Source: a virus | Direction: 5' to 3' (one strand) | Length of the DNA stretch: 64,000 bases | IMG/VR virus record: IMGVR_UViG_3300020731_000015 | Location: 1 to 64,000 of that record | Part shown: piece by piece, positions 1-64,000 of the stretch | Layout of the letters: each line of letters opens with the position of its first letter | Position numbering within the stretch: position 1 is the stretch's first letter | The notes under the pieces: generated by a model | Databases searched by the model: none | The model's input: the letters and a program-made list of their open reading frames with translations, nothing else | What the model was told of the DNA's origin: nothing | Position numbers and translations under genes: made by a program

Positions 1-3000
1 TTCCACGGCAATCAATACACCCTCGGTATGGGCGGAACAACACCAGACGGTCGTTCATATGAGAAGTTGGAAGCAAGGGCTAAGGAAATCGCTAAGGAAC
101 TCGGCTACGGCGATTATCCAAAGTTTGCTGAAAACCTCGTACGAGTCGCTGCCAATTCCAAAACCCTAGCGGATTACGCAGGAGTGACTGAATCTGGTCG
201 AGGACACCTCAAACTAGCCAATCTGGTCTTTGACCGTATTGGGAACAACGAACCACCAAAGGTTCTATCCCAGAGTGAGTTCGACAAATACCGAAGCAAA
301 CTCCCACCACTCTTTACCGGAATCTCTACGCACCGTTCACCAGCCGAAGACAAGATTGCCGACTTCGCCTATGGCAAGGGAGTCAAAATCGGGGCGGGTG
401 CTTTTGGTCGCGCTTGGTATTCGACCACCAACGCCGAGAACGCCCAATACTACGCTTCATCAGCCCACAATGGAGAAGTTGATGGGGGCGTTATGAAACT
501 CAAACTCCAAGCAGATTCCAAAGTCCTTGATTACAACAAGGCCGTAAAAGCCCTCAACAACGCAGAGAGTAAAAGCGCCGACATCCTCAAGAACATAGAT
601 GCCGTTGCTGAAATGCTTTCGGCGGGCAAGCCACAACTCAAGGACATAGCCGAGACAGCAGCACAAACGATTGTGGCTGGCGATGAAAACATACGTCTAG
701 CGATGATGGGCGTAGATGCCCTAACAGCCAAAGTAGAAGAGAACGGCAACTCCTATGTGATGATTCTCAACCGAGGCAAGTTAGTTATGAGCGACACCTA
801 CGACAAGGTATCGCCAAGCGGCCTAGAGTCAAAACCAATACCTGCCGAGCCAAGTGATGTAATCAAGGGCGATAAGCCCGGTCACGAGTTTCACGGGAAT
901 CAATGGGTAATTCACGGAACCGATGGGGCGATTCTTCAGCACCAACGAACCTTTAAGGAACTATGGGAAGCACGAGGGCAGTTCCAATGGAAAATCTATA
1001 GCCAAATCCGCGATAGGGCTAACGAATCAAGAGAAAGCAACCAGATGTCTTTTGAGGGAAATATAAAGATGCTGGTAGCGCACGACCTCACACAGAAACT
1101 AGGCACGAAGTTTGATGACCGCCTCGTTGATAGTGCAGAGGTTGACCAAGTAGGAACATTCAAGGAGTTTTTAGCAACTCTTGGCAAAAACGATTTTGTC
1201 AAAGTATCTAGCCCCGGAGAGTTTGGCGGCAAGACCTCATATGACGGATACATCACCCAAATAAAAACCGACTCATTTAGCAATAAAACGCCGGCACAGC
1301 AATACAAGGATTATGTAAAGGGTCTAAAGAACGGAACGAGCAGTCCGCTAGAGCCTATCTTCAGAGCAACCGACCCCGCCCTTACCGATGCCGTTAGACA
1401 AATGAGCGTATCTAGAATCCTCAACGAGTGGGCGCAAACATCAAACGATGGCAACCCAACCTCGCTCGCTATTCAGCAAGCCGTAGCCGACCAATTCGGG
1501 CTCGAGAACACGGCAAGTTGGAAAATGTTGCCAGAACTAAAGAAAGCCGTTTCTAGCGAATATGAGAAGAACGGTGACTTGTATCGTGCGCTCGCAAAAG
1601 CCCAATACAAGAACACCCAAGACACGCTCAAAAAAGAGGGAATCAAAGATGTCCAAGTCTTTCGTGGCTACAAGTTCGCTAAGGGCGAAGAACCAAAGTG
1701 GGCTAAGAAATACGGCCTAGCGAATGTCAGCACACGGCCACTTTCGTCATTCGCTTCAGACTTCGCACAAGCCGAGAAGTTCGCTTTCCAAGCACAAACG
1801 ATTTTTGTGCCGGGTGCGAAAGAAGAGTTCCAAAAAGAAGACCTTTCCAATATTCACGGTGCTGTTATCACGGGCATAGTTCCAGCCAACAAGGTATTCT
1901 CACTCCCCTCGACAGGATTCGGTTGCTACAAGGAAAACGAAGTCACATTGTTGGGCGATACCCAACAATGGCAAGTAATCACCTCACCCGACCAATGGAT
2001 GGAAGTCGCACCACGACCCAAAGACGAAGACTTCGAAAATATTACCGAGAACTCAATTATCAAGGGCGAATCGGCAGGACACCCGTTTCGAGGTAATCAA
2101 TGGGAAACAGGAGAGGGCGATTCACCAATCTCGTTTATCCAAAGGAACATCAAAGAGTTCTACGATGCGGGCGGAAAGATAACAGTTGTATCGGGCGATA
2201 GAACTTCCGCTATCCAAAAAGTCAATGACGAAATCACCAAACTAAAGAAAAAAGAATACGAGAGTATGCCGAAACGCCAACAGTTAGGTATAGACCTAAT
2301 GGGTGCGGCAGTTAAAGATGTAAAGGGGAAAATCTATGACGAAGACCCAGACATCAAGGAGTGTTATCTACTTGTTGCTAGAGACAAGGATAAGAACCTA
2401 GCGGCAGTAGTGAGCGTCAGCGTAAAGGAAACGGAAAAATACGGAAACTATGTTGATGTCGGCTATTTGGGCTCAACAGGGAAAGTGCCGGGCGCAGCAA
2501 CGGCTATAGAAGAGCAAATTGCACAAATCGCAAACGATAGAGGATTGCCAGTTCAATCCAAATACATACCTGACTCAAAGCCGTATCACCAACTATTAGG
2601 TCGGTCACTAGAACCCGACAACAAGTGGTCGAAGTGGAACGAAGAACAGGCCCGCCAAATTGCGGCCCTAGAAAATCCAAAGGCACGAGTTCTAAAGGGC
2701 GAATCAGAGGGGCATCAATTTCACGGAAACCAACGGACCACAGGCGAAGCCGGTCACGCCAACACCTCGGTTATGGAAGAGGGCGTAATAGGCGACCTAA
2801 CCAAACTCTTTGGCAAACCAGATGGTCGTATACTCGGCTCTATGACACAGATAGATAACGAAGACTGGCTCAAATACAACTCGTGGGATTTATACCGAGT
2901 AGGCAAACTCATAACCACCTTGCCAGACCTACTCTGGTCACTAGGGGTATCAAACGGCACAACCACCCAGCAACTCGACGCCGTAGAGAACTTTACTCAC

Positions 3001-3066
3001 CTACCAGTTTGGAACGCCGCGCCACAAACACTCAAAGACGAAGTATCTAACTTCCTAAAGGACTAG
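1..3066 (+). CDS. Multi-domain tag protein (ART/ART/GNAT), 5' partial
   Basis: The frame is open from base 1, where it reads FHGNQYTLG, the tail of a GHxFxGNQ tag cut by the window edge, so the ATG at 28 is not the true start. Three more tags follow at 865-906, 2062-2103 and 2695-2736, dividing the protein into four modules. Module 1 (about residues 95-285) has G-x-G-x-F-G-R-A-W-Y and looks like an ADP-ribosyltransferase (ART). Module 2 is a clearer ART: VFRGYKF near 553, STRPLSSFAS near 577 and an ExE-type KENEV near 645, i.e. an R-S-E layout. Module 3 looks like a GNAT acetyltransferase (GYLGSTGKVPGAATA near 820). Module 4 is not recognised. Followed 7 bp later by another tag gene. The enzymatic folds are inferred from motifs; modification of host proteins after infection is a hypothesis. 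Confidence 0.85.
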   Translation, partial: FHGNQYTLGMGGTTPDGRSYEKLEARAKEIAKELGYGDYPKFAENLVRVAANSKTLADYAGVTESGRGHLKLANLVFDRIGNNEPPKVLSQSEFDKYRSKLPPLFTGISTHRSPAEDKIADFAYGKGVKIGAGAFGRAWYSTTNAENAQYYASSAHNGEVDGGVMKLKLQADSKVLDYNKAVKALNNAESKSADILKNIDAVAEMLSAGKPQLKDIAETAAQTIVAGDENIRLAMMGVDALTAKVEENGNSYVMILNRGKLVMSDTYDKVSPSGLESKPIPAEPSDVIKGDKPGHEFHGNQWVIHGTDGAILQHQRTFKELWEARGQFQWKIYSQIRDRANESRESNQMSFEGNIKMLVAHDLTQKLGTKFDDRLVDSAEVDQVGTFKEFLATLGKNDFVKVSSPGEFGGKTSYDGYITQIKTDSFSNKTPAQQYKDYVKGLKNGTSSPLEPIFRATDPALTDAVRQMSVSRILNEWAQTSNDGNPTSLAIQQAVADQFGLENTASWKMLPELKKAVSSEYEKNGDLYRALAKAQYKNTQDTLKKEGIKDVQVFRGYKFAKGEEPKWAKKYGLANVSTRPLSSFASDFAQAEKFAFQAQTIFVPGAKEEFQKEDLSNIHGAVITGIVPANKVFSLPSTGFGCYKENEVTLLGDTQQWQVITSPDQWMEVAPRPKDEDFENITENSIIKGESAGHPFRGNQWETGEGDSPISFIQRNIKEFYDAGGKITVVSGDRTSAIQKVNDEITKLKKKEYESMPKRQQLGIDLMGAAVKDVKGKIYDEDPDIKECYLLVARDKDKNLAAVVSVSVKETEKYGNYVDVGYLGSTGKVPGAATAIEEQIAQIANDRGLPVQSKYIPDSKPYHQLLGRSLEPDNKWSKWNEEQARQIAALENPKARVLKGESEGHQFHGNQRTTGEAGHANTSVMEEGVIGDLTKLFGKPDGRILGSMTQIDNEDWLKYNSWDLYRVGKLITTLPDLLWSLGVSNGTTTQQLDAVENFTHLPVWNAAPQTLKDEVSNFLKD

Positions 3067-3073
3067 CCCAACT

Positions 3074-3574
3074 ATGGAAACCATAGAGCAAGCAATAGCC
3101 CTATGGCTACGAGTAATCAAAGGCGATACTCAAGGACACGAGTTTCGGGGCAACCAATACACAGAGGGGGGAGAACACACTTCCCAACCAGCCCAATACC
3201 TCGTATCGGCAATTAGCCGAGTTCTAGATAGATACAAGAAGAACGAAATCGGGGAAGAGGGCATAAAGCAATTCCTCGACAATCCCCAAACCCCCAAAGC
3301 AACGGCTATCGGCGTTCATAGGGGAATCATCTCGGCCCATAACCAAATCGCCAATCAAGTCATATTCGACGCCCCTCACAAAATCGCCGCTCAACGCCAC
3401 CAAGAAGCACTACTAGGGGCTCAACAAGTCATAAGGGCAATAGACACTAATCAACCAAAGGCCGCAATACAAAAATCCCTAGAGAACTATCTCTCCCTAG
3501 CCACCAAAGCAAACAAATCTTCCTATGAGGCAGATACCCTCTCACCCATAGAGGAAGACCTAACTAAACGCTAG
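3074..3574 (+). CDS. Small GHEFRGNQ tag protein
   Basis: 166 aa. It starts with a short amphipathic helix (TIEQAIALWLRVIKGD) that runs into the tag KGDTQGHEFRGNQYT at about residues 16-30. The rest is helical and Ala/Gln-rich with no recognised enzyme motif. It begins 7 bp after the large tag protein, so it is probably co-transcribed. The helix-plus-tag layout matches the genes at 39.3-43 kb and 51.7 kb. Function unknown. Confidence 0.85.
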   Translation: METIEQAIALWLRVIKGDTQGHEFRGNQYTEGGEHTSQPAQYLVSAISRVLDRYKKNEIGEEGIKQFLDNPQTPKATAIGVHRGIISAHNQIANQVIFDAPHKIAAQRHQEALLGAQQVIRAIDTNQPKAAIQKSLENYLSLATKANKSSYEADTLSPIEEDLTKR

Positions 3575-3587
3575 TATCCTTATACCT

Positions 3588-3812
3588 ATGGATACAAAGA
3601 CCCAAGAACAACCAATCGCCTATACCAACAACGGAGTACTCCTATGCCTAAAGTGCGTAGAGCGCTTCGACCTCACTAATCCCCTAGAGCGAAACCCCGA
3701 AGATGAGTTTCTCCCTGTAGACAGAGAACTACTAAAGGCGAACGAAAGAATCTATGGGCGACCACTACGCTGCAACTCCCCTGTGTGCCAAGAGGCCATA
3801 GAAGCCTTATGA
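3588..3812 (+). CDS. Small Cys-pair protein
   Basis: 74 aa with CLKC near residue 20 and CNSPVC near the C-terminus, so a possible zinc-binding protein. The ATG has no Shine-Dalgarno sequence; a TATCCT hexamer ends 7 bp before it, which fits a leaderless transcript. The stop overlaps the next start (ATGA), suggesting translational coupling with the small-terminase-like gene. Function unknown. Confidence 0.75.
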   Translation: MDTKTQEQPIAYTNNGVLLCLKCVERFDLTNPLERNPEDEFLPVDRELLKANERIYGRPLRCNSPVCQEAIEAL

Positions 3813-4384
3813 CCGAGCAATACGACTTCCCAGAGCCAACCCCTATGGCAAAGAAAGCCGGGCGACCAGTCTTACTAAACGAAGACAAGATGAAAGCCAT
3901 AACGGATTTATTGGAGAGGGGCAATACCTATACCGCCTCGGCTAAGGCCGTAGGGATTAACCCAGCGACCCTTAGCCAATGGGTGCGCAAAGGCAAAGAA
4001 CTACAGATGTTATCTAGGGAGTTGGACACTACCGAACAACTATTCGTAGAGTTTTCTTTGGCAGTAGAAAAAGCAAGGGCAGTAGCAGAGGTAAGGGCAG
4101 TAGAGAAGATTAGACAAGCGGGCGATTCGTCTTGGCAAGCGGCGGCGTGGTATCTAGAACGAGCAAACCCTCAAGATTGGGGATTGGTGCGTAGGACAGA
4201 AATCACAGGGGCCGAGGGCGGGGCGATACAGATTGATGTGGAGTCGGTCAATCGCAAGTTAGAAGCCTTGATTGCGAATACGGTCATTGATGTAGAGGCC
4301 GTAGAGGCCTCGCTAGAGCCTCTAGAAAGCCCTACAGAGCCAGAGACACAGATAGACCCCCCATCTACCGATTTGGGCGAATAG
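3809..4384 (+). CDS. HTH protein, putative small terminase subunit
   Basis: 191 aa from the ATG in the ATGA overlap; an earlier in-frame start at 3785 would lie deep inside the previous gene. After KKAGRPVLL comes a homeodomain-like helix-turn-helix (TYTASAKAVGINPATLSQWV), then a helical segment ending in WQAAAWYLERANPQDWG, a pattern known from small terminase or HTH genes of actinophages. Such proteins bind the packaging site and deliver it to the large terminase, encoded here about 6 kb downstream. The C-terminal 50 residues are acidic and Pro-rich. Could instead be a generic DNA-binding regulator. Confidence 0.7.
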   Translation: MTEQYDFPEPTPMAKKAGRPVLLNEDKMKAITDLLERGNTYTASAKAVGINPATLSQWVRKGKELQMLSRELDTTEQLFVEFSLAVEKARAVAEVRAVEKIRQAGDSSWQAAAWYLERANPQDWGLVRRTEITGAEGGAIQIDVESVNRKLEALIANTVIDVEAVEASLEPLESPTEPETQIDPPSTDLGE

Positions 4385-4570
4385 AGGCCCCGGGTGGGCG
4401 TATAGGGGGGCGTAGGGGCGTGTGGGGTGCTTCGCCGTCAGTCCTCAACAACAATTCCTAGAATACTTGACAGGGGTTTAGTTATCTGCTAGGCGTGTGA
4501 CATACACGATGCCTGTGACACGGCAACGCGCGCTCGTCTTTCGTGGTCGGAGTGCTTAGGTGGCAGAAGA

Positions 4571-4610
4571 CCCACCCCCGCCGATATTGCGGGTGGGGGG
4601 CCTATTTTCC
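4571..4610 (+). terminator. GC-rich hairpin, possible terminator
   Basis: CCCACCCCCGC and GCGGGTGGGGG flank a CGATATT loop (9 of 11 positions pair) and are followed by CCTATTTT. It lies 190 bp after the last plus-strand gene. The T-tract is short, so this is tentative. Confidence 0.4.
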
Positions 4611-4707
4611 ACAGGGGGCATCCCACCCCACAATGGTTGACAAAGAATCCCTAACTACTAAACCCCCATACGCTACAAATTGTGGAGTGTTAAGACTGCA
4701 CTTTGGG

Positions 4708-4729
4708 GAGTGTGTATAGAGTGTGTATA
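4708..4729. repeat. Tandem 11-bp repeat
   Basis: GAGTGTGTATA occurs twice without spacing inside the intergenic region, just before an AC/GT-rich inverted segment. Iterons of this kind can bind a protein; no function is shown. Confidence 0.6.
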
Positions 4730-4758
4730 GAGCGCACACACTCGCTACTTTGGAATCC

Positions 4759-4794
4759 GTGCACAAGCGCATACAGATAACGCTATCTGTGCAC
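4759..4794. repeat. Nested inverted repeat
   Basis: The palindrome GTGCAC occurs at 4759-4764 and again at 4789-4794; between them CAGATA and TATCTG form a 6-bp hairpin around ACGC. An operator or origin-type site is possible. Confidence 0.5.
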
Positions 4795-4922
4795 GGTTAG
4801 GTACAACGGCTACTTCTTGTAGTGGTTGTGGAGTTGGATAAGGGTATTTACAACGGCGCAGAGAGCGAGTAGGTAGGTCATACCCCTAGCGTGTCGCAAT
4901 ACCCCCAACGGCGCATACGCCC

Positions 4923-5387
4923 CTAGTCGGGTATAACCGTAAACCAATCATTCGGCAACGAGATGTGCGGGGCCATATCTTGCCAATCACCACGGTCTTT
5001 ACGCCCAGCCCAAATAACTTCTGGCTTTAGGTCTGGCGTGACCTCTAGGTAGATAACTACCGTCTTGCCACCTTTGGGATATGACTGAACTATGTAGAAC
5101 GGCTTACCCGATTCCTCGGAGAACTTCTTACCTGTGAGCCACTTAGAGAATGGGAATATCCAATCAGAGTAGAACCCTGTGCGTTCTTTCACCTCTAGCC
5201 ACGCTTCGATAGTTCGGTCGTTCTTTACTACGGCGAAATCTAACTCGTAGAAGATTGGGAGTTTCTTTAGCCCCACCGACTTCCACCCTTGCCGTGACCA
5301 ACCGAGGTGTCCGTTGAGAACACGGGCTAGGGCTATCTCGCCCTCTAGGTCTTGGGCTGCGGCGATTGTGTCATTACGGCGTGTCAT
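4923..5387 (-). CDS. PD-(D/E)XK nuclease-like protein
   Basis: 154 aa. YELDFAVV followed by EAWLEVKER gives D50-x14-E65-x-K67, the core of a PD-(D/E)XK nuclease fold, as in Holliday-junction resolvases and restriction-type nucleases. The N-terminal helix (DLEGEIALARVLNGHLG) with a conserved-looking Glu also fits. It is the only minus-strand gene between 1 and 11.9 kb. A role in recombination or host DNA cleavage is inferred from the fold only. Confidence 0.7.
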   Translation of the reverse strand: MTRRNDTIAAAQDLEGEIALARVLNGHLGWSRQGWKSVGLKKLPIFYELDFAVVKNDRTIEAWLEVKERTGFYSDWIFPFSKWLTGKKFSEESGKPFYIVQSYPKGGKTVVIYLEVTPDLKPEVIWAGRKDRGDWQDMAPHISLPNDWFTVIPD

Positions 5388-5659
5388 TAGGGGTAGTCAA
5401 CTCTACTGCTCTTGGGTAGCCGAATCAAGAAAAGCCAAAAATAAAAAAATCGTTTTGAGAATCCCCCCAATTCCGGCGCACCCCCCTTAGAACCCCGCTT
5501 AGGTGACTGGGGTTTCCAAACTTCACTGTATAGTGAGAGGCCCCCGGGCTCAATAGGAACAGGCCCCCCTTGTTTCTCAAAGTAGTGGGGGCGGCATTTT
5601 TTTTACAAAGCGTGTGTGGAGATACTACACCCGTGTCTAGTTTGGAAAGGTAGTGCCAG
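5388..5659. other. Non-coding stretch with homopolymer runs
   Basis: No gene is supported. It contains an A-rich run (5437-5449), several C-runs, a TTTCCAAAC word near 5513, a TATAGT hexamer at 5529-5534 without a clear -35, and a hairpin with a T8 tract (listed separately). The small ORF on the minus strand here has no family features. Confidence 0.5.
5563..5604 (+). terminator. Possible intrinsic terminator
   Basis: GCCCCC (5563-5568) pairs with GGGGGC (5587-5592) and is followed by GGCA and eight Ts (5597-5604). No plus-strand gene ends nearby, so it may end a short transcript from this intergenic region or protect the genes beyond it. Confidence 0.45.
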
Positions 5660-5803
5660 ATGGAATGCAAGATTTGTAATGGACCAGTAGTGCGTAATCG
5701 CTTCGTGGTGAAGAGTTGGACTCACGTTAATCCCATAGCGGACATCTCACACCGAGCCGTTCCAAAAGCGTTTGTCGTAGAGCGCGAAAAAGTGAGCGCC
5801 TAG
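5660..5803 (+). CDS. 47-aa zinc-ribbon micro-protein
   Basis: MECKICNGP at the N-terminus has a CxxC knuckle; the rest is basic. A GGAAAGG lies 8 bp before the ATG and acts as ribosome-binding site. It precedes the DNA methyltransferase by 39 bp. Function unknown; similar CxxC micro-proteins recur downstream. Confidence 0.6.
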   Translation: MECKICNGPVVRNRFVVKSWTHVNPIADISHRAVPKAFVVEREKVSA

Positions 5804-5842
5804 CCCGACATAGGTAGTGGCGTTTAGCGTAGTATCTCTAGA

Positions 5843-6979
5843 GTGAAGTCTCTAATCCTCATAGGCGATGCTCGCAAACGCCTTACCGAAATCCCTAGTG
5901 GGTCGGTAAGAACTTGCGTGACTTCACCACCCTACTTTGGACTTAGGGATTACGGCACGGGTTCGTGGATTGGTGGCGATGAAGAGTGCGACCACAAGGT
6001 AGGCAGAGCCACTAGGGGCGGTCTATCGGGAAAGCAAGCGAGCAACTCTGGTTCCTTTGGTGATGAGGCCGTAGGGGAATGCCCTCATTGTGGGGCGAAG
6101 CGTGAAGACGAACAAATTGGTTTGGAAGATACGCCAGATGTTTATGTTGCAGCGATGGTTGAGTTGTTTCGTGAAGTTTGGAGAGTCCTTGCTGATGACG
6201 GAACTCTGTGGCTCAACATCGGAGACTCCTATGTGGGTGGCAAAGGGAAATCAAACCAAGAAGACCCAGAGAAGCAAGCCGAGAGAGTCGAGAGTGGCAA
6301 GAGTATCAATCAGGCCTATCACCAGATAGCGGGGCAAGGTAAGACTCGCCCAACTGATGACCGAGCCAAGATGCGTGAGGCTGGTCTAAAGCCTAAAGAC
6401 CTAATCGGTATCCCGTGGCGTTTGGCGTTTGCCCTACAAGCCGATGGTTGGTATTTGCGGTCGGACATTATTTGGGCCAAGCCCAACCCTATGCCAGAGA
6501 GCGTTCGTGACCGCCCGACTAAAAGCCACGAATACATTTTCCTACTAACCAAATCCCCCAAATACTTCTACGACCACGAAGCCATCAAGGAAGATGGTGT
6601 TATCCCTGCGGGAACGAAGTATGCCAAAGGTAGTGAGGAACGAGCCGCCCAACCGGGAGTCAATGCTCGCCCACCCGAATACAAAATTGCCGATGGCAAG
6701 AGGAACAAGCGAGATGTGTGGAACATCACCACCAAGCCGTTTAGGGGCGCGCACTTTGCGACTTTCCCAGAAGCCCTTGTAGAGCCTTGTGTCCTAGCCG
6801 GAAGCGAAGAGGGCGACACAATCCTTGACCCCTTTATTGGTTCGGGAACAGTAGCCGTAGTAGCCAATAGGTTTGGAAGAAACTTCGTGGGAACGGAACT
6901 AAATCCTGACTATGGTGAAATTGCCCGAAAGCGAATTATGGAAGCGGCCCCATTACTAAACGAAGTGGAGATTAGATGA
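5843..6979 (+). CDS. N4/N6 DNA methyltransferase (beta class)
   Basis: 378 aa from a GTG start. The catalytic motif TSPPYFGLRDYG is at residues 27-38 and the SAM-binding DPFIGSGT at 329-336, so the order is that of beta-class amino-methyltransferases (CcrM/HinfI type), which methylate N6 of adenine or N4 of cytosine. A CPHCG-like Cys pair (ECPHCGAKRED) lies within the inserted target-recognition region. It probably methylates phage DNA to escape host restriction. The stop overlaps the next gene (ATGA), starting a chain of coupled micro-genes. Target sequence cannot be read from the protein. Confidence 0.93.
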   Translation: MKSLILIGDARKRLTEIPSGSVRTCVTSPPYFGLRDYGTGSWIGGDEECDHKVGRATRGGLSGKQASNSGSFGDEAVGECPHCGAKREDEQIGLEDTPDVYVAAMVELFREVWRVLADDGTLWLNIGDSYVGGKGKSNQEDPEKQAERVESGKSINQAYHQIAGQGKTRPTDDRAKMREAGLKPKDLIGIPWRLAFALQADGWYLRSDIIWAKPNPMPESVRDRPTKSHEYIFLLTKSPKYFYDHEAIKEDGVIPAGTKYAKGSEERAAQPGVNARPPEYKIADGKRNKRDVWNITTKPFRGAHFATFPEALVEPCVLAGSEEGDTILDPFIGSGTVAVVANRFGRNFVGTELNPDYGEIARKRIMEAAPLLNEVEIR

Positions 6980-7119
6980 CCAATCTTGACTGTCTCAACT
7001 GCGGAAAACCAATATCCCAAGCATACGCACCCCTAGATGGCTACTATTGGGTTCATCAGAACACCAACTCAACCGAGTGCCTAGTCGGGACAACCAAAGC
7101 AGAACCGAGGGAAAAATGA
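6976..7119 (+). CDS. Zinc-finger micro-protein
   Basis: 47 aa (MTNLDCLNCGKPIS...). CLNCG near the N-terminus and a His/Cys pair (VHQN, TEC) could bind zinc. Start and stop both overlap neighbours by ATGA, so it is translated in a coupled chain after the methyltransferase. Function unknown. Confidence 0.65.
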   Translation: MTNLDCLNCGKPISQAYAPLDGYYWVHQNTNSTECLVGTTKAEPREK

Positions 7120-7307
7120 AATTAGTCAAAGAGTTTTCTGGCAAGAAGCGAGGGTATCGCTACGAGGGCTGGATAGAAGCAGCGATTGGCAACTTTGGAC
7201 TCGGCTTCAGCACCCATTCGTATCGAGGCAGGATTAGTCAAGGAACTAACCTCAATATTTCTTTTATCTTCCTAGACATACACATCGAGTTTTGGAAGCC
7301 ACGATGA
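7116..7307 (+). CDS. Hypothetical protein
   Basis: 63 aa (MKLVKEFSGKKRG...). The ATG overlaps the previous stop and its own stop overlaps the next ATG (ATGA both sides). It is beta-rich and aromatic, without recognised motif. An upstream in-frame start at 7047 would read through the zinc-finger gene and is less likely. Confidence 0.65.
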   Translation: MKLVKEFSGKKRGYRYEGWIEAAIGNFGLGFSTHSYRGRISQGTNLNISFIFLDIHIEFWKPR

Positions 7308-7450
7308 GTGGCGATTTCTTTAAGGATTTCGACGACTTCGTTGATGAGAACGAAATCAAGGCAGACGAGATGGCTGCGGCTTTTGCGGCGTTCCTAAATA
7401 AAACGTCTGGCTGGGATGGAAAGTATGAGGAGGTGAAAAATGACGATTGA
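7304..7450 (+). CDS. Acidic micro-protein
   Basis: 48 aa (MSGDFFKDFDDF...), strongly acidic and probably helical. ATGA overlap with the previous stop; the next gene starts 11 bp before its own stop, behind a GAGGAGG at 7428-7434. Function unknown. Confidence 0.6.
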   Translation: MSGDFFKDFDDFVDENEIKADEMAAAFAAFLNKTSGWDGKYEEVKNDD

Positions 7451-7553
7451 TTTGATTGAGAAGACGGAACAAGTTGATGTGGAGACTTGCCACCACCAGT
7501 ATTGGAACCTTGTTCGACTGACTTGCTGTATGAGATGTGGCGAAACCCGATGA
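7440..7553 (+). CDS. 37-aa zinc-knuckle peptide
   Basis: Starts after a strong Shine-Dalgarno (GAGGAGG, 5 bp spacing). It ends with CCMRCGETR, a CxxC knuckle, preceded by CHH. The stop overlaps the next ATG. Function unknown. Confidence 0.55.
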   Translation: MTIDLIEKTEQVDVETCHHQYWNLVRLTCCMRCGETR

Positions 7554-7624
7554 TTTGGGCCGGAATCACTTTTTACACTCTCTCGGTTGTGTATCTTGAG
7601 TATCACACAATGAAAGAGTGGTGA
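7550..7624 (+). CDS. 24-aa membrane peptide
   Basis: MIWAGITFYTLSVVYLEYH is a single hydrophobic segment of about 17 residues. It overlaps the previous stop (ATGA) and abuts the next ATG. One of several one-helix peptides in this chain; it is short enough to be chance, but the tight coupling supports it. Confidence 0.45.
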   Translation: MIWAGITFYTLSVVYLEYHTMKEW

Positions 7625-7765
7625 ATGACACCGGCGGAACTCACGGAGATTAGAGAACGACACGCAAAGAAAGTCAATCAAACAAAAACTGGCTACTGCC
7701 GATTTTGTTATGATGATTTTCCCTGCGACGCAATCAAGTTATTACAAGTAGTAGAGGGAAACTAA
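7625..7765 (+). CDS. 'PCD'-type zinc-binding small protein
   Basis: 46 aa with GYCRFCYDDFPCDAIKLL. The Cys-x2-Cys ... PCD ... LL pattern recurs in the gene at 18238-18414 (YQCLECEKQYPCDVAELL), so the two are paralogous. It overlaps the next gene by one base (TAATG). Function unknown. Confidence 0.65.
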   Translation: MTPAELTEIRERHAKKVNQTKTGYCRFCYDDFPCDAIKLLQVVEGN

Positions 7766-7944
7766 TGACCTACGCACAAAGACAAGAGTTGAGACAGAAG
7801 TGTGAGGCGGCTTTCGCCAAGCACTCACCAGAGTCGGATACTTACCAATGGGCAAAAAGGGTTGTCAAAGTCCTTGACTACCTTGACACGATTGAGCCAG
7901 CCCCTAGTGCTGAAATACCTATCAACTGGTTGGGTGGGAAGTAA
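7765..7944 (+). CDS. Hypothetical protein
   Basis: 59 aa (MTYAQRQELRQKC...). Its segment VVKVLDYLDTIEP resembles LLDYLDIVEP at the end of the 18238-18414 protein, so it may be the detached C-terminal half of the same family. TAATG overlap upstream. Confidence 0.65.
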   Translation: MTYAQRQELRQKCEAAFAKHSPESDTYQWAKRVVKVLDYLDTIEPAPSAEIPINWLGGK

Positions 7945-7957
7945 TGGCTAGGCGTGG

Positions 7958-8158
7958 TTGGAAGCCCAATGTTTTGTTTTGTTAGAGAGCCGGGTTGTGA
8001 CGGTATTGACCGCCATAGTTATCGCCTTTCTAATTTTGTTGTTCTCCTATGCGACCCAAACCACGCCACTCAATACAACGACAACCACGACAACAACCAC
8101 TACGGTTCACCACACTCCCTTTGGCACAGAGCCAGAGGTTGAGAACGGCGACCACTAG
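7958..8158 (+). CDS. Small membrane protein with poly-Thr tail
   Basis: Up to 66 aa from a TTG start. VVTVLTAIVIAFLILLFSYA is a clear transmembrane helix, followed by a run of about ten Thr and a short polar tail. The start is uncertain: an ATG at 7944 opens a 13-codon frame only, and a GTG inside the frame near 8000 is possible. A competing frame (7954-8142) has no membrane segment and is rejected. Confidence 0.5.
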   Translation: MEAQCFVLLESRVVTVLTAIVIAFLILLFSYATQTTPLNTTTTTTTTTTVHHTPFGTEPEVENGDH

Positions 8159-8258
8159 AGCGCGGCGTAGTCGAGGATAAATCTAGTCATCTGGGTTTTT
8201 TAGGGCCTCGGCTACGCCAGCAACAAAATAAAAATTACGGGGTATTGTAAATATTCCT

Positions 8259-8381
8259 ATGACAGACATCCTCAACATTGACTTCACCAACGGCGCAGTA
8301 GCGAAGACCAAGGAGTTCACTCCTGAAGAGGCTCTCGCTTGCTCACTAGAGAACCCTGAATACTGCGAGGCTTGCCAGTAG
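8259..8381 (+). CDS. 40-aa Cys-containing peptide
   Basis: MTDILNIDFTNGAV... ends with EYCEACQ. A TAAATA hexamer ends 5 bp before the ATG and no Shine-Dalgarno is visible, so it is probably leaderless. An intrinsic terminator follows immediately (8384-8405), making it a monocistronic unit. Function unknown. Confidence 0.65.
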   Translation: MTDILNIDFTNGAVAKTKEFTPEEALACSLENPEYCEACQ

Positions 8382-8383
8382 TT

Positions 8384-8405
8384 ATTGCGCCAGAGCGCAA
8401 TTTTT
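8384..8405 (+). terminator. Intrinsic terminator
   Basis: ATTGCGC (8384-8390), loop CAGA, GCGCAAT (8395-8401), then a T-run. A perfect 7-bp stem placed 2 bp after the stop of the 40-aa gene. Confidence 0.8.
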
Positions 8406-8468
8406 AGACCTCAAGGCCGAAGCGTATCTTTTATGGTACGCCCACGCCTATTCGGGTATTATTTGCTG

Positions 8469-8624
8469 ATGATGCACAAAACAAACTTTAAGGTTGACCT
8501 TGAGGCAATCCGCAGGGAAACCGAAAAGTCAATGTCGCCAGAAGAACTCAAGTATGCGGACAACCTCTGGCAAGCGGCCCTCGATGTAATCGGTGGCGGG
8601 CGAAAAAGAAAATCTAACCGATAG
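8469..8624 (+). CDS. Hypothetical protein
   Basis: 51 aa (MMHKTNFKVDLEAIRRETEKS...), helical with a basic end (GGGRKRKSNR). The longer frame from 8385 begins inside the terminator, so the paired ATGs at 8469 and 8472 are preferred. No strong ribosome-binding site. Function unknown. Confidence 0.55.
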   Translation: MMHKTNFKVDLEAIRRETEKSMSPEELKYADNLWQAALDVIGGGRKRKSNR

Positions 8625-8661
8625 CCTTGACGACAATACCCTACAAGGGTAGAGTGGTGAA

Positions 8662-8745
8662 ATGACTATTGGAAAATACGCCGTCATTTTTGTACTCGGT
8701 TGGTTGACCGGCGCGGCCTCGGCCTTTATTGGGAAGAGGAAGTAA
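8662..8745 (+). CDS. 27-aa membrane peptide
   Basis: MTIGKYAVIFVLGWLTGAAS is one hydrophobic helix, followed by a basic end (IGKRK) consistent with an N-out or N-in single-pass peptide. The stop overlaps the next ATG (TAATG). Confidence 0.5.
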   Translation: MTIGKYAVIFVLGWLTGAASAFIGKRK

Positions 8746-8822
8746 TGAGCACGACACAGATGATTATCTCGTTGGTTTGTATCTGGGCTTTGGCTGGTAT
8801 GGCGATTACGAGTCGTCGCTAA
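8745..8822 (+). CDS. 25-aa membrane peptide
   Basis: TQMIISLVCIWALAGMAI is a single hydrophobic segment ending in SRR. One-base overlaps on both sides tie it to the neighbouring micro-genes. Confidence 0.5.
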   Translation: MSTTQMIISLVCIWALAGMAITSRR

Positions 8823-8971
8823 TGTCCATCACCAACCGACTTAGACGATTTGCGATTCGCCACCGAGCGCGCAAGGCTTCTATCCGTGCGTATCAAGACC
8901 GCCAAGAGTATCTCTACTCCCTTGAGGAAGCAATTGCCCGAAGCCTAAAATACAAAGGCTCTCGTGGCTAG
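8822..8971 (+). CDS. Basic helical protein
   Basis: 49 aa (MSITNRLRRFAIRHRARKAS...), very rich in Arg and Lys and probably helical; nucleic-acid binding is possible. Starts in a TAATG overlap; a longer in-frame start at 8729 would overlap two genes. Confidence 0.6.
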   Translation: MSITNRLRRFAIRHRARKASIRAYQDRQEYLYSLEEAIARSLKYKGSRG

Positions 8972-9061
8972 ATGCCAAACGACCTAACTTGCCCGATTTG
9001 TGGGGAAGCCCGGTCACTAGGCTCGGACTACTGCCCGACTTGTGGTGAAATAGATTTATGA
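8972..9061 (+). CDS. 29-aa zinc ribbon
   Basis: CPICGEARSLGSDYCPTCGE holds two CxxC knuckles 12 residues apart, a complete minimal zinc ribbon. Starts right after the previous stop and overlaps the next gene by ATGA. Possibly a partner or regulator of a nucleic-acid enzyme; role not known. Confidence 0.7.
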   Translation: MPNDLTCPICGEARSLGSDYCPTCGEIDL

Positions 9062-9213
9062 GCGAAGGCATCAATCCAAATGAGTTGGAATACGCCGATA
9101 TCGTTGTTTCGCTATGGGCGATTGACGATGGTTTGGCGAAGATGGAACGCGCTCTACAAGGGATATCCGACTCTATCGAAGAGTTCCGCAAGAACCTAAA
9201 GGAAGACTGCTGA
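9058..9213 (+). CDS. Hypothetical helical protein
   Basis: 51 aa (MSEGINPNELEYADIVVSLWAID...), amphipathic and probably coiled coil at the C-terminus. ATGA overlap upstream. Function unknown. Confidence 0.65.
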   Translation: MSEGINPNELEYADIVVSLWAIDDGLAKMERALQGISDSIEEFRKNLKEDC

Positions 9214-9214
9214 A

Positions 9215-9403
9215 GTGGCTCTACAGTTCTCTAATTGGCTCGTAGAACACGATGCGTATGTTGAGGGTGCGTTTGAGAAGCATTATGTCGTGGCTCACAA
9301 GGAAGACCACGCTCTTTCTATCGTTCGTTCCAAAGCCCCCAACCTTGATTGGGAAAGCGGCCGATTCACAATTCGTATCACTTGGCTAGGTGTGGTGAAG
9401 TGA
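9215..9403 (+). CDS. Hypothetical protein
   Basis: 62 aa from GTG, one base after the previous stop. The mixed alpha/beta composition gives no family. The stop overlaps the next GTG (GTGA), coupling it to the glycosyltransferase. Confidence 0.6.
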   Translation: MALQFSNWLVEHDAYVEGAFEKHYVVAHKEDHALSIVRSKAPNLDWESGRFTIRITWLGVVK

Positions 9404-10236
9404 GCGAGAAGCCACTCGTTCTTGTCCACCTACTCGCCAAGAACAAAGCAAAGACACTCTCGCTCTATTTGGAAACTATGGATGCGTGGGATTATCCCAA
9501 AGACCGAATCGTTCTCTATGTCAAGACGAACAATAACGAAGACGGCACGGGAGAACTGCTGAAAGACTGGCTAGAGCCTCGCCAAGCAAACTACAACCGT
9601 GTAATTTTCGAGGACAACGACATACCTCGCCCAATCAACGGCACGGCAAATCACGATTGGACAACCGAGCGACTCAATGTGTTGCGAGGGCTACGAGACA
9701 AGGGCTTGCGAGTAGCCACCGAGTATGGGTGCGATTTCTACTTCGTGAGTGATGTAGATAACTATTTGCTTCCCCAGACCCTTTCCAAACTAGTCGATGC
9801 TGATTTGCCCGTTATCGCCCCAATGCTTCACTTGGCGACAGACGGCACAGAGGTTTACGACAGCGACCATATAGCCTTGGCCGCCAACCCAGAGAACTAC
9901 TCAAACTTCGATATCAATGTTGTGGATACTGGTGATACTCGCAACGGCGAGTTCCAACACTTGTTTGAGTCACACTACTACCAAATCTTTAGGCGAGAAA
10001 CGACCGGAATCTTCCAAGTTCCGATTGTCCACTGCACCTACCTAATGCGCCGAGATGCTTTCACCAGAGCCTCGTTCCAAAATGGAGTTGATGGCTACGA
10101 CTACATAATCCTTGCCTACAACTTACGGACATCGGGAATCCCACAGTTCATAGACAACCGAGAGGTTTATGGGTGTCTCACTTTGGCGGAGAACGCCGAT
10201 GCTTGTAGGAAGTATTTAGAAGTTCACGCAAACTAA
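9400..10236 (+). CDS. GT-A type glycosyltransferase
   Basis: 278 aa from the GTG overlapping the previous stop; the in-frame ATG at 9349 would lie inside the preceding gene. The N-terminus PLVLVHLLAKNKAKTL and the metal-site-like DFYFVSDVDNYLLPQTL (D-x-D-N) resemble GT-A glycosyltransferases of the procollagen-galactosyltransferase/Anp1 kind. It may glycosylate phage DNA, virion proteins or host surface. A second glycosyltransferase is at 18998-20104. The acceptor cannot be inferred. Confidence 0.75.
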   Translation: MSEKPLVLVHLLAKNKAKTLSLYLETMDAWDYPKDRIVLYVKTNNNEDGTGELLKDWLEPRQANYNRVIFEDNDIPRPINGTANHDWTTERLNVLRGLRDKGLRVATEYGCDFYFVSDVDNYLLPQTLSKLVDADLPVIAPMLHLATDGTEVYDSDHIALAANPENYSNFDINVVDTGDTRNGEFQHLFESHYYQIFRRETTGIFQVPIVHCTYLMRRDAFTRASFQNGVDGYDYIILAYNLRTSGIPQFIDNREVYGCLTLAENADACRKYLEVHAN

Positions 10237-10238
10237 CC

Positions 10239-10256
10239 CCTAGTTTCCAAACTAGG
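10239..10256. repeat. Inverted repeat, possible operator
   Basis: CCTAGTTT-CC-AAACTAGG is a perfect 8-bp inverted repeat directly after the glycosyltransferase stop and 17 bp before the next gene. It contains the TTTCCAAA word that is frequent in this window near gene starts. Confidence 0.5.
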
Positions 10257-10272
10257 CGATAGCATTGACCCT

Positions 10273-10356
10273 ATGAAGAACTTTATCCTTTTCGCAGAAG
10301 GCTTTGGGGTTGGCGTTGCGCTGATGCTCATTCTATCTTTCTTTCGCCACAGGTAA
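10273..10356 (+). CDS. 27-aa membrane peptide
   Basis: MKNFILFAEGFGVGVALMLI is hydrophobic and ends SFFRHR. The stop abuts the ATG of the terminase. No ribosome-binding site is evident; a GATAGC hexamer ends 9 bp before the ATG. Confidence 0.5.
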   Translation: MKNFILFAEGFGVGVALMLILSFFRHR

Positions 10357-11307
10357 ATGAACTCCACAATCCAAAAACTCCTTGCTTTGCCAAAGGCACA
10401 GCGCGAGGCGATTCTCAACTCCTTATCGCCCGAAGAACTCTACGCAGTCACGCAGGCGATTGAGGCCGAGGCGACCAAAATCCAACGGCATTGGTATTGC
10501 CCCCGTGAAACTTGCGATGGTGAACCACACGCCGGATTCCACTGGTGCGACCATCCGATTGACTCCGAAAACCACAAATCTTTTTGCAAACACGCCCGAA
10601 CCAGCCAACGCCCACCGAAGCAAGACCCGATGAACCCTTGGACAGTTTGGATGTATATGGGCGGTAGAGGCACTGGGAAAACGAGAAGTGGTGCTGAATG
10701 GGTGCTTGACCTAGTTTGGAATCAGGGCTATCGCCGTATTGCCCTTATCGGTAGAACGCCAGCCGATGTGCGAGATGTAATGATTGGCGGAGACTCTGGG
10801 ATTATGAATTGCTCTTCGCCCCACCCGAAGCCTCTCCACGAGCCCACGAAACGCCGACTCCTATTCGCCAACGGTGCTGAATGCTTTACATACTCGGCAG
10901 CGGCCCCCGACCAATTGCGTGGTCCACAGCACGATGCCGCTTGGGGTGACGAGATTGCGGCGTGGAGTGATGCGTTCCGAGGCGATGCTTTGGACACTTC
11001 GTATAACAACTTGATGCTCGGTCTTCGTCTAGGCGAGAAGCCACAGGCTCTTTTCACCACAACCCCTAAGCGAGTCAAACTCGTAAAGGAGATTTTGGGT
11101 AGAAAAAACACGACTATCACAAACGGTACGACCTACGAAAACCTAAAGAACCTCGCCCCATCGTTCCGAGAGAGCGTTATTCAGGCGTATGAGGGAACTC
11201 GTATTGGTCAGCAGGAGTTGATGGGCGTGATGATGACTGATGTTGACGGTTCGCTATGGACTTTGGAAATGATTGATTCCTGTCGTGGACAGTTGGCTAT
11301 CGTATGA
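10357..11307 (+). CDS. terL: Large terminase, ATPase half
   Basis: 316 aa. Walker A GGRGTGKT is at residues 102-109 and the Walker B region HDAAWGDE ends at D198-E199; LFTTTPKR is the coupling motif. This is the packaging ATPase of the large terminase. N-terminal to it lies a Cys/His cluster (CPRETCDGEPHAGFHWCDH), a possible zinc site, not usual for terminases. The ORF ends about where the nuclease domain should begin and overlaps that ORF by ATGA, so the two domains are on separate polypeptides. Confidence 0.93.
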   Translation: MNSTIQKLLALPKAQREAILNSLSPEELYAVTQAIEAEATKIQRHWYCPRETCDGEPHAGFHWCDHPIDSENHKSFCKHARTSQRPPKQDPMNPWTVWMYMGGRGTGKTRSGAEWVLDLVWNQGYRRIALIGRTPADVRDVMIGGDSGIMNCSSPHPKPLHEPTKRRLLFANGAECFTYSAAAPDQLRGPQHDAAWGDEIAAWSDAFRGDALDTSYNNLMLGLRLGEKPQALFTTTPKRVKLVKEILGRKNTTITNGTTYENLKNLAPSFRESVIQAYEGTRIGQQELMGVMMTDVDGSLWTLEMIDSCRGQLAIV

Positions 11308-11933
11308 TTTCCGTAAGTGCTGATGACTTCCTACGAATCGTTGTAGGCGTTGACCCCGCTATGACGAGTGGCGAGAACTCTGACGAGACCGGGATTATCG
11401 TTGCCGCATCAGGGCCGCATCAGCCAGATACTTGTAGTTTGGAACATTGTAAAGTTCACGGCTACATCTTGGAAGATGCCACTATCCCTAGAGGGCAAAA
11501 GGCAACACCTGAAAAGTGGGCCACGAGAGTCGTAGAAGCCTTTGACGAGTGGAACGCTGGCGTTGTTGTTGTAGAAAGCAACGCTGGTCACGAACTCTTG
11601 GAAATGACCCTACGCACGATTCGCCCGACCTTGCCAGTATTGCGACCCAATGCGGGCGAGGGAAAGCGGGCTCGTGCTGAACCTATCGTGGCTCTTTACG
11701 AGCAGGGGCGAGTTCATCACTTAGGCGACCCAACACAGTTCGCTACTTTGGAAGAACAGATGACAACTTGGGTTCCTGAAGCGGGCAAGCACAATTCACC
11801 AGACCGGCTTGATGCCCTTGTATGGGCATTGACCGAACTCAACCTGTCTGGGCGTAAGCCACGCAGGGCTTTGCCTGATGTTATGCCTATAGATATGCCC
11901 CAGCCTAATGTGTGGCGAGGTATGAGCCTCTAA
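11304..11933 (+). CDS. terL: Large terminase, nuclease half
   Basis: 209 aa with an RNase H-like nuclease core: IVVGVDPAMT (D17), VVVVESNAG (E91) and SPDRLDAL (D167/D170), the acidic residues that bind metal and cut DNA during headful packaging. It starts with ATG overlapping the ATPase stop. In most phages the two halves are one protein of about 500 residues; summed length here is 525, so nothing is missing. Its end overlaps the convergent minus-strand gene by 4 bp. Confidence 0.92.
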   Translation: MISVSADDFLRIVVGVDPAMTSGENSDETGIIVAASGPHQPDTCSLEHCKVHGYILEDATIPRGQKATPEKWATRVVEAFDEWNAGVVVVESNAGHELLEMTLRTIRPTLPVLRPNAGEGKRARAEPIVALYEQGRVHHLGDPTQFATLEEQMTTWVPEAGKHNSPDRLDALVWALTELNLSGRKPRRALPDVMPIDMPQPNVWRGMSL

Positions 11934-12172
11934 ACGAGCGCGTAGTGAGCCTGTGTGCCGTTTCCTGACCATCTAGACCAGACTTGGGAGTATCCGACTA
12001 TCCGAATCTTTCCGTCGCTCTCAAGGCGGTCTAGAAGCCAAGTTAGGCTCGGCTCAAAGATGTTTGTATCGCTGCTGATTTCCTCAACCGACAATCCGTT
12101 GGGATTACGCTCTAGGTCGTTCAGAATCTTCTCTTGATTCGCTATGACCCACTCTGATTGGAGAGTATTCAT
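11930..12172 (-). CDS. Winged-helix-like small protein
   Basis: 80 aa. NPNGLSVEEISSDTNIFEPSL followed by LLDRLESDGKIR resembles a winged helix (helix-turn-helix plus wing), so DNA binding is possible. Last gene of the minus-strand unit 12833-11930; ATGA overlap with the preceding gene. Confidence 0.65.
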   Translation of the reverse strand: MNTLQSEWVIANQEKILNDLERNPNGLSVEEISSDTNIFEPSLTWLLDRLESDGKIRIVGYSQVWSRWSGNGTQAHYALV

Positions 12173-12576
12173 AGTGGATTCCCATCAAAGTCCGTGACGG
12201 TAATTCTCAAGTAATCCTCGATATTGAGATTGGGAACGGTCACGCTCTCTTCGTAGGCGAGAAGCGTAGCGAGTTGCTCGTCTGTCAGACCAAGCGTTTC
12301 ACCACCGAGGTTCGCGCCACCTGTGAAGATAACATTTCCGACCATAACATCAGTTGGGCCGTAGTTCTCTACCCAAAGGGCGGTAGCCATAGGGTTCTGA
12401 ACAATCTCGCCAGCGTATTTACCCTCTTCGTTGACCCACATATCTATACCGAGCGATGGCAGGTGGACACGCTCAATAAATCCGCCTACGGCTTCGCTCA
12501 AAACATCTAGAGATGTCGCTTTGCTGAAATCAACAACTTCACGCTTGTTATCGGTAGATACCTTTAGGGCTTTCAT
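12169..12576 (-). CDS. DUF3846-like protein
   Basis: 135 aa. The order SEAVGGFIERVHLP, MWVNEEGKYAG and ATALWVENYGPTDVMVGNV is that of DUF3846 proteins found in phages and plasmids; their function is unknown. Coupled to both neighbours by 1- to 4-bp overlaps. Confidence 0.75.
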   Translation of the reverse strand: MKALKVSTDNKREVVDFSKATSLDVLSEAVGGFIERVHLPSLGIDMWVNEEGKYAGEIVQNPMATALWVENYGPTDVMVGNVIFTGGANLGGETLGLTDEQLATLLAYEESVTVPNLNIEDYLRITVTDFDGNPL

Positions 12577-12833
12577 TAGTTGCCCTGCTTTACGAAAGTG
12601 AGCGCGTAGGTGGCAAATCGCTTGCGGGCTAGTGCCGTGTTTTCGATTCCGTGAAAGACCTCTTTGAGAGCCGGGTCGCCGTTGCTGAAATCAAAATCCA
12701 TAGCGAGGGTCACGCCAGTCTCATCAAGATAAAGTTCCCCACGAAGCGTTGAGCCATCGCTACGAACGACCGATGACTCTAAGCACTTGATACCGGGAAC
12801 CCATACTGGTTCGGTAATTGTTGTGTTTGGCAT
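12576..12833 (-). CDS. Hypothetical protein, first of a minus-strand unit
   Basis: 85 aa (MPNTTITEPVWVPGIKC...), beta-rich, no recognised motif. An AAAGGAGAT ribosome-binding site precedes the ATG and a promoter at 12861-12890 drives it. Confidence 0.7.
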   Translation of the reverse strand: MPNTTITEPVWVPGIKCLESSVVRSDGSTLRGELYLDETGVTLAMDFDFSNGDPALKEVFHGIENTALARKRFATYALTFVKQGN

Positions 12834-12860
12834 TTGTATCTCCTTTATTTGCCTAACCCT

Positions 12861-12890
12861 AGTTTAGTGTCTAGGAACACCTCAAAGCAA
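12861..12890 (-). promoter_or_regulatory. Sigma70-like promoter
   Basis: On the minus strand TTGCTT, an 18-bp spacer and TAAACT, followed by AGGGTT and then AAAGGAGAT before the ATG of the 12833 gene. Confidence 0.65.
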
Positions 12891-12893
12891 GGG

Positions 12894-13259
12894 CTATTCG
12901 CCGCCCTCTATCTTCTCTACAAAGAAACGGAGTTTGCCCGCCTCTAGAGAATCAACAACCATTTTGTTTAGTTGGTTTGTAGCGTTTTGTAGATTGGCAT
13001 TGACCTCATCATTTAGGCGAGTGGTCTTATCCAGCAGCAAGGCCGCTTGCTCGGAGTAGTCAGCGAGACTAATTTCCCCATCTAGATACTTCTTGAGCAA
13101 GACCGCCCCAAGTGATGAGTGAGTCGCTAGGTTCTCGTGCTTTTTATCCTTTGCTCGTTGCTGAAATGAATACTCAACGGTCGCTACGAGATAGCCGAGT
13201 TTCTCGGCCTGATGCTCGATAGAGCCAAAGGTGGAAGAGTCGAACGAGTCGCTACTCAC
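12894..13259 (-). CDS. Hypothetical helical protein
   Basis: 121 aa from the GTG at 13259, which overlaps the end of the upstream gene; the ATG at 13301 would overlap it by 50 bp. Helical, with KYLDGEISLADYSEQAALL. Function unknown. Confidence 0.65.
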   Translation of the reverse strand: MSSDSFDSSTFGSIEHQAEKLGYLVATVEYSFQQRAKDKKHENLATHSSLGAVLLKKYLDGEISLADYSEQAALLLDKTTRLNDEVNANLQNATNQLNKMVVDSLEAGKLRFFVEKIEGGE

Positions 13260-13578
13260 CGGCACTTTCGCCCTCTTCTGCCATACCAACGACACTCTCA
13301 AGGTCTTCTACATACTCCTTGATTCGTTGCTCTAGGAACTTCAGCACGAAGTTAAACGAGTTGATAGCCCCGAACCTCTGTTGCCCCTCGGCGGTGTCTG
13401 TCGTGCCACCTGAAGTGACAACGGCATTGTGCTCGTCAGTCAGGTTATTGATATTGGCTACCAAGACATTGTGAATGAACATCAACTCTGCCCCAACCGC
13501 CGCTTCCTTGCTAGGCATAGCCTTAGCGGTTTCGGAGTTGGGGTAGGTGATATTCTCGTTAGTGGGTGCGTCGCTCAT
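13252..13578 (-). CDS. Hypothetical protein
   Basis: 108 aa (MSDAPTNENITYPNSE...), mostly helical and acidic at the end. Overlaps the next gene upstream by 4 bp and the following one by 8. Function unknown; part of the amidoligase-headed operon. Confidence 0.7.
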   Translation of the reverse strand: MSDAPTNENITYPNSETAKAMPSKEAAVGAELMFIHNVLVANINNLTDEHNAVVTSGGTTDTAEGQQRFGAINSFNFVLKFLEQRIKEYVEDLESVVGMAEEGESAGE

Positions 13579-13961
13579 TCTTTGAGGCTATCGGCTTTGG
13601 GTAGAACGGTCAAGTTCGCCGGTTCCTTGTGGACTCCGAAAGCCCGGTTAAATAGTTCGTGGATGTCCATAGCCTCAACCTCGGCTGGTGAATCCTCGTC
13701 ATCTGACTCGTAGTGAGCGCAAGTGTCATCGTGTTGCCAAGCGTAGAACTCCGTGTTGGGAGTGTTGCCGAGCCAACGGTCATCTTCGGGGGTCTTCGCC
13801 CAGTCCGCATAACTCTCGCAGCAATTCTCGTAGGCAACCAAGACCTCTGCTGAAACGGTCTTGTCGCTAGAACTAAGCAAGTAGTTGTAGTTCCAAGTGG
13901 ATGGGTCGGTGTCGCTCTCAACTTCGAGAACAACCACATACTTCTTCTTATTGGTATCCAT
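13575..13961 (-). CDS. Hypothetical acidic protein
   Basis: 128 aa (MDTNKKKYVVVLEVES...), acidic, with three Cys (NCCES, DTC) and no known motif. Preceded by AAAGGAGATACCT. An AGAGTAGGGTTTAGT element like that found at other promoters lies just upstream. Confidence 0.7.
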   Translation of the reverse strand: MDTNKKKYVVVLEVESDTDPSTWNYNYLLSSSDKTVSAEVLVAYENCCESYADWAKTPEDDRWLGNTPNTEFYAWQHDDTCAHYESDDEDSPAEVEAMDIHELFNRAFGVHKEPANLTVLPKADSLKE

Positions 13962-13998
13962 AGGTATCTCCTTTACTAAACCCTACTCTACTAGTGTA

Positions 13999-14934
13999 TC
14001 AGGCCGCTGTGACAGTCGAGCGGATTTCCTCGCCTAGAACGACAGAATCCCCGTTATCAAAGGAAAGTGTCACGGGTCCGATTTCCTCGGCCAACTTCGT
14101 AAGGCGATTGGTGATTTCTCTTTCTAGTTCGCCCAAGAACTTCTTGTAGATAGTCAAGATAATTCGCCGGGAAGACTGAATCGCTTGCTCGAAGTCTGTT
14201 TCGATTAGGCAACCGTTGGGAAGCAACCGACTGATGTAGTCGTTGTTAGGGGTGCTGAAATGCTGGGCGGCCTTACTAAAAATTGTGTAGCGATGTGAGC
14301 CCAACTTGACCTTGTAGCGGGTATCCATTTCGCCGTTATTTCCAAATTGGATAAACGGAGTAATCGTCAACAAAGTAATGTCCATTCGAGGAACGCCAAC
14401 GAGGACTAACTCGCCGCTAGTAGATGGCTCGACCACTACCCCTTGCTGATTTATTTTCTCAATGTGCCAAACAATTTTGTTGTAGTCAGCCACGAGGGTA
14501 TCAACGCTTTCCGTAGGGAACACTCCGTATCCGCCACTACTACCAGTCATAAGCCGAAGGGCGGGGAGAATCGTGCTATTGACCCGATTGGCGCGAAAAG
14601 ATGCGATTGCTTCTTCCATATCTTTTAAGAACCGAGTCAGGGCTCGCTTTACAACTGGTGAAGCGTTCTGCTTTTCTCTAAAGGCATCTTCTTTGGCTGC
14701 CACGACATCATCAACGAGCAAGAAAGTATTACCGCCCCGATAGAACTGGTCGCAGTCGTAGTCAAGAACATCAGCAACGGTGTATCCGCTACCAGCGGGC
14801 ATACAAACCTTGATTGGGGGCAAAACCCCAGAGGCTTCATCTCGCTCGGCCTTTTGCCGACCATACGCCGTAATCTGTCTGATTATTGGGTTTAGGTCTT
14901 TTGTGATTTGGATTCCCTTTGGAAAATTAGTCAT
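13999..14934 (-). CDS. Hypothetical protein of the amidoligase operon
   Basis: 311 aa. Start chosen at the ATG at 14934, behind AAAGGAGAT; a longer frame from 14994 begins inside the upstream gene. Mixed alpha/beta; the only salient segments are CMPAGSGYTVADVL and MTGSSGGYGVFP. No family recognised. Could be the substrate or an accessory factor of the amidoligase, by position only. Confidence 0.75.
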   Translation of the reverse strand: MTNFPKGIQITKDLNPIIRQITAYGRQKAERDEASGVLPPIKVCMPAGSGYTVADVLDYDCDQFYRGGNTFLLVDDVVAAKEDAFREKQNASPVVKRALTRFLKDMEEAIASFRANRVNSTILPALRLMTGSSGGYGVFPTESVDTLVADYNKIVWHIEKINQQGVVVEPSTSGELVLVGVPRMDITLLTITPFIQFGNNGEMDTRYKVKLGSHRYTIFSKAAQHFSTPNNDYISRLLPNGCLIETDFEQAIQSSRRIILTIYKKFLGELEREITNRLTKLAEEIGPVTLSFDNGDSVVLGEEIRSTVTAA

Positions 14935-15253
14935 TGTTCTCAATCTCCTTTTGGTGAAATGACTCGTAAAAATCTCTGGCTTCTGTGAGCACATCAGGCA
15001 AGGGCTTGCCAGTCACGCTCAACCTAATAACGCCATACTCGGCTAGACCGATAAGGAACTCTTCTTCGGTTAGGTCGGGGTCAATGATTACTCCATACTG
15101 AACCCACACCCGATAGGCGATTCCCCGCTTGGGATACTTGGCGTCGGCGGGCGAATACGAACGCTCACCGATAATCGCTAGAACATCGAAAGCCGATGGG
15201 GCAGTGATAGTTTCACCACCCCATACGACTTTCCAAGTGGCTTCCTTACGCAT
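14927..15253 (-). CDS. Hypothetical protein of the amidoligase operon
   Basis: 108 aa (MRKEATWKVVWGGETITAPSA...). Starts one base inside the stop of the amidotransferase gene and overlaps the next start by 8 bp. No family recognised. Confidence 0.7.
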   Translation of the reverse strand: MRKEATWKVVWGGETITAPSAFDVLAIIGERSYSPADAKYPKRGIAYRVWVQYGVIIDPDLTEEEFLIGLAEYGVIRLSVTGKPLPDVLTEARDFYESFHQKEIENND

Positions 15254-15981
15254 TAGGCAATCGCTTTCAGACTCTCGCCAATCTTGCGAACATCAAGAAT
15301 ATTGCCGTTGCGGATTCGCATATAGGTATAAGGCTTGATATTTTCTATCCACTCCAACTTCACGCCAGCATCCTCGCAAGCGTTCACTAGCAAGGGGATA
15401 GTGGAAGCGAATACCAACGAACCCTTTGGGGTCACGCCGATAGCAAGTGGTGAATCGGTCACACGGGCAAGGTGTAGGTCACGCTTATCCTTGGCATCGA
15501 ACCACGCTAAGGCGGCCCGACCCTTGAGAGACTTCAGAACCTTGTTAGGGGCGTGAACCGTGTTGGCAAGCAAGGCAAACGCCGCTTCGCTATCCACTTC
15601 ACCATAACGCTCGCAGCGTAGGGTGTCGAAGATTGCGTTGTCATTCGCCAAGTGTCCGTTGTGAACCCCCACGACCCGGCCCGAAACAATCGGGTGGTTG
15701 TTGAGGTTGTCCTGTGGTGAACCCTGCGTAGCGTAGCGAGTGTGAAGGATAGCCCTACGAGTATCCGTAGGCATCTCCGCCAAGTATGGCTCAAACTCCC
15801 AAGCGGGGACAGGGGCCTTACTAACAGCGATAGAAGCCTTTTTGTTGCCGTCCTTGAATACCCACGCCGCACCGGTGGCGTGTTCACCACGCTCAACGAT
15901 TTGATTTAGTAGGCACTCGGATAGAAGTTGGGCATCTATCTTTTCGTTTTGCGTGAAGCAAAATCCAGCAATTCCACACAT
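15253..15981 (-). CDS. Class II glutamine amidotransferase-like enzyme
   Basis: 242 aa. MCGIAGF gives the N-terminal nucleophile Cys2; HTRYATQG, NNHPI, VHNGHLAN and EVDSEA are the glutamine-binding and oxyanion motifs of the GATase_6 (Ntn hydrolase) family. It stops after the glutaminase domain, with no synthetase domain, so it would hydrolyse glutamine (or a gamma-glutamyl amide) and supply ammonia, or cleave amide bonds, for a partner. The amidoligase gene lies immediately upstream (11 bp gap) in the same operon. Confidence 0.9.
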   Translation of the reverse strand: MCGIAGFCFTQNEKIDAQLLSECLLNQIVERGEHATGAAWVFKDGNKKASIAVSKAPVPAWEFEPYLAEMPTDTRRAILHTRYATQGSPQDNLNNHPIVSGRVVGVHNGHLANDNAIFDTLRCERYGEVDSEAAFALLANTVHAPNKVLKSLKGRAALAWFDAKDKRDLHLARVTDSPLAIGVTPKGSLVFASTIPLLVNACEDAGVKLEWIENIKPYTYMRIRNGNILDVRKIGESLKAIA

Positions 15982-15992
15982 TGTTATCTCCT

Positions 15993-17090
15993 TTAGTTAG
16001 ATGTTGCTCGTGCGCGGGCTTCGTCACGGCTACGCTCTAAGCGCTCGGCGCGACGGGTGAGGAAAGTGCGAGTCTCCGAGTGGAGTGGCAAGCCGTTCAG
16101 CAATCCGTCAAGGGAAGTGAGGTCGGTTGCCGTGTCCATAGTGACTGACTTCTCAACCATAGCCATAAGGAACTTGACCCACGAAGTCACCTTTTCGCCG
16201 TTGAGCGTTCCTTGGTGCTGACGGAACTCAACGGTTCCATACTTGGCGTAGGAAGCAAGGTTGACAGCGTGGTAGCGGTCGTAGTGGCTAAGCGTTGGGC
16301 GCAAGCGGCGAGTGTCGCTCGCACTATCAGCGTTCTCAAACGCCACCACAGTATTGCTATTGCGAGTGTAGCGGTCCATCGGCTGGCAGTAGATATTGGT
16401 CCAACGACTACGAGCAATCAACTTGTTGATGTGCTCTTGGTTGGCCGAGTAGAGGTCAAGGGTCTTGACAATCTGCTTCCCGGTCAAACCGTCCATACCG
16501 ATATGAATGTGTAAGCCACAAGTTTTGTCGGTCTTACCACCGGCGTTCTGTAGGGCGTTGACCGCTTTGGCAGCGAGAACCAATCCCTCTTCACCTCGTA
16601 GGACTGGCGAAACCAATTCCATACCACGACCAAGACCCGTGCCACGACCGTTAACGCTCTGGTCGTAAACCAACTTCCAACCGCTAACGGTGTTAGTCGA
16701 GACATCGTGGTTGTAGCCAACATAAGGGGCGGTGATTCCGATAGCGGCGAGAGCGGCCGTTGCTTCGGTAGGTGTGATACCGAAGAACTCCGCTTCGAAA
16801 CCGAAAGTGCGGTTCGAGGGAAGCATAGGGAACTCACCGTTAGCCACCGAGTAGTCGGTAGTGGTGCTGTTGCCAAGTGCCATACGGCGGGCTACCGCAC
16901 GAACGGCCTCGGCTGCTGATTGTGCCTTTGGATTGCCGAGCGCGTCAACATAACCGAGTTGGCGGGCAATCTCAATGTATGACACTCCGTTTTGGCGAAG
17001 CGTGTAGGCCGCTTCTTGGCGCAAGCGAGTTGCTGCGCGTGAGCGGTCAATGTTCGACCAGTTGTAATTGTTAGGCCGGTTCTGTGGCAT
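15993..17090 (-). CDS. Amidoligase (GS-like COOH-NH2 ligase)
   Basis: 365 aa. An N-terminal helix-turn-helix-like segment (YIEIARQLGYVD) precedes a glutamine-synthetase-like amidoligase domain: FGFEAEFF (96-103), GMELVSPVL (157-165), CGLHIHIG (192-199), RYHAVNL (273-279) and EFRQHQG (289-295), the acid, HxH and Arg positions of this family. Such enzymes use ATP to make amide or isopeptide bonds. Family work links them with GATase and AIG2-like proteins; both occur in this window. First gene of the minus-strand operon, behind a promoter at 17134-17163. Substrate unknown. Confidence 0.88.
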   Translation of the reverse strand: MPQNRPNNYNWSNIDRSRAATRLRQEAAYTLRQNGVSYIEIARQLGYVDALGNPKAQSAAEAVRAVARRMALGNSTTTDYSVANGEFPMLPSNRTFGFEAEFFGITPTEATAALAAIGITAPYVGYNHDVSTNTVSGWKLVYDQSVNGRGTGLGRGMELVSPVLRGEEGLVLAAKAVNALQNAGGKTDKTCGLHIHIGMDGLTGKQIVKTLDLYSANQEHINKLIARSRWTNIYCQPMDRYTRNSNTVVAFENADSASDTRRLRPTLSHYDRYHAVNLASYAKYGTVEFRQHQGTLNGEKVTSWVKFLMAMVEKSVTMDTATDLTSLDGLLNGLPLHSETRTFLTRRAERLERSRDEARARATSN

Positions 17091-17133
17091 CGGTGTCTCC
17101 TTTTTCCTTTTGTTTATCCGACAACTAAACCTT

Positions 17134-17163
17134 ACTATAGTTTGGAAACCAATGTCAAGTCAA
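17134..17163 (-). promoter_or_regulatory. Sigma70-like promoter of the amidoligase operon
   Basis: Minus strand: TTGACT, 18-bp spacer, TATAGT, then AAGGTTTAGTTG and AAAAAGGAGA before the ATG at 17090. Confidence 0.75.
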
Positions 17164-17232
17164 TTTGGAAAAAACTTCTAAAGCCTTGTAAATAAAGGGT
17201 TTTGGGGCTTTACCAACTTTTCCAAACAATCC

Positions 17233-17261
17233 TTGACCCCCGAACCCCACTCTAGTATTAT
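17233..17261 (+). promoter_or_regulatory. Sigma70-like promoter
   Basis: TTGACC, 17-bp spacer, TATTAT; 31 bp on lies the ATG at 17293 behind AAAGGAGACACT. Divergent from the amidoligase promoter. Confidence 0.75.
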
Positions 17262-17292
17262 GGATTCTGTCGGATACAACAAAGGAGACACT

Positions 17293-17580
17293 ATGCGACA
17301 GGTATCACCAAACAAAAGGAAGCGCGGCAACGAGTGGACTAGCACGATTTGGGGCTGGTCGGCGTTCTTGGGCTTCTTGGAATTGCGAATTGCGATGCAC
17401 TTCTACAAGTCAATCAACCTCAACACCTTTGGTGCTGAAGCCCGGCTCGCAGTTGTGTATGGCGGGCTCACGGCTCTGACGGCAATCGTTATCGCCGGGA
17501 TTTGCTCGGAGGTTCGTATCGTTCGCCGCCGTGCCGAGCAAAAGATTTTGGCGAAAGCCAACAAAACTTTAATCAAGTAG
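17293..17580 (+). CDS. Small membrane protein, two TM helices
   Basis: 95 aa. Start chosen at the ATG behind AAAGGAGACACT; the longer frame from 17233 would overlap the promoter. Hydrophobic segments are STIWGWSAFLGFLELRIAM and VVYGGLTALTAIVIAGI, with a basic C-terminus. Membrane function not known. Confidence 0.75.
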   Translation: MRQVSPNKRKRGNEWTSTIWGWSAFLGFLELRIAMHFYKSINLNTFGAEARLAVVYGGLTALTAIVIAGICSEVRIVRRRAEQKILAKANKTLIK

Positions 17581-17591
17581 GTATCACCTAG

Positions 17592-17621
17592 TAGCCCCCT
17601 ACATACTAGAGTGGGGGGCTA
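17592..17621 (+). promoter_or_regulatory. Hairpin over a start codon
   Basis: TAGCCCCC (17592-17599) can pair with GGGGGCTA (17614-17621). The 3' arm includes the G-rich ribosome-binding stretch and the A of the ATG at 17621. It could end the upstream transcript or hide the start from ribosomes. Confidence 0.4.
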
Positions 17622-18238
17622 TGGGTGGACCCACAAAAGGCATAGCATCATTTGAGGAACGGCAGGCTACCGAAGCCCGCGCGTTGCCTATTATCAGGCG
17701 ATACATCAACTCGCTTGACTTCACCCTCGACCTAGAAGATGTAGATGTCGAAACGCAAAAATCTGACGACATAGATTTCTATTGGATTCGCTCTAACAAG
17801 GGCAAACACGAAACAATCACTATTGAGGTCAAAGCGGATACGAAAATAGCCGGGAGTGGGAACTTTGCTTTCGAGACAATCAGCAACGAGATAAAGTTCA
17901 CGCAAGGTTGCTTTATGCGAAGCAAGGCCGACTACTTCTACTACTTCGCTCTCGAAACTAATGAACTTTGGATTTTCCCGCTTGATGTAGTTCGCCAGTG
18001 GTTTATTCGTGAGATGAGTAGCCGACCCAATCGCTTTCCACAATTTAGGACTCATACACGGATTGCTTACAATAAGTTCTACACGGCTCGTGGCTACCTA
18101 GTTCCTATCGTAGAACTCCAACAGGCCTTTGGAACGGAACTTCGGTATCGTGACCTAAGTGCGTTCGCAACCGTGCCATCACCAAAAGAAACGATTATGT
18201 CCGTATTCGGCTCTAGTGCGAAAGTAGTCGAGGAATAA
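17621..18238 (+). CDS. PD-(D/E)XK nuclease-like protein
   Basis: 205 aa. DIDFYWIRSNKGKHETITIEVKADT gives D52-x16-E69-x-K71, the catalytic core of PD-(D/E)XK nucleases; ERQATEARALPIIRRYI at the N-terminus could provide the extra Glu. No DNA-binding domain is recognised. Its last 23 bases recur at the end of the next gene. A role in DNA repair, recombination or host DNA degradation is possible. Confidence 0.65.
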   Translation: MGGPTKGIASFEERQATEARALPIIRRYINSLDFTLDLEDVDVETQKSDDIDFYWIRSNKGKHETITIEVKADTKIAGSGNFAFETISNEIKFTQGCFMRSKADYFYYFALETNELWIFPLDVVRQWFIREMSSRPNRFPQFRTHTRIAYNKFYTARGYLVPIVELQQAFGTELRYRDLSAFATVPSPKETIMSVFGSSAKVVEE

Positions 18239-18241
18239 TGA
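18219..18241 (+). repeat. 23-bp direct repeat, copy 1
   Basis: The 23 bases from 18219 (starting CGAAAGTAGTCGAGG) recur exactly at 18395-18417. Both copies encode a K-V-V-E-E C-terminus plus the TAATGA stop-start junction. Confidence 0.85.
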
Positions 18242-18414
18242 CCCCATCACAGCGCCGACACTATCGGGCGAAGCACACACCACGTTGGAACGAACAAACG
18301 CCTAGAGGCGAATACCAATGCTTAGAGTGCGAAAAGCAATACCCTTGCGACGTTGCCGAGTTGTTGGACTACCTAGACATCGTTGAGCCACTACCGAAAG
18401 TAGTCGAGGAATAA
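18238..18414 (+). CDS. 'PCD'-type zinc-binding small protein
   Basis: 58 aa with YQCLECEKQYPCDVAELL; paralogue of 7625-7765, with a tail like that of 7765-7944. TAATG overlaps on both sides. The C-terminal KVVEE matches the end of the preceding protein because of the 23-bp repeat. Confidence 0.7.
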   Translation: MTPSQRRHYRAKHTPRWNEQTPRGEYQCLECEKQYPCDVAELLDYLDIVEPLPKVVEE

Positions 18415-18417
18415 TGA
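18395..18417 (+). repeat. 23-bp direct repeat, copy 2
   Basis: Exact copy of 18219-18241, 176 bp away. It spans the stop of one gene and the ATG of the next, so recombination between copies would delete exactly the PCD gene and keep the junction intact. Confidence 0.85.
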
Positions 18418-19001
18418 AACTCTCCGAACTACAGGAACTCGCTCTAATCACCACTCTCTATCCTTGGGAGAACGAAGCGGCTATCGCCGTAGGCAAGGGC
18501 AGAACCCAGCAAAATCTAACCAAGAGCAATCGCCACTCCTACGATGAATCAAAGTTGATGGCGGATAACGAGTTGGCGAATATCCACTCGGCCGCTGCTG
18601 AAATCGGTTCGTTCCGTTTGATAGGCGGATATTGCTTTAATGGAATCTGGCTCAAGGAAGACCACGCCAAGTATCGGGAACTACCTGACGGCTTGCTAGG
18701 TGCTACCGAGGTGGAAATCAAGTGGCGTAGGAACGCCCATTCAATGCCGGTTGACCTAAAGGACTCCGAGCGCAACCGACTAGTTCTATGGGCCGAGAGT
18801 CGCATAGCGGGCTGTGTCTGCGAGGTATGTGCTGATTACCCACCGCGCCCGGCCACGAAAGTTCGCCTACTAGGTGGGGGCTGGGCTCGAGAACTCTACC
18901 CACTCGGAACGGCATACAACGGCGACCCAAAGCGAGTAAAAGTCTCCGTTAACGAACTAACCCCTATCTCACTACTTCTTTCTAACGAGGTGAAAGTATG
19001 A
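18414..19001 (+). CDS. Hypothetical protein
   Basis: 195 aa. N-terminal helices, a central WLKEDHAKYRELPDG segment, and CVCEVCADYPPRP, a Cys cluster. No family recognised. Overlaps its neighbours by 1 and 4 bp; it sits before the glycosyltransferase. Confidence 0.75.
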   Translation: MKLSELQELALITTLYPWENEAAIAVGKGRTQQNLTKSNRHSYDESKLMADNELANIHSAAAEIGSFRLIGGYCFNGIWLKEDHAKYRELPDGLLGATEVEIKWRRNAHSMPVDLKDSERNRLVLWAESRIAGCVCEVCADYPPRPATKVRLLGGGWARELYPLGTAYNGDPKRVKVSVNELTPISLLLSNEVKV

Positions 19002-20104
19002 AACTCTCCCTAGCGATGATTGTCCGGGATAACGAAAGTGTCTTGGGCCAGACTTTGGAATCAATCCAGTCCTTTGTTGATGAAATCATTATCGTTGACA
19101 CGGGCTCACTAGACAATACGAAAGCCGTTGCTGAATCGTATGGGGCAAAGGTCTATGACTTCGAGTGGATAGACGACTTCGCCGCAGCAAGAAACTTCTC
19201 GTTCGAGAAAGCCACGAATGATTGGGTTATGTGGCTAGATAGTGGTGATATCGTTCCGCCCAACTCCGCCAAGATAATTATCTCGGAGTTTAAGAACAAC
19301 CCTTTCTTCAATAATCCAAATACGGATGCTGAGGGCGCGATGTTCCGTATGAATCGCCTAATCACTGACGAGGGCGAAGTAATCAGTTGGTATATGATTT
19401 GCCGAATCGCTCGCAAATCAGCAGGGGCTAAGTGGGTAGAGCCAATCCACGAAACACTAGCGACCGACAACAATCGCTTCTACGGAATCGACACGGCCTA
19501 TGTAAATGACCCGCTCGCTATCCATCAGGGCGTATCAGACCGAAACCTCAATATCTTGCTACGCCTACGCGCTCGAGAAGAGGTATCCACCCGAACCCAT
19601 TACTACTTGGGCCAAGAACTCGTAGCCCATCAGCGACTTGACGAGGCTATCCCAGAGTTCCTATCGGTTTTGGAAAAGCAGGACTACACCTACCAACGCT
19701 ATGTCTCACTAATGAACCTAGCGATGATTTACTTCGCCAAGCAGGACTTCGGCAAGTATGTGGAGTATCTCCTACAGGCGGCGTTCTTCGATTCTTCCAA
19801 ACCTGATGCCTTTATCAACTTAGGTGATGTGTTCTTTAACAACAGCGACTGGCTCAAGGCTATGCCGTTCTACAAAGCCACTATCGGTATGAAGCCGATT
19901 AGCGATGGCTCGCAAGCCAACGAACACTTCTACGGCTACTACCCGCACGGCAAGTTGGGCTTCTGTTATCTCGGCTTAGGTGATAACAAGCAAGCGCTCT
20001 ACCACTTTAAGGAAGCGGCCCGAACCTCGGCGGGGGAAATCAAAGATAAGTATATGAAACTCGTTAGAGATTTCACCTTAGAGAGAAAGAACAAAAAGAA
20101 ATGA
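18998..20104 (+). CDS. GT2 glycosyltransferase with TPR region
   Basis: 368 aa. Residues 1-100 are a GT2 nucleotide-sugar domain: LSLAMIVRDNES, IIIVDTGSLDNT, FAAARNFSFEKA and WVMWLDSGDIV; the usual D-x-D is replaced by LDSGD. From about residue 190 helical TPR-like repeats follow (YYLGQELVAHQRLDEAIPEF; KLGFCYLGLGDNKQALYHF). GT2-TPR proteins glycosylate proteins or peptides in bacteria. Acceptor unknown; ATGA overlaps at both ends. Confidence 0.88.
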   Translation: MKLSLAMIVRDNESVLGQTLESIQSFVDEIIIVDTGSLDNTKAVAESYGAKVYDFEWIDDFAAARNFSFEKATNDWVMWLDSGDIVPPNSAKIIISEFKNNPFFNNPNTDAEGAMFRMNRLITDEGEVISWYMICRIARKSAGAKWVEPIHETLATDNNRFYGIDTAYVNDPLAIHQGVSDRNLNILLRLRAREEVSTRTHYYLGQELVAHQRLDEAIPEFLSVLEKQDYTYQRYVSLMNLAMIYFAKQDFGKYVEYLLQAAFFDSSKPDAFINLGDVFFNNSDWLKAMPFYKATIGMKPISDGSQANEHFYGYYPHGKLGFCYLGLGDNKQALYHFKEAARTSAGEIKDKYMKLVRDFTLERKNKKK

Positions 20105-20535
20105 GACTTTTACTAGAGGTAGATAAGAATGTCGGCAAGATTCGACTGGCTCGTGCCAACGAAGAGGGCTTCTTAGTTAGTCAGCGCGATATCGCCACTA
20201 TCGAGAACTCCGATACAGATGCGAACCGAGTAGCGGCACTCAAGGTAGCGAAAGTCTATGGCTGGGCTCAAGCCGATGAGTGGGGAACTAACGAAGACGG
20301 AACTATCAATTGGTGCTATGTAGAACCGACCCCAATCAAGATTTCGTTTGTCGGTGCTGATATCCCAAACGAACTCGCACTTGCCTACGCTAAGGCCGCC
20401 GATTACAAGGTCACATCAGTTATTGACCGAGAGCCGTTGCCTGACGAGGGCAAGATTGCCTTTACCTTTACGATTAACGAACCGCACGGCTGGTCATACG
20501 AGTCGTTCACAACCAACGAACCTTTCGATGTATAA
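20101..20535 (+). CDS. Hypothetical protein
   Basis: 144 aa (MRLLLEVDKNVGKIRLARA...). beta-rich with no recognised motif. ATGA overlap with the glycosyltransferase and 8-bp overlap with the deaminase gene suggest co-translation. Confidence 0.7.
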   Translation: MRLLLEVDKNVGKIRLARANEEGFLVSQRDIATIENSDTDANRVAALKVAKVYGWAQADEWGTNEDGTINWCYVEPTPIKISFVGADIPNELALAYAKAADYKVTSVIDREPLPDEGKIAFTFTINEPHGWSYESFTTNEPFDV

Positions 20536-21022
20536 CATCTACGAAAGGGCTATGCGGGATTGTTTTGTCACCGCACTCCAATCGCCAGACCGTGCGACCC
20601 AGAACGCTTCGGTGCTGATACGCAACGACTGGATTCTTCGCCCGACCTACGCCTACAACGACTTCCCAAAGGGCCTTAGAACGCCCCCAGAGCGCCTAGA
20701 ACCCCCGACTAAGTATCTCTATACCGAACACGCCGAGAGGAACTCTCTCTACGCCGCAGCGAGGGCTGGTATCAGCACGGCGGGCTTGACGATGGTGGCT
20801 ATCTGGGCTTCCTGTGCGGATTGTGCTCGAGGGATTATCCAAAGTGGAGTCACGACTCTGGTTCGCTACAAGATTGATACCCCCGAACGCTGGGGGGAAT
20901 CTATCGAGGCTGGTGAAACAATGCTTCGGGAAGCGGGCGTGGAAATAGTAGGGATTTCCAAACTATTTCCTGATGTAAAACCCCTTCTTCGTAGTGGGGA
21001 ATACTGGATACCAAATAAATAA
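20528..21022 (+). CDS. dCMP/cytidine deaminase-like protein
   Basis: 164 aa from the ATG at 20528; the longer frame from 20348 runs across the previous gene. HAERN (H68, E70) and ASCADC (C96, C99) are the zinc ligands and proton shuttle of the deoxycytidylate deaminase superfamily. It would convert dCMP to dUMP for thymidylate synthesis, common in phages. The PCxxC of classical enzymes is SCxxC here. Confidence 0.85.
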   Translation: MYNIYERAMRDCFVTALQSPDRATQNASVLIRNDWILRPTYAYNDFPKGLRTPPERLEPPTKYLYTEHAERNSLYAAARAGISTAGLTMVAIWASCADCARGIIQSGVTTLVRYKIDTPERWGESIEAGETMLREAGVEIVGISKLFPDVKPLLRSGEYWIPNK

Positions 21023-21025
21023 TCC

Positions 21026-21053
21026 TTGCTTTGTCACTCAACCCTGCTATAGT
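21026..21053 (+). promoter_or_regulatory. Promoter giving a leaderless transcript
   Basis: TTGCTT, 16-bp spacer, TATAGT; the ATG at 21060 is 6 bp after the -10, so transcription should begin at or next to the start codon. Confidence 0.7.
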
Positions 21054-21059
21054 GGGTAT

Positions 21060-21215
21060 ATGGCATATAAAACCATAAGAGAGATTGATGACGCAGACCT
21101 TGAGGGCGTAGTGGCTTGCTACTGCGGTTGCAAGTACTGGGAGAACTTACGCTGTATTTCTTGCGGCGACCGAGTTGAGCCCGAACTGCTGATTCAACTA
21201 AAGGAGACAATGTAA
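21060..21215 (+). CDS. 51-aa zinc-finger protein
   Basis: MAYKTIREIDDADLEG then CYCGCKYWENLRCISCGD, three Cys pairs. Probably leaderless (no Shine-Dalgarno, -10 just upstream); the longer frame from 20994 overlaps the promoter. Overlaps the next gene by one base. Confidence 0.7.
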   Translation: MAYKTIREIDDADLEGVVACYCGCKYWENLRCISCGDRVEPELLIQLKETM

Positions 21216-21349
21216 TGAGCAACAAAGAGGAAATCATCAAGGGTCTTGAGAAGTTCCGCCCGCTTGAGTTGGGCGACGACCCTATGGCTTGGCGACAGAG
21301 CGATACTCTCGACCGAGTAATCGCCTATCTGAACGAGGTGCTGAACTAA
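21215..21349 (+). CDS. Hypothetical protein
   Basis: 44 aa (MSNKEEIIKGLEKFRPLELG...), helical. AAGGAGACAATGTA upstream provides the ribosome-binding site; one-base overlaps with both neighbours. Function unknown. Confidence 0.65.
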   Translation: MSNKEEIIKGLEKFRPLELGDDPMAWRQSDTLDRVIAYLNEVLN

Positions 21350-21648
21350 TGTCAGACCTTATGATTCAGGCCGACCCGCCCGCCTCTAAGCGAGGCCGTA
21401 AGCCGAGTGCCAAAGTCGGGGTTCGCCGTGAGCAACTTCACCAAAACCCCGGCACTTGGTTCCTATGGCAAAACGATGCCAAGAACCCCTCATACTCTCG
21501 CAAGACAGCGTGGCAACTTTTGGAACTAAAGCAGGGCGACAAAATCAAGATGAAGCAAATCCCCTACGAGTTCCGTTCAATAAAGAACGAGAACGACTCG
21601 TGCTACACCCTGTATGTACGATACATTCCAACGAAAGGGCAACAATGA
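21349..21648 (+). CDS. Basic protein with AT-hook-like motif
   Basis: 99 aa from the ATG at 21349. KRGRKPSAK is an AT-hook-like sequence and the rest is basic and beta-rich, so DNA or RNA binding is possible. ATGA overlap with the oligoribonuclease gene. Confidence 0.65.
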   Translation: MSDLMIQADPPASKRGRKPSAKVGVRREQLHQNPGTWFLWQNDAKNPSYSRKTAWQLLELKQGDKIKMKQIPYEFRSIKNENDSCYTLYVRYIPTKGQQ

Positions 21649-22256
21649 TTGTTTGGATAGACACCGAAACCACAGGGCTTGACTACAAGAAAGAAGCATT
21701 GTTGGAAATCGCCGTGCTGATTACCGATGACGAACTCAATGAGGTCGGCTCATACTCCACGATTATCAAGACCCCTAAGCGTAAGTTGCGCCGTATGGAC
21801 AACTATGTGACAGAGATGCACAATCGTTCGGGCTTGCTTGACGACCTCGAGCACTTCGGCGGTCGTAATATCAAGGTTGCTGAAATGGAAATCTTGGCAC
21901 TCCTTGACCAGCACGGTCTAGGCAAGGGCTTGCTACTCGGCGGCAATAGCGTTCACTTTGACCGCCGTATGCTTGAGACTCGTATGCCACGCCTTATGGC
22001 TCGATTCACTCATCAGAACCTTGATGTGTCATCTATCGGGCTCACAATCAAGCGTTGGGCTCCGCACGTCTACGATTTGGTGAAACTAGAGAGCAAGGGG
22101 CGCGAACACGCCAACCCCCACCGGGCGTTATCCGACTTGATTGACTGCGTTCATTCGCTTAGGCGATACCGCCACTTGACCTTTACAACGGCTTCAGAAG
22201 AGTATCTGATTGCCACTAGAGGCTATGCCGAAGACACAACAGGAGAGGTGAACTAA
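21645..22256 (+). CDS. orn: Oligoribonuclease (DEDDh exonuclease)
   Basis: 203 aa from the ATG overlapping the previous stop. WIDTETTGLD (D6, E8) is Exo I, GGNSVHFDRRML is Exo II and HRALSDLID is Exo III with the DEDDh histidine. Length and motif spacing fit Orn, a 3'-5' exonuclease that degrades 2- to 5-nt RNA and DNA to mononucleotides. In a phage it may recycle nucleotides from degraded host nucleic acid or clear signalling dinucleotides. Confidence 0.9.
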   Translation: MIVWIDTETTGLDYKKEALLEIAVLITDDELNEVGSYSTIIKTPKRKLRRMDNYVTEMHNRSGLLDDLEHFGGRNIKVAEMEILALLDQHGLGKGLLLGGNSVHFDRRMLETRMPRLMARFTHQNLDVSSIGLTIKRWAPHVYDLVKLESKGREHANPHRALSDLIDCVHSLRRYRHLTFTTASEEYLIATRGYAEDTTGEVN

Positions 22257-22537
22257 TGGACCCGAATGAATTGGACAAACTTTACAAGAAGCGTGAAAAG
22301 GACACCCTACGCGCTATTCGACAGACTCGCTGGCGTCGTAAGACCACCGCTCAAAAGTTTGCCGATATTTGGCTACGGATTATCGGCTGGGCTATGTTTA
22401 CCGCTTGCGCAACGGTGCTTCTCGGAATCCTCGTAATCTTTGCGGCTGATTCCAAAATCCCCCTAGTCTCAAAACTTCTAGTCGGCTTGATTATCGTGAT
22501 ACTCGGTGTCTCGGTCTGGGCTCTAGAGAACCAATAG
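22256..22537 (+). CDS. Membrane protein, two TM helices
   Basis: 93 aa. A basic cytoplasmic N-terminus is followed by IIGWAMFTACATVLLGILVIF and LLVGLIIVILGVSVWAL. TAATG overlap with orn. A holin-like role cannot be excluded, but it is far from the endolysin. Confidence 0.75.
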   Translation: MDPNELDKLYKKREKDTLRAIRQTRWRRKTTAQKFADIWLRIIGWAMFTACATVLLGILVIFAADSKIPLVSKLLVGLIIVILGVSVWALENQ

Positions 22538-22548
22538 AAAGGAACACA

Positions 22549-22797
22549 ATGGGAAGAAAAATTGATGAGGCGTTCTATCGCCTAAGCGTAGAGGCCAATC
22601 ACCACATACGCCTATCACAAACAAAGCAGGAAGACTACGAAAACGGTTTCGCACAGGGATTCGTAGAGGCTCTCCGTATCGTTGGGAATATTAGGAATCA
22701 AAAGGTTCCGACCAAGACACGAAACTTGTTCCCAGAGGGAATGCTTATCGTTCGCCACACGGACACGAAGCCTCGCCGTTTCAGCAAAAAGAAGTAG
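22549..22797 (+). CDS. Hypothetical protein
   Basis: 82 aa (MGRKIDEAFYRLSVEANHH...), basic C-terminus (PRRFSKKK). AGAAAGGAACACA upstream serves as ribosome-binding site. Function unknown. Confidence 0.7.
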   Translation: MGRKIDEAFYRLSVEANHHIRLSQTKQEDYENGFAQGFVEALRIVGNIRNQKVPTKTRNLFPEGMLIVRHTDTKPRRFSKKK

Positions 22798-22799
22798 GC

Positions 22800-23210
22800 G
22801 TGTCAAAGCGAGTGCCTAAATACAGAGCCAAAGTTCCCGGCGTATTCCAAACGGATTTCGATATCCGAGCGGATAAGACTACGGATTATTGGTTCTGTTA
22901 TGGCGGCAACACTTTCGTAGGCACATACACATACCGGGGCAAGACCCTAGATATCTATTGCTGTGGTGAAATGCGTATGACCCACAAGGGCGATATCTGG
23001 CGATACTCCGATGACATAAACATCAGACCCAAGAATGATACGAAGTTGGCCGAACTAATCCAAAGCGGTCAAATCCAGCAAGATAATAACTGCTGGTTCG
23101 AGGTCTTCTACCAAGATGACGAAGAGTGGGGCGATGACACAACTAACATCATTGGCGGGAGCCTAGATGAAGTTATGTCATACGCCCACAAACTTCTATC
23201 GGCGGGCTGA
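22800..23210 (+). CDS. Hypothetical protein
   Basis: 136 aa from GTG (VSKRVPKYRAKVPGVF...). Aromatic, beta-rich, with YCCGEMRM. Its last 15 bp overlap the convergent minus-strand gene. No family recognised. Confidence 0.7.
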   Translation: MSKRVPKYRAKVPGVFQTDFDIRADKTTDYWFCYGGNTFVGTYTYRGKTLDIYCCGEMRMTHKGDIWRYSDDINIRPKNDTKLAELIQSGQIQQDNNCWFEVFYQDDEEWGDDTTNIIGGSLDEVMSYAHKLLSAG

Positions 23211-23507
23211 TTCCTCACCCTTGAGGGCATCAATCGCTGTGCTTATCCAAGCGTTGCGTGGGCGATAGTTGGCATCGGCCTGAATCTTGCCGAGGACGCG
23301 GTCGATTGCTTCCTGCCAAGAGTCGCCGTTCTTTCCCACTTTGGTAGTGGTGCGACCCTTTGCGAGCGAGAGGAAGAAAGCCATCTGCTTGTCGCTGGCG
23401 GGCTTGTCGGCAATCTTGCGCTGTGCTTCAGCACGGCGAGTTAGTCGCTGCTCGACTTCCCACTCGTAGCGAAGTTCCGCGCTTTTGTCTGCCTTTGTAT
23501 AACTCAT
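23196..23507 (-). CDS. SDKQ-motif small protein
   Basis: 103 aa. PASDKQMAFFLSLAKGR resembles ATDKQIAYINDLLNSR of the protein at 29978-30595; such segments recur in phage proteins with DUF6011-type fingers. Own promoter at 23540-23568 and an AAGGAGACACT ribosome-binding site. Confidence 0.7.
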   Translation of the reverse strand: MSYTKADKSAELRYEWEVEQRLTRRAEAQRKIADKPASDKQMAFFLSLAKGRTTTKVGKNGDSWQEAIDRVLGKIQADANYRPRNAWISTAIDALKGEESARR

Positions 23508-23539
23508 AGTGTCTCCTTATCACTAAACCCTACTCTATT

Positions 23540-23568
23540 ACTTTACCAAAGGGGTGTGACATTAGCAA
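23540..23568 (-). promoter_or_regulatory. Sigma70-like promoter
   Basis: Minus strand TTGCTA, 17-bp spacer, TAAAGT, followed by TAGGGTTTAGTG and AAGGAGACACT before the ATG at 23507. Confidence 0.7.
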
Positions 23569-23600
23569 GGACCGCCCAAACCCCTTGTTATTGTTGGGCT

Positions 23601-23807
23601 ATGGAACCCGACCTATTTGACGAGCAATCATTTCTGACCCAATTCAGCAAAGAGGAAATCCGCTTCGGAATTGACCAGTTCGCAGAAGTCAAACTCGGTA
23701 TGACCGGGGAAGTATTTATTTCCAAAGTTCGTGCTGGCGAGCCCGTTCACCAACTCCATAAAAAAGCCCAAGAGGTAGCAAATCTGGTATCCCTGTTGGA
23801 TAACTAG
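23601..23807 (+). CDS. Hypothetical acidic protein
   Basis: 68 aa (MEPDLFDEQSFLTQF...). Start at 23601 is 6 bp after a TATTGT hexamer and has no Shine-Dalgarno, so it is probably leaderless; the frame from 23556 is rejected. Function unknown. Confidence 0.65.
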   Translation: MEPDLFDEQSFLTQFSKEEIRFGIDQFAEVKLGMTGEVFISKVRAGEPVHQLHKKAQEVANLVSLLDN

Positions 23808-23824
23808 CGTGTAGTGTTCTACCT

Positions 23825-24142
23825 ATGAACCGACTCACTATCAGAGAGCGACTCGCCCTTTGGTTGGTAAGGAAACGCCCGATTGATGACGGATTCTTAC
23901 CCGATGGCTTACAGATGCGCATCGCCAAAGACGAGGCTCTGATTTCTGCCGTTAGCCTTGCCGTGATTCAGCAAGGTCTTCTACACAATCTAGTTATGTC
24001 TCTCAACGAGATGGGGATTGTGATAGCGACCGACAGCGATATTCACGAAGAGATGACTCGGTTGGTGGAATCGCTACACGCTTCGCAAAATGTGATGGCA
24101 GAAGTAGCCGGAATAAAAGACCTCAAGACGGAGACAGTATGA
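23825..24142 (+). CDS. Hypothetical helical protein
   Basis: 105 aa (MNRLTIRERLALWLVRKR...). A TAGTGT hexamer ends 7 bp before the ATG (possible leaderless start). Predicted helical; ATGA overlap with the next gene. Function unknown. Confidence 0.7.
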   Translation: MNRLTIRERLALWLVRKRPIDDGFLPDGLQMRIAKDEALISAVSLAVIQQGLLHNLVMSLNEMGIVIATDSDIHEEMTRLVESLHASQNVMAEVAGIKDLKTETV

Positions 24143-24462
24143 CAGACGAAAACGCAACCACACCAGACCCCAACGAGGCTACTAAAACCAATTTGGATTT
24201 CGAGGGCCTCGACCCCGGCAAGATTGCGGTCAAGTTAGGTCTTGAGCAAGTTCTTCGCATCCACGAGATTGAGCGCACAATGCTTTCGCGCGCTATCCAA
24301 GTAATCCACGAATTGACCAAGCAGAGTGCTGAAGAGATTATCGCCAAGTTGTCAAAGGGTCTAAACGGAGAATATGACGAGGCCGTAGAAACGGCTAAGA
24401 CCGCAACCCAAGTTGCCAAGTTGTATATCCCGCAGAAGAAGATTATCAACCCGGGTCTTTAG
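24139..24462 (+). CDS. Hypothetical helical protein
   Basis: 107 aa (MTDENATTPDPNEATK...). LGLEQVLRIHEIERTMLSRAI resembles LRSAITLDNLRLDMLNRAV of 31937-32191, so the two may be related. Ends 4 bp into the convergent gene. Confidence 0.7.
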   Translation: MTDENATTPDPNEATKTNLDFEGLDPGKIAVKLGLEQVLRIHEIERTMLSRAIQVIHELTKQSAEEIIAKLSKGLNGEYDEAVETAKTATQVAKLYIPQKKIINPGL

Positions 24463-24851
24463 TTTTCCTTTAGCCACTCTTCGGGGATAGTCAAATCCTT
24501 TGGAACAACGCCACATACGACTGGAACCGAACTCTTGCTGAAATGGGTGGCCGCTGCGCCATAGAACGCCGAGATAACGGCGTAGTAATCAATACCCGTT
24601 TCATTACTAAAGGCAGTGCAAAGGAATTGGAAGTAAGCGATAGTCTCGCTCTCGTTTGGGTCAAGGGTTTCGCCCGCCTCTTCCAAACTATTTTTCATAG
24701 CCTTACGCATATAGATATCTAGAACCGAAAGATTCGGGGTTTCCCTAGTTTCTTTGGCGAAGAAAGCGGCGAGGCTTCCGAGTGCGATACCCGCAGCAAA
24801 CGAATCAACGAGTGCGGATTCTTCTGGTGAAAACTGAAGTTCGTCTGACAT
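24459..24851 (-). CDS. Hypothetical protein
   Basis: 130 aa (MSDELQFSPEESALVD...), helical, no motif recognised. Third gene of the minus-strand unit that begins with the GGCT-like gene; one-base overlap with its upstream neighbour. Confidence 0.7.
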   Translation of the reverse strand: MSDELQFSPEESALVDSFAAGIALGSLAAFFAKETRETPNLSVLDIYMRKAMKNSLEEAGETLDPNESETIAYFQFLCTAFSNETGIDYYAVISAFYGAAATHFSKSSVPVVCGVVPKDLTIPEEWLKEN

Positions 24852-25318
24852 TACTTGATAATCACAAAGTAGTGAGGAACTGGCTTCTTAGCCTTAGCCG
24901 TGAGGCCTGTTCCCAACTTGTTCCGACCTCTTGGCTTCGTGGCAAGTGCCTTACGGAGTGGCGTAGGTGGAGAGTATTTGCTGAAAGTGCTTGTCCAAAG
25001 GTCTTGCTCTTCCTCGACCGTTGAGCCGAAAGCCTCAATCAGTTCATCAAACCGTTCGTTGATAGAGAAGTCATCTTCATACTCAAAGTTTTCAGCAAAG
25101 CCGTCTAGGAGAGCCATAAACTCGGCATCTTCGCTCAACTCGTTCATACGAGCATCACCGAAGAGGTAGTAAGGCAAGTCTTCGGGGGTGCAATCAAAGA
25201 AGTCGAACCACTCGACATCTTTCATACCCCGAACTTGGTTCATATCCATACCGAATTGACTAGAGCAATAGTCGTAATCTTCTTCGTTCATAAATTGTGA
25301 AAACTGATTCTTTGGCAT
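24851..25318 (-). CDS. Hypothetical acidic protein
   Basis: 155 aa from the ATG at 25318 (TAATG overlap with the GGCT-like gene); the frame from 25351 is less likely. Very acidic N-terminal two thirds, then a basic Pro/Lys-rich tail. Function unknown. Confidence 0.7.
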   Translation of the reverse strand: MPKNQFSQFMNEEDYDYCSSQFGMDMNQVRGMKDVEWFDFFDCTPEDLPYYLFGDARMNELSEDAEFMALLDGFAENFEYEDDFSINERFDELIEAFGSTVEEEQDLWTSTFSKYSPPTPLRKALATKPRGRNKLGTGLTAKAKKPVPHYFVIIK

Positions 25319-25755
25319 TATCGCCACCACTCTTTCCTCTCGACCGAACACCAGTCGTTGTTCGGAACTTCATCTCCGACTTCATATTGCCAAGTGCAAA
25401 CGGTAGCCTCTAGCAACTCGCCGCTAGGAGTCTCCACACTTGCCTCATTAATTGTGTAGCCCGCACCCGACTCCATTCGCAACATAGCGATTGTGTCATC
25501 GTTGAGGGTGAGTTCATACAATTCACCTACGGCCTTGTCAGCGATAGACCCACTCCACCGAAGAACCGGGTAAGAGCGATGACCACGCTGGTAGTAAAGT
25601 TTCGCCCCCTTGATTACAATCGGGCCGAGGTCATTAATAATTGACTGCTCAATCCAGTTGTGTAAGGGCTCGCCTTTGCGTAGCGTTCCGTAGGCAACGA
25701 ACAGGATTGTTTCCTGCGTTGGTGCTGATTCTTTTTCTTGTTGGTCTAATGACAT
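25318..25755 (-). CDS. GGCT/AIG2-like gamma-glutamyl cyclotransferase
   Basis: 145 aa. VAYGTLRKGEPLH (YGTLRKG at 22-28) is the substrate loop and AVGELYEL (E78) the catalytic-Glu strand of the GGCT/AIG2 fold, which cleaves gamma-glutamyl amides to 5-oxoproline. AIG2-like genes often accompany amidoligases, as here at 8 kb distance on the same strand. It could remove or edit gamma-glutamyl linkages. Two unknown genes follow in the same unit. Confidence 0.88.
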   Translation of the reverse strand: MSLDQQEKESAPTQETILFVAYGTLRKGEPLHNWIEQSIINDLGPIVIKGAKLYYQRGHRSYPVLRWSGSIADKAVGELYELTLNDDTIAMLRMESGAGYTINEASVETPSGELLEATVCTWQYEVGDEVPNNDWCSVERKEWWR

Positions 25756-25806
25756 AACCCTAGTTTAGTCGGCGGCCACAACCAAAGTCAAGAATGCTCT
25801 GAATAC

Positions 25807-25835
25807 TTGACTAGGGTTTAGTTTGGAACTATAAT
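25807..25835 (+). promoter_or_regulatory. Strong sigma70-like promoter
   Basis: TTGACT, 17-bp spacer beginning AGGGTTTAGTTTGG, TATAAT. AAAGGAGACAAG and the ATG at 25861 follow. Confidence 0.85.
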
Positions 25836-25860
25836 CTATTCATCAGACAAAGGAGACAAG

Positions 25861-25965
25861 ATGACTGATTTCACCAACCACGAAACCGAAGAAGAGATGG
25901 CCGTGCGACTTGGCTTTGACAAGTTCAATGCTTTGCTTGCCGGGCAATACAAAGACGAGGAATAA
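25861..25965 (+). CDS. 34-aa acidic peptide
   Basis: MTDFTNHETEEEMAVRLGF...; it sits behind the strong promoter and AAAGGAGACAAG. The stop overlaps the next ATG. Function unknown. Confidence 0.7.
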   Translation: MTDFTNHETEEEMAVRLGFDKFNALLAGQYKDEE

Positions 25966-26030
25966 TGTTCTTCGCTTCTATTGCGCTGTTCGTCACGGTC
26001 GTTGCCGTTCTAGCGGGATACGACAAGTAG
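25965..26030 (+). CDS. 21-aa membrane peptide
   Basis: MFFASIALFVTVVAVLAGYDK is one hydrophobic helix. It overlaps the previous stop by one base; the next promoter follows immediately. Confidence 0.5.
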   Translation: MFFASIALFVTVVAVLAGYDK

Positions 26031-26034
26031 GTTC

Positions 26035-26064
26035 TTGACAAGAGTGGTGCGCTCGCACTAGTGT
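26035..26064 (+). promoter_or_regulatory. Sigma70-like promoter
   Basis: TTGACA, 18-bp spacer, TAGTGT, then AAAAGGAGAACAACT before the ATG at 26096. Confidence 0.65.
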
Positions 26065-26095
26065 CTCCGACAACATCAACAAAAGGAGAACAACT

Positions 26096-26353
26096 ATGGG
26101 TAGCCCCACAGATAATGTCGTCGTATTTTCGCTTCCGCCGAATAACGACCCCTACAAACTTTATGTAGGAAAGGGCGACCAACGAGTTGCCGATATGGTC
26201 CACCTTTGGACCGCGCCGGGTGCGCCAGAGTTCACGCCAGAATTGGTTGCTGAAATCGAAGACCACCTTTTCACGAAGCACAACATTGTTGTTGTATCCC
26301 CTTGGGAGTCTGAAGAGATTGAGTATCGCGTCGCCTATTACGACCACGCCTAG
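26096..26353 (+). CDS. Hypothetical protein
   Basis: 85 aa (MGSPTDNVVVFSLPPNN...). Behind its own promoter and an AGGAGA site. No family recognised. Overlaps the next GTG by one base. Confidence 0.7.
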   Translation: MGSPTDNVVVFSLPPNNDPYKLYVGKGDQRVADMVHLWTAPGAPEFTPELVAEIEDHLFTKHNIVVVSPWESEEIEYRVAYYDHA

Positions 26354-26622
26354 TGACTGTCGTAAGGCGAACCATCTATCGCCGTATCAACCCCAATAGA
26401 AGTATTGGTGGAGTGGCAGATGGCTACCTCGTAGAACGATACAAGGGAGTATTAGCGGGGCGCATCACGCCGCTCGGCTACATACCCACCGACAAAGAAG
26501 ACTTTGCTGAAATGCTTTATGAGAACAACAACTTGACCCCCTCTGGCTCTTGGTCGGAAACAAAGGTTGAGGGATTACAAAAGATTCGTTGCGTTATTAG
26601 CAGCGACTTTTCCCAAGACTAG
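26353..26622 (+). CDS. Hypothetical protein
   Basis: 89 aa from GTG (VTVVRRTIYRRINPNRS...), basic N-terminus. Followed 8 bp later by the WhiB-like gene. Function unknown. Confidence 0.65.
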   Translation: MTVVRRTIYRRINPNRSIGGVADGYLVERYKGVLAGRITPLGYIPTDKEDFAEMLYENNNLTPSGSWSETKVEGLQKIRCVISSDFSQD

Positions 26623-26630
26623 GAGAACTG

Positions 26631-27071
26631 GTGGCTAAATACACCAATGATGATATTCGTAATTGGTCAGAAAAAAGGAGTTGCGTAGGAATCGGCCCAA
26701 GTGCTTTCTATCCAATTAGGGAACAAGAAATCTCTATAGATATTCTCCAACTCTGTGATACTTGCCCTGTAAACGAGAAGTGTGCTGAACAAGCAATAGC
26801 GACCGAAGAGCCATCTGGCTATTGGGGTGGATTAAATATGAGCGAGCGCAATCGCATTATGGCGGCGCGTAGACACTTAGCAGCGAACCCAAACTTCGAG
26901 CCCGAAGAACCACCGTGCCGAAACAAAATCAAGGTGCGTGGAACTGGATTTAAGTTGCACATCGACTTAGGTGAAGTTCCGTGTAGAGCGTGTCGCATTG
27001 TTTATAGAGAAAAGCAAATCGCTAAACGAGCATCTATTCAGAAATCACTTTTGGCGAAGATGGCGAATTAG
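26631..27071 (+). CDS. WhiB-like iron-sulfur regulator
   Basis: 146 aa from GTG behind TAGGAGAACT. C18, C42, C45 and C51 (CDTCPVNEKC) are the 4Fe-4S ligands and GYWGGLNMSERNRI is the WhiB turn motif that contacts sigma factor. WhiB proteins are restricted to actinobacteria and their phages and act with the primary sigma factor. A C-terminal extension (CRNKI, CRACRIV) has three more Cys. It could redirect host RNA polymerase. Confidence 0.92.
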   Translation: MAKYTNDDIRNWSEKRSCVGIGPSAFYPIREQEISIDILQLCDTCPVNEKCAEQAIATEEPSGYWGGLNMSERNRIMAARRHLAANPNFEPEEPPCRNKIKVRGTGFKLHIDLGEVPCRACRIVYREKQIAKRASIQKSLLAKMAN

Positions 27072-27103
27072 GATTTTCCAAACCTCATTGTAAATTGTGA
27101 GGT

Positions 27104-28186
27104 ATGGCGCACCCCTTAAAACACTTATCTGTATTTGTCGTATGGCTACTGTTATCAGCATCGCTAGTTATGGGGTTTGGAGATACTGCCTATGGCACTC
27201 CAAGTGTCTGTGCCAAAGCGAATTGGGTGAGCATTATCGATGTCTCATCAAACAATGTTCACCCGATTGGCTGGGGCAAACTCCTAGTCGCTGGCGTGGC
27301 TGGTGCTTACATCAAAAACTCCGATGGCTACCACTACATCAACCCTTATTGGGCTGCTGATACCAAAGCCGCTACCAAAGCCGGTATCCCTTACGGCAAC
27401 TACTACTTCGCCCAACCTAAGACCACCGACCCCACCCTTGCAGCCAACTTTTTCGTCAAGAGTGGTGGGGCGAGCGGTCAGTTGCCACCGGCCCTAGACC
27501 TTGAGGTTGAGGGTAAATCACCAGCAGCGACCGCACAATGGGCCGTCACTTGGCTCAACCGAGTTCGCTACCTAACCAATCGCACCCCAATCATCTACAC
27601 GGGGGCTTTCCAGCCTTGGTCATCATCTCTGCTATTCAAGGGTTGGACCCTCTGGCTTCCGGCCTATCCGCTCGGCTACAAAAAGGTCACGAGTGTCTGC
27701 ACCCTGCCCCTGCCCGTTCTCCCTGCCGCTTGGCGTGGCGTTGGCTGGTCTATGTGGCAATACACGAGCGTTGCCCGACTCCTCGGCACGAAGAACCCAA
27801 ATGATGTGAGCGTGGCTGTGGCCGCTTGGTTCGCTCGTTGGACTGGTGCTGGTGTTCAGCCCCCACAACCCGGCATAAACAAAATACCAACCCCGCTTTA
27901 CACGAGTGGTTCGTATGGTGTGAAAGTTGTAGCGATTCAGAAAGTCTTGATTACTGCTGGCCTGCTTCCCGCTGGCTCTGCTGATGGCTACTTTGGAAGA
28001 ACCACGAAAATTGCCCTTGAGAAGTGGCAAAAGACTATTGGCGTACAGGCTGATGGTGAATGGTCCGCCGCAACCCAAACCGCAAGTTCGTTCTATCTAA
28101 GCCACGGCTTTACACTTACCCAAGCAACAAATATGGCGGCTATGGGTGCTGTCCTTAAGGCGAATCAATACAAGGTGGTCTTCTAA
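27104..28186 (+). CDS. GH25 endolysin with peptidoglycan-binding domain
   Basis: 360 aa. An N-terminal hydrophobic signal or signal-anchor (about 8-28) is followed by a glycoside hydrolase 25 domain with D46 (SIIDVSS) and LDLEVEG (D132, E134), IIYTG, LWLPAY and MWQYTS. A C-terminal peptidoglycan-binding repeat (SYGVKVVAIQKVL ... DGYFGRTTKIALEKWQK) spans about 270-330. It would hydrolyse the glycan backbone of the host wall; a signal sequence means export may not need a holin pore. TAAATT ends 7 bp before the ATG, so probably leaderless. Confidence 0.93.
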   Translation: MAHPLKHLSVFVVWLLLSASLVMGFGDTAYGTPSVCAKANWVSIIDVSSNNVHPIGWGKLLVAGVAGAYIKNSDGYHYINPYWAADTKAATKAGIPYGNYYFAQPKTTDPTLAANFFVKSGGASGQLPPALDLEVEGKSPAATAQWAVTWLNRVRYLTNRTPIIYTGAFQPWSSSLLFKGWTLWLPAYPLGYKKVTSVCTLPLPVLPAAWRGVGWSMWQYTSVARLLGTKNPNDVSVAVAAWFARWTGAGVQPPQPGINKIPTPLYTSGSYGVKVVAIQKVLITAGLLPAGSADGYFGRTTKIALEKWQKTIGVQADGEWSAATQTASSFYLSHGFTLTQATNMAAMGAVLKANQYKVVF

Positions 28187-28503
28187 TGTTCGGTCTAGTA
28201 GTCAATCAGAACACATACAACATTTGGCAAACGGTTCTTGCCTTTGTGCTGATGTCTGGCGCGCTCATTGGCGGGTTTTCCAAACTAAACAAGAACCTTG
28301 CCAAGAAAGAAGACATTGACAAACTCCGTGAGCAGTTGGCCGAGGTCAAAGAGGGCAACACAAAAGAAAACACTCGGATTATCGCAATCGTTGAGGATAT
28401 CAAGGAAGATATCCAAAATAGCGAACGCCGCCTAGACCGACACATTGACTTAGGCGGTCACGGAAAAGTCAAGCGAAACCACTTAGACGGTGCTGATGAG
28501 TAA
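28186..28503 (+). CDS. Putative holin-like membrane protein
   Basis: 105 aa. One TM helix (QTVLAFVLMSGALIGGF) near the N-terminus, then a charged coiled coil (LREQLAEVKEGNTKENTRI). TAATG overlap with the endolysin, a usual place for a holin or spanin-like lysis gene. Single-helix topology with cytoplasmic coil is seen in some holins; not proven. Confidence 0.6.
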   Translation: MFGLVVNQNTYNIWQTVLAFVLMSGALIGGFSKLNKNLAKKEDIDKLREQLAEVKEGNTKENTRIIAIVEDIKEDIQNSERRLDRHIDLGGHGKVKRNHLDGADE

Positions 28504-28939
28504 TCACGAGCCCACGCCCGTCCATATCCAAAAGGTCACGCACAACTACGCAATCCGCTTCCCTGAACACGAAGCGCGCGAAGATGACCCAAACTATGTA
28601 GATTTCAACCACATCCGCCGAGAGTGGCAGAAAGACCCCGTGAAGTGGCAGTGCCACATTGGAATCGTTCGTGGTGATTTCTCCGAGTGCTCGCTAGACA
28701 AGCCCCTAGAACTCCACCACGCCCACATCGAGTTCGCCATTATGAACTCCGTTGACCTTGGTTGGCTAGAACGCCAATACCCGGGCGTATCCGACCCCGA
28801 CAAGTTGGGTGCTTGGGTTGAGAGTGCTGAAAACCTATTGGTCCTATGCGAGTTCCACCACCGAGGTCACGCCGGTATCCACGTTGCCTCTTCGAGTGAC
28901 TATGAGGGATTAAAATTCGTGCGTAATCTGATAGTCTAA
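28496..28939 (+). CDS. HNH endonuclease-like protein
   Basis: 147 aa from the ATG at 28496. LELHHAHIEFA and ENLLVLCEFHHRGHAGIH form an HNH (beta-beta-alpha metal) nuclease motif, with CHIG and CS upstream as possible zinc ligands. It overlaps the lysis gene by 8 bp. Possibly a homing endonuclease or packaging-associated nicking enzyme. Confidence 0.8.
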   Translation: MSNHEPTPVHIQKVTHNYAIRFPEHEAREDDPNYVDFNHIRREWQKDPVKWQCHIGIVRGDFSECSLDKPLELHHAHIEFAIMNSVDLGWLERQYPGVSDPDKLGAWVESAENLLVLCEFHHRGHAGIHVASSSDYEGLKFVRNLIV

Positions 28940-28968
28940 CGAAATGACCAGAGGAATACGAGTCGTAG

Positions 28969-29130
28969 GGTGTTCACCACATAAACGGTGATAGGGCAGA
29001 CAACAGAATAGAAAACCTAGAACTTTGGGTAGTATCTCAACCAGCGGGTAAACGCCCAGCGGATTTAGTTGCGTATGCGAAAGAGATTCTCAACACATAT
29101 AGCGAAGAGGTCGAGAGAGGTATCATATGA
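28969..29130 (+). pseudogene. HNH endonuclease C-terminal remnant
   Basis: Open frame with no start codon that reads VHHINGDRADNRIENLELW, the HNH_3 motif (HHxNGxxxDNRxxNL) normally near the C-terminus of a 150- to 200-aa homing-type nuclease, then a helical tail ending at a TGA that overlaps the next ATG. A tiny ORF (28944-28991) lies in another frame just before it. Probably a decayed homing endonuclease; a frameshift in this sequence is an alternative. Confidence 0.7.
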
Positions 29131-29510
29131 AAATTGCCCTAATCACATTCTTCTGTTTTATCTTTTCCAATATCGCCTCTACGCTGATGGTTCAGGCCGA
29201 GAGCCGCAACCGAGCAATCTTGAGCGGTATGTTCGAGGCTATCTACGCCCTATTTTGGATTTACGCCGCCAAGTATGCGCTCTCAACATCACCAATCGAA
29301 ATCGGTGCTTTGATTGGTGGCAACTTTCTTGGTGCGGTCGTGGGAGTCAAGTTTGGCGAGAAGTGGGTAGCCGACCACGATGATTTGGAAACCAAGCAGC
29401 GACTTGCTGAAACGGAAGCGGCACTCTTGCTCGCACATCAGTCCCTAGAAGAACTCAACGATGAAGTTGAGATGCACCACGAACTAGACGAAGAGAACCA
29501 CACCCACTAA
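29127..29510 (+). CDS. Membrane protein with coiled-coil tail
   Basis: 127 aa. Hydrophobic segments at about 3-20, 33-52 and 58-78 (IGALIGGNFLGAVVGVKFG), then a charged coiled coil ending in His-rich DEENHTH. ATGA overlap with the HNH remnant. Could be a second lysis-associated membrane protein. Confidence 0.75.
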   Translation: MKIALITFFCFIFSNIASTLMVQAESRNRAILSGMFEAIYALFWIYAAKYALSTSPIEIGALIGGNFLGAVVGVKFGEKWVADHDDLETKQRLAETEAALLLAHQSLEELNDEVEMHHELDEENHTH

Positions 29511-29538
29511 AGCAAAAAGCCCACCCAATCGGGCGGGC
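29511..29538 (-). terminator. Intrinsic terminator between convergent genes
   Basis: GCCCACCC (29519-29526), loop AATC, GGGCGGGC (29531-29538). On the minus strand it is followed by a T5 tract, so it ends the 29792-29559 gene and may block plus-strand read-through as well. Confidence 0.75.
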
Positions 29539-29558
29539 TAAGTGCTGATTTGGAAAAT

Positions 29559-29792
29559 CTACTTCGTTTTGGTGTCCTCAACAAAAATGAAGCCAGCGTC
29601 GTTGCCCTCTTCGTCTGAACTTGGAATCAAAGCCTTGCCGTTGTCCAAGAAGATGACGAAAGGAACTGCGCCGAAGCGTGAATCCCAACCGTAGGCTTCG
29701 GTTTCAGCATCAGTGAGCGGGCGAACATTTGTAATCTTCGCCCCCACGAGTGAGCCGAACTCTGCCTTGATGTATTCCTGTGATGTAGCCAT
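29559..29792 (-). CDS. Hypothetical protein
   Basis: 77 aa (MATSQEYIKAEFGSLVGAK...). FVIFLDNGKALIPSSDEEGN suggests a small beta-sheet domain seen in phage hypothetical proteins. AAAGGAGACAT ribosome-binding site and its own promoter. Function unknown. Confidence 0.75.
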   Translation of the reverse strand: MATSQEYIKAEFGSLVGAKITNVRPLTDAETEAYGWDSRFGAVPFVIFLDNGKALIPSSDEEGNDAGFIFVEDTKTK

Positions 29793-29823
29793 CTATGTCT
29801 CCTTTGTAAATACCTACATAAAT

Positions 29824-29852
29824 ATCTTACACCAATACTAAACCCTAGTCAA
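29824..29852 (-). promoter_or_regulatory. Sigma70-like promoter
   Basis: Minus strand TTGACT, 17-bp spacer beginning AGGGTTTAGT, TAAGAT. The first part is the same as in the promoter at 25807. Confidence 0.8.
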
Positions 29853-29917
29853 GTATCTAGATTATCCTTGTAAATCAGCCAAAATCGGGCGGATTCTCAA
29901 GAAATCTAGGGAAATCC

Positions 29918-29946
29918 TTGCTTATGTCACTACACCCCTGTATAGT
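29918..29946 (+). promoter_or_regulatory. Sigma70-like promoter
   Basis: TTGCTT, 17-bp spacer, TATAGT, followed by AAAGGAGACACT and the ATG at 29978. Closely related to the promoter at 21026. Confidence 0.8.
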
Positions 29947-29977
29947 GGATTATGTAGAAACAAGTAAAGGAGACACT

Positions 29978-30595
29978 ATGACTACAACGATGAATGAAGT
30001 AAAGGCGACTGACAAGCAGATTGCCTACATCAACGACTTGCTCAACTCACGAGTTGCGCCAGCCGAACTACAGGCGTTGACTATCGACTTGCTTTCCCGC
30101 GCGGATGCGAGCCAAGTCATCGAGACTCTCTTGGCTTCACCACGCAAGTCTGTCTCTGGCCGCACCGAGAACACGAATGTTCTCCCCAACACCGCACCAA
30201 TCAACAAGATTCCAGTTGGCATCTACACGGTAGAACACGGTGACGGAACCCACACCACCCTCAAGTTCAGCGAAGAGGCTTGGGCCGACAACAAGATTAT
30301 CGTTGCCGTTCTCACCGGCCCTAACAACGAACTAAACTACACCAAGTTCGGTTTCTTGACCGAGCAAGGCGTAAAGAAGTGGGCGAGCAAGCAAGTGAGC
30401 GAGAAGACCCTCGCTGCTGTTCAGTATCTCTTGACCGGTGGCGTTGACAAGGCTCGTGAGACTTTCCTCGCACAAGCCGAGGCTCACGCTTTCGAGTCGG
30501 GCAACTGCTTGGCTTGCCTCAAGACCTTGACTGTCCCCGCCTCACGGCACAGGGGTTTGGGTCCAGTATGCGCGAAGCGATTGGGGGTGCTGTAA
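29978..30595 (+). CDS. DUF6011-like zinc-finger protein
   Basis: 205 aa from the ATG behind AAAGGAGACACT. N-terminal ATDKQIAYINDLL helix, a central beta domain, and a C-terminal finger CLACLKTLTVPASRHRGLGP then VCAKRLG, the pattern of DUF6011 (CxxC ... SRxxGxGPxC). Probably nucleic-acid binding. Own promoter, suggesting strong or early expression. Confidence 0.8.
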   Translation: MTTTMNEVKATDKQIAYINDLLNSRVAPAELQALTIDLLSRADASQVIETLLASPRKSVSGRTENTNVLPNTAPINKIPVGIYTVEHGDGTHTTLKFSEEAWADNKIIVAVLTGPNNELNYTKFGFLTEQGVKKWASKQVSEKTLAAVQYLLTGGVDKARETFLAQAEAHAFESGNCLACLKTLTVPASRHRGLGPVCAKRLGVL

Positions 30596-30873
30596 TGAGT
30601 AGCGGATACTCCGTAATAGTTATGGGTAGGTATGCTCAATTAGTGCCTGCCTATGACTACCAAGTTGTTCGTATCGTTGATGGCTCTATTGCCGCAACCG
30701 TAGATGAATCGTTCACCCCGGTTGGACCAATAGACGGACTTGAGCAATACAAGTATCTAGACGAAAGACTAGAACAGATAGGCTTCGAGCGCGTAGGTGA
30801 TTTCCAAGCGTTCGGCCCATACGACAAGTCATACATTTGCCAAATCAAGAAGAAAGAAGAGAGCGATGCCTAA
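30595..30873 (+). CDS. Hypothetical protein
   Basis: 92 aa from the ATG in a TAATG overlap. Aromatic, beta-rich (SVIVMGRYAQLVPAYDYQVV). Overlaps the next gene by 8 bp. Function unknown. Confidence 0.7.
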   Translation: MSSGYSVIVMGRYAQLVPAYDYQVVRIVDGSIAATVDESFTPVGPIDGLEQYKYLDERLEQIGFERVGDFQAFGPYDKSYICQIKKKEESDA

Positions 30874-31453
30874 TTGGTGCTACAACATCGTTGGAATTAC
30901 TGGCGACAAGGAAAAGATAGAAGCCTTGCGTGACAAACTCGGCAAGCCCTACGAGATTAAGGGAGAAACCGTAGAATCACCATTCTCTTTTTGGAACATA
31001 GTCGCACCGACCGACCTCGTGGCTTACAACGAGGTCGTAGGATTCCCCGGTCGTGAGATGAATGACGAACTCGGTTGGTATGGGTGGAACATCAAGAATT
31101 GGGGTTGTAAATGGGACGCGATAGATGCCACCCTTGAGGAACTCCCACAAATCGATGGGCGTATCCACCTCTCGTATCACTTCCAAACTCCTTGGAGTCC
31201 ACCAGAGAAGATTATGGAATGGCTATTTCAGCACGGCAAGGAAAACGGCTTTACCGTCTATTGGCACTACGAGGAAGAACAAGGCTGGGGCGGAGAAAGA
31301 GAACTCCGAGATGGTGAACTCACCGAAGAGACTTGGGATATTCCAAGTAGCCACGCCGAGTATGTGGCGAGGAATCAGGAGTGCTTCTGTGAGTGGGCCG
31401 CACCTGAAGTTGCCTTTCCCGACTGTCCAAAGCCCGAAGAAGCCAACGCCTAA
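30866..31453 (+). CDS. Api92/DUF1281-like protein
   Basis: 195 aa. The start MPNWCYNIVGITGD and the later WYGWNIKNWGCKWDA are hallmarks of Api92-like ferredoxin-fold proteins in phages and plasmids; their role is unknown. The start at 30866 is fixed by that N-terminus. A GCCTC-GCTA-GAGGC hairpin (31464-31477) follows. Confidence 0.85.
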   Translation: MPNWCYNIVGITGDKEKIEALRDKLGKPYEIKGETVESPFSFWNIVAPTDLVAYNEVVGFPGREMNDELGWYGWNIKNWGCKWDAIDATLEELPQIDGRIHLSYHFQTPWSPPEKIMEWLFQHGKENGFTVYWHYEEEQGWGGERELRDGELTEETWDIPSSHAEYVARNQECFCEWAAPEVAFPDCPKPEEANA

Positions 31454-31519
31454 CTGGATTTGGGCCTCGCTAGAGGCTAGGCTTACGCCATAGATTTGTA
31501 ATAGTTATAAAGGAGAGAA

Positions 31520-31873
31520 GTGCTTACTCAAGGTGAAGTTCAGGAACGGATTGAGAAGTTAGAGGAACACATTGAGGCATTGACAGACGAGATTCGGGCC
31601 GCTGGTCACGACGCTGCGATTGCTGAAACTGATTACGAAACGGCTTACGCCCAACAACGATTGCTCGCACGATTTAATGCGAACGAAGAGGGTAAGAAAA
31701 TAACCGCCCCCGCCGTTGATGACACTGCTGTTGTAGCAACTAGCGAACTTCGACGCGCGGCGTTGCTTGCTCGCAACAACCTATCCACCTTGCGTGAGGC
31801 TCTAGCGGCCGCCAAAACTAATATGGACGGGCTAAGAACTCTTGCGGCTTCTCACCGAAGCGTTGCCCCATAA
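31520..31873 (+). CDS. Coiled-coil protein
   Basis: 117 aa from GTG behind AAAGGAGAGAA. Mostly coiled coil (VQERIEKLEEHIEALTDEI ... LRRAALLARNNLSTLREAL). No enzyme motif. Function unknown. Confidence 0.7.
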   Translation: MLTQGEVQERIEKLEEHIEALTDEIRAAGHDAAIAETDYETAYAQQRLLARFNANEEGKKITAPAVDDTAVVATSELRRAALLARNNLSTLREALAAAKTNMDGLRTLAASHRSVAP

Positions 31874-31936
31874 ATAACTTGCTTTCGGCGGTAGTTTTTC
31901 CAAACTAGCGTGTTATCGTCAGTGGTGAAGACCACT

Positions 31937-32191
31937 ATGGAAAAGCCACCAATAACCGAGCAAGATATCAAGTTAATTGCCTTAGAAGAGGGTCTTCGCT
32001 CGGCTATCACTTTGGATAACCTACGCTTGGATATGCTGAATCGAGCCGTTCAATGGCTTGAGGAAGAAACTGGTTTGGAAACCTACGAAATCCGGCAAGA
32101 AATAATTTCCCAAAAGGCTGGACAAGTGAAGCGCTCTCTTGATACAATTAAAGCCGTTCGTCATTTACTTCAAGATGATGGGCGAAACTAA
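31937..32191 (+). CDS. Hypothetical helical protein
   Basis: 84 aa (MEKPPITEQDIKLIALEEG...). LRLDMLNRAVQWLEEETGL resembles a segment of 24139-24462. Start uncertain (GTGs 12-15 bp upstream in frame). Not far from a TTTTTCCAAAC stretch. Function unknown. Confidence 0.65.
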   Translation: MEKPPITEQDIKLIALEEGLRSAITLDNLRLDMLNRAVQWLEEETGLETYEIRQEIISQKAGQVKRSLDTIKAVRHLLQDDGRN

Positions 32192-32223
32192 ACGCATTAC
32201 CTATTAGAGAGAGAGGACTTTCA

Positions 32224-32664
32224 ATGTCCAACGGTGCAAACACCACAGTAGTAGGCAACCTAGTTGCTGACCCAGAAATCAAGTTCTTCACGAGCGGAGA
32301 TGCTTACTGCAACATCACAGTTGCCGTATCCAGCCGCAAGAAGGACGACGCAGGAAACTGGGTTGACGGAGAAGTGTCATATTTTGACGCAACTCTTGTT
32401 GGCTCGCTTGCTGAAAACTTTGTCAACTCGTTGTCAAAGGGAACTCGTGTCTTCGTGACCGGAACCCAGACTCAACGCCATTGGGAAGACAAGGACGGCA
32501 ACAAGCGCAGTTCCTACGGCATCAAGGTTGACTCGGCAGGCCCAGACCTTCGTTGGTCAACTGCTTCTGTCACAAAGGTCGTTCGTGGCGAGGGTGGTGC
32601 TTCCAAGCCCGCTTCAGCACCGGCCGCCACTGCCCAGAGTTCCTTTGACGAGGAGCCCTTTTAA
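32224..32664 (+). CDS. ssb: Single-stranded DNA-binding protein
   Basis: 146 aa. OB-fold core (TTVVGNLVADPEIKFF, NITVAVSSRK, VSYFDATLVG, GTRVFVTGTQTQRHWEDK), a flexible Ala/Pro linker and an acidic tip DEEPF, as in bacterial SSBs, where the tip recruits replication and repair proteins. GAGAGGACTTTCA precedes the ATG. Binds ssDNA during phage replication. Confidence 0.93.
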   Translation: MSNGANTTVVGNLVADPEIKFFTSGDAYCNITVAVSSRKKDDAGNWVDGEVSYFDATLVGSLAENFVNSLSKGTRVFVTGTQTQRHWEDKDGNKRSSYGIKVDSAGPDLRWSTASVTKVVRGEGGASKPASAPAATAQSSFDEEPF

Positions 32665-32734
32665 GGCACAAGGTTGATGGCGGATTCCGTTTGGGAAGCC
32701 TCGGCTGACCCTAAGAACCGCTAATCAAAGAGTT

Positions 32735-32838
32735 TCCCCTAGACCTAGCGAGTTTCTGGTTTTACCCCTTTTTACCAGAGAACAAGCGAACACACGAAGC
32801 CTTTTGTCTCCTCTTGGCGAGTGAACCGGTCTAGGGGA
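32735..32838. other. Candidate structured RNA element
   Basis: TCCCCTAGACC (32735-32745) and GGTCTAGGGGA (32828-32838) are perfect 11-bp complements closing about 82 nt, with an inner hairpin TCTGGT (32755-32760)/ACCAGA (32774-32779). It lies in the 225-bp gap before the WhiB-portal genes. Hexamers that could serve as -10 (TAATCA plus strand; TTTTAT minus strand) place a start near either stem end, so the strand is not decided. Confidence 0.5.
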
Positions 32839-32889
32839 TTTCTCACATAAAAAGTCAATTTCACAACATTTCAGCAAAAAGATGCTGTA

Positions 32890-33318
32890 GTGTTTCCAAA
32901 CGTGACCTTTCCAAACCACGGCGACAATAAAGAAGACGAGTTCGGCTTTACGCCCGACTTCGACTTCCCTGAAACGCCGATTTACCTTGAGTTTGATTTA
33001 TTCAAGGCTTTCTTTGGGTCAGTTTGGAAACAAGATGCTTTATGTAAGACCCCTAACGCCGAGCACTTGGATAAGTTCTATCCCGAAGCCGGGGTTCACG
33101 GTGGGAATCACCTCGCCGCGCCGAGAAAACTTTGTTTGGAATGCCCGGTCCGATACGAGTGTTTGGAAGAGGGAATCGATGAGCCTTTCGGAGTTTGGGG
33201 CGGACATTCGCCAAGTCAACGACGCCGGATTAGTTCAATGCTGAAAAAGGGTAGTAGCCTTATAGAAGCAAGCCAATTTATAGACCAACGGAGTAGAGAT
33301 GCCCGACGACCAGAGTAA
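32890..33318 (+). CDS. WhiB-like iron-sulfur regulator
   Basis: 142 aa from GTG. C52, C82, C85 and C91 (CLECPVRYEC) are the cluster ligands and GVWGGHSPSQRRR the WhiB motif. A 40-residue acidic/aromatic N-terminal extension is unusual, so translation may begin later. It overlaps the portal start by 20 bp, so it may control or be co-expressed with head genes. Second WhiB of the window. Confidence 0.88.
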   Translation: MFPNVTFPNHGDNKEDEFGFTPDFDFPETPIYLEFDLFKAFFGSVWKQDALCKTPNAEHLDKFYPEAGVHGGNHLAAPRKLCLECPVRYECLEEGIDEPFGVWGGHSPSQRRRISSMLKKGSSLIEASQFIDQRSRDARRPE

Positions 33319-34912
33319 GGTAAATAATTACGCCGAACTCGGTGCTTCCGGTCTTTGGCGCACCGGTGGATTCGTCATTGACGATATCCTTCCTCAACTC
33401 CGAGGAAAACAAGCCCTTACTGCTTACCGTGATATGTCGGAGAACGACCCAATCGTGGGTGCGATGCTGTTCGCTATTGAGCGCATTATTCTCCAAGTTG
33501 ACTGGCGTGTTGACCCTTACGATGATGCGACTGGCACAACACCAACTGATGAAGACCGTGCGATAGCGTTGTTTGTCCAAGAGTGTATGGATGATATGAG
33601 TCACTCGTGGCACGAGTTTATGATTGCAATTCTTTCGTTCTTGCCTTACGGCTTTTCTTTCTTCGAGATTGTTTACAAACAGCGCAAGGGGCCGAATCAG
33701 AAAGACCCATCACAGCGCTCTAAGTTCTCCGACAACAAAATCGGTTGGCGAAAGATTGTTATGCGCGCGCAAGACTCCTTGTGGCAGTGGCAATTCGATG
33801 AGAGCGGCGGAATCAAAGCGTTCATTCAGCGCGACCCCACTACTGGTCGCCTCAATGTAATCCCGATTGAAAAGGGTTTGCTGTTCCGCACGACTTCGGC
33901 TCGTGGAAACCCAGAGGGTCGTTCTATTCTTCGCAACGCCTTTAAGTCTTGGTATTACAAGCGTCGTATCGAAGAGTTCGAGGCGGTCGGAGTAGAGCGT
34001 GACCTCGCTGGTTTGCCAGTCGCTTATGTTCCCGCCGAGTGGCTAAGTTCCAACGCCACCCCTGCTGAAAAGATGGCACTACAAGCGATGCAGCAAATCG
34101 TTCGTAATGTCAAGCGCAACGAAACAGAGGGAATCGTTCTCCCTACCTTGTTTGATGAGAACGGCAAGCAACTAATCGACTTTAAGTTGCTGAATAGCGG
34201 TGGAAACCGTCAGTTCAATACCGACCAGATTATTTCTCGCTACAACCAGCAAATCTCAATGACCGTCTTGGCTGACTTCATTATGTTGGGTCACGAGAGC
34301 GTGGGCTCGTTCTCACTAGGAACTTCCAAAGTAGAACTCTTTATGGCCGCCGTTGAGTCGTGGGTTCGCCTAATTGCTGAAGTTATCAATAGCCACGCTA
34401 TTCCTCGCCTAATGAACCTAAACGGATTCGACACCGAGCGTTGCCCCACCCTTTCTTATGGTCAGGTCACAGCCGTTGACCTACAGGAACTCGGCGGATT
34501 CTTGGGAACCCTTACCCAGAACAAGTTGATTACACCAGACAACAACTTGGAAGACTTCCTGCGAGAACTCGCTGGTCTGCCCGATTTTATGTCACAGCCA
34601 GATGGTATGGCCCAAAACCTACGCTACGGCGATGGTGGTCAGTTCGCTCAAGACCAAATTATGCAAGGGAAACACCCCTTTATTGGCGTAAAGGGCGACT
34701 CTTCAGGTGGCGACGACTCAACTGACGGACCAGTTCAGAACCCACAGGGCGGGGTCAACGACCAATCGGGCGGTAGCGGAATCCAATCGGAAATCAGCAG
34801 CCACGGCTATCCCGGTGAGACTGGACAAGTTCCACCATCGGCTAAGGGCAAGACCAAAGACGACAAGGGTATGAACGGCCCTCTAACCAACAATCAAGGC
34901 CCGACTTCGTAA
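33299..34912 (+). CDS. Portal protein (DUF935-like)
   Basis: 537 aa. Typical portal features: ALTAYRDMSENDPIVGAMLF, an ERIILQVDWRVDP core, LPYGFSFFEIVYK, a long stem region with LPTLFDENGKQLIDF, and FIMLGHESVGSFSLG, which match DUF935-type portals. Portals form the dodecameric vertex through which DNA is packaged and ejected. The Gly/Ser/Gln-rich C-terminal 80 residues are disordered. It is 21 kb from the terminase, an unusually large separation. Confidence 0.9.
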   Translation: MPDDQSKVNNYAELGASGLWRTGGFVIDDILPQLRGKQALTAYRDMSENDPIVGAMLFAIERIILQVDWRVDPYDDATGTTPTDEDRAIALFVQECMDDMSHSWHEFMIAILSFLPYGFSFFEIVYKQRKGPNQKDPSQRSKFSDNKIGWRKIVMRAQDSLWQWQFDESGGIKAFIQRDPTTGRLNVIPIEKGLLFRTTSARGNPEGRSILRNAFKSWYYKRRIEEFEAVGVERDLAGLPVAYVPAEWLSSNATPAEKMALQAMQQIVRNVKRNETEGIVLPTLFDENGKQLIDFKLLNSGGNRQFNTDQIISRYNQQISMTVLADFIMLGHESVGSFSLGTSKVELFMAAVESWVRLIAEVINSHAIPRLMNLNGFDTERCPTLSYGQVTAVDLQELGGFLGTLTQNKLITPDNNLEDFLRELAGLPDFMSQPDGMAQNLRYGDGGQFAQDQIMQGKHPFIGVKGDSSGGDDSTDGPVQNPQGGVNDQSGGSGIQSEISSHGYPGETGQVPPSAKGKTKDDKGMNGPLTNNQGPTS

Positions 34913-35016
34913 TGAAGCGAATTATGTTTATCAGTCCTAAGTTTGCTAAGAAGCGCAAAAGCGTATTGCGAGTTCAATCACCACTCAAGGCCGCTAGGCG
35001 ACCACGCTCTAACTAA
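34912..35016 (+). CDS. 34-aa basic peptide
   Basis: MKRIMFISPKFAKKRKSVLRV... is nearly one third Lys/Arg. TAATG overlap with the portal. Could bind DNA inside the head; nothing proves it. Confidence 0.55.
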   Translation: MKRIMFISPKFAKKRKSVLRVQSPLKAARRPRSN

Positions 35017-35076
35017 ACAGAGATTTGGAAAGAGTGGGGTAAAGTAATGAACGAACTAACCACAAGGGAGTCGGCC

Positions 35077-36951
35077 GTGTCACAAGTGAGCATCTTTGAT
35101 GTAGTTGCTGATGTCGCTTTGGGCGACATTATTAAGAACCAGAACCTAAACGCAGATGTGCGTGAGGGTGCTGCCGACCTCTTACGAGAGGGCTACCTCA
35201 CCGCAGATGTTATGGCTGTTTCTAAGGGCGAGGGCGAAATGTCCGTTGTTCTTATTCCCAACGAGGAAGTCAAAGACGAGTCGCCAATTTGGAAAAAGTT
35301 GGCTGGCAAGGTATTTGGCGAAACCGAACTTTCGGCTGGTGCTGAACAGCGTTTGATTTCTCGCAATATCGCTAAGGGCTTGGCTTCCGTGTCACACCCC
35401 TTTGTTAAGAGCGCCAATGCCTTTGGCGGCGTTCACGCTTGCGTAGTCTGTGGCTCAACCGCCGAGACTGATGTATGTGAGCCGCTAGACAAGGCCGTAG
35501 GCTTCCCATTCTCCTTTGCCCCTAGCCCCGTAGAGCCAACTGCTGATATGAACGATGATGGCGCGGTCCAAGTCCAACTCGACCCACAGACAGTTGCCTC
35601 AATTATCGGTGCGGTTCAGACTCCCGACAACACCGATAACTCATCAAGCGAGAGCGAGAGTTCATCTTCATCAAGTAGCAGTAGTAGTTCCTCATCATCT
35701 TCTAGTAGCAGCGACTCCACCGAGGAATCATCTTCCTCAAGCAGTTCCTCTTCCTCATCATCAAGCAGTAGCAGTAGCGACAGCGAATACTCAAGTGCTG
35801 ATGACTCATCAAGTAGTTCCTCTAGTTCGAGTAGTTCCTCATCTTCCTCAAGTTCGAGCAGTTCGTCTTCTTCGTCTAGCGATGATGCGATTCTTGGCGA
35901 CAGTTGGAAAGACGGCCTTGACCCTTGGCAGGTAGAACTTGCTGAAAGCCTTGACGAAATCGTTGAGGATATCGGTCGTATCCCTACTACCGAGGCTAAC
36001 TACACCGACGTCTCTCCATACCAAGCATCCGGCCAGAACTGTAAGAACTGTATTGCTTACGATGGCGGTTGTGACTGGGTAGCCGTTCAGCCAGCCGAGG
36101 GCGGATGGTGCAAGTTCAATATTGTTCCAGTCCTTATCAAGTCTTCTGCTGAAACCGAAGCCTTTATGAAGAACCCATCGGTTTCCAAAGTAGAGAGTAT
36201 GGCTTACGGCGACTTGCCAGAGGACTCAAGCGATTCAGAAGACGAATCCTCAAACCCTTTTGGAATGAGCATTAACGCCGATGGCACTTACGGCGCGCCC
36301 ATTACCGACCCCAACTCTGCCCCTAGCCGTGACTCACTCGCTAGTGGCCCGATGCTGAAATCGCAGCCAAGTTCGGGCTCGGTTCACGTTGACTCAACTT
36401 CTTGGAACGGCAAATACGAGCCAGAGATGCCAGAGAATATGACTATTCTTGACGAGCAGATGCCAGAGCCACTCAACGAGTTTGGTGAAGTCGCAGAAGA
36501 CGAAGACGACAGTATTCCCGGCACTATCCGTAAGGATGCCGACCTGCGCTACACGCTCGGCCCTTGGTATGTTCCATACTCATCAGATGCACACGGCGAA
36601 TGGACCGACCCATCAGAACTTCAGCAAGCCCTTTGGGGTTATGTCCGTTCAGGCGACCGTGATATCCGACTCCAACACAATGTAGATATCGTTGCTGGTG
36701 AGTGGGTAGAGGCTATGACTTGGCCTTACGAAGTGACCTTGCCAATGGTTCAGGCCGGGACTGGTGCTGTTTCCAATACTAAGTTCCCCGCTGGAACCGT
36801 TTTCCTCGGCGTTCTTTGGAAGCCTTGGGCTTGGGAATTGGTGAAGCAAGGAAAGATTGGTGGCTACTCAATGGGTGGCACAGGCGCGGGCGTAGAAGTT
36901 GATATGCCAGCCCCAACCGATATTCCGACTTTCCCTGCTGTTAACAACTAA
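35077..36951 (+). CDS. XkdF-like prohead protease with poly-Ser linker
   Basis: 624 aa from the GTG at 35077, six bases after AAGGGAG; the ATG at 35047 directly abuts a TAAAGT and has no ribosome-binding site. Order: N-terminal alpha domain, a CVVC pair, an 80-residue almost pure Ser linker (189-268), a Cys cluster (NCKNCIAYDGGCDW ... GWCKF), and a C-terminal XkdF-like serine-protease domain with H534 (RLQHN), an acidic VEAM strand and S598 (GGYSMGG). Such enzymes process scaffold and capsid during head maturation. Position between portal and cargo/capsid genes fits. Confidence 0.8.
   Translation: MSQVSIFDVVADVALGDIIKNQNLNADVREGAADLLREGYLTADVMAVSKGEGEMSVVLIPNEEVKDESPIWKKLAGKVFGETELSAGAEQRLISRNIAKGLASVSHPFVKSANAFGGVHACVVCGSTAETDVCEPLDKAVGFPFSFAPSPVEPTADMNDDGAVQVQLDPQTVASIIGAVQTPDNTDNSSSESESSSSSSSSSSSSSSSSSSDSTEESSSSSSSSSSSSSSSSSDSEYSSADDSSSSSSSSSSSSSSSSSSSSSSSSSDDAILGDSWKDGLDPWQVELAESLDEIVEDIGRIPTTEANYTDVSPYQASGQNCKNCIAYDGGCDWVAVQPAEGGWCKFNIVPVLIKSSAETEAFMKNPSVSKVESMAYGDLPEDSSDSEDESSNPFGMSINADGTYGAPITDPNSAPSRDSLASGPMLKSQPSSGSVHVDSTSWNGKYEPEMPENMTILDEQMPEPLNEFGEVAEDEDDSIPGTIRKDADLRYTLGPWYVPYSSDAHGEWTDPSELQQALWGYVRSGDRDIRLQHNVDIVAGEWVEAMTWPYEVTLPMVQAGTGAVSNTKFPAGTVFLGVLWKPWAWELVKQGKIGGYSMGGTGAGVEVDMPAPTDIPTFPAVNN
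35641..35880 (+). repeat. Poly-serine coding tract
   Basis: 80 codons, nearly all Ser with a few Asp/Glu/Tyr. All six Ser codons are mixed, so the DNA itself is only weakly repetitive. Confidence 0.9.
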
Positions 36952-37027
36952 TCCCCCTATCTACGACTAGGGTTTTCCAAAGTAGGGGATAGTATCTACC
37001 CAGAAACTTCCCCACTTGGAGGCCGCC

Positions 37028-39343
37028 GTGTCAGAAAACATCTTCTCGCAGATTGAGTCTTGGATTCGCATCGTTAAAGATGCCAACGAGTCGCTCGCAA
37101 CGGTTATGCGACACGACCAAGACCACGACAATTGGCACAGAATGCACGGTGACGCACCTTGCACTTCAGAGGCAGACTGCGCAGCAAAGCGCGCCAAATA
37201 CGCAGAGGTGAAAGACGAGCAGGCAGTCACTAAGGGAGACTTGCCGGGCCACGAGTTCCACGGGAACCAGTACGAGGCTGGAGAGGGCGGTGGTGGAAAT
37301 CTCACCCCCTCTGGGCACCGTCCGTTGAACGAGATTGCTCGTGACATCGAAAAGGTTTGGAATGCGAACAGCAAGAATGGCGTTCACTATACCGCCAAAC
37401 CATACCTAGACGCACTAAAGCAACTCCACGACATCAAAGACAACTATATGTTTGACAGTGCCAAGAGCGTTGTCAACTACTTGCTCTCCAATATGGGAAC
37501 TTTCCGTGGTGAAGGCGCCCCCGAATTAAAAAACGAATTAAAAGCACTGGTCAAACAATACACCGCAGGTAGTGGTGGCGGGAAGACCGCTCAAATCACT
37601 AGTGACTCAAAAACCAAGCCGACCGCAAGCGGCCCAGCAGCAAACCTCGCTAGGACTCACACGAGTATCAACAACGCACTAAAGGCTGCGGTATCAGCAA
37701 ACGGCGACCTCAAAGACTTGATTAGTACTTCTAAGTCATCAAAGACACGGGGCTACTACGGAACCGTTGGTGATGACGACCTTATGTGGGGAACACACCT
37801 AGACCTCAAGGACGCCCACGAAAAGTTGGCCGCCTTGCACACACGCGCCGCAACACAGGCAACCAAAGTTGGCGACACGGAACTAGCAAACGCTCATATT
37901 CAGGCGGCCAATGCTCACCGTTTGGCTGCTGAAACGGCAAACGACCGCCGTAATCGTGGTGGCGACACCACCCCTAGCCAAGCAGAAGTCAAGGAAGCGC
38001 AAGACACCGCTAGAAAGAGCGCTCGTGCTATTTCGGCCTCGCAGAAAATCCTAGATGGCTCGAAGACCGCTCAAATCACCAGCGATTCGCAAACTAGAAG
38101 CGGAACATCCAATGTAAAGTTTGGACCATCTGAAACAAGCAAGATGCGTAGCGAGGCTGCTCGCCTTTCCAACCAAGTTCTTCACAAAGAAGACGCAGAG
38201 ACAGATGCGCACGTTGCTCACATCGAACTCGCTAATAGCCACGCTAACGCCGCTAGGAGTGCTAGGGAAGATGGGCTAAACAAATTAGCCAACGCTCACC
38301 AGAACGCTGCGAACGCTCACGCTAATGCTGCTGTTGCCACTACTTTGGGTGGCGACAACTACCCCAAACTCGCTCAAGCCGCTGGTGTTGCGACTGCTAA
38401 GGCCGACAACATCAACTACGAGCGCCCTATCAATGACGGAATTGCTGGTGGCATTATCGCTAGTGACTCGCAGACCAAGCCAAGCACAAGTGGCTTGGCT
38501 GACCGTGCTAACGACTTGGCAGAAAACGCCGAGCGAATGGAGCCAGAAGAGGTCGCCCAAGAACACGATGAAATCGCACAGGGCCACAAGGATGCCGCTA
38601 GCGATGCTAAGGCGGCCCTAGACACTTTTAAGGCAGAAAACGAAAAGAATCCAGTTGTTTCAGCAGACAAGCACATCGCTGACCTGCAAAACGAGATTGA
38701 CGCACACAAGCAAGCGGCCGAAGAGCACGAAATGGCCGCCGATAGCCAAAGAGCCTCTGCGGGAAATAACTATGAATATCAAGAAGCCGCTCAAGGTGCT
38801 ACTGACTCGGCTGCTGATGCTTCGGTTAGGGCCACTAAAGCATCGGATATTGCTAGTGGAACTATTACTAAGGCCGACCAAATGGGCCACGAGTTCCGAG
38901 GCAACCAATATTCACAAGGACAAGGTGGCGGTTCAGCACCAGCGCGCCGTGTAGATGAGGGTCGTTGGAATCCCGGCGACTGGAATCCCGGCGACCACCC
39001 GGTTTTGCCACTACACCCCGACTTCCCCGAACACCGAGTAGGAAGCCCATTCCAAACTAATCAGTGGGAGCCGCCAATACACAGAACGCCGGATGCGCCC
39101 TACACCACTAGGCCAACTATTTCACCAGACGGCCATCAAGAACCCGAAGCAGGCAATCCTTTCCGCTCTAACCAATGGCACCCAGATGGAACTCGCCTAC
39201 ACGGAATGCCAGAAATCACACAACCAGAACAAGGGCCATCTACTCATCAAGAGGGTGGCGTGGGAAACCGATTCAACCCCACTAGCCCAAGCAAAGTTCT
39301 AGATTACTTGCGCTCCAAGTATAGAGCCCGTGACAATGGCTAA
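37028..39343 (+). CDS. Helical tag protein with multiple GHEFxGNQ motifs
   Basis: 771 aa from GTG, five bases after GGAGG. N-terminal helix SENIFSQIESWIRIVKD, then tag KGDLPGHEFHGNQYE near residue 71 and KADQMGHEFRGNQYS near 617. Between them are Ala-rich helical repeats of the type N-A-H-x-x-A-A-x-A-H, separated by AQITSDS(K/Q)T linkers. The last 120 residues have degenerate tags: VGSPFQTNQWE, AGNPFRSNQWH, VGNRFN. Stop overlaps the next gene. Probably a structural or packaged protein; no enzyme domain is seen. Confidence 0.8.
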   Translation: MSENIFSQIESWIRIVKDANESLATVMRHDQDHDNWHRMHGDAPCTSEADCAAKRAKYAEVKDEQAVTKGDLPGHEFHGNQYEAGEGGGGNLTPSGHRPLNEIARDIEKVWNANSKNGVHYTAKPYLDALKQLHDIKDNYMFDSAKSVVNYLLSNMGTFRGEGAPELKNELKALVKQYTAGSGGGKTAQITSDSKTKPTASGPAANLARTHTSINNALKAAVSANGDLKDLISTSKSSKTRGYYGTVGDDDLMWGTHLDLKDAHEKLAALHTRAATQATKVGDTELANAHIQAANAHRLAAETANDRRNRGGDTTPSQAEVKEAQDTARKSARAISASQKILDGSKTAQITSDSQTRSGTSNVKFGPSETSKMRSEAARLSNQVLHKEDAETDAHVAHIELANSHANAARSAREDGLNKLANAHQNAANAHANAAVATTLGGDNYPKLAQAAGVATAKADNINYERPINDGIAGGIIASDSQTKPSTSGLADRANDLAENAERMEPEEVAQEHDEIAQGHKDAASDAKAALDTFKAENEKNPVVSADKHIADLQNEIDAHKQAAEEHEMAADSQRASAGNNYEYQEAAQGATDSAADASVRATKASDIASGTITKADQMGHEFRGNQYSQGQGGGSAPARRVDEGRWNPGDWNPGDHPVLPLHPDFPEHRVGSPFQTNQWEPPIHRTPDAPYTTRPTISPDGHQEPEAGNPFRSNQWHPDGTRLHGMPEITQPEQGPSTHQEGGVGNRFNPTSPSKVLDYLRSKYRARDNG

Positions 39344-40487
39344 TGACTTCTTTGCTGAAATAGAGGCGTGGGTTCGTATTGCTAAGGCAAAGCCCGACTA
39401 CACCGAGTTGATTTCAGACCGCAAAGGCGAGCCTGACAACCAGAAGTTATACGACCAAGTAAAGGCCGATGCCCAGAAGAAGTTTGATGTCTATCCATCA
39501 GCAGTGGCAAACGGCTGGGTCGTTCAGGAATACAAGCGTCGTGGCGGAACATACTCCAAGCCAGTAGCCAAAGGCGACTTACCGGGTCACGAGTTTCGAG
39601 GAAACCAATATGCGTCGGCTGGCGGAACGGCACAAATCACTAGCGAATCACAGACCGCACCACTAAACGCTGCTAGTGCTGCGAAAGACCTCGCTACTAA
39701 GGCAAACGACCTTTACGAGAAGAACCAGATTGACAAGTTCGACAAGACTATGCCCGCTAGTGTCGCTTCCAAGATTGGAAAAGACCATTGGGATATGGCT
39801 ATCGAACACCAAAAAGAAGCAGAGCGTTTGTCAAACGAAGACGAGACTCACCTCAACTCTGAAATCGGTCACGCCGACGCTTCTGATGAGCACTACAACG
39901 CCGCTAAACGGTGGGGCGTAGTTGCCGATATGCTGAATGGCACATACGGCCCAAGTCAACTCAATGTTGATAGCGCTATCGCTGCGGCCAAAGAAGCATC
40001 TGGCTCTGCTACTGATGCCTCTTCTAACATTATCCCAGAAGCGGCTCACGAAGACACTATTGCTCAAAACGGCGGTCCAAATGTCGCTAAGCCACTATAC
40101 GGTTTTAGTGTCAAAAACGCAGGAAACATCAAGAGCGATGTCGAGGCGAGTTATATCGCTTCTGCCCTCCACGAACACCTAGTAATAGGTGCTGGACACC
40201 CAGACGACACAGAAGTTCGCACCCCAGCGGATTACAAAGTGGGTGCGAGTCAGCACTATCAGTTGGCCCAGTATTACGCAGGGAAAGCACAAAGCGGCCC
40301 ACAGAAAGCCGAATACCAAAAGGCTGCTGATGCTCACATTGCTGCGTATAAAGCCTGTGAAAAAGCGGCTAGTGCTGGAACGAAAGAGCCATCAAAGGCA
40401 AGCGTGGCTGCCGTTGCTGACACAGCGAGGGTTGCCGATAGGGCATCGTTTAATCTGGGCGAAACCTATATGAACAATAGAAAGTAA
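39336..40487 (+). CDS. Helical tag protein
   Basis: 383 aa. Start fixed by similarity with its neighbour (MANDFFAEIEAWVRIAKA versus MARDFFAEVESWIRVAKG). A short charged insert (about 20-80) precedes the tag KGDLPGHEFRGNQYA; AQITSESQT follows, then Ala-rich helices with HYNAA and SQHYQLAQYYAGKAQ repeats. 8-bp overlap with the previous gene. Function unknown. Confidence 0.8.
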   Translation: MANDFFAEIEAWVRIAKAKPDYTELISDRKGEPDNQKLYDQVKADAQKKFDVYPSAVANGWVVQEYKRRGGTYSKPVAKGDLPGHEFRGNQYASAGGTAQITSESQTAPLNAASAAKDLATKANDLYEKNQIDKFDKTMPASVASKIGKDHWDMAIEHQKEAERLSNEDETHLNSEIGHADASDEHYNAAKRWGVVADMLNGTYGPSQLNVDSAIAAAKEASGSATDASSNIIPEAAHEDTIAQNGGPNVAKPLYGFSVKNAGNIKSDVEASYIASALHEHLVIGAGHPDDTEVRTPADYKVGASQHYQLAQYYAGKAQSGPQKAEYQKAADAHIAAYKACEKAASAGTKEPSKASVAAVADTARVADRASFNLGETYMNNRK

Positions 40488-40491
40488 AACA

Positions 40492-41841
40492 ATGGCTAGG
40501 GATTTCTTTGCTGAAGTAGAATCGTGGATTCGTGTTGCCAAGGGCGATGTGGTTGGCCACGAGTTTCACGGGAACCAGTATCAGTCGGCTAGCGAAACGA
40601 CACAAATCACTAGTGAATCGCAGACTAGCCCCGCTAGCCGTGCTTCGGAAATCGCTGCTAGGGCTAACGCACTAGTTGATGGTATCTGGCACGACCCGGG
40701 TTCACCAGTATTACGAGATGAACACTCTGAAATAGCAGATGAACACTTTGCGGAAGCCAATAGAGTTCGTTCTACCAACCCAGCGTTGGCTGACGCCCAC
40801 GTAGAGGCCGGCAACGCTCACGAGGATGCCCACAACGCTCACTCAATGGCACACACTTACATTAGTGATGAGAACGATGACCGTGCTGAAGCCGCAACTA
40901 GTAGGGCTATTCGGGCTAGTAGGAATGTCGAAGCACTAGCCAACGGAACTGCCACCGCCCCAAGTGCTACTCCAACACCTACCCCAAACCCCAATAAGTT
41001 CTCGCACCCTTATCAGACTCAATACAGCGCGCCAAACTACCTAGCGCAAGCGGCCAAGAATGTTGCTGATAGGCATCTAGATGTTGCGGTCGCTGGCGAT
41101 AAGCCAGAAGACCTAAACGCCCTTGCTGACGAGCACCAAAAAATTGCCGAGGGTCTTCGTGATGTCGCTGACCAGAAAGCGATTGCTGCTAGAACTGCCC
41201 AGACACAGGCGGCATCATTGGGCCGCCAAGACCCTGATGAGGGTGAGAAACTCGGAACCGGGCGTGAAGCAACGGAACGACCAGCCAACGTGACTGCTGA
41301 ATCATTAGCCGACAAGTATTCCCCAGCAGGCGCATCGAACTCGGATGCGAACCGTAATCGGATTGCCGGTATGACTTCTAGCCGTTTGGAAGACCTAAAG
41401 TTGGCCTCAAACTCGATGTCCAAACTTGCTGATATGAGTCACGGCTACGCATCTAGCCGAGTTCGTGGCGAATTGGGAAGTATCCGAGAGGCTATCCAAA
41501 GCCGAATCACAGACCTCAAGAACGAGGCAAAGGCCGGTGGCTCTAAGTTCGTTCAGGGTCAAGGAAACCAGCCAACTCGCACTTCTGCTGATTACAAGAA
41601 CCTGATTTCCAAACTAACTAGTGCTTCTAAGTCCGTTTCTGAACTACGCAACGCTATTCGTAGCACGAATCTCCAAAGCACGAACCACTACTACCACTCT
41701 GGTCAATTTGCCAAAGATGCCCCAGCCGTAGCCGATAAGGTGGCGGACGCTACACAGGCCTACAACGATTTCTATCGTGGAACTGATGGCAAGGATACGG
41801 GCTACTTCGCAAATGACCGATTTAAGAAGTCGGTTGGCTGA
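40492..41841 (+). CDS. Helical tag protein
   Basis: 449 aa. MARDFFAEVESWIRVAKG runs directly into tag KGDVVGHEFHGNQYQ, then the TQITSESQTSP linker and Ala/His-rich helices (VEAGNAHEDAHNAHSMAHT), a Pro/Thr linker near 165 and a second helical half. This is the simplest form of the helix-tag-linker-domain layout. Function unknown. Confidence 0.82.
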   Translation: MARDFFAEVESWIRVAKGDVVGHEFHGNQYQSASETTQITSESQTSPASRASEIAARANALVDGIWHDPGSPVLRDEHSEIADEHFAEANRVRSTNPALADAHVEAGNAHEDAHNAHSMAHTYISDENDDRAEAATSRAIRASRNVEALANGTATAPSATPTPTPNPNKFSHPYQTQYSAPNYLAQAAKNVADRHLDVAVAGDKPEDLNALADEHQKIAEGLRDVADQKAIAARTAQTQAASLGRQDPDEGEKLGTGREATERPANVTAESLADKYSPAGASNSDANRNRIAGMTSSRLEDLKLASNSMSKLADMSHGYASSRVRGELGSIREAIQSRITDLKNEAKAGGSKFVQGQGNQPTRTSADYKNLISKLTSASKSVSELRNAIRSTNLQSTNHYYHSGQFAKDAPAVADKVADATQAYNDFYRGTDGKDTGYFANDRFKKSVG

Positions 41842-41871
41842 AAAATCACAACCCTGTGAAAGAATAGAACT

Positions 41872-43092
41872 ATGGAAAACTTTGCTGCTGAAATCGAATC
41901 TTGGGTCCGAATCGCTAAGGGCGGGCCGGGCTCGGGAGATACCCCCGGTCACGAGTTCAATGGAAACCAATACACCGACGCGAGTGGTGCTATCGCGGGC
42001 ATTTCCAAACTTCGTGGGCTTTCAGGAGAACTCAAGTCAATAGTTGATGAACTAAATGGCAAGTTTTACCCACAGGGATTTACGCTGCGAGCCAAACCAG
42101 CAGATAAGTACGACAAAGACAGAATGTATGGGGAAAACTCATATAGTTCTTTTGCGCGCTATGTCACCCCAGAGAAACTAAAAGAAACACAGAGCAAACT
42201 TGAGGGGTTGGCCGACCAAGTGGATTCTCTAGTTGCTGGAGTTCGCCGTTCAGCAGCCGTTCACTCGGACACATCACCCACGATAGACAAGTTTGGTGGA
42301 GGCGAGTGGAAACTCGGACAAGACGAAGTTGGTAAGCACTTTTTAGAAGCCTCTAAGTCGCTTGAGGCTTTATCAGACAACTTGCGTGGTGCGGCATCCA
42401 TAATGAGCCACTCGGCAAACAAGGCGGTTTCAGTCAAATCACCTCGCCCAATGGCGGATGATGGCTATCCTGCTTTCGGCTCTTCCGAACCAAAAGCCTT
42501 TGACGCCGTTAAAGGCGAGGATGTTCTATCAACGAAGTTGGCGATTTCACGCTATTCGGGTCACGAAAGCAGTTTGGGAGAACAAGTTGATGCGATTTCC
42601 AAACTCTTTGACAAGTCGGAACTATCGCTTTCTCGTGCGGCTATCGCTATAGCGAAAGACCCCTCAAAAGAACCTAACGAGGCAAAGGCCGCTTCTGATT
42701 CAGCCAAGTTCGAGTCGAAGTCAAAGGAGTACACTGCTTCTGCTGATGCTATGGAAAAAGACATTGAGGCTAAGTACGATATGGTCAAAAAAGACTATGA
42801 CCTCGATGAAGACGGTAGGCCTATTCGTTATGGCCCCCAACACTCGGAAGAACTAGATGAATACGAAGAGGCAAAAGACAAGCAAGATGTCGTTCTCTCA
42901 CGCGCCAAAGTAGCGGCGGTATCGGCTAGTAATGCCTACTCTGTAATGGCTCACTTTGCTTCGCAGCGTGGCGACACCGAAGCCGCCAAGCAAGCGCAAG
43001 AAAAAGCCAGCGAAATGCTGAAAGTGGCGCGCTATAGCGAATCTCGCTGGCCAGATGCGGTCAATCATTACGATGACTACGATGGCGAATAA
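41872..43092 (+). CDS. Helical tag protein
   Basis: 406 aa. MENFAAEIESWVRIAKGG then GDTPGHEFNGNQYT, with Asn in place of His/Arg. Long helices follow with few sequence repeats. AAGAAT ends 6 bp before the ATG and no clear Shine-Dalgarno is seen. Function unknown. Confidence 0.8.
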   Translation: MENFAAEIESWVRIAKGGPGSGDTPGHEFNGNQYTDASGAIAGISKLRGLSGELKSIVDELNGKFYPQGFTLRAKPADKYDKDRMYGENSYSSFARYVTPEKLKETQSKLEGLADQVDSLVAGVRRSAAVHSDTSPTIDKFGGGEWKLGQDEVGKHFLEASKSLEALSDNLRGAASIMSHSANKAVSVKSPRPMADDGYPAFGSSEPKAFDAVKGEDVLSTKLAISRYSGHESSLGEQVDAISKLFDKSELSLSRAAIAIAKDPSKEPNEAKAASDSAKFESKSKEYTASADAMEKDIEAKYDMVKKDYDLDEDGRPIRYGPQHSEELDEYEEAKDKQDVVLSRAKVAAVSASNAYSVMAHFASQRGDTEAAKQAQEKASEMLKVARYSESRWPDAVNHYDDYDGE

Positions 43093-43098
43093 CAACAA

Positions 43099-45396
43099 AT
43101 GTCATCTATCCAAGATGTCCGAAAGTTCCTTGTTAGAGAACGGTTTGTGGTCCTCAAGGGCGACTATGTTGGCCACCCCTTTCGTGGAAACCAATACTCC
43201 GACTTAGGCTCTGCTGAACACCTACAAGAAGCGAATAGAGCCGCTAGAGAAACGGATTCGCTCAAAAGAGAGGGCCGTCGTAGGTATGGTCGTTCTCACG
43301 GATATTCCCTTGATGGCGACCTAGCAAAAGCATCGCTCGATGCCCTTGACCACGCGGCATCAGCAAAAGCCAAAGTAGGCGTTCTTAAAACAACAATATC
43401 TGAACTAGAAGAAAAGATTAAGAGAAACGGTGGCGACCCCAAAACTCCGATAGACGGATTCCACGACTCCGTTGAGGTGCGACAACTCAAAGACAACTTA
43501 CAGCGTTCCCAAGAACAGTTAAGCCATATAACTAGCGGGAATATGAAGTTTCGTATTTCTTGGAACAAATCACTAACTAGCGAGCAAATGAGCAAGCAGG
43601 CCGCATCCGCGCTGAATCGTGGATACAAGGAAGTTCTCAACAAATTATCTTCGATGCCCGGCGTGACTATGCCGAAAGCCAAGTCGCTTCTTGACAACAA
43701 GAACAACCCTCGCCCAGAGGCTCTAAAGGTTCTTCAGAACGATGTCAAGCAGATAGACTCAATCGCCAAGAAAGATGCCAAAACAGCGCAAGACGAAAGT
43801 GCGAGCCCAGAAGATAGGTATAACGCAACTGTCGGCTTGCGAAACTCATCGAAGAACGCCCTCTCTGCCCACACCTTTCTTGAGCAAGTCTATCGGATTA
43901 GTGGAGACACTACTAACCAAGATGCTGAAGCAAAAATCGTTGAGAAAGCAAAAGCGTCTATTGGGAAAGCGGACGAACATTACACAAATAATTTCGCTCA
44001 AATAACACTTTCATACGCCAAAGAGAGCATCGATAAGGCTAGTAAGACGATTGACCTAAGTGGAGTCAACCTATTCAGCATCAGCCCGGAACAGAAACAA
44101 ACGATTTCCGATGCAAAAAGTCTTTACTCGAACGCCTACAGAATACTTAGTGATGCCAGACTAGGCAATACTGATGAGGCTAGGTTGGCAAGAGACAATT
44201 CTCAACAAGCAAACGCACTCCTAAATACCGCTAGGTCTAACGAACTAAAAGCAACCCTAGACGGGTCAATGAAGAACATAGGTAAGGCAACTGCTGATAA
44301 GAGCGCCTATGAGAACACCCAAAAGGCCGAGCGCGATTATCGCACTTTCCAATCGGCGGTTGGCGAGGCTAAGTCGAATTGGAACGGCCTATTATCTAAC
44401 TACGGTGGTGCTTCATCACCAGAGTTAAATGCAAAAGCACAGAGCAACGCTATCGGATTAGCGAACCAACTAGAACTCGTACAAAAGACCGCTGGTTTGG
44501 CTATCGGTAAGGAATACCTAAAAACGGCTAGTGACTCCCTAAAGTTCGTTCGTGAAAACCTCGGAAACACAGACCCAGCCGTGGCGGAAAAGGCCGACAA
44601 ACTTATTACCGAAGCATCAAGTGCAGCCAATACAGCAAGAGGGCTATTCTCAAAAGAATCTCGCTACTATTCATCAAGCGCACCAGCGACAAGTGGTTTG
44701 GAAAACGAGTGGAATCAGGCATCTAGGTTTGAGAAAGAATGCACCGCCTACTCCAATGCTGTTCGTGGAACATCTCTTTTGGAAAAAGGTCTAGCGGAAA
44801 CAAGGAGTATGCCCGAAAAGGTGGATATGAGTGACATCGGCCAAGATGACCCCAATAGTTATGTATCCCTAAAGGCTAAAGCCGCGGGAACTTTGGATGA
44901 CTCGTTCGGCTACCTAACGCGCGGAGTTGAAGCAATCGACAAATCAGACCTTTTCAGCAAAGACGAAAAACAAGAACTTATTGGCAAACTTAAGGACCAA
45001 GCCACCCAAGCGGGTAAGGAACTTGCCGATATCAACTTTAAGTTCTATAGAGATGGTCTTGACTCTATGGTTGTCAACGGTAGTAAGGAATTGGAAAAAT
45101 CCAAAGACACCGATGACGATAACCCTATGTATGCCTCTACTAAGGCAGAAAAACTATTGGTGCAGGCTACCTATCTTGCTGATTCTATAGAAAACAGTAT
45201 CGCTCACAAGGAACTTAGTGGTTCGCTACTAGTTGGTCACTTCCAAGACAAGACCCCGCTACAACTCAATTCCGAGCAAGTAAAGCAACTCAAGGAAACC
45301 CTCGCCAAGCATAGTGTTGCTGAAATCCAGCAAAAAGCCGATGAAGCGAAGCAGGGCCAGCGCGCTTTCTATCGCCTACGCCAATACGCCCTGTAA
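43099..45396 (+). CDS. Large coiled-coil tag protein
   Basis: 765 aa. Short N-terminus VRKFLVRERFVVLKGD, then tag GHPFRGNQYSD near residue 30. The rest is almost all alpha-helical and rich in Ala, Lys, Ser and Glu, with no hydrophobic membrane segment. It lacks the AQITS linker of its neighbours. Could be an internal head or tape-measure-like protein; the tag favours the former group. Confidence 0.8.
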   Translation: MSSIQDVRKFLVRERFVVLKGDYVGHPFRGNQYSDLGSAEHLQEANRAARETDSLKREGRRRYGRSHGYSLDGDLAKASLDALDHAASAKAKVGVLKTTISELEEKIKRNGGDPKTPIDGFHDSVEVRQLKDNLQRSQEQLSHITSGNMKFRISWNKSLTSEQMSKQAASALNRGYKEVLNKLSSMPGVTMPKAKSLLDNKNNPRPEALKVLQNDVKQIDSIAKKDAKTAQDESASPEDRYNATVGLRNSSKNALSAHTFLEQVYRISGDTTNQDAEAKIVEKAKASIGKADEHYTNNFAQITLSYAKESIDKASKTIDLSGVNLFSISPEQKQTISDAKSLYSNAYRILSDARLGNTDEARLARDNSQQANALLNTARSNELKATLDGSMKNIGKATADKSAYENTQKAERDYRTFQSAVGEAKSNWNGLLSNYGGASSPELNAKAQSNAIGLANQLELVQKTAGLAIGKEYLKTASDSLKFVRENLGNTDPAVAEKADKLITEASSAANTARGLFSKESRYYSSSAPATSGLENEWNQASRFEKECTAYSNAVRGTSLLEKGLAETRSMPEKVDMSDIGQDDPNSYVSLKAKAAGTLDDSFGYLTRGVEAIDKSDLFSKDEKQELIGKLKDQATQAGKELADINFKFYRDGLDSMVVNGSKELEKSKDTDDDNPMYASTKAEKLLVQATYLADSIENSIAHKELSGSLLVGHFQDKTPLQLNSEQVKQLKETLAKHSVAEIQQKADEAKQGQRAFYRLRQYAL

Positions 45397-45444
45397 TTTA
45401 TCAACTGTGGTCTATTATCTATAACGAACGCAAGGGAGTTGCCT

Positions 45445-46866
45445 ATGTCTGATGAAATCCTCAACGCCGCATCCGAATGGATTGGCTCTGTGAACAAGGG
45501 TCTTTACGGCGCACTCTTTAACGAGTCGCTCACCTTTGGTCAGGACAATGCCGCTAAGGCCGAGTCACTCTACGCAGTTGCCCTCACTGCTGAAATGGCT
45601 GGCGACAAGGCTAAGGCGACTAACGCCCTTATGACTGCTTCGCAACTCCACCTCACTTCTGCCGACTACTACTTACGCGCCTCTTCTTACGGAACGATTG
45701 AGCGCACCCAACTACTCGCCCTCTCACAAGAACAAAATGCACTCGCACAAAAGGCGATTGAGGCCGTTCATCTTCTTGAGAACACTCCTGCTGAATCAAC
45801 TACCGATGCTGGTCTTGATGGCGTGACCGTTGATGAGGCCGACACTTACCCTATTGATACTGCGAACAACCTAGATGCCCGTGACCACGCACCCGACCTG
45901 CCAGATATGTATAAGTCAGTTGGCGGGTTTGCTGAAATCGCAGAAGACGGCGTAGAGGTTTGGAACTTCGACATCGCAAAGGGTGACACACCCGGCCACG
46001 AGTTCCGTGGAAATCAATACACCGAGGGAACTGGAAAACTATCTGGCCGTGCTGATGATGTTGCCGATAGAGCAAATGACGAGGGTGCTAGCAAGTCAAT
46101 CGCTGCGGAACACAAGAGCATCGCTGAAGGACACAAGAGTATCGCTATGGAACTCGCTGACCAAGCAGCCGAAATGCCACTAACGCAAGCGGAAAAACCA
46201 CTTGTGGCAAAAGCCGCTATTGACAACTTCAAGGCTTTTATTGCTCACGCTAACGCCGCAGACGCACACGAAGAAGCGGCAAAAGCACTTGCGAACGACC
46301 CACACTCGGAGAGTGCGCTAGATGCTGAGGAAGCAGCACAGCGCACTAGCGATGATGCCGCAACTGCGAGCGCCGAGGCTCACGGGGGAACCTCGATTGC
46401 GGCCAATGCTGAAAAGGTTGCCCCAACAAGCACTAGTGGCACGACTACCCAAATCACTAGCGAGGCTCGTAGCAACCCCTCAAGCGTTAAGTACATCAAG
46501 CCAGTCAACCTTACGGCCGCTAACACCTTGCGTGAAAGGGCCGCAAGTCTCGCTTTGGAAACAGGGCGCACCGTGCCAAACCAAGCCTTCGTGCAAGAAC
46601 ACACTCAAATCGCTAAGGAACACACGAAACTTGCAAAGGCAAATGACAAGGCTGGAAATAGCGATATTGCCGAGGCCCACCGAGATGCCGCTCACGCACA
46701 CGAGGTTGCCGCTGCTTTTACTAAGGATGCTATTGGGGTTTCACCAGACGGAACCGACCAAAAGGCTATTGATGCCGAGCAGAAGAGCCAAGAGGCCTTT
46801 ACCGCTAGTGGTGAGGCCGCTCGTCTTGAGAGAGCCAATATTTTCCCCGACACTAGTTCTTACTGA
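45445..46866 (+). CDS. Helical tag protein with internal tag
   Basis: 473 aa; the ATG lies 6 bp after AAGGGAG, and the TTG at 45439 is not preferred. An N-terminal TPR-like helical domain (about 1-115) is followed by an acidic linker, tag KGDTPGHEFRGNQYT near residue 178, and Ala/His-rich helices (AAEHKSIAEGHKSIAMELAD) with the TQITSEARSNP linker. Here the tag joins two domains rather than being N-terminal. Confidence 0.8.
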   Translation: MSDEILNAASEWIGSVNKGLYGALFNESLTFGQDNAAKAESLYAVALTAEMAGDKAKATNALMTASQLHLTSADYYLRASSYGTIERTQLLALSQEQNALAQKAIEAVHLLENTPAESTTDAGLDGVTVDEADTYPIDTANNLDARDHAPDLPDMYKSVGGFAEIAEDGVEVWNFDIAKGDTPGHEFRGNQYTEGTGKLSGRADDVADRANDEGASKSIAAEHKSIAEGHKSIAMELADQAAEMPLTQAEKPLVAKAAIDNFKAFIAHANAADAHEEAAKALANDPHSESALDAEEAAQRTSDDAATASAEAHGGTSIAANAEKVAPTSTSGTTTQITSEARSNPSSVKYIKPVNLTAANTLRERAASLALETGRTVPNQAFVQEHTQIAKEHTKLAKANDKAGNSDIAEAHRDAAHAHEVAAAFTKDAIGVSPDGTDQKAIDAEQKSQEAFTASGEAARLERANIFPDTSSY

Positions 46867-46879
46867 TACTAGAAAATCC

Positions 46880-47092
46880 GTGCGAAACCCCTTTGAGATA
46901 GAGGAACTCCTAAAATCCCCGCTTTACAAGCAGGTAGTTGACGGAGTGGTGAAACAGCCTCGCTATGTGCCTTTGGCCGAGCAACGCAAACACCCACAGG
47001 ATTTCGGCTGGCTAGATGATGCCGTGCCAGATAACTATGTATTCCCAGAGGAAGACTCCGAAGACCCTATGGGCGAATCACCTCTAGGGTAG
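46880..47092 (+). CDS. Hypothetical small acidic protein
   Basis: 70 aa from GTG (VRNPFEIEELLKSPLYKQV...), ends with acidic PEEDSEDPMGESPLG. The much longer frame from 46322 is a shadow of the preceding gene. No tag. Function unknown. Confidence 0.65.
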   Translation: MRNPFEIEELLKSPLYKQVVDGVVKQPRYVPLAEQRKHPQDFGWLDDAVPDNYVFPEEDSEDPMGESPLG

Positions 47093-47156
47093 GTAAGCAA
47101 TAGCGATTTGGAAATCGTAGTGTAGCCTTTCTCGTAGAGCGAAAGGAACTCCTTTT

Positions 47157-49148
47157 ATGAATATTGGCGACCGATTCAAGCCGGTTTACACCCCACGCAA
47201 CCAAGCATCTATTGATGCCGAGATTGCCAGCAAGCAGATTGCTAAGACTGCTCGTAGTGAGGTTGAGGCTATGTCAGCACTAGACAACGCTAACTTCCGT
47301 CTTCGTAAGGCTACAGAGTCTTTGAGCGAAGCACAGGTGGCTTACTTTGCCGCCGTTGAGAAGTCAGCAAGCAACGCTACTGAACTCCGTGCTGCCTACA
47401 ACAACGCACTTGCCGGATTCCGTGACAGCGAGAAAATCGCCGCTGTCGCTGCTGATGAGGTTCGCAAGGCTAAGGCCGCTCTCGCAGGTCTTCGCAAGAA
47501 GGCTTCTATGGAAGATGACTATGAGGATGACTCATCAGACGATGACTCATCAGAGTACGATGAGGATGAGAAGAAGAAGTCTTTTGGTGGCTCTAGCGAC
47601 CAAGAAGATGCTGCTGATGCTATGGCTGGCGATGACCCAGAGGGCGCAGTAAAGGTTCTTGACTCACTTGCCGACACCCACGAGCGCCTCGCAGGTATGG
47701 CTCGTAAGACTGGCAATATGGATGCTCACTCGGCTCACGCTGCTGAAGCCGGTCGCATTCGCTCAAAGATTGTTTCTCTTCGTGGCAAGGCCAACAACAA
47801 GGAAGTTGTAAAGTCTGCTTCAGATTTCATCACTAAGCGTGAGTTCTCTGACACCAAGCGCGCTCAACTCGCTGATTTGCTTGAAGACTGGAAAGTTTCT
47901 AAGGCTGCAATGTTGATTGTTTGCCCATCTTGTATGGGTGACGGTGGCTCGTGCTGTGAAAACGGAATGATTAGCCCCGATGACCTTTCAGACCACGTTC
48001 AGTTGGCAGACGAGATGCCAGTTGCTATGAGTGCTTTCAGCACCTCTTCGCTTCTGACCCGTGACTTCCAAAAGTCGGCCGCTTACCAAGAGTATGTCTT
48101 GGCTAAGGGTGATGTTGATGGTCACGAGTTCCACGGAAACCAGTACACCGCAGGTGGTGGCGGAAAGACTGCTCAAGTCGCTAGCAACTCGCAGACCGCA
48201 CCAAAGACCGATGCCGAGCGTTTGGGTAATGTCCCGGGCGCTAGCAAGGCACTACTCACTCAAGATGCGATAGACAAGTTCCAAAGTGGCAAGATTGACC
48301 ACAAGGCTTTGGCAAATGCTCACGATGCTCTTGCTGCTGCCCACCTTTCTGCCGCTAAAGAGGCACGGCTAGTTGGTGACAAGAAAGGTATCGCCCTCCA
48401 CATCGCCGCCGCCAACGCTCACCTTTCTGCCGCTACTGCCCACCTAACTGCAGACGGAGAGGGCTACGAGCCCTATGTTGACAAAAACGGTAATGAGGTC
48501 AAGACCGAGGGTATGTCATACGGCGAACTAGCCAACTTGCCAACCGCTTCAGACCGACTTTCAGCAAACGCCGCTGATGCTTCTAAGGCCGCAGACAAGC
48601 ACGATGTAGAGATGGAGCAGGAAACCGCTCAAATCACTAGCGAAGCCCGCACCGTTCCAATCAAGCCCGGCCAAGCCGCACAGACCCGTGACCCCAACTG
48701 GAACCCACGCACTAGTGGCGCGTTGATAAATATGCCAAAGGCGGGAACCCAAAAGGGTTTTAACACCATCGTTGGTGGCTACGAAAAGAACATTCCAGTT
48801 CAACTTGGACTCGCTAAGCAAGCAGAGGAAGAATCAAAGAAAGCCGTTGCTGATGGCGACCTTGAGACTGCCACTGCGAAGATGGAAGAGGCTGTGAAGG
48901 CTTATGAGGCCGCCGCCGGAAACGCTCGTGGAATCTTTATGATGCACGAGAAGTTCCAAGGTCAGGTCAAGCAGGCAAACCCTGAAGACCCAAAGGTAGC
49001 CGCTTTCCGTGAACAGGCTCGTTCTATTCGTGCTAACGAAAAGGCTTCGGCACAGGAAAAGGCTGCTGAACTTGGAAAGAAGTTTAAGGAACAAGAGGCC
49101 GCCAAAATCGCCGCTGCTAAGGATGCCCAGAAAATCGTAGGCGAGTAA
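47157..49148 (+). CDS. Tag protein with Cys cluster and coiled coils
   Basis: 663 aa behind GAAAGGAACTCC. N-terminal coiled coil (1-125), acidic Asp/Ser stretch near 125-140, a helical domain, a zinc-finger-like CPSCMGDGGSCCENG near 260, then tag KGDVDGHEFHGNQYT near 318, AQVASNSQTAP and AQITSEARTVP linkers and Ala-rich helices. The Cys cluster recalls DnaJ-type CxxCxGxG repeats but is only half of one. Function unknown. Confidence 0.8.
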   Translation: MNIGDRFKPVYTPRNQASIDAEIASKQIAKTARSEVEAMSALDNANFRLRKATESLSEAQVAYFAAVEKSASNATELRAAYNNALAGFRDSEKIAAVAADEVRKAKAALAGLRKKASMEDDYEDDSSDDDSSEYDEDEKKKSFGGSSDQEDAADAMAGDDPEGAVKVLDSLADTHERLAGMARKTGNMDAHSAHAAEAGRIRSKIVSLRGKANNKEVVKSASDFITKREFSDTKRAQLADLLEDWKVSKAAMLIVCPSCMGDGGSCCENGMISPDDLSDHVQLADEMPVAMSAFSTSSLLTRDFQKSAAYQEYVLAKGDVDGHEFHGNQYTAGGGGKTAQVASNSQTAPKTDAERLGNVPGASKALLTQDAIDKFQSGKIDHKALANAHDALAAAHLSAAKEARLVGDKKGIALHIAAANAHLSAATAHLTADGEGYEPYVDKNGNEVKTEGMSYGELANLPTASDRLSANAADASKAADKHDVEMEQETAQITSEARTVPIKPGQAAQTRDPNWNPRTSGALINMPKAGTQKGFNTIVGGYEKNIPVQLGLAKQAEEESKKAVADGDLETATAKMEEAVKAYEAAAGNARGIFMMHEKFQGQVKQANPEDPKVAAFREQARSIRANEKASAQEKAAELGKKFKEQEAAKIAAAKDAQKIVGE

Positions 49149-49174
49149 GAGCCTTAGTGTTCTAAGGTTTACTC

Positions 49175-51460
49175 GTGAACTACAAAGATATTCTCTCTAT
49201 CCTTAAGGCTGGCGTTGCTGGTCAATCTGGTGATAAAGACGGTCACGACTTTCGTGGCAATCAATGGACTGTTATGGGCCCTTGGGGTCAACCAGTTCCA
49301 CGACCCCGTGACCCAGCGACTAACAAGCCCCTAAAGGGCGCAGCGTTGGCTGCTGAATTGGCACGACTCTATCCGAGCCCGAACACGCCTATTCCAAACG
49401 CCCCTAAAACGACTGCCAAACCAGCCCCACCAAAGGTATCTGGCTCGACCCCTAAATCACCAAAAGCCCCCAAAGCACCAAAGGCTACGCCAGCACTCGC
49501 ACCAACCCCTACACCGGTCGCTACAACCCCTACAACGCCCCCTAAGCCCGTTGATGAAGCACCAAAGGCCGAAGCCCCAAAGGTAGAGGAAGTCAAGCCA
49601 GAAGAGCCTAAAAAGGTCGAGGATAACCGAGTTATCACGGAAGAGGGTCAGAAGTCTATTCAGGAACGAATTGCCGATGCTGAAAAGTGGGAACCCAAAA
49701 CTGATTTGGAAAAGCGGGCTTCCGAAGCCGCCTCGAAAATCGCCGCCGCAATCCTCGTTCCAAAAGAACGCCGACCCCTATTCGTAAAGAATCTCACTAC
49801 GGTTCTCACCCAGCCAAAGGCTTTTAGAGATGCCGTTGCACAAGCCAAAACCGTAGAAGTCAACGACCGTGTTAGAGACAACGCAGCGATGCTGAAAATG
49901 ATTGGCTTTACGGGTCTTCCAAAGGTCGTATCGGAAGCAGAGTTTAAGGCCACACCCGGCAAGGTCGCCTACTCTGGTCTTTCGTACACTCGGAGTTCTA
50001 CCCAAACACTTCAGCAGAAGTTAGCGACGCTTTACAACGGGGAGTTCCCACGCTACGGCGGTCCTATGTTCGGTGCGGCGTTCTACACATCCGAGAGCAA
50101 AGATGTGCCGGTTTCATACGCCCAAAAGAATGGGGCTAGTGGAACAAATACCTGTATCTTTCGCAACAAGTTAGTTGACCCCAACAATGTCTATAACGCA
50201 TCTGGCAACGGCCCAATGATTAAATTGGATGTCTTATCAGCAACGGCTAGGGAAGACCACGGCAAGTATTCGGCTATGGACCACCCTGACTACAATCTCC
50301 GAGAAATTATGTCGGATGCTGGATACACCGATGACGAAATCAACCGAATTGATGGCAAGGGAAGCCAGCAAGGTATCTTTAGTGGAGACAACAACTGTAA
50401 GAGTATCGGCCCAGCCCTAGCGGGATACGATGCGCTGAAAGATACCCACCACAACTACACAATGGTTCTAAATCGTGGGGCTATGGTCCTACCTGACACC
50501 TACGCAACCAATATCCAACATCAAGGTTCGTTTGGGCCAGAGGGAGCAGCAAATGTGTCTGACAATGTTCCTGTGGATTCGGCTTACGCAATCTCCGTGC
50601 CTACGCCAAAAGCACCCGAAGATGATGAGCAAGATGTCGCTAAAGGTGAATCTGACGGACACCCTTATCGTGGCAACCAATATGGGCCGGGCAAGAGTGA
50701 TGGCACTCCTGAAAAGCCAAAGCCACTACCCGGGTCTGAAGAAGAAACGGAAGAAGTAGTAAAGAAACTCACCGAGGATATGAAGTTGCCTCCTGCTGTT
50801 ATCCGTATGGGTATCCAAGTAGCCCGACCACTTCTCGCAGAAGCCGCTAAATACGAACCGGCTATCACCAAAGCGATTTCTCAATCCGTAAAAGAGAGTG
50901 GCGGAACTCGAAAGCGCGCTCAATCTGCCGTAAAGTCACTCTCTAGTGCTACCGAAAAGGCGGTTAGGGATACCGCCGATTCTGTCCAAAAGGGCTTGAC
51001 TGCTGAAATCACATCTAACTCCCTTTCCAAAGAAGCCGGAGAAATCCACGACCTCGTTCGCTATACGGTTATCTGGCCACAAAAGGAAATAGCAAGCGGC
51101 GCGAACAAGATGATACAGAGCCTCGCCAATAAGGGCTTCGTTCCATACAAAGACGAGAACGGCACGGAGATGGTGAAAAACTACTTCCACGATAGGCCGG
51201 GAAACTCATACCGAGGCATCAATGCCAACTTCGTTGACCCCAAGAGTGGAATGGTCTTTGAGGTTCAGTTCCACACACTCCAAAGCCTTGATACTGCTGA
51301 AAAGATGCACAAAATATATGACAGTATTCGCAAACTAGATAAGACCGACCCAGTTTACGAAAAGGGGCAGGAAAAGATGCGAGCGGGCTTCGCACAGGTA
51401 AAAATCCCACCGGGAATTGACTCGGTTGGAAATGTCTGGTTCAAGAAGGCTATAATTTAG
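49175..51460 (+). CDS. Tag protein with ART-like and RelA/SpoT-like domains
   Basis: 761 aa from GTG. Tag QSGDKDGHDFRGNQWT near residue 17, then a Pro/Ala/Lys-rich linker (50-155). Residues about 240-440 form an ADP-ribosyltransferase-like domain (VAYSGLSYTRSS; FGAAFYTSESKDVPVSYAQ). A second tag KGESDGHPYRGNQYG lies near 490. The C-terminal domain has DLVRYTVIW (about 626), NSYRGINANF (about 679) and EVQFHT (696), the pattern of RelA/SpoT-type pyrophosphokinases (YRG, E-x-Q). It might make alarmones or pyrophosphorylate tRNA in the host; activity is not shown. Confidence 0.78.
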   Translation: MNYKDILSILKAGVAGQSGDKDGHDFRGNQWTVMGPWGQPVPRPRDPATNKPLKGAALAAELARLYPSPNTPIPNAPKTTAKPAPPKVSGSTPKSPKAPKAPKATPALAPTPTPVATTPTTPPKPVDEAPKAEAPKVEEVKPEEPKKVEDNRVITEEGQKSIQERIADAEKWEPKTDLEKRASEAASKIAAAILVPKERRPLFVKNLTTVLTQPKAFRDAVAQAKTVEVNDRVRDNAAMLKMIGFTGLPKVVSEAEFKATPGKVAYSGLSYTRSSTQTLQQKLATLYNGEFPRYGGPMFGAAFYTSESKDVPVSYAQKNGASGTNTCIFRNKLVDPNNVYNASGNGPMIKLDVLSATAREDHGKYSAMDHPDYNLREIMSDAGYTDDEINRIDGKGSQQGIFSGDNNCKSIGPALAGYDALKDTHHNYTMVLNRGAMVLPDTYATNIQHQGSFGPEGAANVSDNVPVDSAYAISVPTPKAPEDDEQDVAKGESDGHPYRGNQYGPGKSDGTPEKPKPLPGSEEETEEVVKKLTEDMKLPPAVIRMGIQVARPLLAEAAKYEPAITKAISQSVKESGGTRKRAQSAVKSLSSATEKAVRDTADSVQKGLTAEITSNSLSKEAGEIHDLVRYTVIWPQKEIASGANKMIQSLANKGFVPYKDENGTEMVKNYFHDRPGNSYRGINANFVDPKSGMVFEVQFHTLQSLDTAEKMHKIYDSIRKLDKTDPVYEKGQEKMRAGFAQVKIPPGIDSVGNVWFKKAII

Positions 51461-51462
51461 GT
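51451..51462 (+). promoter_or_regulatory. -10 element of a leaderless start
   Basis: Consensus TATAAT at 51451-51456 inside the end of the preceding gene, 6 bp before the ATG at 51463. A TTGGAA 19 bp upstream is the only -35 candidate. Confidence 0.55.
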
Positions 51463-51678
51463 ATGGATTGGATTTACTACGAACGCCGATACAAAGACGG
51501 CTCTTTGGCCGCTGGGTATCGCTATGACAACGAGCATCGTGGTGAAATCCTTACGGCTAACGGCTGGCAACACTCCGACAACTTCTTCCACAAACTAATC
51601 ACGGGCGACAACGCCCTACGCCAATTAGAGGGAATCCCCGGTTGGGCCTATAACGAACAGGGAAACTTGATTCAGTAG
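51463..51678 (+). CDS. Hypothetical protein
   Basis: 71 aa (MDWIYYERRYKDGSLAAGYR...), aromatic and without tag. Probably leaderless. It breaks the run of tag genes. Function unknown. Confidence 0.7.
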   Translation: MDWIYYERRYKDGSLAAGYRYDNEHRGEILTANGWQHSDNFFHKLITGDNALRQLEGIPGWAYNEQGNLIQ

Positions 51679-51716
51679 GGTAAAGTATCGGGAATCCTAG
51701 TTTGGAAAGGCCCGTT

Positions 51717-52604
51717 ATGACTTCGGACATCAATGCTGAAATCTTGGCGTGGGTCCGACTAGCAAAGGCTGGCGATACCAAAGGTCACGCTTTTCACGGC
51801 AATCAGTATCAAGAGGGCGAGAGTGGTGGCGAAGCCCCAGCCCGACAGGTAGATTCGAGTCGCTATCAGGCAAATGGTCGCTACGGAACTGCTGAAACCA
51901 CCGAATCAATCAAGCCGACAGTTGCCGAAAAGCCAAAGCCCGCCGAACTTCCAAACCACGACACCCGCATAAAGAGCGACCCAGCCGATACCTCTCCAAA
52001 AGGCATAAAGAATTGGGCTCGAGAAATCCACTTCGCGCTCACTCGTGGCGAGCAACCCATTATCTCCGCCCAGCACTTCCCCGCCTTGATTGCTGAAATG
52101 GCCCGAACGAACTCAAAGGGCAACGACATAACCAACATCCGTATTGACGGAACTCGCCTTATGGGATTAGACGGAAAGGGCTACTCTCGCAGCAAAATGC
52201 CCCAAATTGACGAGAGCGAACGCCCCCAATTCCTAAAGGATATTGAGAAGTCAGACGGAATCACCGTAAAGCCAATGTCCGTTGACCCCACGACCCTAAA
52301 GCCAATCCAAAAGGAAATCAACGGCGACAAGTCTGGGGCGATTATGAAGAAGAACCCAGATGGTATTCCCGACAATATGCGAATCTTGGTTTCCAAAGAT
52401 GGTTATGTAGTGGATGGACACCACACTTGGGCCGCTGCCGTTGCGCTGAAATTGGCAGGAAAGTCGGCTCAATTCCCGGTCTATCAACTCTCCTGTGACT
52501 GGAAGAAAGCGATGGATGTCGGCCTCGCTTGGGATAAGGAACACAATGTTCCCCTACAAGGATTTGATACCAAGCCACCGGTTTTATCAAAATCCGTGAA
52601 ATAA
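51717..52604 (+). CDS. Tag protein with ParB-like domain
   Basis: 295 aa from the ATG behind GGAAAGG. Helix DINAEILAWVRLAKA, tag GDTKGHAFHGNQYQ, a Pro/Lys linker (40-90), then a domain with LKPIQKEING and ILVSKDGYVVDGHHTWAAAV. LxPxQ...I and VDGHHxWxAA resemble ParB/sulfiredoxin-like folds, some of which bind CTP or phosphorylate or cut. A paralogous domain is in 53009-57256 (residues about 735-915). Activity unknown. Confidence 0.75.
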   Translation: MTSDINAEILAWVRLAKAGDTKGHAFHGNQYQEGESGGEAPARQVDSSRYQANGRYGTAETTESIKPTVAEKPKPAELPNHDTRIKSDPADTSPKGIKNWAREIHFALTRGEQPIISAQHFPALIAEMARTNSKGNDITNIRIDGTRLMGLDGKGYSRSKMPQIDESERPQFLKDIEKSDGITVKPMSVDPTTLKPIQKEINGDKSGAIMKKNPDGIPDNMRILVSKDGYVVDGHHTWAAAVALKLAGKSAQFPVYQLSCDWKKAMDVGLAWDKEHNVPLQGFDTKPPVLSKSVK

Positions 52605-52611
52605 TAGGATT

Positions 52612-53019
52612 ATGACGAACGCATCAGATTTCAGCAGAGGCAATTTGCTTGGCCCAGATGGGGTTTATCGTGAGTTCATCAAGGGTGATTTCTCTGGCCA
52701 CGTCTTTCGTGGCAACCAGCACTCGGTCGGTGGCGTAGGTCACTTCGACCCTTGGCGCGCAACCCTAATGACTATCTGTGCTTCGGGCCACCAGAACACC
52801 ATCGGCGTTCCCCCAACTTGGATTGAGCGTGATGCTCAAGGTAAGCCAACTGGTCAGTTCACGGCGGGAACCCAGAGCCGTATGTGCGCTACTTGTTCCA
52901 AACCTCTACCTAACCGTTGGAAGTTGATAAACGGACAGAAGTTTATTCAGCCCGACAAGCAACCCGTGACGAGCGCAAACCAATGGCTTTACGGTGGAGT
53001 AAAGAACTATGTCAAGTAG
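52612..53019 (+). CDS. Small tag protein with Cys pairs
   Basis: 135 aa. Tag KGDFSGHVFRGNQHS near residues 24-38; later ICASGHQN and MCATCSKP could bind zinc. 11-bp overlap with the next gene. TAATAG lies 4 bp before the ATG. Function unknown. Confidence 0.75.
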   Translation: MTNASDFSRGNLLGPDGVYREFIKGDFSGHVFRGNQHSVGGVGHFDPWRATLMTICASGHQNTIGVPPTWIERDAQGKPTGQFTAGTQSRMCATCSKPLPNRWKLINGQKFIQPDKQPVTSANQWLYGGVKNYVK

Positions 53020-56000
53020 TTTGGAAAAGCAAGTCTTCCAGCCGAACTTCGTAAAGTTCACCAACACGGAAATCGTTGACCGCAACCCTATTTCTGGCAC
53101 GACTTTCTTTGGAAACCAGAACAACGGCTTCCAACTCGTTAAGTTTGCTGATGGCTCTAACGGAGTTGAGAAGCGACTCAAGCATTGGGTCGGGAACAAG
53201 ACTGGTCGCCTCTATCGTGGCGAACTTCTCGGTGCGCAGGAATACCTAGCGGCTCGTGTGGGCGAAGTAATGAACGCCCCTATCCGTGACTGCCACTTCA
53301 CTAGCAAAGACGCACAGAGTATCGTTATGCCGTTTATTGATGGGCGCTCTGGTGCTGAAATGAACGATAAGGATATCCCCGACACTCCACAAGGAGTAGC
53401 CCTACGACTATTTGACTACCTAGTAGCCAACGCAGACCGACGCCCCAAGAATATTATGTTTGCTGATAACGGAAACATAGTGGGTATTGACCACGCCCTT
53501 TGTAATTTCCGGCCTCGTGAGCCTAAGCCAGAGTTGATTACTATCCTTTGGAACGGCGGAGTCACCCTAAGTAGTTTGGAAATCCTAAAGCCAAAACTGC
53601 TTGCTCTCGGTGGTTTGTTTTCCCAAATGGGTATGACAGAAAAGTTTGGAAACCTAATCGGCAACCTCGACCGATTGATTGCGGCTTTCACCAAAATCCA
53701 AAATATCGCGGTGGCTAAGGCCGCCTTTGACTCACAGACCCCACCACAAGCCGTTCAACAAGCAGCGAAACAGGCTTTGGAGTGGATAGCAGACGGCAAG
53801 GCTGGTAGGAACTTTACCTCGGTAGGTCGTAAAAGGGCTTCAGACCTCGCTCACGGACACCCAGTATCCCTAGAAACCCTAAAGCGTATGAAAGCCTACT
53901 TTGATAGGCACGGCGTTGATAAGCAGACCCCACATTGGAACGAGCCAAGCCCCGGCAAGGTGGCGTGGTATGCGTGGGGTGGAGATGCTGGCTACTCGTG
54001 GGCTAAGAAGATGGTCGCTCGTGCTGAAAAGGCCGCAGAAGCGGTCCGTAAAGATGCCGACACCGATAGGAAAAAAGCGGACGCGAAACTAAAGGAAGCA
54101 GAAGCACTAGCGGCAGAAGCCTTTGATTTTCGCCGTAGGGAACACTTTGAGTCGGCCGCCAACGCTCACGCCAATGCCTCACGCTTATTCTTTGAGGCTT
54201 CCAAACTCTACGGAAATGACGAGAATGGTGATGCCGTAAGCGCACTCGCTAGGGGAAACTCGGAGAAAGACCTAGCCGAATCCGCCCGATTTACAGACCA
54301 GATGGGCGAACAACACAGTCCTGCTGAAATCCACGATGGAACTTGGGTGGATGGGGGTGCTTGGGCTGGCGGAACCGACCCGGTGGAAAAGGGAGATGTC
54401 GTAGGACACGAGTTCCACGGGAATCAATGGACCGGAGATGAATACGACTTCAATAAGGATTCTTACGACCACAATGCTTGGGGTTCGCCACTCAAGTATG
54501 ACTCTTGGACAGGGGCAACGACCGAAGACAAGTCAGAAAAAGTTGGTGATTATGTCTTTAATTCTAGGTTGCCTAGTAGCGAATACATCGCTTATATGAA
54601 GTCGCACTTTTCATACAACAACATACCAACGCCAGACAAACTAACCACTAACTGGAAAGATGAAATGGCGAAAGCACGGAGTAAGTATGTCGTTAGTGAT
54701 GTATGGGCTACGAAAATAAACGACAAATTGCGAAAAGACAAAGCACTTAGCCCCAAGCAACAAACGGAGTTTGAGGCCGTAAAGAAATGGGCCGAGTCAG
54801 AAACGATTATCAAACCGGTATCGCTATACCGAGTGTCTATCTTGCCTGATGCTGTTTTGGACAAACTGCAGCCCGGAACTTCCTACTTGGAAAAAGGATT
54901 CCAATCCACTTCCATATCACCATCAGATATGATTAATTACGGAGTATCCCGAAGATTGGGTGGGGATACCCATACGGCTATTAGCGGCAATAGGGTTTAT
55001 TTTAGGCTCAACGCACCAAAGGGAACGAAAGCCGTTGACGCTTACTCGGAAGAAGTGGTATTGCCACCCAACACGCAAGTTTCAGTCACTAGCCGAGCAA
55101 CCGACAAGATGGGTAATACCTACATCACGGCAGATATCAATAATAGCACGGAAGTCAAAAAGGGCGACTCGCCCGGTCACGAGTTTCACGGCAATCAGTA
55201 CGAGGCAGGTATCGTTTCCAAACTAGATGCTGGCGAGAGCCCCGAAATCGCTTCTGCTGATTTGCCCGGTCTGGTTTCTGGCATCCACGACTTAGGTTCT
55301 CGTGGTCACGGATACGACATTACGAACCTAAAAGTTGATGGAGAAAAGCCTTTCCAAACTGACCACGATGCTGATTTGCTTCGTGAGCATATGCCCCAAA
55401 TACTCCCAAGCCAACGAGCAGAGTTCCTCAAGGATATTCAGAGCGAATACGGAATTGTAAGCAAGGCAGAAGAGGTCAACCCCAAAACCCTAAAGCCCTC
55501 ACAAACAGAGATTGATGGTTGGAAGACGGGTGGCGTTTATAAGGAGTTTGCTGAAAAGGGCATACCCGCCGAGCGCGCTCCACTCGTTTCTAGCGACAAC
55601 TACATTATTGACGGACACCACTATTGGTCGGCGGCAATCGCCCTAAAAGCCGCAAACCCCGACTACAAACTCCCTATTCGCCGTTTATCCTGCGACCTAG
55701 ACACGGCACTAAAGGTTGCTAACCAATGGCACGACAAGGTTGGCAACCCACGCCTATCGCTGGGCGATACCCAAGTTTCCAAATCAGGAGTAGCCGGACA
55801 ATCTGGTGATAAAGAGGGCCACGCCTTTAGAGGCAACCAATGGTGGATGATGGGGCCAGACGGAGTTCCAGTTCCACGCCCTCGAGCACCTAAAACCGAT
55901 ACGGGAGACAAGACACCAGCGGCCCCTAAAGCCCCAAGGGTATCAACCCCACGCGCTCCAAAAGCCACGCCAACTGCTGAAACGCCTAAGCCTATCTACC

Positions 56001-57256
56001 AAGAAGACCTCAAAGTTCCATACGGCAAGGGAGTTATTCCGCCGGGCTGGAAGAAAACTGGCACGACTTCGGTAGTTATCCCGTCTAGAGATTGGAGTAA
56101 GCCGCCGAAGATAGTTAATTGCACAACCTTTTCTTCAGCAAAGGGCAACACCGCTATTATCGGCACAAGAGCGCGTGGGTGGAAGATAGGCGACCGATAC
56201 ACCAATACCGTCTTGATGACGATTGACAGATTTGCTACGGGAAAGCAAGTTGAGTTTGTTCACACTCTAAGACAAGGCGCGAACACCCTTGCTTCTGTCT
56301 CTTTGGGAAATCCAAACTCCCTAATGATTGGCCGCTATGGAATTATTGGTAGAGACTTAAAGGCGGGCATAGAAAAGTATCGCCCCAACTACCAAACAGA
56401 TGATACGACACCAGAGGCAATCAAGGCTCAAGCCGATTGGGATTCCCTAAAGGATACGGCAGTCGCACAGGCAAAGGGTGAAATCAACACCCAAGAGGGT
56501 CGTGATGCTTTGGATAAGGTCGAGGCAACGCTTCAGGCTACTGATAATTCCAATTTGGCTAAGGGCTTTACGATTGACAAGTTGGGCCGAACTTGGAACA
56601 CGGGCGACCTATTTATGTCCTCCCAACGCCGTATTGAGTCAACGATTATCCACGAACTAGGCCACTCCAACTTCTTTAGTGATGGCAAAAAAATAACCGA
56701 TGTAATCCCAGAACTCCAAAAGTCTTTGGGTAGCAAAGTAGACCTTTCTAAAGAAAACGAGAGCGGCAAAAGGGGTTTCGTAAGAAACATCAAGACCCCC
56801 GCCCTCAATTTCGGTGGAAAGACAATAGTTCCTAGAGGTGAAGTTAAAGACTTTCTAGATAAACACGAGCCCGGCATCTACCCTCTCTCGTTGGATACAA
56901 CGAAAGCCCTCAAAGCGATTGGTGGAACCAAATACGGAACGAGCAGTCTCCAAGAGTTAGGTGCTGAATCGTTCGCCCAATTCCAACTAGGGATAACCCA
57001 ATCGCCCATAACCCAAGCCTTTGCTACCTCTCTCGGCTGGCAACAGGCTGGAACTACGGTAGCCAAGTCTGGTAGCGTTGCTGATATGAGTCAATCCCAA
57101 TCCCCCAATGTTTACTACTCGCCAGAGTTCGGTGGGGAAGTCGCACGGGTATTCCTAGAGGATTCCCTTGATGGCCCACGCCTTGTGGTTGGTGATTCGG
57201 TGGAAAACTACGGCCACCCAGACCAGACTGACGACTCGACTGAAGACGAGGAATAA
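53009..57256 (+). CDS. Giant tag protein: kinase-like, ART, ParB-like, zincin
   Basis: 1415 aa. Residues 10-250: PI3K/HipA-like kinase fold with NADRRPKNIMF (141-151) and VGIDHALCNF (158-167), the catalytic and metal loops. About 265-345: a DLAHGHPVSLETLKRM ... AWGGDAGYSWA module known from other phage head-region proteins. Tag 1 at 461; an ART-like domain about 475-715 (LYRVSIL, FQSTSIS, AYSEEVVLP; the residue two before the catalytic Glu is Ser, not Glu/Gln). Tag 2 at 718; ParB-like domain to about 915 (IDGHHYWSAAI). Tag 3 near 930; a Pro-rich linker, then a metalloprotease-like IIHELGHSNFF (H1215, E1216, H1219). A hairpin terminator follows, though it lacks a plus-strand T-run. Confidence 0.8.
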   Translation: MSSSLEKQVFQPNFVKFTNTEIVDRNPISGTTFFGNQNNGFQLVKFADGSNGVEKRLKHWVGNKTGRLYRGELLGAQEYLAARVGEVMNAPIRDCHFTSKDAQSIVMPFIDGRSGAEMNDKDIPDTPQGVALRLFDYLVANADRRPKNIMFADNGNIVGIDHALCNFRPREPKPELITILWNGGVTLSSLEILKPKLLALGGLFSQMGMTEKFGNLIGNLDRLIAAFTKIQNIAVAKAAFDSQTPPQAVQQAAKQALEWIADGKAGRNFTSVGRKRASDLAHGHPVSLETLKRMKAYFDRHGVDKQTPHWNEPSPGKVAWYAWGGDAGYSWAKKMVARAEKAAEAVRKDADTDRKKADAKLKEAEALAAEAFDFRRREHFESAANAHANASRLFFEASKLYGNDENGDAVSALARGNSEKDLAESARFTDQMGEQHSPAEIHDGTWVDGGAWAGGTDPVEKGDVVGHEFHGNQWTGDEYDFNKDSYDHNAWGSPLKYDSWTGATTEDKSEKVGDYVFNSRLPSSEYIAYMKSHFSYNNIPTPDKLTTNWKDEMAKARSKYVVSDVWATKINDKLRKDKALSPKQQTEFEAVKKWAESETIIKPVSLYRVSILPDAVLDKLQPGTSYLEKGFQSTSISPSDMINYGVSRRLGGDTHTAISGNRVYFRLNAPKGTKAVDAYSEEVVLPPNTQVSVTSRATDKMGNTYITADINNSTEVKKGDSPGHEFHGNQYEAGIVSKLDAGESPEIASADLPGLVSGIHDLGSRGHGYDITNLKVDGEKPFQTDHDADLLREHMPQILPSQRAEFLKDIQSEYGIVSKAEEVNPKTLKPSQTEIDGWKTGGVYKEFAEKGIPAERAPLVSSDNYIIDGHHYWSAAIALKAANPDYKLPIRRLSCDLDTALKVANQWHDKVGNPRLSLGDTQVSKSGVAGQSGDKEGHAFRGNQWWMMGPDGVPVPRPRAPKTDTGDKTPAAPKAPRVSTPRAPKATPTAETPKPIYQEDLKVPYGKGVIPPGWKKTGTTSVVIPSRDWSKPPKIVNCTTFSSAKGNTAIIGTRARGWKIGDRYTNTVLMTIDRFATGKQVEFVHTLRQGANTLASVSLGNPNSLMIGRYGIIGRDLKAGIEKYRPNYQTDDTTPEAIKAQADWDSLKDTAVAQAKGEINTQEGRDALDKVEATLQATDNSNLAKGFTIDKLGRTWNTGDLFMSSQRRIESTIIHELGHSNFFSDGKKITDVIPELQKSLGSKVDLSKENESGKRGFVRNIKTPALNFGGKTIVPRGEVKDFLDKHEPGIYPLSLDTTKALKAIGGTKYGTSSLQELGAESFAQFQLGITQSPITQAFATSLGWQQAGTTVAKSGSVADMSQSQSPNVYYSPEFGGEVARVFLEDSLDGPRLVVGDSVENYGHPDQTDDSTEDEE

Positions 57257-57286
57257 GAAACCCCCCAACCGAAGTCAGGGGGTTTC
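57257..57286 (-). terminator. Hairpin terminator of the small RNA
   Basis: GAAACCCCC (57257-57265) and GGGGGTTTC (57278-57286), a 9-bp stem. Read on the minus strand it is followed by TTATT. It may also slow plus-strand transcripts from the tag genes. Confidence 0.6.
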
Positions 57287-57405
57287 AGCGACTAGGCAGT
57301 ATCCGGTTCCGAAAGCGACATCCGGCTAGGCTTGCGGACCGGTGGCTCTCGCCACGCAGCGTTCAAGGTTCGCCCCGTGTCCGTCCTTTCAGCGGCGGAT
57401 ACTAC
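57257..57405 (-). ncRNA. Candidate structured small RNA
   Basis: A minus-strand promoter (57413-57441) places the start at about 57406. The RNA opens with GTAGTATCCG (57405-57396), which pairs with CGGATACTGC (57305-57296; one G-U), encloses a GTGGC-GAGA-GCCAC hairpin and other GC-rich helices, and ends in a GAAACCCCC/GGGGGTTTC hairpin followed by TTATT. Nothing coding is seen. It matches no RNA class I recognise and is antisense to nothing except the gap after the giant tag gene. Promoter, closing stem and terminator agree in position, which supports it. Confidence 0.65.
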
Positions 57406-57412
57406 ATAAGTA

Positions 57413-57441
57413 ATACTATACCCCTATCTAGTGTTTGTCAA
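57413..57441 (-). promoter_or_regulatory. Promoter of the small RNA
   Basis: Minus strand TTGACA, 17-bp spacer, TAGTAT. The -35 is perfect and the spacing ideal. Confidence 0.75.
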
Positions 57442-57578
57442 GTCTTTATCCCCACTATTTTCGGGCTCTCCAACGGCATAAATCCTTGTAAATAAAGGGA
57501 TTTCAGCAGTTGCTTGCTTCGGATACCCCAACCGACTAGGATGGTTAAAACCCCCAATGGGCGACCAAAGGAGGCGTT
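57442..57578. other. Gap before the Rpf-like gene
   Basis: Together with the RNA locus this makes a 322-bp stretch without a gene. GGAGG at 57570-57574 is the ribosome-binding site of the GTG at 57579. No clear plus-strand promoter was found. Confidence 0.4.
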
Positions 57579-58172
57579 GTGACAAGCAACCCTGTAGTAA
57601 TGCGCAGTGTTATTCGTAGTATCTGGCAAGACTTATGTGATGGTGTCGAAGAGATGGGCGCGAAAGCGGCCTCGGCGGTGGCTCTAGGGCTAGCGATTAT
57701 CTTCGCCGTGAGCGGGCTACAACCGATAGCCCAAGCAAGCACCCCAACTAGGGCAATCACCCCTATAGTCGTAAACGCTAAAGCGGTGTCTAGCCCCTAT
57801 GCCAACTTCCCCAAACTAATCAACTATGAGATTGGTGATTCCAAGTGGCGAACTTGGACTTGGGATAAGACCGCCTATAGGCCGTCTTTGGTTGACCCCA
57901 CACGAGCCCTACCGCTCAAGGCCCAAGTCACCTTTGCCTGTATCCGATACGCCGAAAGCCGTAATCACCCCAACGATACGAACCAGCAATCGGGTGCAGA
58001 GGGCCTTTACCAATTCCTGCCCTACCTATGGCAATATGGGGCAAAAGCCCTCGGTATCAAGGCCGTTAGTGCCAATAACGCCACCCCCGAACAGCAGAGT
58101 GCCGTAGCCGTTTGGTATTACAAACGAAACGCTGGCTTCTACCCCGAATGGGTGGATGGCTGCACGGGCTAA
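57579..58172 (+). CDS. Rpf/transglycosylase-like secreted protein
   Basis: 197 aa from GTG behind AAAGGAGGCGTT. A membrane anchor or signal (ASAVALGLAIIFAVSGL, 31-47) is followed by a lysozyme-like domain: FACIRYAESRNH with catalytic E126 and C121, SGAEGLYQFLPYLW, and TPEQQSAVAVWYYKRNAGFY ending in a Cys that could pair with C121. This matches resuscitation-promoting-factor or transglycosylase-like domains of actinobacteria and their phages, which cut peptidoglycan. It could act in DNA entry or lysis. Confidence 0.85.
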   Translation: MTSNPVVMRSVIRSIWQDLCDGVEEMGAKAASAVALGLAIIFAVSGLQPIAQASTPTRAITPIVVNAKAVSSPYANFPKLINYEIGDSKWRTWTWDKTAYRPSLVDPTRALPLKAQVTFACIRYAESRNHPNDTNQQSGAEGLYQFLPYLWQYGAKALGIKAVSANNATPEQQSAVAVWYYKRNAGFYPEWVDGCTG

Positions 58173-58237
58173 GTCGAAAGTCGCTATAGTGGATGCCGAA
58201 AGGCGTTCCTTTCCAAATCATCAGTATCAGCAAAAAG

Positions 58238-58266
58238 TCCTCACGAAAGGTTCGTGGGGATTTTTT
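58238..58266 (+). terminator. Intrinsic terminator
   Basis: TCCTCACGAA (58238-58247), loop AGG, TTCGTGGGGA (58251-58260; one G-U), then T6. It ends the Rpf-like gene transcript. Confidence 0.9.
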
Positions 58267-58276
58267 GTTTATTGGC

Positions 58277-58305
58277 TTGATTTGCCCCACCACATCAGTT
58301 ATCAT
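58277..58305 (+). promoter_or_regulatory. Promoter of the C5 methyltransferase, leaderless
   Basis: TTGATT, 17-bp spacer, TATCAT; the ATG at 58313 is 7 bp after the -10 and has no Shine-Dalgarno. Confidence 0.7.
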
Positions 58306-58312
58306 TAGTCCT

Positions 58313-59071
58313 ATGGCTAACGAAACCAAACAGATGACTGCGGTTTCACTATTTGCGGGCGTGGGCGGTTTCGACTTAGCACTAGAGCGCAACGGAGTGA
58401 ATGTCGTAGCGGCAGTAGAAATTGACAAACACGCACAAGCAGTGTTGGCAAAGCAGTTCCCAAATACAAAACTATTCAACGATGTCACGGAGGTATCGGG
58501 TGAGCAACTTATTTCAGCAGGATTTGACCCAAGAAACGGAATCCTTGTCGGTGGATTCCCCTGCCAAGACCTTTCCGTTGCCGGAAGACGTGCAGGGCTG
58601 GCTGGAAAGAGAAGCGGCCTCTTCTACGAAGTCGCGCGCATCATCGAAGAACTCCAACCGGAGTGGTTCGTCCTCGAAAATGTCCCCGGCCTTTTATCAA
58701 GTCAGCAGGGAGCAGATATGGGAGCAGTTGTCGGAACGCTGGTTGACCTCGGGTACGGCGTCAGTTGGCGGGTGTTGGATGCTCAATACTTCGGAGTTCC
58801 CCAGCGGCGGCGTCGTGTCTTCATCGTTGGCCGACGTTCTGGAGACTGGAGAAGTACCGCAAAAGTATTATTTGAGCGCGAAAGCGTGTGCGGGGATTCT
58901 GACCAGAGCCGAGCGACGGGGGAAGAAACTACCCGAACCGCTTTTACAAGCATTGAAAGCACAAGCGGCGGATTACAAGCCGGAGTAGCAAAGGGGGGAG
59001 TGTCCGTCACAGATGAGAACACGACCAACCCTTTTACAAGTCAGGATTTGCTGAATACTCAACAGGTGTAG
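58313..59071 (+). CDS. C5-cytosine DNA methyltransferase, catalytic half
   Basis: 252 aa from the leaderless ATG. Motif I FAGVGGFD (14-21), motif IV GFPCQDLS with nucleophile C84, motif VI ENV (122-124) and motif VIII PQRRRR (163-168) are intact. It transfers a methyl group to cytosine C5. The ORF stops in the target-recognition region before motifs IX and X; these occur three times in the ORFs that follow. A C_CCT_TTT slippery heptamer at 59029-59035 would shift ribosomes -1 into the next piece (59017-59361). Active enzyme probably needs frameshifting or assembly with a separate C-terminal module. Confidence 0.9.
   Translation: MANETKQMTAVSLFAGVGGFDLALERNGVNVVAAVEIDKHAQAVLAKQFPNTKLFNDVTEVSGEQLISAGFDPRNGILVGGFPCQDLSVAGRRAGLAGKRSGLFYEVARIIEELQPEWFVLENVPGLLSSQQGADMGAVVGTLVDLGYGVSWRVLDAQYFGVPQRRRRVFIVGRRSGDWRSTAKVLFERESVCGDSDQSRATGEETTRTAFTSIESTSGGLQAGVAKGGVSVTDENTTNPFTSQDLLNTQQV
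58482..58988 (+). CDS. Overprinted ORF inside the methyltransferase
   Basis: 168 aa in another frame within the methyltransferase gene. Its segments DSPAKTFP, CWMLNTSEFPS, LADVLETGEVPQKYYLSAKA and CAGILTRAERRGKKLP resemble a recurrent phage protein family (LSDVLETGxVPxxYxLSxKACAGILRRAExRGKxLP) usually found next to DNA methyltransferase genes. The methyltransferase frame over the same bases (AKVLFERESVCGDSDQSR) is also family-typical. Either both frames are translated or one is a fossil of the other. Start not certain. Confidence 0.5.
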   Translation: MSRRYRVSNLFQQDLTQETESLSVDSPAKTFPLPEDVQGWLEREAASSTKSRASSKNSNRSGSSSKMSPAFYQVSREQIWEQLSERWLTSGTASVGGCWMLNTSEFPSGGVVSSSLADVLETGEVPQKYYLSAKACAGILTRAERRGKKLPEPLLQALKAQAADYKPE

Positions 59072-59361
59072 GCACACTACGCGCCTCATCTTCGCAAGAA
59101 GACCACATTCTTGTTGAGCAAATCGGCTTTTCCGGTAGCAACTTTAACGGTTATGCTGAAACGCCCCAAATGGCTACCCTCGTGGCGACCGATAGCAAGA
59201 GAAGCGACAAGGTAGTTGTAGAGCGCCGAGTCAACTCTATGTATGGTGAAAAGATTGCCCCTACCCTCACGGCAAGTGGCAACGACTACATCGGGCTAGG
59301 CGTTCCTATGGTTTCCGTTGATACGCAAGAGCCAGTATTCGGTGCTTTTGAGGAACTATGA
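59017..59361 (+). CDS. Methyltransferase recognition-domain piece (-1 frame)
   Basis: No good start codon of its own. It reads PFYKSGFAEYSTGVGTLRAS, then NGYAETPQMATLV and KIAPTLTASGNDY, the GTLRA/PTLTA-type repeats found in target-recognition regions of phage C5 methyltransferases. It is in the -1 frame relative to the catalytic half and joins it at the slippery site. Its TGA overlaps the ATG of the next module. An alternative is a disrupted gene. Confidence 0.6.
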   Translation, partial: EHDQPFYKSGFAEYSTGVGTLRASSSQEDHILVEQIGFSGSNFNGYAETPQMATLVATDSKRSDKVVVERRVNSMYGEKIAPTLTASGNDYIGLGVPMVSVDTQEPVFGAFEEL

Positions 59362-60410
59362 GCGAGAACGACCCAATCGTTATCCCAATCCAAGACGGTC
59401 GGGGTATGAATCAGAAGCAAAACGGATTTGGAGTTGGTGAAGAGGGCGACCCTGCTTACACACTCACAGCCGTTGGCGGTGCTTCGGTAGCCGTTGCCTT
59501 TGATGAATACAACTTCTCGATTAGCGATACTCACCACACACTTCGGGCCGGAACTCCACAATCCACTGGCGTTATCCAGCCTGTCGTATTTGAGCCGGGT
59601 GCTATGAGCCGTATTGAGGGTCACGACCCTGCTGAAATAGCCCCAACCCTACGAGCCCATATGGGAGACAATCAGTTGGCACTCTTTTACGAAGAAGAAC
59701 TACCAGCAACCCCTACGGGGAATCTAACCCCTTGGCCAGAGATGGGTCAGCCAAATATGGTTTATCGCACCGATACCGTGACTAGGACAGTCGATAACAA
59801 TCGCCACCTAATCCTCACGCAAGCGGGGCAAGAAACGCCAACTGCTGAAAACAATTCAGAGACAGGTTGCCTAACCCCTTGGCCCGAAATGCCCCAGCCC
59901 TACAGAGTTTACGGAACAGAAACGGTGACAAGAACTGTGGACAACAACCGACACAACATACTTACGACTATTCCTATTGACATCAGAAACGCAACACGAC
60001 CACCAGACGGAGAACAAGGTATGGGTATTGGCGACAACGGCGACCCCTCAACAACAATCACCACAGGCCGAGTGCCGGGTGTATTCGCAGAGGGCGAGGA
60101 ATCATTCTCGGTCTATGAGAACCAGCGTTCAGAGGTTCGTGAGCAAACGGTATTTAACGCCCTAACGCTCGGTGGCGGAAAGCCCGGTCAGGGATACCCC
60201 ACAATCAGAACTCGCTCGGTAGTTCGCCGCCTCACTCCTATCGAGTGCGAGCGCCTACAGGGATTCCCAGACGACCACACGCTTCTCCGTGCTGATGGCA
60301 AGGAACAAGCCAATGTCCATCGCTACAAGCAGATGGGTAATGCCGTTGCTGTTCCTGTTGTTGAGTGGGTAATCGCCGGAATCGTTGAGGTTCACAACAA
60401 AGATGAGTGA
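59358..60410 (+). CDS. Methyltransferase recognition plus C-terminal module 1
   Basis: 350 aa. Many GDPAYTLTA, APTLRAHMGDNQ and GGGKPGQGYPTI-type repeats (recognition region), including a duplicated stretch around LTPWPEM and TVTRTVDNNRH, then motif IX VRRLTPIECERLQGFPDDH and motif X YKQMGNAVAVPVVEW. No motif I or IV, so it cannot methylate alone. ATGA overlap with the preceding piece. Probably the main specificity and C-terminal subunit for the catalytic half. Confidence 0.82.
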   Translation: MSENDPIVIPIQDGRGMNQKQNGFGVGEEGDPAYTLTAVGGASVAVAFDEYNFSISDTHHTLRAGTPQSTGVIQPVVFEPGAMSRIEGHDPAEIAPTLRAHMGDNQLALFYEEELPATPTGNLTPWPEMGQPNMVYRTDTVTRTVDNNRHLILTQAGQETPTAENNSETGCLTPWPEMPQPYRVYGTETVTRTVDNNRHNILTTIPIDIRNATRPPDGEQGMGIGDNGDPSTTITTGRVPGVFAEGEESFSVYENQRSEVREQTVFNALTLGGGKPGQGYPTIRTRSVVRRLTPIECERLQGFPDDHTLLRADGKEQANVHRYKQMGNAVAVPVVEWVIAGIVEVHNKDE

Positions 60411-60804
60411 GAATAAAGACGAAATGGTGATGCCGACCCTATTGGCTGGTATGGGCGATTCTGCCGTAGGAACGACCCAAGATGCCTACATACTCAAGTA
60501 TCTTGCCTATTCGATTAGGGAAGATGCCAAAGCAAATACCTTTAGCGCCACACCCGTAGATGTTGCTGGCACTATTTCAGCACATCAACCAAGCGTTCAG
60601 AGCCACCACGCTCAAGTGTTCGCTATCCACCCAAAGCCACGCCGTCTTCTACCCGAAGAGTGCGAGCAACTACAAGGCTTCCCTATCGGGTGGACAGACA
60701 ACGGCCAAATTGACCGATACCGATTTAAGCAAATGGGCAACGCAGTCGCCGTGCCAGTCGTTGATTGGGTCATCAAAGGAATCGTAGATGTCCACAACCG
60801 ATAA
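60403..60804 (+). CDS. Methyltransferase C-terminal module 2
   Basis: 133 aa from the ATG overlapping module 1 by 8 bp. A short recognition part (VMPTLLAGMGDSAVGTT, AGTISAHQPSV) is followed by RRLLPEECEQLQGFPIGW (IX) and FKQMGNAVAVPVVDW (X). Second copy of the module. Confidence 0.8.
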   Translation: MSENKDEMVMPTLLAGMGDSAVGTTQDAYILKYLAYSIREDAKANTFSATPVDVAGTISAHQPSVQSHHAQVFAIHPKPRRLLPEECEQLQGFPIGWTDNGQIDRYRFKQMGNAVAVPVVDWVIKGIVDVHNR

Positions 60805-61195
60805 CGACAGTCTTTATGTGACCAATCGTAGGACTGGCGCTGTAGATGAACACAAGGGCGTTTCACCAACCTTGTTGGCGTTTATGGGAACCGGTGGCGG
60901 AAATGTTCCAATTCTCGGCGGCCAACACCCACACGCAGCCGTAGGAGAGGGCGTTTCACCAACTCTTACTGCCGCTTCAGGTGGCGGTGGCGGTCACACG
61001 CCAGTAATCGCTAGTGAACTATCGGTTCGCCGTTTGACACCAGAAGAGTGCGAAGCCCTACAAGGTTTTCCTCGTGGCTGGACAGAAATCAACTCCACCA
61101 CCAACCGATACAAGGAAATGGGAAATGCCGTAGCCGTGCCTGTGGTGAATTGGATTATTGAGGGAATCGTAAAGGTTCACAATGAGCGTAAGTAG
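60788..61195 (+). CDS. Methyltransferase C-terminal module 3
   Basis: 135 aa, 17-bp overlap with module 2. Recognition part with VSPTLLAFMGTGGGN and VSPTLTAASGGGGGHTP, then VRRLTPEECEALQGFPRGW (IX) and YKEMGNAVAVPVVNW (X). Third copy. The three modules share IX-X but differ in the recognition part, suggesting exchangeable specificity. Confidence 0.8.
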   Translation: MSTTDNDSLYVTNRRTGAVDEHKGVSPTLLAFMGTGGGNVPILGGQHPHAAVGEGVSPTLTAASGGGGGHTPVIASELSVRRLTPEECEALQGFPRGWTEINSTTNRYKEMGNAVAVPVVNWIIEGIVKVHNERK

Positions 61196-61361
61196 GAAAG
61201 TGGCGTTCTGGTCTGGTAGCGGCTTCTTTATCGAAACCTTTGCCGATGGTGATGGTGCGTTCAGACTAGTAATTCACACCCCAGACTTTGATACGCTAGA
61301 ACAGGCTCAAAAGGCCGAGACTTATTTCCAAAACCTAGTGATGAAGAGAACCAATGGCTAA
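61182..61361 (+). CDS. Hypothetical small protein
   Basis: 59 aa (MSVSRKVAFWSGSGFFIETF...), ATG 14 bp before the previous stop; ends 8 bp into the next gene. Function unknown. Confidence 0.65.
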   Translation: MSVSRKVAFWSGSGFFIETFADGDGAFRLVIHTPDFDTLEQAQKAETYFQNLVMKRTNG

Positions 61362-61509
61362 ATGCGCAGGACACAAGTGGATGCTGAACTTGAGTATGAA
61401 CCCCAATGTTTTCTGCTCTCTTTGCTATGTCCAATTTAAGCCAGAGAACCAGCAGATTCCTTATTACGGAGTAGTTCCAAACAAGTTTAAGGACAACCAA
61501 AATGGCTAG
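61354..61509 (+). CDS. 51-aa zinc-knuckle protein
   Basis: MAKCAGHKWML ... VFCSLCYVQF: CAGH plus CSLC form a plausible zinc site. Overlaps both neighbours by 8 bp. Function unknown. Confidence 0.65.
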   Translation: MAKCAGHKWMLNLSMNPNVFCSLCYVQFKPENQQIPYYGVVPNKFKDNQNG

Positions 61510-61855
61510 GGGCGATAAGCGTAGTTTGGAAAAACTTGCCGATGCGCTCGAGAAGCAAGCAGAGAACTCTTCGATTATGGCAAAGAGTCTCCAAGTAGCC
61601 AGTATCTCCAACCGTGCGCTAGCGGAGTCTTATGCTGAAATGGAAGCCGAGCGAGACCATTATCGGATGGCGTTTAACCTAGCCGTTGGGCGTTTGGCGG
61701 CCTATACCCCTAACATTCCGTCACAGGCTCTCGTAGAGGGAATCTTGGGCGAAGCGTTTGCTGAAATCACGAACAGGCGTTCGGAAACTGTGCTATCCTC
61801 TTTAGATGACTTACCAGACACGAAACTACCTCACGCCAGAGGAATCCCACAATAG
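61502..61855 (+). CDS. Coiled-coil protein
   Basis: 117 aa (MARGDKRSLEKLADALEKQ...), coiled coil to about residue 65. The end overlaps the LexA-like gene by 50 bp, an unusually long overlap, so its C-terminal part constrains the other start. Function unknown. Confidence 0.7.
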   Translation: MARGDKRSLEKLADALEKQAENSSIMAKSLQVASISNRALAESYAEMEAERDHYRMAFNLAVGRLAAYTPNIPSQALVEGILGEAFAEITNRRSETVLSSLDDLPDTKLPHARGIPQ

Positions 61856-62210
61856 AGATGAGAAAGTAGTCCAATACATCATTTGGTATTGGGAGAAGTA
61901 TGGCTTTCCACCCTCAATCCGTTCTATTGGCAAGGCCGTAGGAATCCCCGGTCCGGCTACCACTCACGAAGTCATCAACCGACTAGTTCGCCAGAAGCGA
62001 ATCGTTCGTGACCCCGTAAACCACAAAATCCGTATCGTAAATAACGGAAAGAAAGAAACCTGCGTTCACGACTGGCGAGTGAAAAAGATAGTCAAGGGCA
62101 TAGCCAAACTCATCTGTGCCGACTGTCGGCACACGACCGAGGCGGAATACGCCCCAGACGAAGACACGCCGTTAAAGGATTTGCTGAAATACCCCGGCAA
62201 AATCAACTAG
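61806..62210 (+). CDS. LexA-like HTH protein with zinc knuckle
   Basis: 134 aa. Residues 10-75 match the LexA winged helix (VVQYIIWYWEKYGFPPSIRS, KAVGIPGPATTHEVINRLV, IVRDP). There is no S24 protease domain; instead CVHDWRV and ICADCRHT give a small zinc ribbon. A repressor or activator of phage genes is likely. Start by the first ATG, inside the preceding gene. Confidence 0.75.
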   Translation: MTYQTRNYLTPEESHNRDEKVVQYIIWYWEKYGFPPSIRSIGKAVGIPGPATTHEVINRLVRQKRIVRDPVNHKIRIVNNGKKETCVHDWRVKKIVKGIAKLICADCRHTTEAEYAPDEDTPLKDLLKYPGKIN

Positions 62211-62234
62211 GGTAGAAGCACACAAGGAGTAATA

Positions 62235-62501
62235 ATGATTCTCAATTGGGAAGAACTAGATTTCAATCAAATCCGCGCCAAGAACGGCCCATACGAGTTC
62301 GTTCTTTGGACACCCGAAGACGAGGGCAAACTATCGGAACTTCGTATTATTCGTCGGGAGAACACGGGCGGAATGATTACGCCTATCCAAGACTTCTCAC
62401 TCTTCGTTCGCAACCAAGAGGGCGGCAAGGAAGTTGCTGAAGCGATTATGGCTGTATTCCAAACTGTCTCGGAATACAACGAGTTCACCCCACTCCAATA
62501 A
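62235..62501 (+). CDS. Hypothetical protein
   Basis: 88 aa (MILNWEELDFNQIRAKNG...), behind CAAGGAGTAATA. No family recognised. Precedes the RecB-like nuclease. Confidence 0.7.
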   Translation: MILNWEELDFNQIRAKNGPYEFVLWTPEDEGKLSELRIIRRENTGGMITPIQDFSLFVRNQEGGKEVAEAIMAVFQTVSEYNEFTPLQ

Positions 62502-62546
62502 GACCCTCAATCACAGGGGCATCCAAGTTCTGTGACACCCATTGAG

Positions 62547-62559
62547 TAAGATAGAACCT
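62547..62559 (+). promoter_or_regulatory. -10 element of a leaderless start
   Basis: TAAGAT at 62547-62552, 7 bp before the ATG at 62560; no Shine-Dalgarno and no clear -35. Confidence 0.5.
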
Positions 62560-63375
62560 ATGGAATCCACACCAGTCTCGCTCGGCCCTAAGCCATACGG
62601 CGTATCACCAAGCCGAGTAAATCAGATTGAGACTTGCCCTCGCCAATACCAATACTCCACTATCCAACGCTTGCCCGAGCGCAAGAAGATGGAGACATAC
62701 CGAGGAACGGTATTCCACGCAATCCTCGAAGAGATGTTCAATCGAACTGCTGAAACGCCAGAAGAGCGAACCCTTGACTACACCCTTGCCTTGATGCGAG
62801 AGATTTTTCGTGGGCTCGTGACCCAAGAGTTTGCTGAAGAGATGGGAATAGACGAACAGGGTATCCAAGTGTTCGGTCGTGACCTAGCCAAATACATACG
62901 CACCTACTTCACTATGGAAGACCCAACCCAAGTGGTAAACGAGGGTATAGAGATAGAGATGAAAGCGGATATGGGCGGATGGATTCTCAAGGGAATCCTC
63001 GACCGCCTAGACCGAGATGACAAGGGCAACCTAATTATCGTGGACTACAAGACGGGCAAAGTGCCGGGCGACAAATACAAAGCATCAGCACTTCTGCCAG
63101 CCAAAATCTATGCCTACCTCTGTGAGACAGTTCTAGGTGAGCGGCCTACGGAAATCCGATTGCTCTATGTCCAGTTTGGAAAAACCCTCGTAGTAGAAGT
63201 GACCGATGAAGATGTCACCTACGCCGAGAAGCGAGTTCGTGAGGCTTGGGCCAAGATTGAGAATTGGTATGACCTACAGTTCTTCCCGCCAGTTCCAAAC
63301 AACTTGTGCGAGAAATGGTGTTCCTTTAAGGAAATCTGTCCTGTCTTCGCCGTTCCTGAATATTCTCCTTTCTAA
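62560..63375 (+). CDS. RecB/Cas4-like PD-(D/E)XK exonuclease
   Basis: 271 aa from the ATG at 62560. SPSRVNQIETCPRQYQY (C26), RGTVFHAILEE (H53), LDRLDRDD (D148) and VDYKTG (D162, K164) form the RecB-type nuclease core; three C-terminal Cys (C250, C254, C260) with C26 form a 4Fe-4S site as in AddB and Cas4. It degrades or resects DNA ends, probably for phage recombination. No other CRISPR gene is nearby, so a CRISPR role is unlikely. Confidence 0.9.
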   Translation: MESTPVSLGPKPYGVSPSRVNQIETCPRQYQYSTIQRLPERKKMETYRGTVFHAILEEMFNRTAETPEERTLDYTLALMREIFRGLVTQEFAEEMGIDEQGIQVFGRDLAKYIRTYFTMEDPTQVVNEGIEIEMKADMGGWILKGILDRLDRDDKGNLIIVDYKTGKVPGDKYKASALLPAKIYAYLCETVLGERPTEIRLLYVQFGKTLVVEVTDEDVTYAEKRVREAWAKIENWYDLQFFPPVPNNLCEKWCSFKEICPVFAVPEYSPF

Positions 63376-63469
63376 GTAATAATCCCCTTTTCAGCACTTG
63401 TTTGCGAGTAGAAACACGCCCCTAAGAGTTCAACCCTTGACGATTTGGAAAATGCCTCTACGCTTTTCA

Positions 63470-63498
63470 TTGTCAAGACCTTTGGTATTCGCTAAAGG
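63470..63498 (+). promoter_or_regulatory. Sigma70-like promoter of the head gene
   Basis: TTGTCA, 17-bp spacer, TAAAGG, followed by TTAGGAGAA and the GTG at 63520. A second TTGACG lies at 63437. Confidence 0.55.
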
Positions 63499-63519
63499 TG
63501 AAAGTTCTTAGGAGAAGAT

Positions 63520-64000
63520 GTGGCACGAAAGTTAGTGCGACTCGCTATCAAGGAGACGTCGGGCGTTGACCGTCCGGCCCACCTACACGATGGTTGGGCT
63601 GTAATGAAGTCTGCCTCTCAATCCGACGTGACCGCCGTTCTTGACGAACTGCGCCCTGAAATCCCTTCCGTGATGGAAGCGGTTGAGGGGACCCCAGCCG
63701 AAGTTGAGAAATCAACGGAAGCAACGGTAGAGGCGACCGCCTCTGCTGAAATTATCCAGACTCCACAGGAGGACACTATGAGCGAACTGCTCAAGGCAAC
63801 CCCAGAGGTTGTAGTAATCCCAGAGGCTGCGAGCGAGGAAGAGATTATCAAGGCGATGCCCGCCGTTATCAAGAAAATGCTTGATGACTCAAAGGCTGCT
63901 GCTGAAGAGGCTCTTCTAAAGGCTGCTGCGAACGAGCGCGCCCTTATCAACGAGCGTGAAGCCCGTGCTGATGAGGCCGCTGTAATCAAGGCTGCCGAAT
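63520..64000 (+). CDS. Scaffold-like head-assembly protein, 3' partial
   Basis: Opens with GTG behind AGGAGAA and runs past the window end. IKETSGVDRPAHLHDGWAVMK is an N-terminal motif seen in XkdF/scaffold-type head proteins of actinophages; the rest is acidic, Ala/Glu-rich and helical, as in scaffolds. An in-frame ATG at 63778 sits behind ACAGGAGGACACT, a better ribosome-binding site than that of the first start, so a shorter form lacking the first 86 residues may be made. Confidence 0.7.
   Translation, partial: MARKLVRLAIKETSGVDRPAHLHDGWAVMKSASQSDVTAVLDELRPEIPSVMEAVEGTPAEVEKSTEATVEATASAEIIQTPQEDTMSELLKATPEVVVIPEAASEEEIIKAMPAVIKKMLDDSKAAAEEALLKAAANERALINEREARADEAAVIKAAE

Follow-up and report, generated by a model that had tools for sequence, protein, structure and literature searches.

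The tagged array and its head-gene setting

The window, which is the whole 64,000-nucleotide stretch analysed here, comes from a 75-kb uncultured phage and contains 13 ORFs that share a short peptide tag, the first of them truncated; an earlier note on this DNA had counted at least 14 tagged proteins. The GHx[FY]xGNQ core occurs in 19 complete copies, every one in the reading frame of a large + strand ORF, and the strict pattern KG[DE]xxGHx[FY]xGNQ[YW] occurs 12 times. One further copy, the 20th, is severed by the contig edge, and its counterpart is found whole in the sister contig L071, where the sequence after the tag is homologous. The earlier figure of about 20 copies is thus borne out, and its positions 865, 2062, 2695 and 3119 are exact, the copy at position 1 being the one cut by the edge. 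The left edge carries two tagged ORFs:

1..3066, +: tagged ORF truncated by the contig edge, 1021 aa, three complete tags and one cut; modules in common with L071
1..18, +: edge-cut tag copy FHGNQY, complete in the L071 homologue at aa 234
865..906, +: tag KGDKPGHEFHGNQW, module junction relative to L071
907..2061, +: inter-tag module missing from L071; weak DRAT-type ART similarity (DRAT E 0.024, below cut-off)
2062..2103, +: tag KGESAGHPFRGNQW, in L071 joined directly to the first module
2695..2736, +: tag KGESEGHQFHGNQR
3074..3574, +: tagged ORF, 166 aa, leader METIEQAIALWLRVI and tag
3119..3160, +: tag KGDTQGHEFRGNQY

Most of the tagged ORFs lie between the genes for the portal and an XkdF-type protease and those for scaffold and capsid:

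33299..34912, +: portal protein, Mu type (PF06074 E 8e-35; phrog_113 portal E 8e-87)
35047..36951, +: XkdF-type head maturation protease with fused poly-Ser region (PF14550 E 1e-7; phrog_3017)
37016..39343, +: tagged helical ORF, 775 aa, two tags, degenerate copies at the C-terminus
37232..37273, +: tag KGDLPGHEFHGNQY
38870..38911, +: tag KADQMGHEFRGNQY
39330..40487, +: tagged ORF, 385 aa: leader, DUF5872 (PF19197 E 7e-9), tag, His/Ala-rich helices
39570..39611, +: tag KGDLPGHEFRGNQY
40492..41841, +: tagged ORF, 449 aa, leader MARDFFAEVESWIRVA
40540..40581, +: tag KGDVVGHEFHGNQY
41872..43092, +: tagged ORF, 406 aa, leader MENFAAEIESWVRIA and hybrid tag
41917..41973, +: tag KGGPGSGDTPGHEFNGNQY, hybrid with the second tag family
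43099..45396, +: tagged coiled-coil/helical ORF, 765 aa
43156..43197, +: tag KGDYVGHPFRGNQY
45439..46866, +: tagged ORF, 475 aa, helical AH-rich modules
45979..46020, +: tag KGDTPGHEFRGNQY
47157..49148, +: tagged ORF, 663 aa
48105..48146, +: tag KGDVDGHEFHGNQY
49175..51460, +: tagged ORF, 761 aa: helical leader, tag, undefined region (aa ~195-460), tag, small-alarmone-synthetase-like domain
49226..49267, +: tag SGDKDGHDFRGNQW, low confidence and presumably disordered in the model
50642..50683, +: tag KGESDGHPYRGNQY, low confidence and presumably disordered in the model
51702..52604, +: tagged ORF, 300 aa (phrog_2859): helical leader, tag, disordered linker, ParB-like domain
51768..51809, +: tag AGDTKGHAFHGNQY, low confidence and presumably disordered in the model
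52612..53019, +: tagged ORF, 135 aa
52681..52722, +: tag KGDFSGHVFRGNQH
53009..57256, +: polyvalent ORF, 1415 aa: kinase-like, phrog_2859 region, tag, ART, tag, ParB-like, tag, zincin motif HELGH
54389..54430, +: tag KGDVVGHEFHGNQW
55160..55201, +: tag KGDSPGHEFHGNQY
55802..55843, +: tag SGDKEGHAFRGNQW
63520..64000, +: first gene of the scaffold/capsid block, running on to 64317 in the record
64317-64814, outside the window: phrog_673 scaffolding-type protein
64834-65835, outside the window: major capsid protein (phrog_1005 major head protein E 4e-96)

A conserved peptide beside unrelated domains

Across 50 related viral contigs the DNA pattern of the tag gave about 330 matches, compared to 0 for the reversed control in each, which excludes a chance origin. 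Conservation extends to positions outside the search pattern (G-4 90%, [DE]-3 87%, K-5 66%). The offset of the tag peaks at 14-44 aa from the N-terminus, and its use is independent of position in the protein, with C-terminal tags included. Its synonymous codons are as variable as background, even inside one genome, so selection acts on the peptide; on the same ground we rejected DNA-level conservation or a recombination site.

The domains that flank the tag differ while the peptide stays the same, as the earlier note had claimed, and three kinds of module bear this out. The ART domain at 54431-55174 scores 27.8 bits against PF03496 (cut-off 23.4). The RelA/SpoT-like domain of ORF 49175-51460, which also matches phrog_7625, is recognised by fold (Foldseek, 8vx3 small alarmone synthetase, E 1.6e-9, TMt 0.76). 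For the ParB-like domain of ORF 51702-52604, ParB-N/Noc heads the Foldseek list with prob 0.99 but E 0.018, and the ParB-like module of ORF 53009-57256 is supported by the A4 alignment. Other assignments fared less well: the kinase-like match is weak (PF00454 E 4e-5, below cut-off), the zincin has the HELGH motif as its sole basis, and the domain scan of the window gave no support for GNAT. Over all tagged ORFs, the domains include MuF, portal, prohead protease, ART, Zeta toxin, PBECR, NUDIX, Tpt1 and others.

In two AlphaFold models the tags fall in segments with pLDDT<50, near aa 23-36 in ORF 51702-52604 and near aa 18-31 and 490-503 in ORF 49175-51460. Judging from these models, the tag is presumably a disordered segment outside folded domains, which agrees with its described placement at the N-terminus or between domains and never inside one. 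That the tag is not a folded part of one enzyme family is likewise supported.

Association with head genes

The earlier note had called for a search of whether the motif marks cargo genes near portal or capsid genes in other phages. In 15 of 19 other contigs a tag lies <=5 kb from the portal, where rotation predicts 8.1. Some portal bodies are themselves followed by the tag, and MuF and prohead-protease proteins can bear it too; in several portal families it sits between the portal body and a C-terminal domain. The same tag is found with S78_2, DUF2213, Mu-I-like and other protease families, which would speak against a cleavage site whose specificity follows the cognate protease; Peptidase_S78 was essentially absent in the 15 contigs scanned. 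A homologue of the ParB-like module in Dickeya phage LIMEstone1 is tag-free, and it is a virion protein confirmed by mass spectrometry (PMC3296691). Gene position, portal-proximal clusters, head-domain fusions and this virion homologue tie the effector-like cargo to the head indirectly, and the reading of tagged proteins as head cargo is well supported, albeit by such indirect evidence.

ART, alarmone synthetase and kinase families also have roles in intracellular conflict, and no tagged protein was observed in a virion in any source searched. Both points would fit proteins that work in the producing cell, as toxins or in defence or superinfection exclusion, with the tag binding a host or phage factor there. 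We consider this very improbable, because the tag is found fused with portal, MuF and prohead-protease proteins and in a head-gene neighbourhood, and because the LIMEstone1 homologue is confirmed in the virion.

Among isolated phages, tblastn with short tag peptides gave Xanthomonas phage Rb1 as the sole match; peptides of the second tag described below had no match, probably owing to the low-complexity filter. Only 8 of 30 pattern matches in GTDB genomes were judged true tags on reading, so the tag appears rare in prophages of cultured hosts. Cultured bacteria with tagged genes in putative prophages include Hydromonas duriensis DSM 102852, Ideonella livida and Akkermansia muciniphila. The motif strings were absent from the literature searched, and we found no prior description of the tag there.

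Leaders, a second tag and module exchange

The leader, the second tag and the module exchange described here add to the earlier note. The usual unit is an N-terminal helical leader of ~15-28 residues, followed by the tag, a Gly-rich linker and the cargo. Leaders within one phage are up to 79% identical, compared to 13% for its cargo bodies, and leader and tag together are common to proteins whose bodies are 8-20% identical. There is also a second tag, GGxGSGNFGHxGRPGxxGGS, which shares the layout of the GHxFxGNQ tag, forms hybrids with it and occurs with it both in genomes and in ORFs; many second-tag ORFs bear MuF. Homologous modules are preceded by the second tag at matching distance. The two tags are interchangeable forms, and they recur on proteins predicted to be injected in many unrelated phages.

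Compared to the window, L071 differs by the presence or absence of a whole module, with the junction inside the tag. Homology breakpoints lie <=15 aa from a tag in 33% of cases versus 17% expected, in a test run with tags masked and unmasked, where masking could bias the result. By these alignments, proteins gain and lose modules at the tag, and module boundaries that have no tag exist as well (L089, L195).

Both the L071 junction and the breakpoint excess would be expected of a passive linker, spreading since its repeats allow modules to recombine and kept in sequence by copying rather than function. We nevertheless find this explanation quite unlikely: synonymous sites in the tag DNA vary as much as those of other codons, also inside a single genome, so it is the peptide and not the DNA that is conserved, and a passive linker leaves the leader conservation and the fixed N-terminal distance unexplained.

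A possible loading handle or processing site

The T4 protease trims leaders from internal proteins, and the tag could similarly be a processing site, cut at or near by the prohead protease during maturation so that cargo is released from its leader, from adjacent modules, or from the body of a portal or MuF protein. The XkdF-type protease gene lies directly upstream of the array, the proteases themselves are often tagged, and the position between portal body and C-terminal domain recurs in several portal families. N-terminal leader removal is also known for packaged proteins of SPN3US (PMC10052503) and for P1 DarA (PMC12810830). Known prohead protease sites, however, require only a few residues (AXE in SPN3US), whereas the tag has 8 nearly fixed positions, which hold across phages with different protease families. 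C-terminal tags would leave nothing to free, two different tags share one genome and even one ORF, and L195 has a NUDIX attached to the portal with no tag between. Zincin autoprocessing is not general: HExxH is present in only 7 of 26 multi-tag clusters, and we rejected it as the processing enzyme for all tags. We also considered whether the QITS[ED][SA] repeat marks protease sites in general, and dropped this as lineage-specific because the repeat is confined to the window and the same-species contig L052. Overall, we regard processing at the tag as unlikely, although less so than a passive linker.

The tag is probably a handle for loading cargo into, or releasing cargo inside, the phage head. 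For the narrower proposal of a loading or docking handle, our judgement is evenly balanced, and we favour it over processing and over a passive linker. Counting for it are the repeated tag, the shared leader, the fixed offset peak, conservation at the peptide level, the head-gene context, head-domain fusions, C-terminal tags, predicted disorder, the second tag at matching distance, the LIMEstone1 homologue and the Rb1 'internal head protein'. Counting against it are the tag on C-terminal extensions of portals, where a packaging address is needless, the tagless boundaries in L089 and L195, and the packaging of a homologous module without a tag by LIMEstone1. Moreover, a single conserved partner is not obvious, because the 14-20-residue tag is nearly the same across different portal and protease families. 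Its presence between portal bodies and C-terminal domains and on proteases would also fit a processing site or a linker.

Under the docking proposal, the tagged genes would form a head-effector cassette array of polyvalent-type proteins, made late alongside head proteins, entering the prohead and carried along when the DNA is delivered. The tag would be a disordered short linear motif acting in head loading; together with the ~15-28-residue N-terminal helix, KGDxxGHxFxGNQ[YW] would dock cargo to a partner that many head assemblies share, with the portal, the protease/scaffold and the capsid lining as candidates. The Gly-rich stretch after the tag could serve as a flexible tether to the cargo domain, and modules may swap between proteins and phages along with their tag. 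Packaging of the tagged proteins, the docking partner and injection are steps that we infer. It is tempting to speculate that many unrelated tailed phages use a single address code, written either as GHxFxGNQ or as GGxGSGNFGHxGRPG, to load any fused protein into the head irrespective of fold, an idea we hold as possible but somewhat doubtful.

Comparison with known systems

In sequence features, the array seems akin to known head-packaged polyvalent effectors and T4-like targeting sequences, and distinct in its shared GHxFxGNQ tag. Phage-type polyvalent proteins, thought to be packaged and injected, combine several enzymatic or DNA-binding domains (ART, ParB-like, RelA/SpoT-like, zincin) per polypeptide and lie near portal and packaging genes (Iyer et al. 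2017, PMC5512222). ORF 53009-57256 likewise holds two or more unrelated conflict-type domains (ART, ParB-like, the HELGH motif, a weak kinase match), and the gene context matches, with portal and protease just upstream and scaffold and capsid downstream. Unlike in polyvalent proteins, a single short tag recurs here on many modules and on single-domain proteins too, frequently together with a leader; the passages of Iyer et al. searched for a shared peptide describe none.

As with the capsid targeting sequence of T4 internal proteins and Alt (PMC3012670), a short conserved N-terminal element is common to very different, putative internal proteins. In contrast to T4, a separate GHxFxGNQ motif exists besides the leader, is also internal and C-terminal, occurs in many copies per protein, and is found in phages with Mu-type and other portals. 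MuF polymorphic toxins (Jamet et al. 2017, PMC5576092) similarly fuse a head-protein domain to toxin domains within the packaging module, but the common denominator here is a peptide and not the MuF fold; PF04233 (MuF) had no match in the window ORFs scanned and is present in tagged relatives. P1 DarA/Hdf and the SPN3US ejection proteins are internal head proteins whose N-terminal leader is cut off by the prohead protease, and the available portions of those reports (PMC12810830, PMC10052503) mention no tag common to unrelated cargo. Rb1 XPA09464.1 (PQ569993), with ALDGDFSGHPFRGNQH, is annotated 'internal head protein', an annotation given in the record without stated experimental basis; unlike the window, it has a single tag copy and lies near baseplate genes.

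Implications

To our knowledge, how phages select effectors for the head is understood in detail in few systems, and the tag would offer a testable handle on prohead loading. If the address code is true, it would identify injected effectors from sequence alone; a tag common to unrelated phages would make a sequence motif the marker of injected proteins. The tagged ORFs seen so far encode ARTs, Zeta-toxin-like kinases, nucleases, alarmone synthetases, NUDIX and Tpt1-like enzymes. Such a marker would bring to light hundreds of effectors of environmental phages that lack annotation. Exchange of modules bounded by the tag would also explain the quick diversification of effector arsenals.

Tag copies and gene neighbourhood

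The core GHx[FY]xGNQ occurs 19 times in the window, every copy in frame on the + strand, and one more copy severed by the left contig edge is complete in the homologous protein of a sister contig (L071). The roughly 20 copies claimed by the earlier note are thus recovered for the core, while its strict form, KG[DE]xxGHx[FY]xGNQ[YW], accounts for only 12; the proposed minimum of 14 tagged proteins falls to thirteen, although from 37 to 57 kb almost all genes are indeed tagged.

Tagged ORFs, head genes and cargo domains of the window
1-3066 (+), tagged ORF, truncated
3074, 37016, 39330, 40492, 41872, 43099, 45439, 47157, 49175, 51702, 52612, 53009 (+), starts of the other tagged ORFs
33299-34912, Mu-type portal, directly upstream of the tag cluster
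35047-36951, XkdF-type maturation protease, directly upstream of the tag cluster
54431-55174, ART, above the Pfam cut-off
Window, small-alarmone-synthetase-like domain; among solved structures 8vx3 matches best (E 1.6e-9, TMt 0.76)
Window, ParB-like domains, match list led by ParB-N and Noc (probability 0.99 but E 0.018)
Window, kinase-like region and zincin motif, more weakly supported
Window, His/Ala-rich helical modules

The source record (75,270 bases, uncultured virus), of which the window covers bases 1-64000, has no near match among isolated phages in its portal/tag region. Across 50 related viral contigs the DNA version of the tag pattern gave at least about 330 matches and the reversed pattern, as control, none.

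The cluster is followed downstream by an Rpf-like transglycosylase, by split methyltransferase ORFs and then by a capsid-block gene; past the window the same record goes on to encode a scaffolding-type protein and, by its match to phrog_1005 (E 4e-96), the major capsid protein. Most tagged genes sit between portal, protease and scaffold genes, as had been proposed. The order portal, protease, tag cluster is repeated in other contigs (e.g. G016, G027, G032, G040), and tags tend to lie close to the portal. Nineteen contigs have a Mu-type portal; in 15 of these a tag occurs no more than 5 kb from it, where rotation of the tags along the contig predicts 8.1 (p 0.0006, an optimistic value since the contigs were selected for the tag and some are related to one another).

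Several neighbouring features deserve mention. In the XkdF-type protease ORF a poly-Ser-rich stretch of about 80 residues separates the N-terminal part from the protease domain. At 58193-61195 a C5 DNA methyltransferase is split: its N-terminal half (PF00145 1-167) lies in one ORF, and each of the three ORFs that follow closes with a C-terminal half (LTPxECExLQGFP...), an arrangement that looks like a store of alternative target-recognition halves. An amidoligase-type ORF (15993-17090, -) lies within a minus-strand region. A 1943-aa open collagen-like ORF, mostly GxQG repeats (record 69442-75270; L003:13443-19271, L003 being a stretch of the same record), is severed by the contig end and is probably a tail fibre. 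The transglycosylase, scoring below its cut-off, hints weakly at Actinobacteria as host.

Tag and leader anatomy

The consensus, drawn from 273 distinct tag contexts at 105 loci among the matches listed, window included, is [VIL]xKG[DE]x[PEA]GH[PE]F[HR]GNQ[YWH]TxG, then a Gly-rich stretch. The search pattern itself fixed G, H, F, G, N, Q and partly Y; the upstream K, G and [DE], outside it, are nevertheless 66-90% conserved. Codon diversity at invariant tag residues equals that of the rest of the same ORFs, so selection acts on the peptide.

Among the same matches, tag offsets from the N-terminus peak at 14-44 residues, and the first 45 residues hold 98 of the 273 tags; C-terminal tags also occur (L007, L029, L065, L068). 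The helical leaders before the tag fall, by our grouping, into recurrent classes: xxEIxxWVxxAKG, F[ST]TxxLLxxxxxYPVxKG, xLxPxWxxAxEILKG and MxxRxIxxILKG. Five leaders of a single phage share 79% identity, the proteins behind them 13%. Because leaders precede internal tags too (L020, L101, L113), multi-tag proteins look like fused leader-tag-cargo units. In the AlphaFold models of 51702-52604 and 49175-51460 the leader is helical, cargo folds are confidently predicted where alignments cover them best, and the tags fall in low-confidence, presumably disordered, segments, in agreement with the claim that the tag lies outside folded domains.

PF19197 (DUF5872) stands between leader and tag in 39330-40487, a stretch that recurs before tags in several other phages. 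Degenerate tags (RVGSPFQTNQW, EAGNPFRSNQW) at the C-terminus of a 775-aa protein (38900-39343) suggest extra copies that have decayed. A linker, T[AT]Q[IV][TA]S[EDN][SA]xT, repeats near tags (37592, 38072, 39633, 40603, 46450, 48174, 48630) and was seen only in the window and a same-species contig (L052).

Module exchange and a second tag

L071 and ORF 1-3066 are 92-97% identical across two modules; the module between the first two complete tags of that ORF is absent from L071, whose junction falls within the tag (...DVIKG/ESAGHPFRGNQW...). Over all tagged proteins, 33% of homologous-stretch ends lie within 15 residues of a tag against 17% expected, the proteins not being mutually independent. 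We considered here that the tag is a passive recombining linker.

A second tag, GGxGSGNFGHxGRPGxxGGS, shares this anatomy and, among the matches listed, is likewise arrayed, with as many as 12 copies in a record. Hybrids such as KGGPGSGAQPGHPFEGNQYTGG connect the two, the window's copy at 41917-41973 being one; several phages use both, and six ORFs among the matches listed bear both. Homologous modules of different phages follow the first tag in one phage and the second in another, at matching distances (for example 26/29, 22/24, 1/4 residues); the window's ParB-like module and its homologue in contig L202 differ in this same way (alignment A4). At least 56 second-tag ORFs were scanned: MuF appeared in 11, Phage_portal_3 in 8 and Phage_portal in 2. 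A 3054-residue open frame in contig L203 holds eight first and two second tags.

Cargo and function

The claim that flanking domains differ held for the ART, RelA/SpoT-like (8vx3 match) and ParB-like (E 0.018) domains, and less firmly for the kinase-like and zincin ones. Beyond the window, the domains seen among at least 140 non-redundant tagged ORFs of other contigs include head domains (MuF, Mu-type and Phage_portal_3 portals, S78_2, DUF2213 and Mu-I proteases) and effector domains (ARTs, Zeta toxin, PBECR nucleases, NUDIX, DRAT, Tpt1, HipA-like kinase, others); most contigs are fragments, and as loci were selected by tag, portal/MuF fusion frequencies are not population estimates. In the portal proteins examined, those of three Akkermansiaceae prophages among them, the tag lies behind the portal body. 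Maturation cleavage at the tag stays a live alternative in view of these portal-tag-domain fusions, of tagged proteases and of the leader removal known in SPN3US (PMC10052503) and P1 DarA (PMC12810830).

In isolated phages, the tag lies inside an annotated internal head protein of Xanthomonas phage Rb1, and Dickeya phage LIMEstone1 has a 'confirmed structural protein' (CCD57662) that is homologous to the ParB-like module but lacks the tag. The LIMEstone1 virion-protein table lists a 17.3-kDa unknown structural protein (five peptides, 35.57% coverage) numbered ORF102 (PMC3296691); we infer that this is the 149-residue CCD57662 despite the label, since that coverage equals 53/149 residues.

Gene context and homology point to the tagged proteins being head-associated, probably injected, polyvalent effectors; intracellular action was also considered. 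Polyvalent proteins (PMC5512222), MuF toxins (PMC5576092) and the T4 targeting sequence (PMC3012670) make such domains and their packaging known themes; the MuF-defining domain was looked for and is absent from the window ORFs scanned, and its tagged proteins are not classed with the MuF family. The tag itself may be new: neither tag was found in the literature searched, whose coverage is partial, and a description elsewhere is possible. We favour docking or loading over cleavage, linker or intracellular action because of the tag's position independence, its leader helix and flexible tether, its predicted disorder, its near-invariance despite different protease families and the interchangeability of the two tags. 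The tag would thus be a docking/loading handle, set behind a leader helix and joined by a flexible tether to the cargo.

What the first reader, a model, noticed from the sequence alone, without database searches (positions are those of the whole stretch)
50640..51460. RelA/SpoT-like synthetase fused to a tag and an ART-like domain
DLVRYTVIW, NSYRGINANF and EVQFHT follow the order of (p)ppGpp synthetase motifs, in a protein next to head genes. A synthetase delivered to the host could make alarmones or modify tRNA 3' ends (as toxSAS enzymes do) early in infection.
Basis: partly seen in the sequence, partly recalled or inferred. Interest (0 to 1): 0.72.

Follow-up and report, generated by a model that had tools for sequence, protein, structure and literature searches.

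The report
Phage head cargo: alarmone-synthetase toxin module
This phage gene ends in an intact-looking alarmone-making enzyme of a kind already known as an antibacterial toxin, but it sits behind a short repeated peptide tag that many uncultured phages use to join head proteins to interchangeable effector domains, and I found no published description of that tag.

Summary
Confirmed: the C-terminal ~215 residues of ORF 49175-51460 are a small-alarmone-synthetase (SYNTH) domain. AlphaFold2 gives pLDDT 93; the best solved match is the exported alarmone synthetase SaEAS (8vx3; Z 21.4, profile E 2e-43), then RelQ, RelP, Tas1/Apk1 and CapRel. All core catalytic residues are kept; one G-loop Arg is replaced. 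The RYT/GxN/FH signature fits (p)ppApp or mixed (p)ppApp/(p)ppGpp synthesis better than ppGpp alone; tRNA modification is possible but less supported.

As a domain this is known: MuF-Apk2 toxins, RelA/SpoT in polyvalent proteins, XopAD. What differs is the carrier: no MuF, but a peptide tag (KGDxxGH[PE]F[HR]GNQ[YW]) found 19 times in this genome and in at least 119 stretches of viral contigs. Upstream of tags lie portals, MuF proteins and head proteases; downstream lie ARTs, PBECR nucleases, Zeta toxin, Acb1 and synthetases. In a 99%-identical relative one module is missing exactly between two tags, and 16 of 31 homology breakpoints fall within 30 nt of a tag (null 15%).

Best reading: a head-packaged, tag-joined effector cassette. 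Activity, packaging and injection are inferred. The ART-like part is only weakly supported.

The parts
49175..51460 (+). 761-aa polyvalent head-cargo protein: N-terminus, tag 1, Pro/Lys-rich linker, ART-like module, tag 2, SAS domain
   Evidence: family hits
49241..49264 (+). tag copy 1 (GHDFRGNQ, in SGDKDGHDFRGNQW)
49622..50614 (+). ART-like module (unproven; residues 150-480)
   Evidence: AF2 pLDDT 75; VIA rows ART-dominated at Z 6.2 or less; Foldseek none
50657..50680 (+). tag copy 2 (GHPYRGNQ, in KGESDGHPYRGNQY), just before the synthetase
50792..51442 (+). small alarmone synthetase (SYNTH) domain, residues 540-756
50927..50959 (+). G-loop AVKSLSSATEK (residues 585-595); the Arg of RxK is Ala, Lys and Ser kept
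51050..51067 (+). DLVRYT, catalytic D626 and R629
51176..51181 (+). K668-N669 (matches K154 of SaEAS)
51209..51223 (+). YRGIN, adenosine-type GxN (N683)
51260..51277 (+). EVQFHT, E696, Q698, H700
33299..34912 (+). portal protein (Portal_Mu)
   Evidence: PF06074 E 8e-35, phrog_113 E 8e-87
35047..36951 (+). protein with C-terminal XkdF-like prohead protease domain
   Evidence: PF14550 32.5 bits, over cut-off
37016..57256 (+). run of tagged ORFs (14 of the 19 full tags in the window's record lie here or with this ORF; the rest are in 1-3574)
53009..57256 (+). neighbouring 1415-aa tagged polyprotein: PI3/4-kinase-like, phrog_2859, ART and HExxH-containing modules
54427..55174 (+). ART module (ADPrib_exo_Tox) between tags 54404 and 55175; absent in frame from the relative L127, junction inside the tag
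1..3574 (+). second block of tagged ORFs (partial tag at 1; tags at 880, 2077, 2710, 3134)

Best explanation
The C-terminal domain is a catalytically intact-looking pyrophosphokinase of the SaEAS/Apk type. It most likely moves pyrophosphate from ATP to the 3' position of adenine (and perhaps guanine) nucleotides, so a copy in the host cytoplasm would drain ATP and make toxic (p)ppApp/(p)ppGpp. It is carried as one interchangeable module of a virion-head polyvalent protein. The short tag KGDxxGH[PE]F[HR]GNQ[YW] marks module joints and most likely acts as a head-loading or docking signal (functionally like the T4 capsid targeting sequence, possibly also a processing point for the XkdF-like protease), so that the modules enter the prohead and are ejected with the DNA. 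Shown here: the fold, the active-site residues, the tag, its position before the synthetase, its association with head proteins, and module gain or loss at tags. Inferred: enzyme activity, nucleotide preference, packaging, processing and injection.
For: Fold: AF2 pLDDT 93.2, pTM 0.89; 8vx3 Foldseek E 2e-12, VIA Z 21.4 over 201 residues; RelQ 12.8, RelP 12.4, Tas1 12.1, CapRel 11.7. Residues: D626, R629, N683, E696, Q698 invariant in 31 viral homologues and K668 kept in 25; they match SaEAS D121, R124, N169, E182, Q184 and K154. Adenosine-type signature RYT, GxN and an aromatic-His pair (YH in Apk2, FH here and in SaEAS). Characterised relatives, the Apk2 domains of Mannheimia and Pasteurella phages, are toxic in E. 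coli, and the Mannheimia one makes only (p)ppApp. Head context: portal and XkdF-like protease upstream, likely major capsid protein at record position 64834. Of 59 distinct tagged N-terminal parts, portal families match 6+4+2 members, MuF 4, prohead-protease families about 7, DarA_N 1 (one member can match more than one family). Full-length viral SAS ORFs: 14 of 31 carry MuF, 2 minor capsid 2, 1 XkdF. Modules after tags: ART-PolyVal, ADPrib_exo_Tox, PBECR1/3, Zeta toxin, Acb1, 2H, NUDIX. The SAS domain starts 8-47 aa after a GHxFxGNQ tag in the window, L015, L076/L093 and L077. Module loss exactly between tags in L127; 16 of 31 breakpoints within 30 nt of a tag, null 14.6%, p about 1e-6 if independent.
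Against: No proteomics: packaging, cleavage and injection are untested. The G-loop Arg585 is Ala (27 of 31 homologues have Arg). Pfam RelA_SpoT does not reach its cut-off. Breakpoints are not fully independent, since many involve relatives of the window. Loci were chosen by the tag, so head association rests on fusions, not on an unbiased census. Tags also occur near N-termini and, rarely, at the extreme C-terminus, so one function for all is not certain. No immunity gene was found.
Confidence: 0.66

Rival explanations
1. The domain is a toxSAS of the FaRel2/CapRel type that pyrophosphorylates the tRNA CCA end and stops translation, rather than making free alarmones.
Against: By sequence only SaEAS and Tas1 match the family profile; Z to SaEAS is far higher; the RYT/GxN/FH signature is that of free-nucleotide (p)ppApp or dual synthetases.
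Confidence: 0.12
2. The domain has lost or altered its activity and serves as a binding or structural part of the head protein.
For: G-loop Arg585 is Ala (27 of 31 relatives have Arg); the homologue L093 also lacks this Arg.
Against: All other catalytic residues are kept; Tas1, an active enzyme, also lacks the Arg in the alignment; 10 silent against 5 replacement codon changes in the domain relative to L127.
Confidence: 0.1
3. The tag is a recognition or cleavage site for the prohead (XkdF-like) protease, which cuts the polyproteins into separate effectors inside the prohead, rather than a docking signal.
For: Protease gene directly upstream of the tagged ORFs; tags lie between domains; polyvalent proteins are thought to need processing into units (PMC5512222).
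Against: Eight or more conserved residues are more than the roughly 3-residue site reported for the SPN3US/T4-type protease (e.g. AVE, ALE); tags also lie near N-termini and at six C-termini.
Confidence: 0.27
4. The tag is only a flexible linker and recombination point kept by module shuffling, without a function in packaging.
For: Homology breakpoints cluster at tags.
Against: Silent codon positions vary while residues stay fixed; phages of many kinds share it and it is joined to three unrelated classes of head protein.
Confidence: 0.15
5. The protein is not injected but acts late in the producing cell, for example to arrest the host or exclude other phages.
For: No experimental evidence for packaging.
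Against: Gene position between portal/protease and capsid genes, and fusion of the same tag and of the same SAS family to head proteins.
Confidence: 0.1

Closest known systems
SaEAS, exported alarmone synthetase of Streptomyces albidoflavus (PDB 8vx3; PMC12691689)
   Same: Fold (Z 21.4), DxxRYT, K, GxN, ExQFHT active site
   Different: SaEAS is Sec-exported and stands alone; here it is a module of a phage head-region protein; the G-loop Arg is lost
Apk2, MuF-adenosine 3'-pyrophosphokinase polymorphic toxins of temperate phages (PMC12226406)
   Same: Phage head-region gene with a C-terminal synthetase of the same family (about 30% identity), RYT/GxN signature
   Different: No MuF domain; tag-joined multi-module carrier instead; no HD-type immunity hydrolase found in the record
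Polyvalent proteins of phages (PMC5512222)
   Same: Several effector domains (ART, RelA/SpoT, PBECR, ParB-like) in head-delivered proteins
   Different: Modules separated by one recurrent peptide tag, for which I found no mention in that paper
XopAD/Skwp type III effector C-terminal domain (PMC3482391)
   Same: Homologous RelA/SpoT-type domain (NCBIfam E 3e-23)
   Different: Different carrier and delivery route; bacterial effector aimed at plants
T4 capsid targeting sequence (PMC5694885)
   Same: Short peptide on proteins packaged in the head (proposed for the tag)
   Different: T4's is an N-terminal 10-20 residue propeptide that is cut off; this tag is mostly internal, repeated, and its cleavage is unknown

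Membership tests
RelA/SpoT homologue, small alarmone synthetase (SYNTH domain) | SYNTH fold | tested here: met
   AF2 pLDDT 93; 8vx3 Z 21.4, RelQ 12.8, RelP 12.4
RelA/SpoT homologue, small alarmone synthetase (SYNTH domain) | Catalytic Asp, Arg, Lys, Asn, Glu, Gln | tested here: met
   D626, R629, K668, N683, E696, Q698
RelA/SpoT homologue, small alarmone synthetase (SYNTH domain) | G-loop RxKxxxS | tested here: inconclusive
   K587 and S591 kept, the Arg is Ala; Tas1 also lacks it
RelA/SpoT homologue, small alarmone synthetase (SYNTH domain) | Pyrophosphokinase activity | not testable with these tools
   needs an assay
Apk2 (MuF-Apk) polymorphic toxin | N-terminal MuF domain | tested here: not met
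   no Phage_Mu_F hit up to E 1
Apk2 (MuF-Apk) polymorphic toxin | Immunity: linked (p)ppApp hydrolase or binding protein | tested here: inconclusive
   no HD or HD_4 match in the 75-kb record, which may be incomplete; binding-type immunity not testable
Apk2 (MuF-Apk) polymorphic toxin | (p)ppApp synthesis from ATP | not testable with these tools
   needs an assay; adenosine-type motifs present
tRNA-modifying toxSAS (FaRel2/CapRel) | tRNA CCA pyrophosphorylation | not testable with these tools
   fold shared (CapRel Z 11.7, FaRel2 7.1)
ART superfamily (module 49622-50614) | ART fold | tested here: inconclusive
   VIA rows mostly ART but Z 6.2 or less; Foldseek none
ART superfamily (module 49622-50614) | Catalytic triad (H-Y-E or R-S-E) | tested here: inconclusive
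   no clear triad in the eight-sequence alignment
Phage polyvalent protein | Several effector domains in one protein encoded among head genes | tested here: met
   synthetase plus an ART-like module, between portal/protease and a likely capsid gene; weaker because the ART-like part is unproven
Phage polyvalent protein | Packaged and injected | not testable with these tools
   needs virion proteomics
T4-type capsid targeting sequence | N-terminal propeptide | tested here: not met
   tags are mostly internal and repeated
T4-type capsid targeting sequence | Removed by the prohead protease | not testable with these tools
   needs virion proteomics

The most novel reading that the evidence does not exclude
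GHxFxGNQ (with analogues HDQxxHG, HDxxGRF and GNxxHAGRPGxVGGS in other phages) is a general encapsidation or processing code: a short tag, outside the MuF system, that lets phages attach almost any effector to portal, MuF or protease proteins, carry it in the head and shuffle effectors by recombination at the tag.
Probability: 0.45. Interest if true: 0.85.

Novelty: new variant of a known kind. Interest (0 to 1): 0.66.

Why it matters
Head-packaged toxins are so far recognised mainly through the MuF domain. If the tag is a loading or release signal it gives a sequence handle to find head-delivered effectors in many uncultured phages, points to a role for many orphan modules, and could be used to load chosen proteins into phage heads. 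It would also show that alarmone synthetases travel in phage proteins without MuF.

Tried and rejected
Short-tag tblastn against phage genomes found nothing; a match of that length can hardly reach the E limit, so it is uninformative. The KGD-prefixed tag has no match in genome contigs; the looser GD form gives 23 stretches, about 7 of them real by context (Akkermansiaceae and Burkholderiales), the rest look like chance. PADLOC: no match. Akkermansia phage Chantilly has a related portal but no tag in the 9-kb stretch read. tblastn of a long tagged polyprotein (L066) found no isolated phage. Literature searches for the tag letters found nothing relevant. Foldseek gave no fold for the ART-like module. 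HD-type immunity hydrolases: none in the record. Armadillo-repeat hits are repeat artefacts (per-stretch E above 80 where printed). An isolated tagged phage with a virion proteome was looked for and not found.

Full report
What was checked. The window is bases 1-64000 of a 75,270-base virus record. The finding lies in one 761-aa ORF, 49175-51460. The quoted motifs are in frame and belong to the C-terminal ~215 residues; the coordinates given cover the second tag and that domain. The ART-like part lies upstream of the given coordinates.

The domain. Independent searches agree: PF04607 E=4.8e-5 (below its cut-off), phrog_7625 E=1e-14, XopAD C-terminus E=3e-23, phmmer to SaEAS E=4e-11, and Apk2-type MuF minor head proteins by tblastn. 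An alignment of 31 viral relatives gave a confident model (pLDDT 93.2, pTM 0.89). Its best solved match is SaEAS, 8vx3 (Foldseek E 2e-12, VIA Z 21.4 over 201 residues at 3.1 A), followed by RelQ, RelP, Tas1 and CapRel at Z 11.7-12.8. A profile search of PDB sequences finds only SaEAS (E 2e-43) and Tas1 (E 5e-6).

Active site. SaEAS uses R124, K154, N169, E182 and Q184 for ATP binding, and D121A inactivates it (PMC12691689). The window has R629, K668, N683, E696, Q698 and D626; all but the Lys are invariant in the 31 sequences and the Lys is kept in 25. K668 is matched to K154 by equal spacing to the following Tyr; HMMER's gapped alignment places it two residues off. The G-loop is AVKSLSSATEK; the first Arg of RxK is Ala, but Tas1, an active enzyme, also lacks it in the alignment. 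PMC12226406 treats RYT, GxN and YH as marks of adenosine 3'-pyrophosphokinases. The window has RYT, GIN and FH, the same set as SaEAS, which makes both (p)ppApp and (p)ppGpp. I therefore predict (p)ppApp or mixed synthesis. This is inference from motifs; swapping these motifs in Apk2 did not convert its specificity.

The carrier. There is no MuF domain. The protein carries two copies of a tag. The record has 19 full copies, all on the + strand and none for the reversed control pattern; all lie in two blocks, 1-3574 and 37016-57256. The portal (33299-34912) and an XkdF-like protease (35047-36951) come just before the long block, and a likely major capsid gene (333 aa, identified by inspection of its sequence only) lies at record position 64834.

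The tag elsewhere. From 266 unique contexts the consensus is KGDxxGH[PE]F[HR]GNQ[YW]T followed by a Gly-rich stretch. In the window the codons vary at silent positions while residues stay fixed, so the peptide is what is selected. Long parts upstream of the first tag (59 clusters) match portal families, MuF, prohead proteases and DarA_N. Parts downstream match ART-PolyVal, ADPrib_exo_Tox, Zeta toxin, PBECR1/3, Acb1, 2H, NUDIX, Top1B and GNAT. In Akkermansiaceae contigs a Mu-like portal is followed by the tag and then by a C-terminal part that looks PBECR-like. One ORF holds up to seven tags.

Tag and synthetase. Loci found by the tag alone (not by the synthetase) contain synthetase domains behind a tag in L015, L076/L093 and L077. 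In these and in the window the synthetase starts 8-47 aa after a tag. In other phages other short peptides stand at the same place: HDQxxHG in L014, L152, L157 and L166; HDxxGRF in L161; GNYDHAGRPGQVGGS in L135. An ART-like module, tag and synthetase in that order is conserved in the window, L077 and L076/L093, although the synthetases are only 32-36% identical to the window's.

Module exchange. Contig 3300006119_000056 (L127) is about 99% identical over this region. It lacks window 54427-55174, an ART module, in frame, with the junction inside the tag; a second module is replaced starting at the tag at 45994; a third difference lies at a second recurrent motif, about QITSExxxxP. Over all tagged loci, 16 of 31 homology breakpoints lie within 30 nt of a tag (null 14.6%; binomial p 1.4e-6; the breakpoints are not fully independent, since many involve relatives of the window).

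ART-like module. An eight-sequence alignment gave a modest model (pLDDT 75). Foldseek finds nothing. VIA's top rows are nearly all ART-superfamily chains, but at Z 6.2 or less, below the level at which a match can be trusted alone. I call it ART-like, unproven, and could not identify a catalytic triad.

Known and new. RelA/SpoT domains fused to MuF, in polyvalent proteins and in XopAD are described (PMC3482391, PMC5512222, PMC5576092, PMC12226406, PMC12691689). The synthetase is thus a new member of a known kind. It is not an Apk2 toxin as defined, for lack of MuF. I found no description of the tag in the papers searchable here; that library lacks most subscription journals and preprints.

Mechanism. 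Most likely the tagged proteins are built into the prohead and ejected with the DNA, where the synthetase drains ATP and makes toxic alarmones while its partner modules attack other targets. The tag could dock cargo in the prohead or be cut by the protease. I favour docking, because it is long, occurs on portal and protease proteins and occasionally ends a protein. None of these steps is shown experimentally. The confidences of the rivals are not exclusive: those about the tag and those about the enzyme can be true together.

Caveats. The tag data are mostly from metagenomic contigs chosen by the tag; the host of this phage is unknown; I found no proteome of any tagged phage.

Noticed in passing
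window 39585-39700, 40555-40670, 46420-46480, 48610-48660: A second recurrent motif, about QITSExxxxP, stands near tags and bounds two further module differences relative to L127.
   Followed up: partly
window 45439-49148; L210, L212, L222, L226: His-rich helical repeats (HxxLAxxHxxAA type) make up several tagged modules, also in Burkholderiales contigs; possibly head-internal filler or DNA-binding proteins.
   Followed up: no
window 53009-57256: Polyprotein with PI3/4-kinase-like, phrog_2859 (a stretch also matched at major capsid genes of Roseobacter and Synechococcus phages), ART and HExxH-containing modules, most of them tag-separated.
   Followed up: partly
L221, L223, L225: Akkermansiaceae contigs: Mu-like portal protein followed by the tag and a C-terminal domain that looks PBECR-like.
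   Followed up: partly
L104 against window 910-2059: A close relative (about 98%) appears to lack the module between the tags at 880 and 2077.
   Followed up: partly
L135:6792-8621, L014, L110, L152, L157, L161, L166: Other short Gly/His/Gln-rich peptides (HDQxxHG, HDxxGRF, HAGRPGxVGGS) stand just before synthetase domains; L110 holds three HDQxxHG copies in one ORF.
   Followed up: partly
L003:6349-10335 (record about 70.3-74.3 kb): Long stretch of overlapping Arg/Lys-rich ORFs that looks like a collagen-like Gly-X-Y gene read in the wrong frame, probably a tail fibre.
   Followed up: no

Follow-up and report, generated by a model that had tools for sequence, protein, structure and literature searches.

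A phage C5-cytosine DNA methyltransferase locus with one catalytic half, three separate C-terminal halves, and a putative overprinted protein

The DNA analyzed here (the window) is a stretch of 64,000 nucleotides (IMGVR_UViG_3300020731_000015, positions 1 to 64000) contained in a 75,270-bp virus record of a freshwater-type phage. Between positions 58313 and 61195 on the plus strand, where all features described below are located, it carries the full set of C5-cytosine DNA methyltransferase motifs (I, IV with PCQ, VI with ENV, VIII, IX, and X), spread over four or five open reading frames (ORFs) and not placed on a single polypeptide with multiple recognition domains (TRDs). The catalytic half (N-half or N-subunit, P0001, 252 amino acids, 58313 to 59071) contains motifs I to VIII (with the sequences AVSLFAGVGG, GGFPCQDLSVAG, VLENVPG, and PQRRRRVFIVG) and the start of the variable region; it matches positions 1 to 167 of the 324 positions of PF00145 (E value of 1.8e-57) and, alone among the methyltransferase ORFs of the locus, passes TIGR00675 (192 bits). 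Downstream lie three C-terminal halves (C-halves or C-modules), ORF2 (350 amino acids, 59358 to 60410), ORF3 (133 amino acids, 60403 to 60804), and ORF4 (135 amino acids, 60788 to 61195), each consisting of TRD-like repeats followed by motifs IX and X (60222 to 60404, 60640 to 60801, and 61025 to 61189, respectively, as delimited with a C-half HMM). Their PF00145 matches are confined to the C-terminal end of the family (positions 269 to 322, E value of 1e-11, for ORF2; 252 to 322, 7e-10, for ORF3; and 271 to 323, 2e-12, for ORF4), all four proteins score above the Pfam cut-off of 22 bits, and PF00145 and the C-half HMM both place motifs IX and X together on every C-half of the window.

When the complete 75,270-bp record was searched in all six frames, exactly four places matched PF00145, namely, the N-half, ORF2, ORF3, and ORF4, which excludes chance and gives one N-half for three C-halves; no second N-half was found elsewhere in this record or in the records of relatives. 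Chance similarity of the C-halves is likewise ruled out by their Pfam E values and their conservation. The original prediction, made from the window alone, that motifs I to VIII occur only in 58313 to 59071 and that motifs IX and X occur three times in consecutive overlapping ORFs, each behind a different recognition sequence, was borne out; it had missed a recognition-type stretch (59017 to 59361), an ORF overprinted on the N-half (58500 to 58988), and a related phage with four C-halves. The ORF2 start sits in an ATGA overlap, and ORF3 and ORF4 have starts of their own that each overlap the preceding stop (by 8 nucleotides [nt], ATGAGTGA, for ORF2/ORF3 and by 17 nt for ORF3/ORF4). GAGG or AAAGGA is found upstream of each C-half start, with a long spacing of ∼12 nt for ORF3. 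Overlaps of a few bases are reminiscent of translationally coupled genes.

Each C-half opens with one or more copies of a repeat of the type xPTLxA...(G-rich)...V. About 14 such TRD-like TLxA repeats were counted by eye: about seven in ORF2, two each in ORF3 and ORF4, and three in the stretch 59017 to 59361. The repeat next to motif IX, the only one aligned to the M.HhaI TRD, places "RGIAITLSAYGGG..." opposite "isptlkaregtggg" of the M.HhaI recognition domain, and a profile built from 67 C-halves matched residues 215 to 320 of M.HhaI (TRD plus motifs IX and X) in the PDB with an E value of 6e-12. An AlphaFold model of a single C-half (ORF4) had a mean pLDDT of 63, with only the motif-X helix well modeled (94 to 96 in the last two blocks); the predicted disorder of most of a lone C-half is what folding on the N-half would lead one to expect, yet it proves nothing. 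The residues of motifs IX and X are invariant across the modules. This invariance bears on the idea that the C-halves have some other role, as decoys, as regulators that bind DNA, or in inhibiting restriction enzymes or methyltransferases of the host: nothing speaks for it directly, except that C-halves of small size might be able to bind to DNA or to enzymes of the host, and the invariant residues include the motif-X helix, which is useful only against an N-half. We give such a role hardly any chance.

The original prediction suggested a search for the same arrangement in related phages, and it was found in five virus records: the window, L010/L011 (3300003815, partial), L012 (3300004807, partial, with the N-half past the contig end), L013 (3300025410), and L255 (3300025387, 69.5 kb). 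These are metagenome records, some of them fragments. The C-halves, three or four per record, are separate ORFs in all five, and a single N-half is present wherever the N-half end is, in line with the prediction of one catalytic half per locus; joining of the ORFs into one frame, named beforehand as a refuting outcome, did not occur. The near-identical phage L011 has one N-half and four C-halves; G001 (69.5 kb) and G003 (25 kb) each have one N-half and three C-halves, and G004 has one N-half and four C-halves. ORF2 has orthologues in L011, L012, L013, and L255. Because the layout is shared by the relatives' records, the separation of N-half and C-halves is not a sequencing error.

The relatives differ in how the N-half ends. 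In L013 and L255, it is ∼385 amino acids long and includes a recognition stretch in frame, without motif IX or X, and is followed by ORF2, ORF3, and ORF4. The corresponding stretch of the window (ORF1b, 59017 to 59361), a recognition extension with three TRD-like repeats and without motifs IX and X, lies in the −1 frame relative to the N-half. The window and L011 have one base fewer than L013 and L255 just after CCCTTTT (59029 to 59035), and the N-half thus stops at 59071. A −1 shift within 59017 to 59071 would restore the long form, and the sole −1 slippery heptamer in phase with the N-half in this 55-nt zone is C CCT TTT at 59029 to 59035. Starting 9 nt downstream of this candidate site, an RNA structure is predicted (∼59045 to 59124) whose fold z scores of −3.4 and −3.0 rank it second lowest among 64 segments of the locus. 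Since L013 and L255, whose frame is unbroken, do not share this structure, we leave programmed −1 frameshifting at 59029, which would possibly yield short and long N-subunits, as a hypothesis. Lacking the relatives' in-frame recognition extension, the N-half of the window and L011 could therefore be partly degraded.

Such a frame break could also mean that a single multispecific gene with multiple TRDs, of the SPR or phi3T type, was broken by mutation or assembly errors and that the extra C-halves are decaying duplicates, and fused N-C enzymes are indeed the commonest relatives (62 loci). However, the break between N-half and C-halves recurs in four or five independent records as well as in some 50 loci with one N-half and one C-half, the three copies of motifs IX and X are too divergent to be assembly duplicates, and selection keeps all of the C-halves. 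The dN/dS ratios for the window versus L013 and L012, respectively, were 0.10 and 0.06 for ORF2, 0.09 and 0.08 for ORF3, and 0.16 and 0.13 for the ORF1b stretch; ORF4 gave 0.18 versus L013 and was saturated versus L012. The C-modules are thus comparable to the neighboring RecB-like exonuclease gene (0.10 and 0.15). These values (about 0.06 to 0.18) indicate that ORF2, ORF3, and ORF4 are under purifying selection and that all three C-halves are therefore maintained, so that they are not pseudogenes; with their frames open, the decayed homologues that were named as a second refuting outcome did not turn up either. One broken gene or an assembly artifact is ruled out by the five assembled records together with selection, and the broken-gene explanation as a whole is largely refuted and, to us, very improbable.

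The C-halves arose by duplication within this lineage, since all of those of the window clade fall into one group of a tree of motifs IX and X (support of 95/94). Positional orthologues form groups within it for ORF2 (94/94) and ORF3 (98/98); support for the ORF4 group is poor. A second, independent duplication was found in L122/L056: behind the fused N-C gene of this locus, an additional, separate C-half starts at the stop codon.

The modules have also been gained or lost as units, which supports the original interpretation to that extent. The window and L011 can be aligned without gaps on both sides (DNA identity of 99.5% over 2,222 bp on the left flank and of 98.5% over 1,677 bp on the right), and both flanks stay gap-free up to an overlap in the repeat that codes for motif X (60324 to 60395). 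L011 carries an extra C-half of 114 amino acids between ORF2 and ORF3, and the 3' end of the window's ORF2 is the 3' end of this extra module; the two alleles are therefore set apart by recombination within the repeat that encodes motif X, which means that modules move as cassettes, although this pair could in principle reflect the handling of repeats in assembly. Single recognition units vary as well. The unit NLTPWPEM...TRTVDNNRH of ORF2 is present twice in the window and L013 and once in L012, and ORF3 of L255 has an extra first unit that is missing in L013, though the adjoining N-half/ORF2 DNA is 95% identical.

Exchange of modules and recognition repeats by recombination in repeats is also what would be seen if ORF2, which comes first and is the largest C-half, were the sole partner of the N-half and ORF3 and ORF4 served as a silent store of recognition parts, and cassettes that act only as donors would still resemble C-halves. 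Against this, the frames of ORF3 and ORF4 are open with dN/dS ratios of 0.08 to 0.18 at saturated synonymous divergence, their positions are kept in five records, and their own starts overlap the previous stop with GAGG or AAAGGA upstream. We therefore regard a silent store as unlikely.

The N-half gene contains a second coding frame. Its +1 frame is open from 58422 to 58988, with a likely GTG start at 58500 preceded by a GGAGG Shine-Dalgarno sequence, giving an overprinted ORF of 162 amino acids (58500 to 58988) with a conserved C-terminal helical segment (SSLADVLE...KYYLSAKACAGILTRAERRGKKLPEPLLQAL). Substitutions between the window and L013 at N-half codon positions 1, 2, and 3 numbered 1, 0, and 13 before the overlap and 33, 12, and 33 within it (5, 0, and 21 versus 31, 13, and 29 for L255), and synonymous divergence of the N-half was half that of its neighbors (pS of 0.30 versus about 0.63). 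Across 79 nonredundant phage N-halves, the mean open length of the +1 frame was 165 codons, compared with 82 after shuffling of synonymous codons, with a P value of ≤0.01 in 55 of them; the +2 frame of the same 79 showed no excess openness over the shuffles. A profile of the +1 protein scored higher than all 50 shuffles in 57 of the 58 loci outside the profile set (99.6 versus 34.4 bits), among them dmt of phage P1 (113 versus 24). A start codon with a Shine-Dalgarno sequence near the expected start was present in 91 of 119 loci, with 37.7 expected.

Frame openness, shuffle scores, and start/Shine-Dalgarno enrichment together argue that the overprinted ORF encodes a real second protein of phage C5 methyltransferases. 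AlphaFold modeled it with low overall confidence, apart from the C-terminal 50 residues, which are predicted to be helical (blocks with pLDDT of about 96). PHROGs phrog_16143 and phrog_1008, labeled DNA methyltransferase, contain proteins of this type, and each of the five annotated phage matches that were examined (in P1 and in Aeromonas, Enterobacter, Ruminococcus, and Pectobacterium phages) overlaps a methylase gene in its +1 frame; a free-standing, nonoverlapping version was not found. The ORF runs on into a complete C-half in L086 and L123. The protein may perhaps act in assembly or as a beta subunit. In the literature that we searched, no paper describes it as a feature general to phage methylases, and it is a more general surprise of the locus than the split enzyme. 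It could be tested in phage P1.

Taken as a whole, the locus is likely to encode an orphan split C5 methyltransferase of the M.AquI type, in which the C-subunit has been tandemly duplicated and one catalytic subunit would serve several specificity subunits. The catalytic subunit (58313 to 59071) would provide S-adenosylmethionine binding and catalysis, and ORF2, ORF3, and ORF4 would be cotranslated, each bringing recognition domains and motifs IX and X, with the motif-X helix whose usual packing place is beside motif I. Each C-subunit would complete the common N-subunit, giving at least three presumably active enzyme forms that would differ in their 5mC targets, probably with multiple targets each, and the methylation would most likely serve evasion of host restriction. 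After tandem duplication in the lineage, recombination in the repeated DNA that encodes motif X would exchange, add, and remove C-subunits. A single locus could thus probably protect phage DNA at several different sequences. More tentatively, we consider it possible that this is a combinatorial methylation locus of <3 kb with many 5mC targets, in which a catalytic polypeptide, whose gene also encodes the overprinted partner and which may gain its own recognition array by −1 frameshifting, is common to three or four exchangeable specificity polypeptides gained or lost by recombination, the overprinted protein generally accompanying phage C5 methyltransferases, P1 dmt included, without having been annotated. 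Should the C-halves prove interchangeable, the locus would offer natural building blocks for split 5mC enzymes that can be retargeted and a means of quickly tracking host restriction repertoires.

Splitting into one N-half and one C-half is widespread in phages (∼50 sampled loci), and several C-halves per N-half are rare. In a first pass with N-half and C-half HMMs over ∼170 loci, a sample biased toward window-like sequences and with some contigs fetched twice, 62 loci were fused, 51 had one N-half and one separate C-half (including those of cluster J mycobacteriophages), and 8 kept motif X on the N-half with motif IX in another frame; only the window clade had three or more C-halves. Among 80 loci from bacterial genomes, ∼20 were one-N-one-C splits and none had multiple C-halves. 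Multiple C-halves were therefore rejected as a general feature; among several hundred loci, L122/L056 is the single case outside the window clade.

M.AquI is part of a restriction-modification system, whereas inspection of the genes neighboring the window locus revealed no restriction gene. It is a C5 enzyme split between motifs VIII and IX, with motifs IX and X on the small subunit (PMC3404938); the window matches it in split point, with motifs I to VIII on a large subunit and motifs IX and X on separate small ones, and differs in that M.AquI has one small subunit in a single alpha:beta pair, whereas the window clade has three or four C-halves per N-half, each with several recognition repeats. 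The split point also agrees with that of M.HhaI cut artificially into 1-209 plus 210-326 (PMC3439449). M.EcoHK31I and the artificially split M.HhaI and M.SssI show that halves of this kind assemble into active enzyme (PMC3404938, PMC3439449). Of the novelty originally claimed for the locus, the C5 split itself does not stand, being known from M.AquI (PMC3404938) and common in phages, while several C-halves per N-half are unusual. The literature that we searched contained no description of a C5 enzyme with one catalytic and several specificity subunits.

The beta gene of M.EcoHK31I lies in another frame inside its alpha gene, a second coding frame in a catalytic gene that resembles the overprinted ORF of the window, and in the light of this ORF, the old oddity of M.EcoHK31I beta looks like a conspicuous example of a second protein widely encoded inside phage C5 methyltransferases. 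M.EcoHK31I is composed of two polypeptides, the smaller of which carries motif IX (PMC3404938), whereas the overprinted ORF of the window lacks motif IX, and motifs IX and X are located in downstream ORFs. The true M.EcoHK31I-type layout, in which the overprinted ORF runs on into motif IX and motif X remains with motifs I to VIII, is found in L111, L114, L118, L120, L135, and L138. SPR, phi3T, H2, and M.(phi)BssHII are multispecific Bacillus phage enzymes with multiple TRDs and several target sequences (PMC8936443 and its references 45 and 56-59); like the window locus, they are phage-borne orphan C5 enzymes, with several recognition domains per locus (TRD-like repeats in the window), but their TRDs are in tandem on one polypeptide, whereas the recognition parts of the window are on separate polypeptides, each with its own motifs IX and X. 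The closest isolated relatives are the methylases of cluster J (Omegavirus) mycobacteriophages (NihilNomen gp123/124 and Lucky2013 gp113/114; N-half identities of 62.6% and 53.8%, respectively), which likewise have a separate C-half ORF and a RecB-like exonuclease gene nearby but only one C-half; some of them contain inserted HNH elements. Type I S subunits offer an analogy, not membership: a catalytic subunit is shared by exchangeable specificity subunits, but the proteins are unrelated, they act in adenine methylation, and the window locus has no HsdM, HsdS, or HsdR homology. If the C-halves are interchangeable, the phage would uncouple catalysis from specificity, as bacteria do with Type I S subunits.

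The catalytic domain of the split C5 methyltransferase contains a conserved overprinted ORF on the plus strand, in the +1 frame relative to the catalytic domain (window 58500-58988). The same arrangement was found in the phage C5 methyltransferase catalytic domains of 79 + 58 further loci, and the overprinted ORF is backed by phase-shifted substitutions, synonymous shuffles, enrichment of start codons and Shine-Dalgarno (SD) sequences, and a conserved C terminus that is predicted to be helical. Phage P1 carries the same ORF within dmt (L169, accession AF234172, positions 2246-2734), where it is open over 163 codons, includes the sequence ...SQVLEQTSIPQRYFLSSKACAGILRRGEKRRKSLPPLLQMAL, and has no gene annotation in that record. 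In phages Schatzie and Thibault (L007 3504-4121 and L008 3496-4113), the N-half is interrupted by an HNH endonuclease element, and the tail of the overprinted ORF, annotated in Thibault as gp104, a hypothetical protein, sits downstream of it.

The catalytic N-half and the recognition extension of the window switch frame at 59017-59071, where an in-phase heptamer, C CCT TTT, is followed 9 nt 3′ by a predicted RNA structure (z of about −3), which might indicate a programmed −1 frameshift. A 634-amino-acid ORF (35047-36951) lies close to the portal gene; the PHROGs matched by its C terminus bear the names RNA ligase, DNA methyltransferase, and head maturation protease, labels that conflict with one another and do not indicate a single function.

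In the contig represented by both L122 (6004-7655) and L056, a separate extra C-half (the specificity half, with motifs IX-X) starts at the stop codon of a fused N-C methyltransferase; here the specificity half was duplicated independently. The overprinted ORF is itself fused to a whole C-half in two loci (L086 2202-3176 and L123 5993-7300). In six others (L111, L114, L118, L120, L135, and L138), it is fused to motif IX only and motif X is kept in the catalytic frame, a layout like that of M.EcoHK31I.
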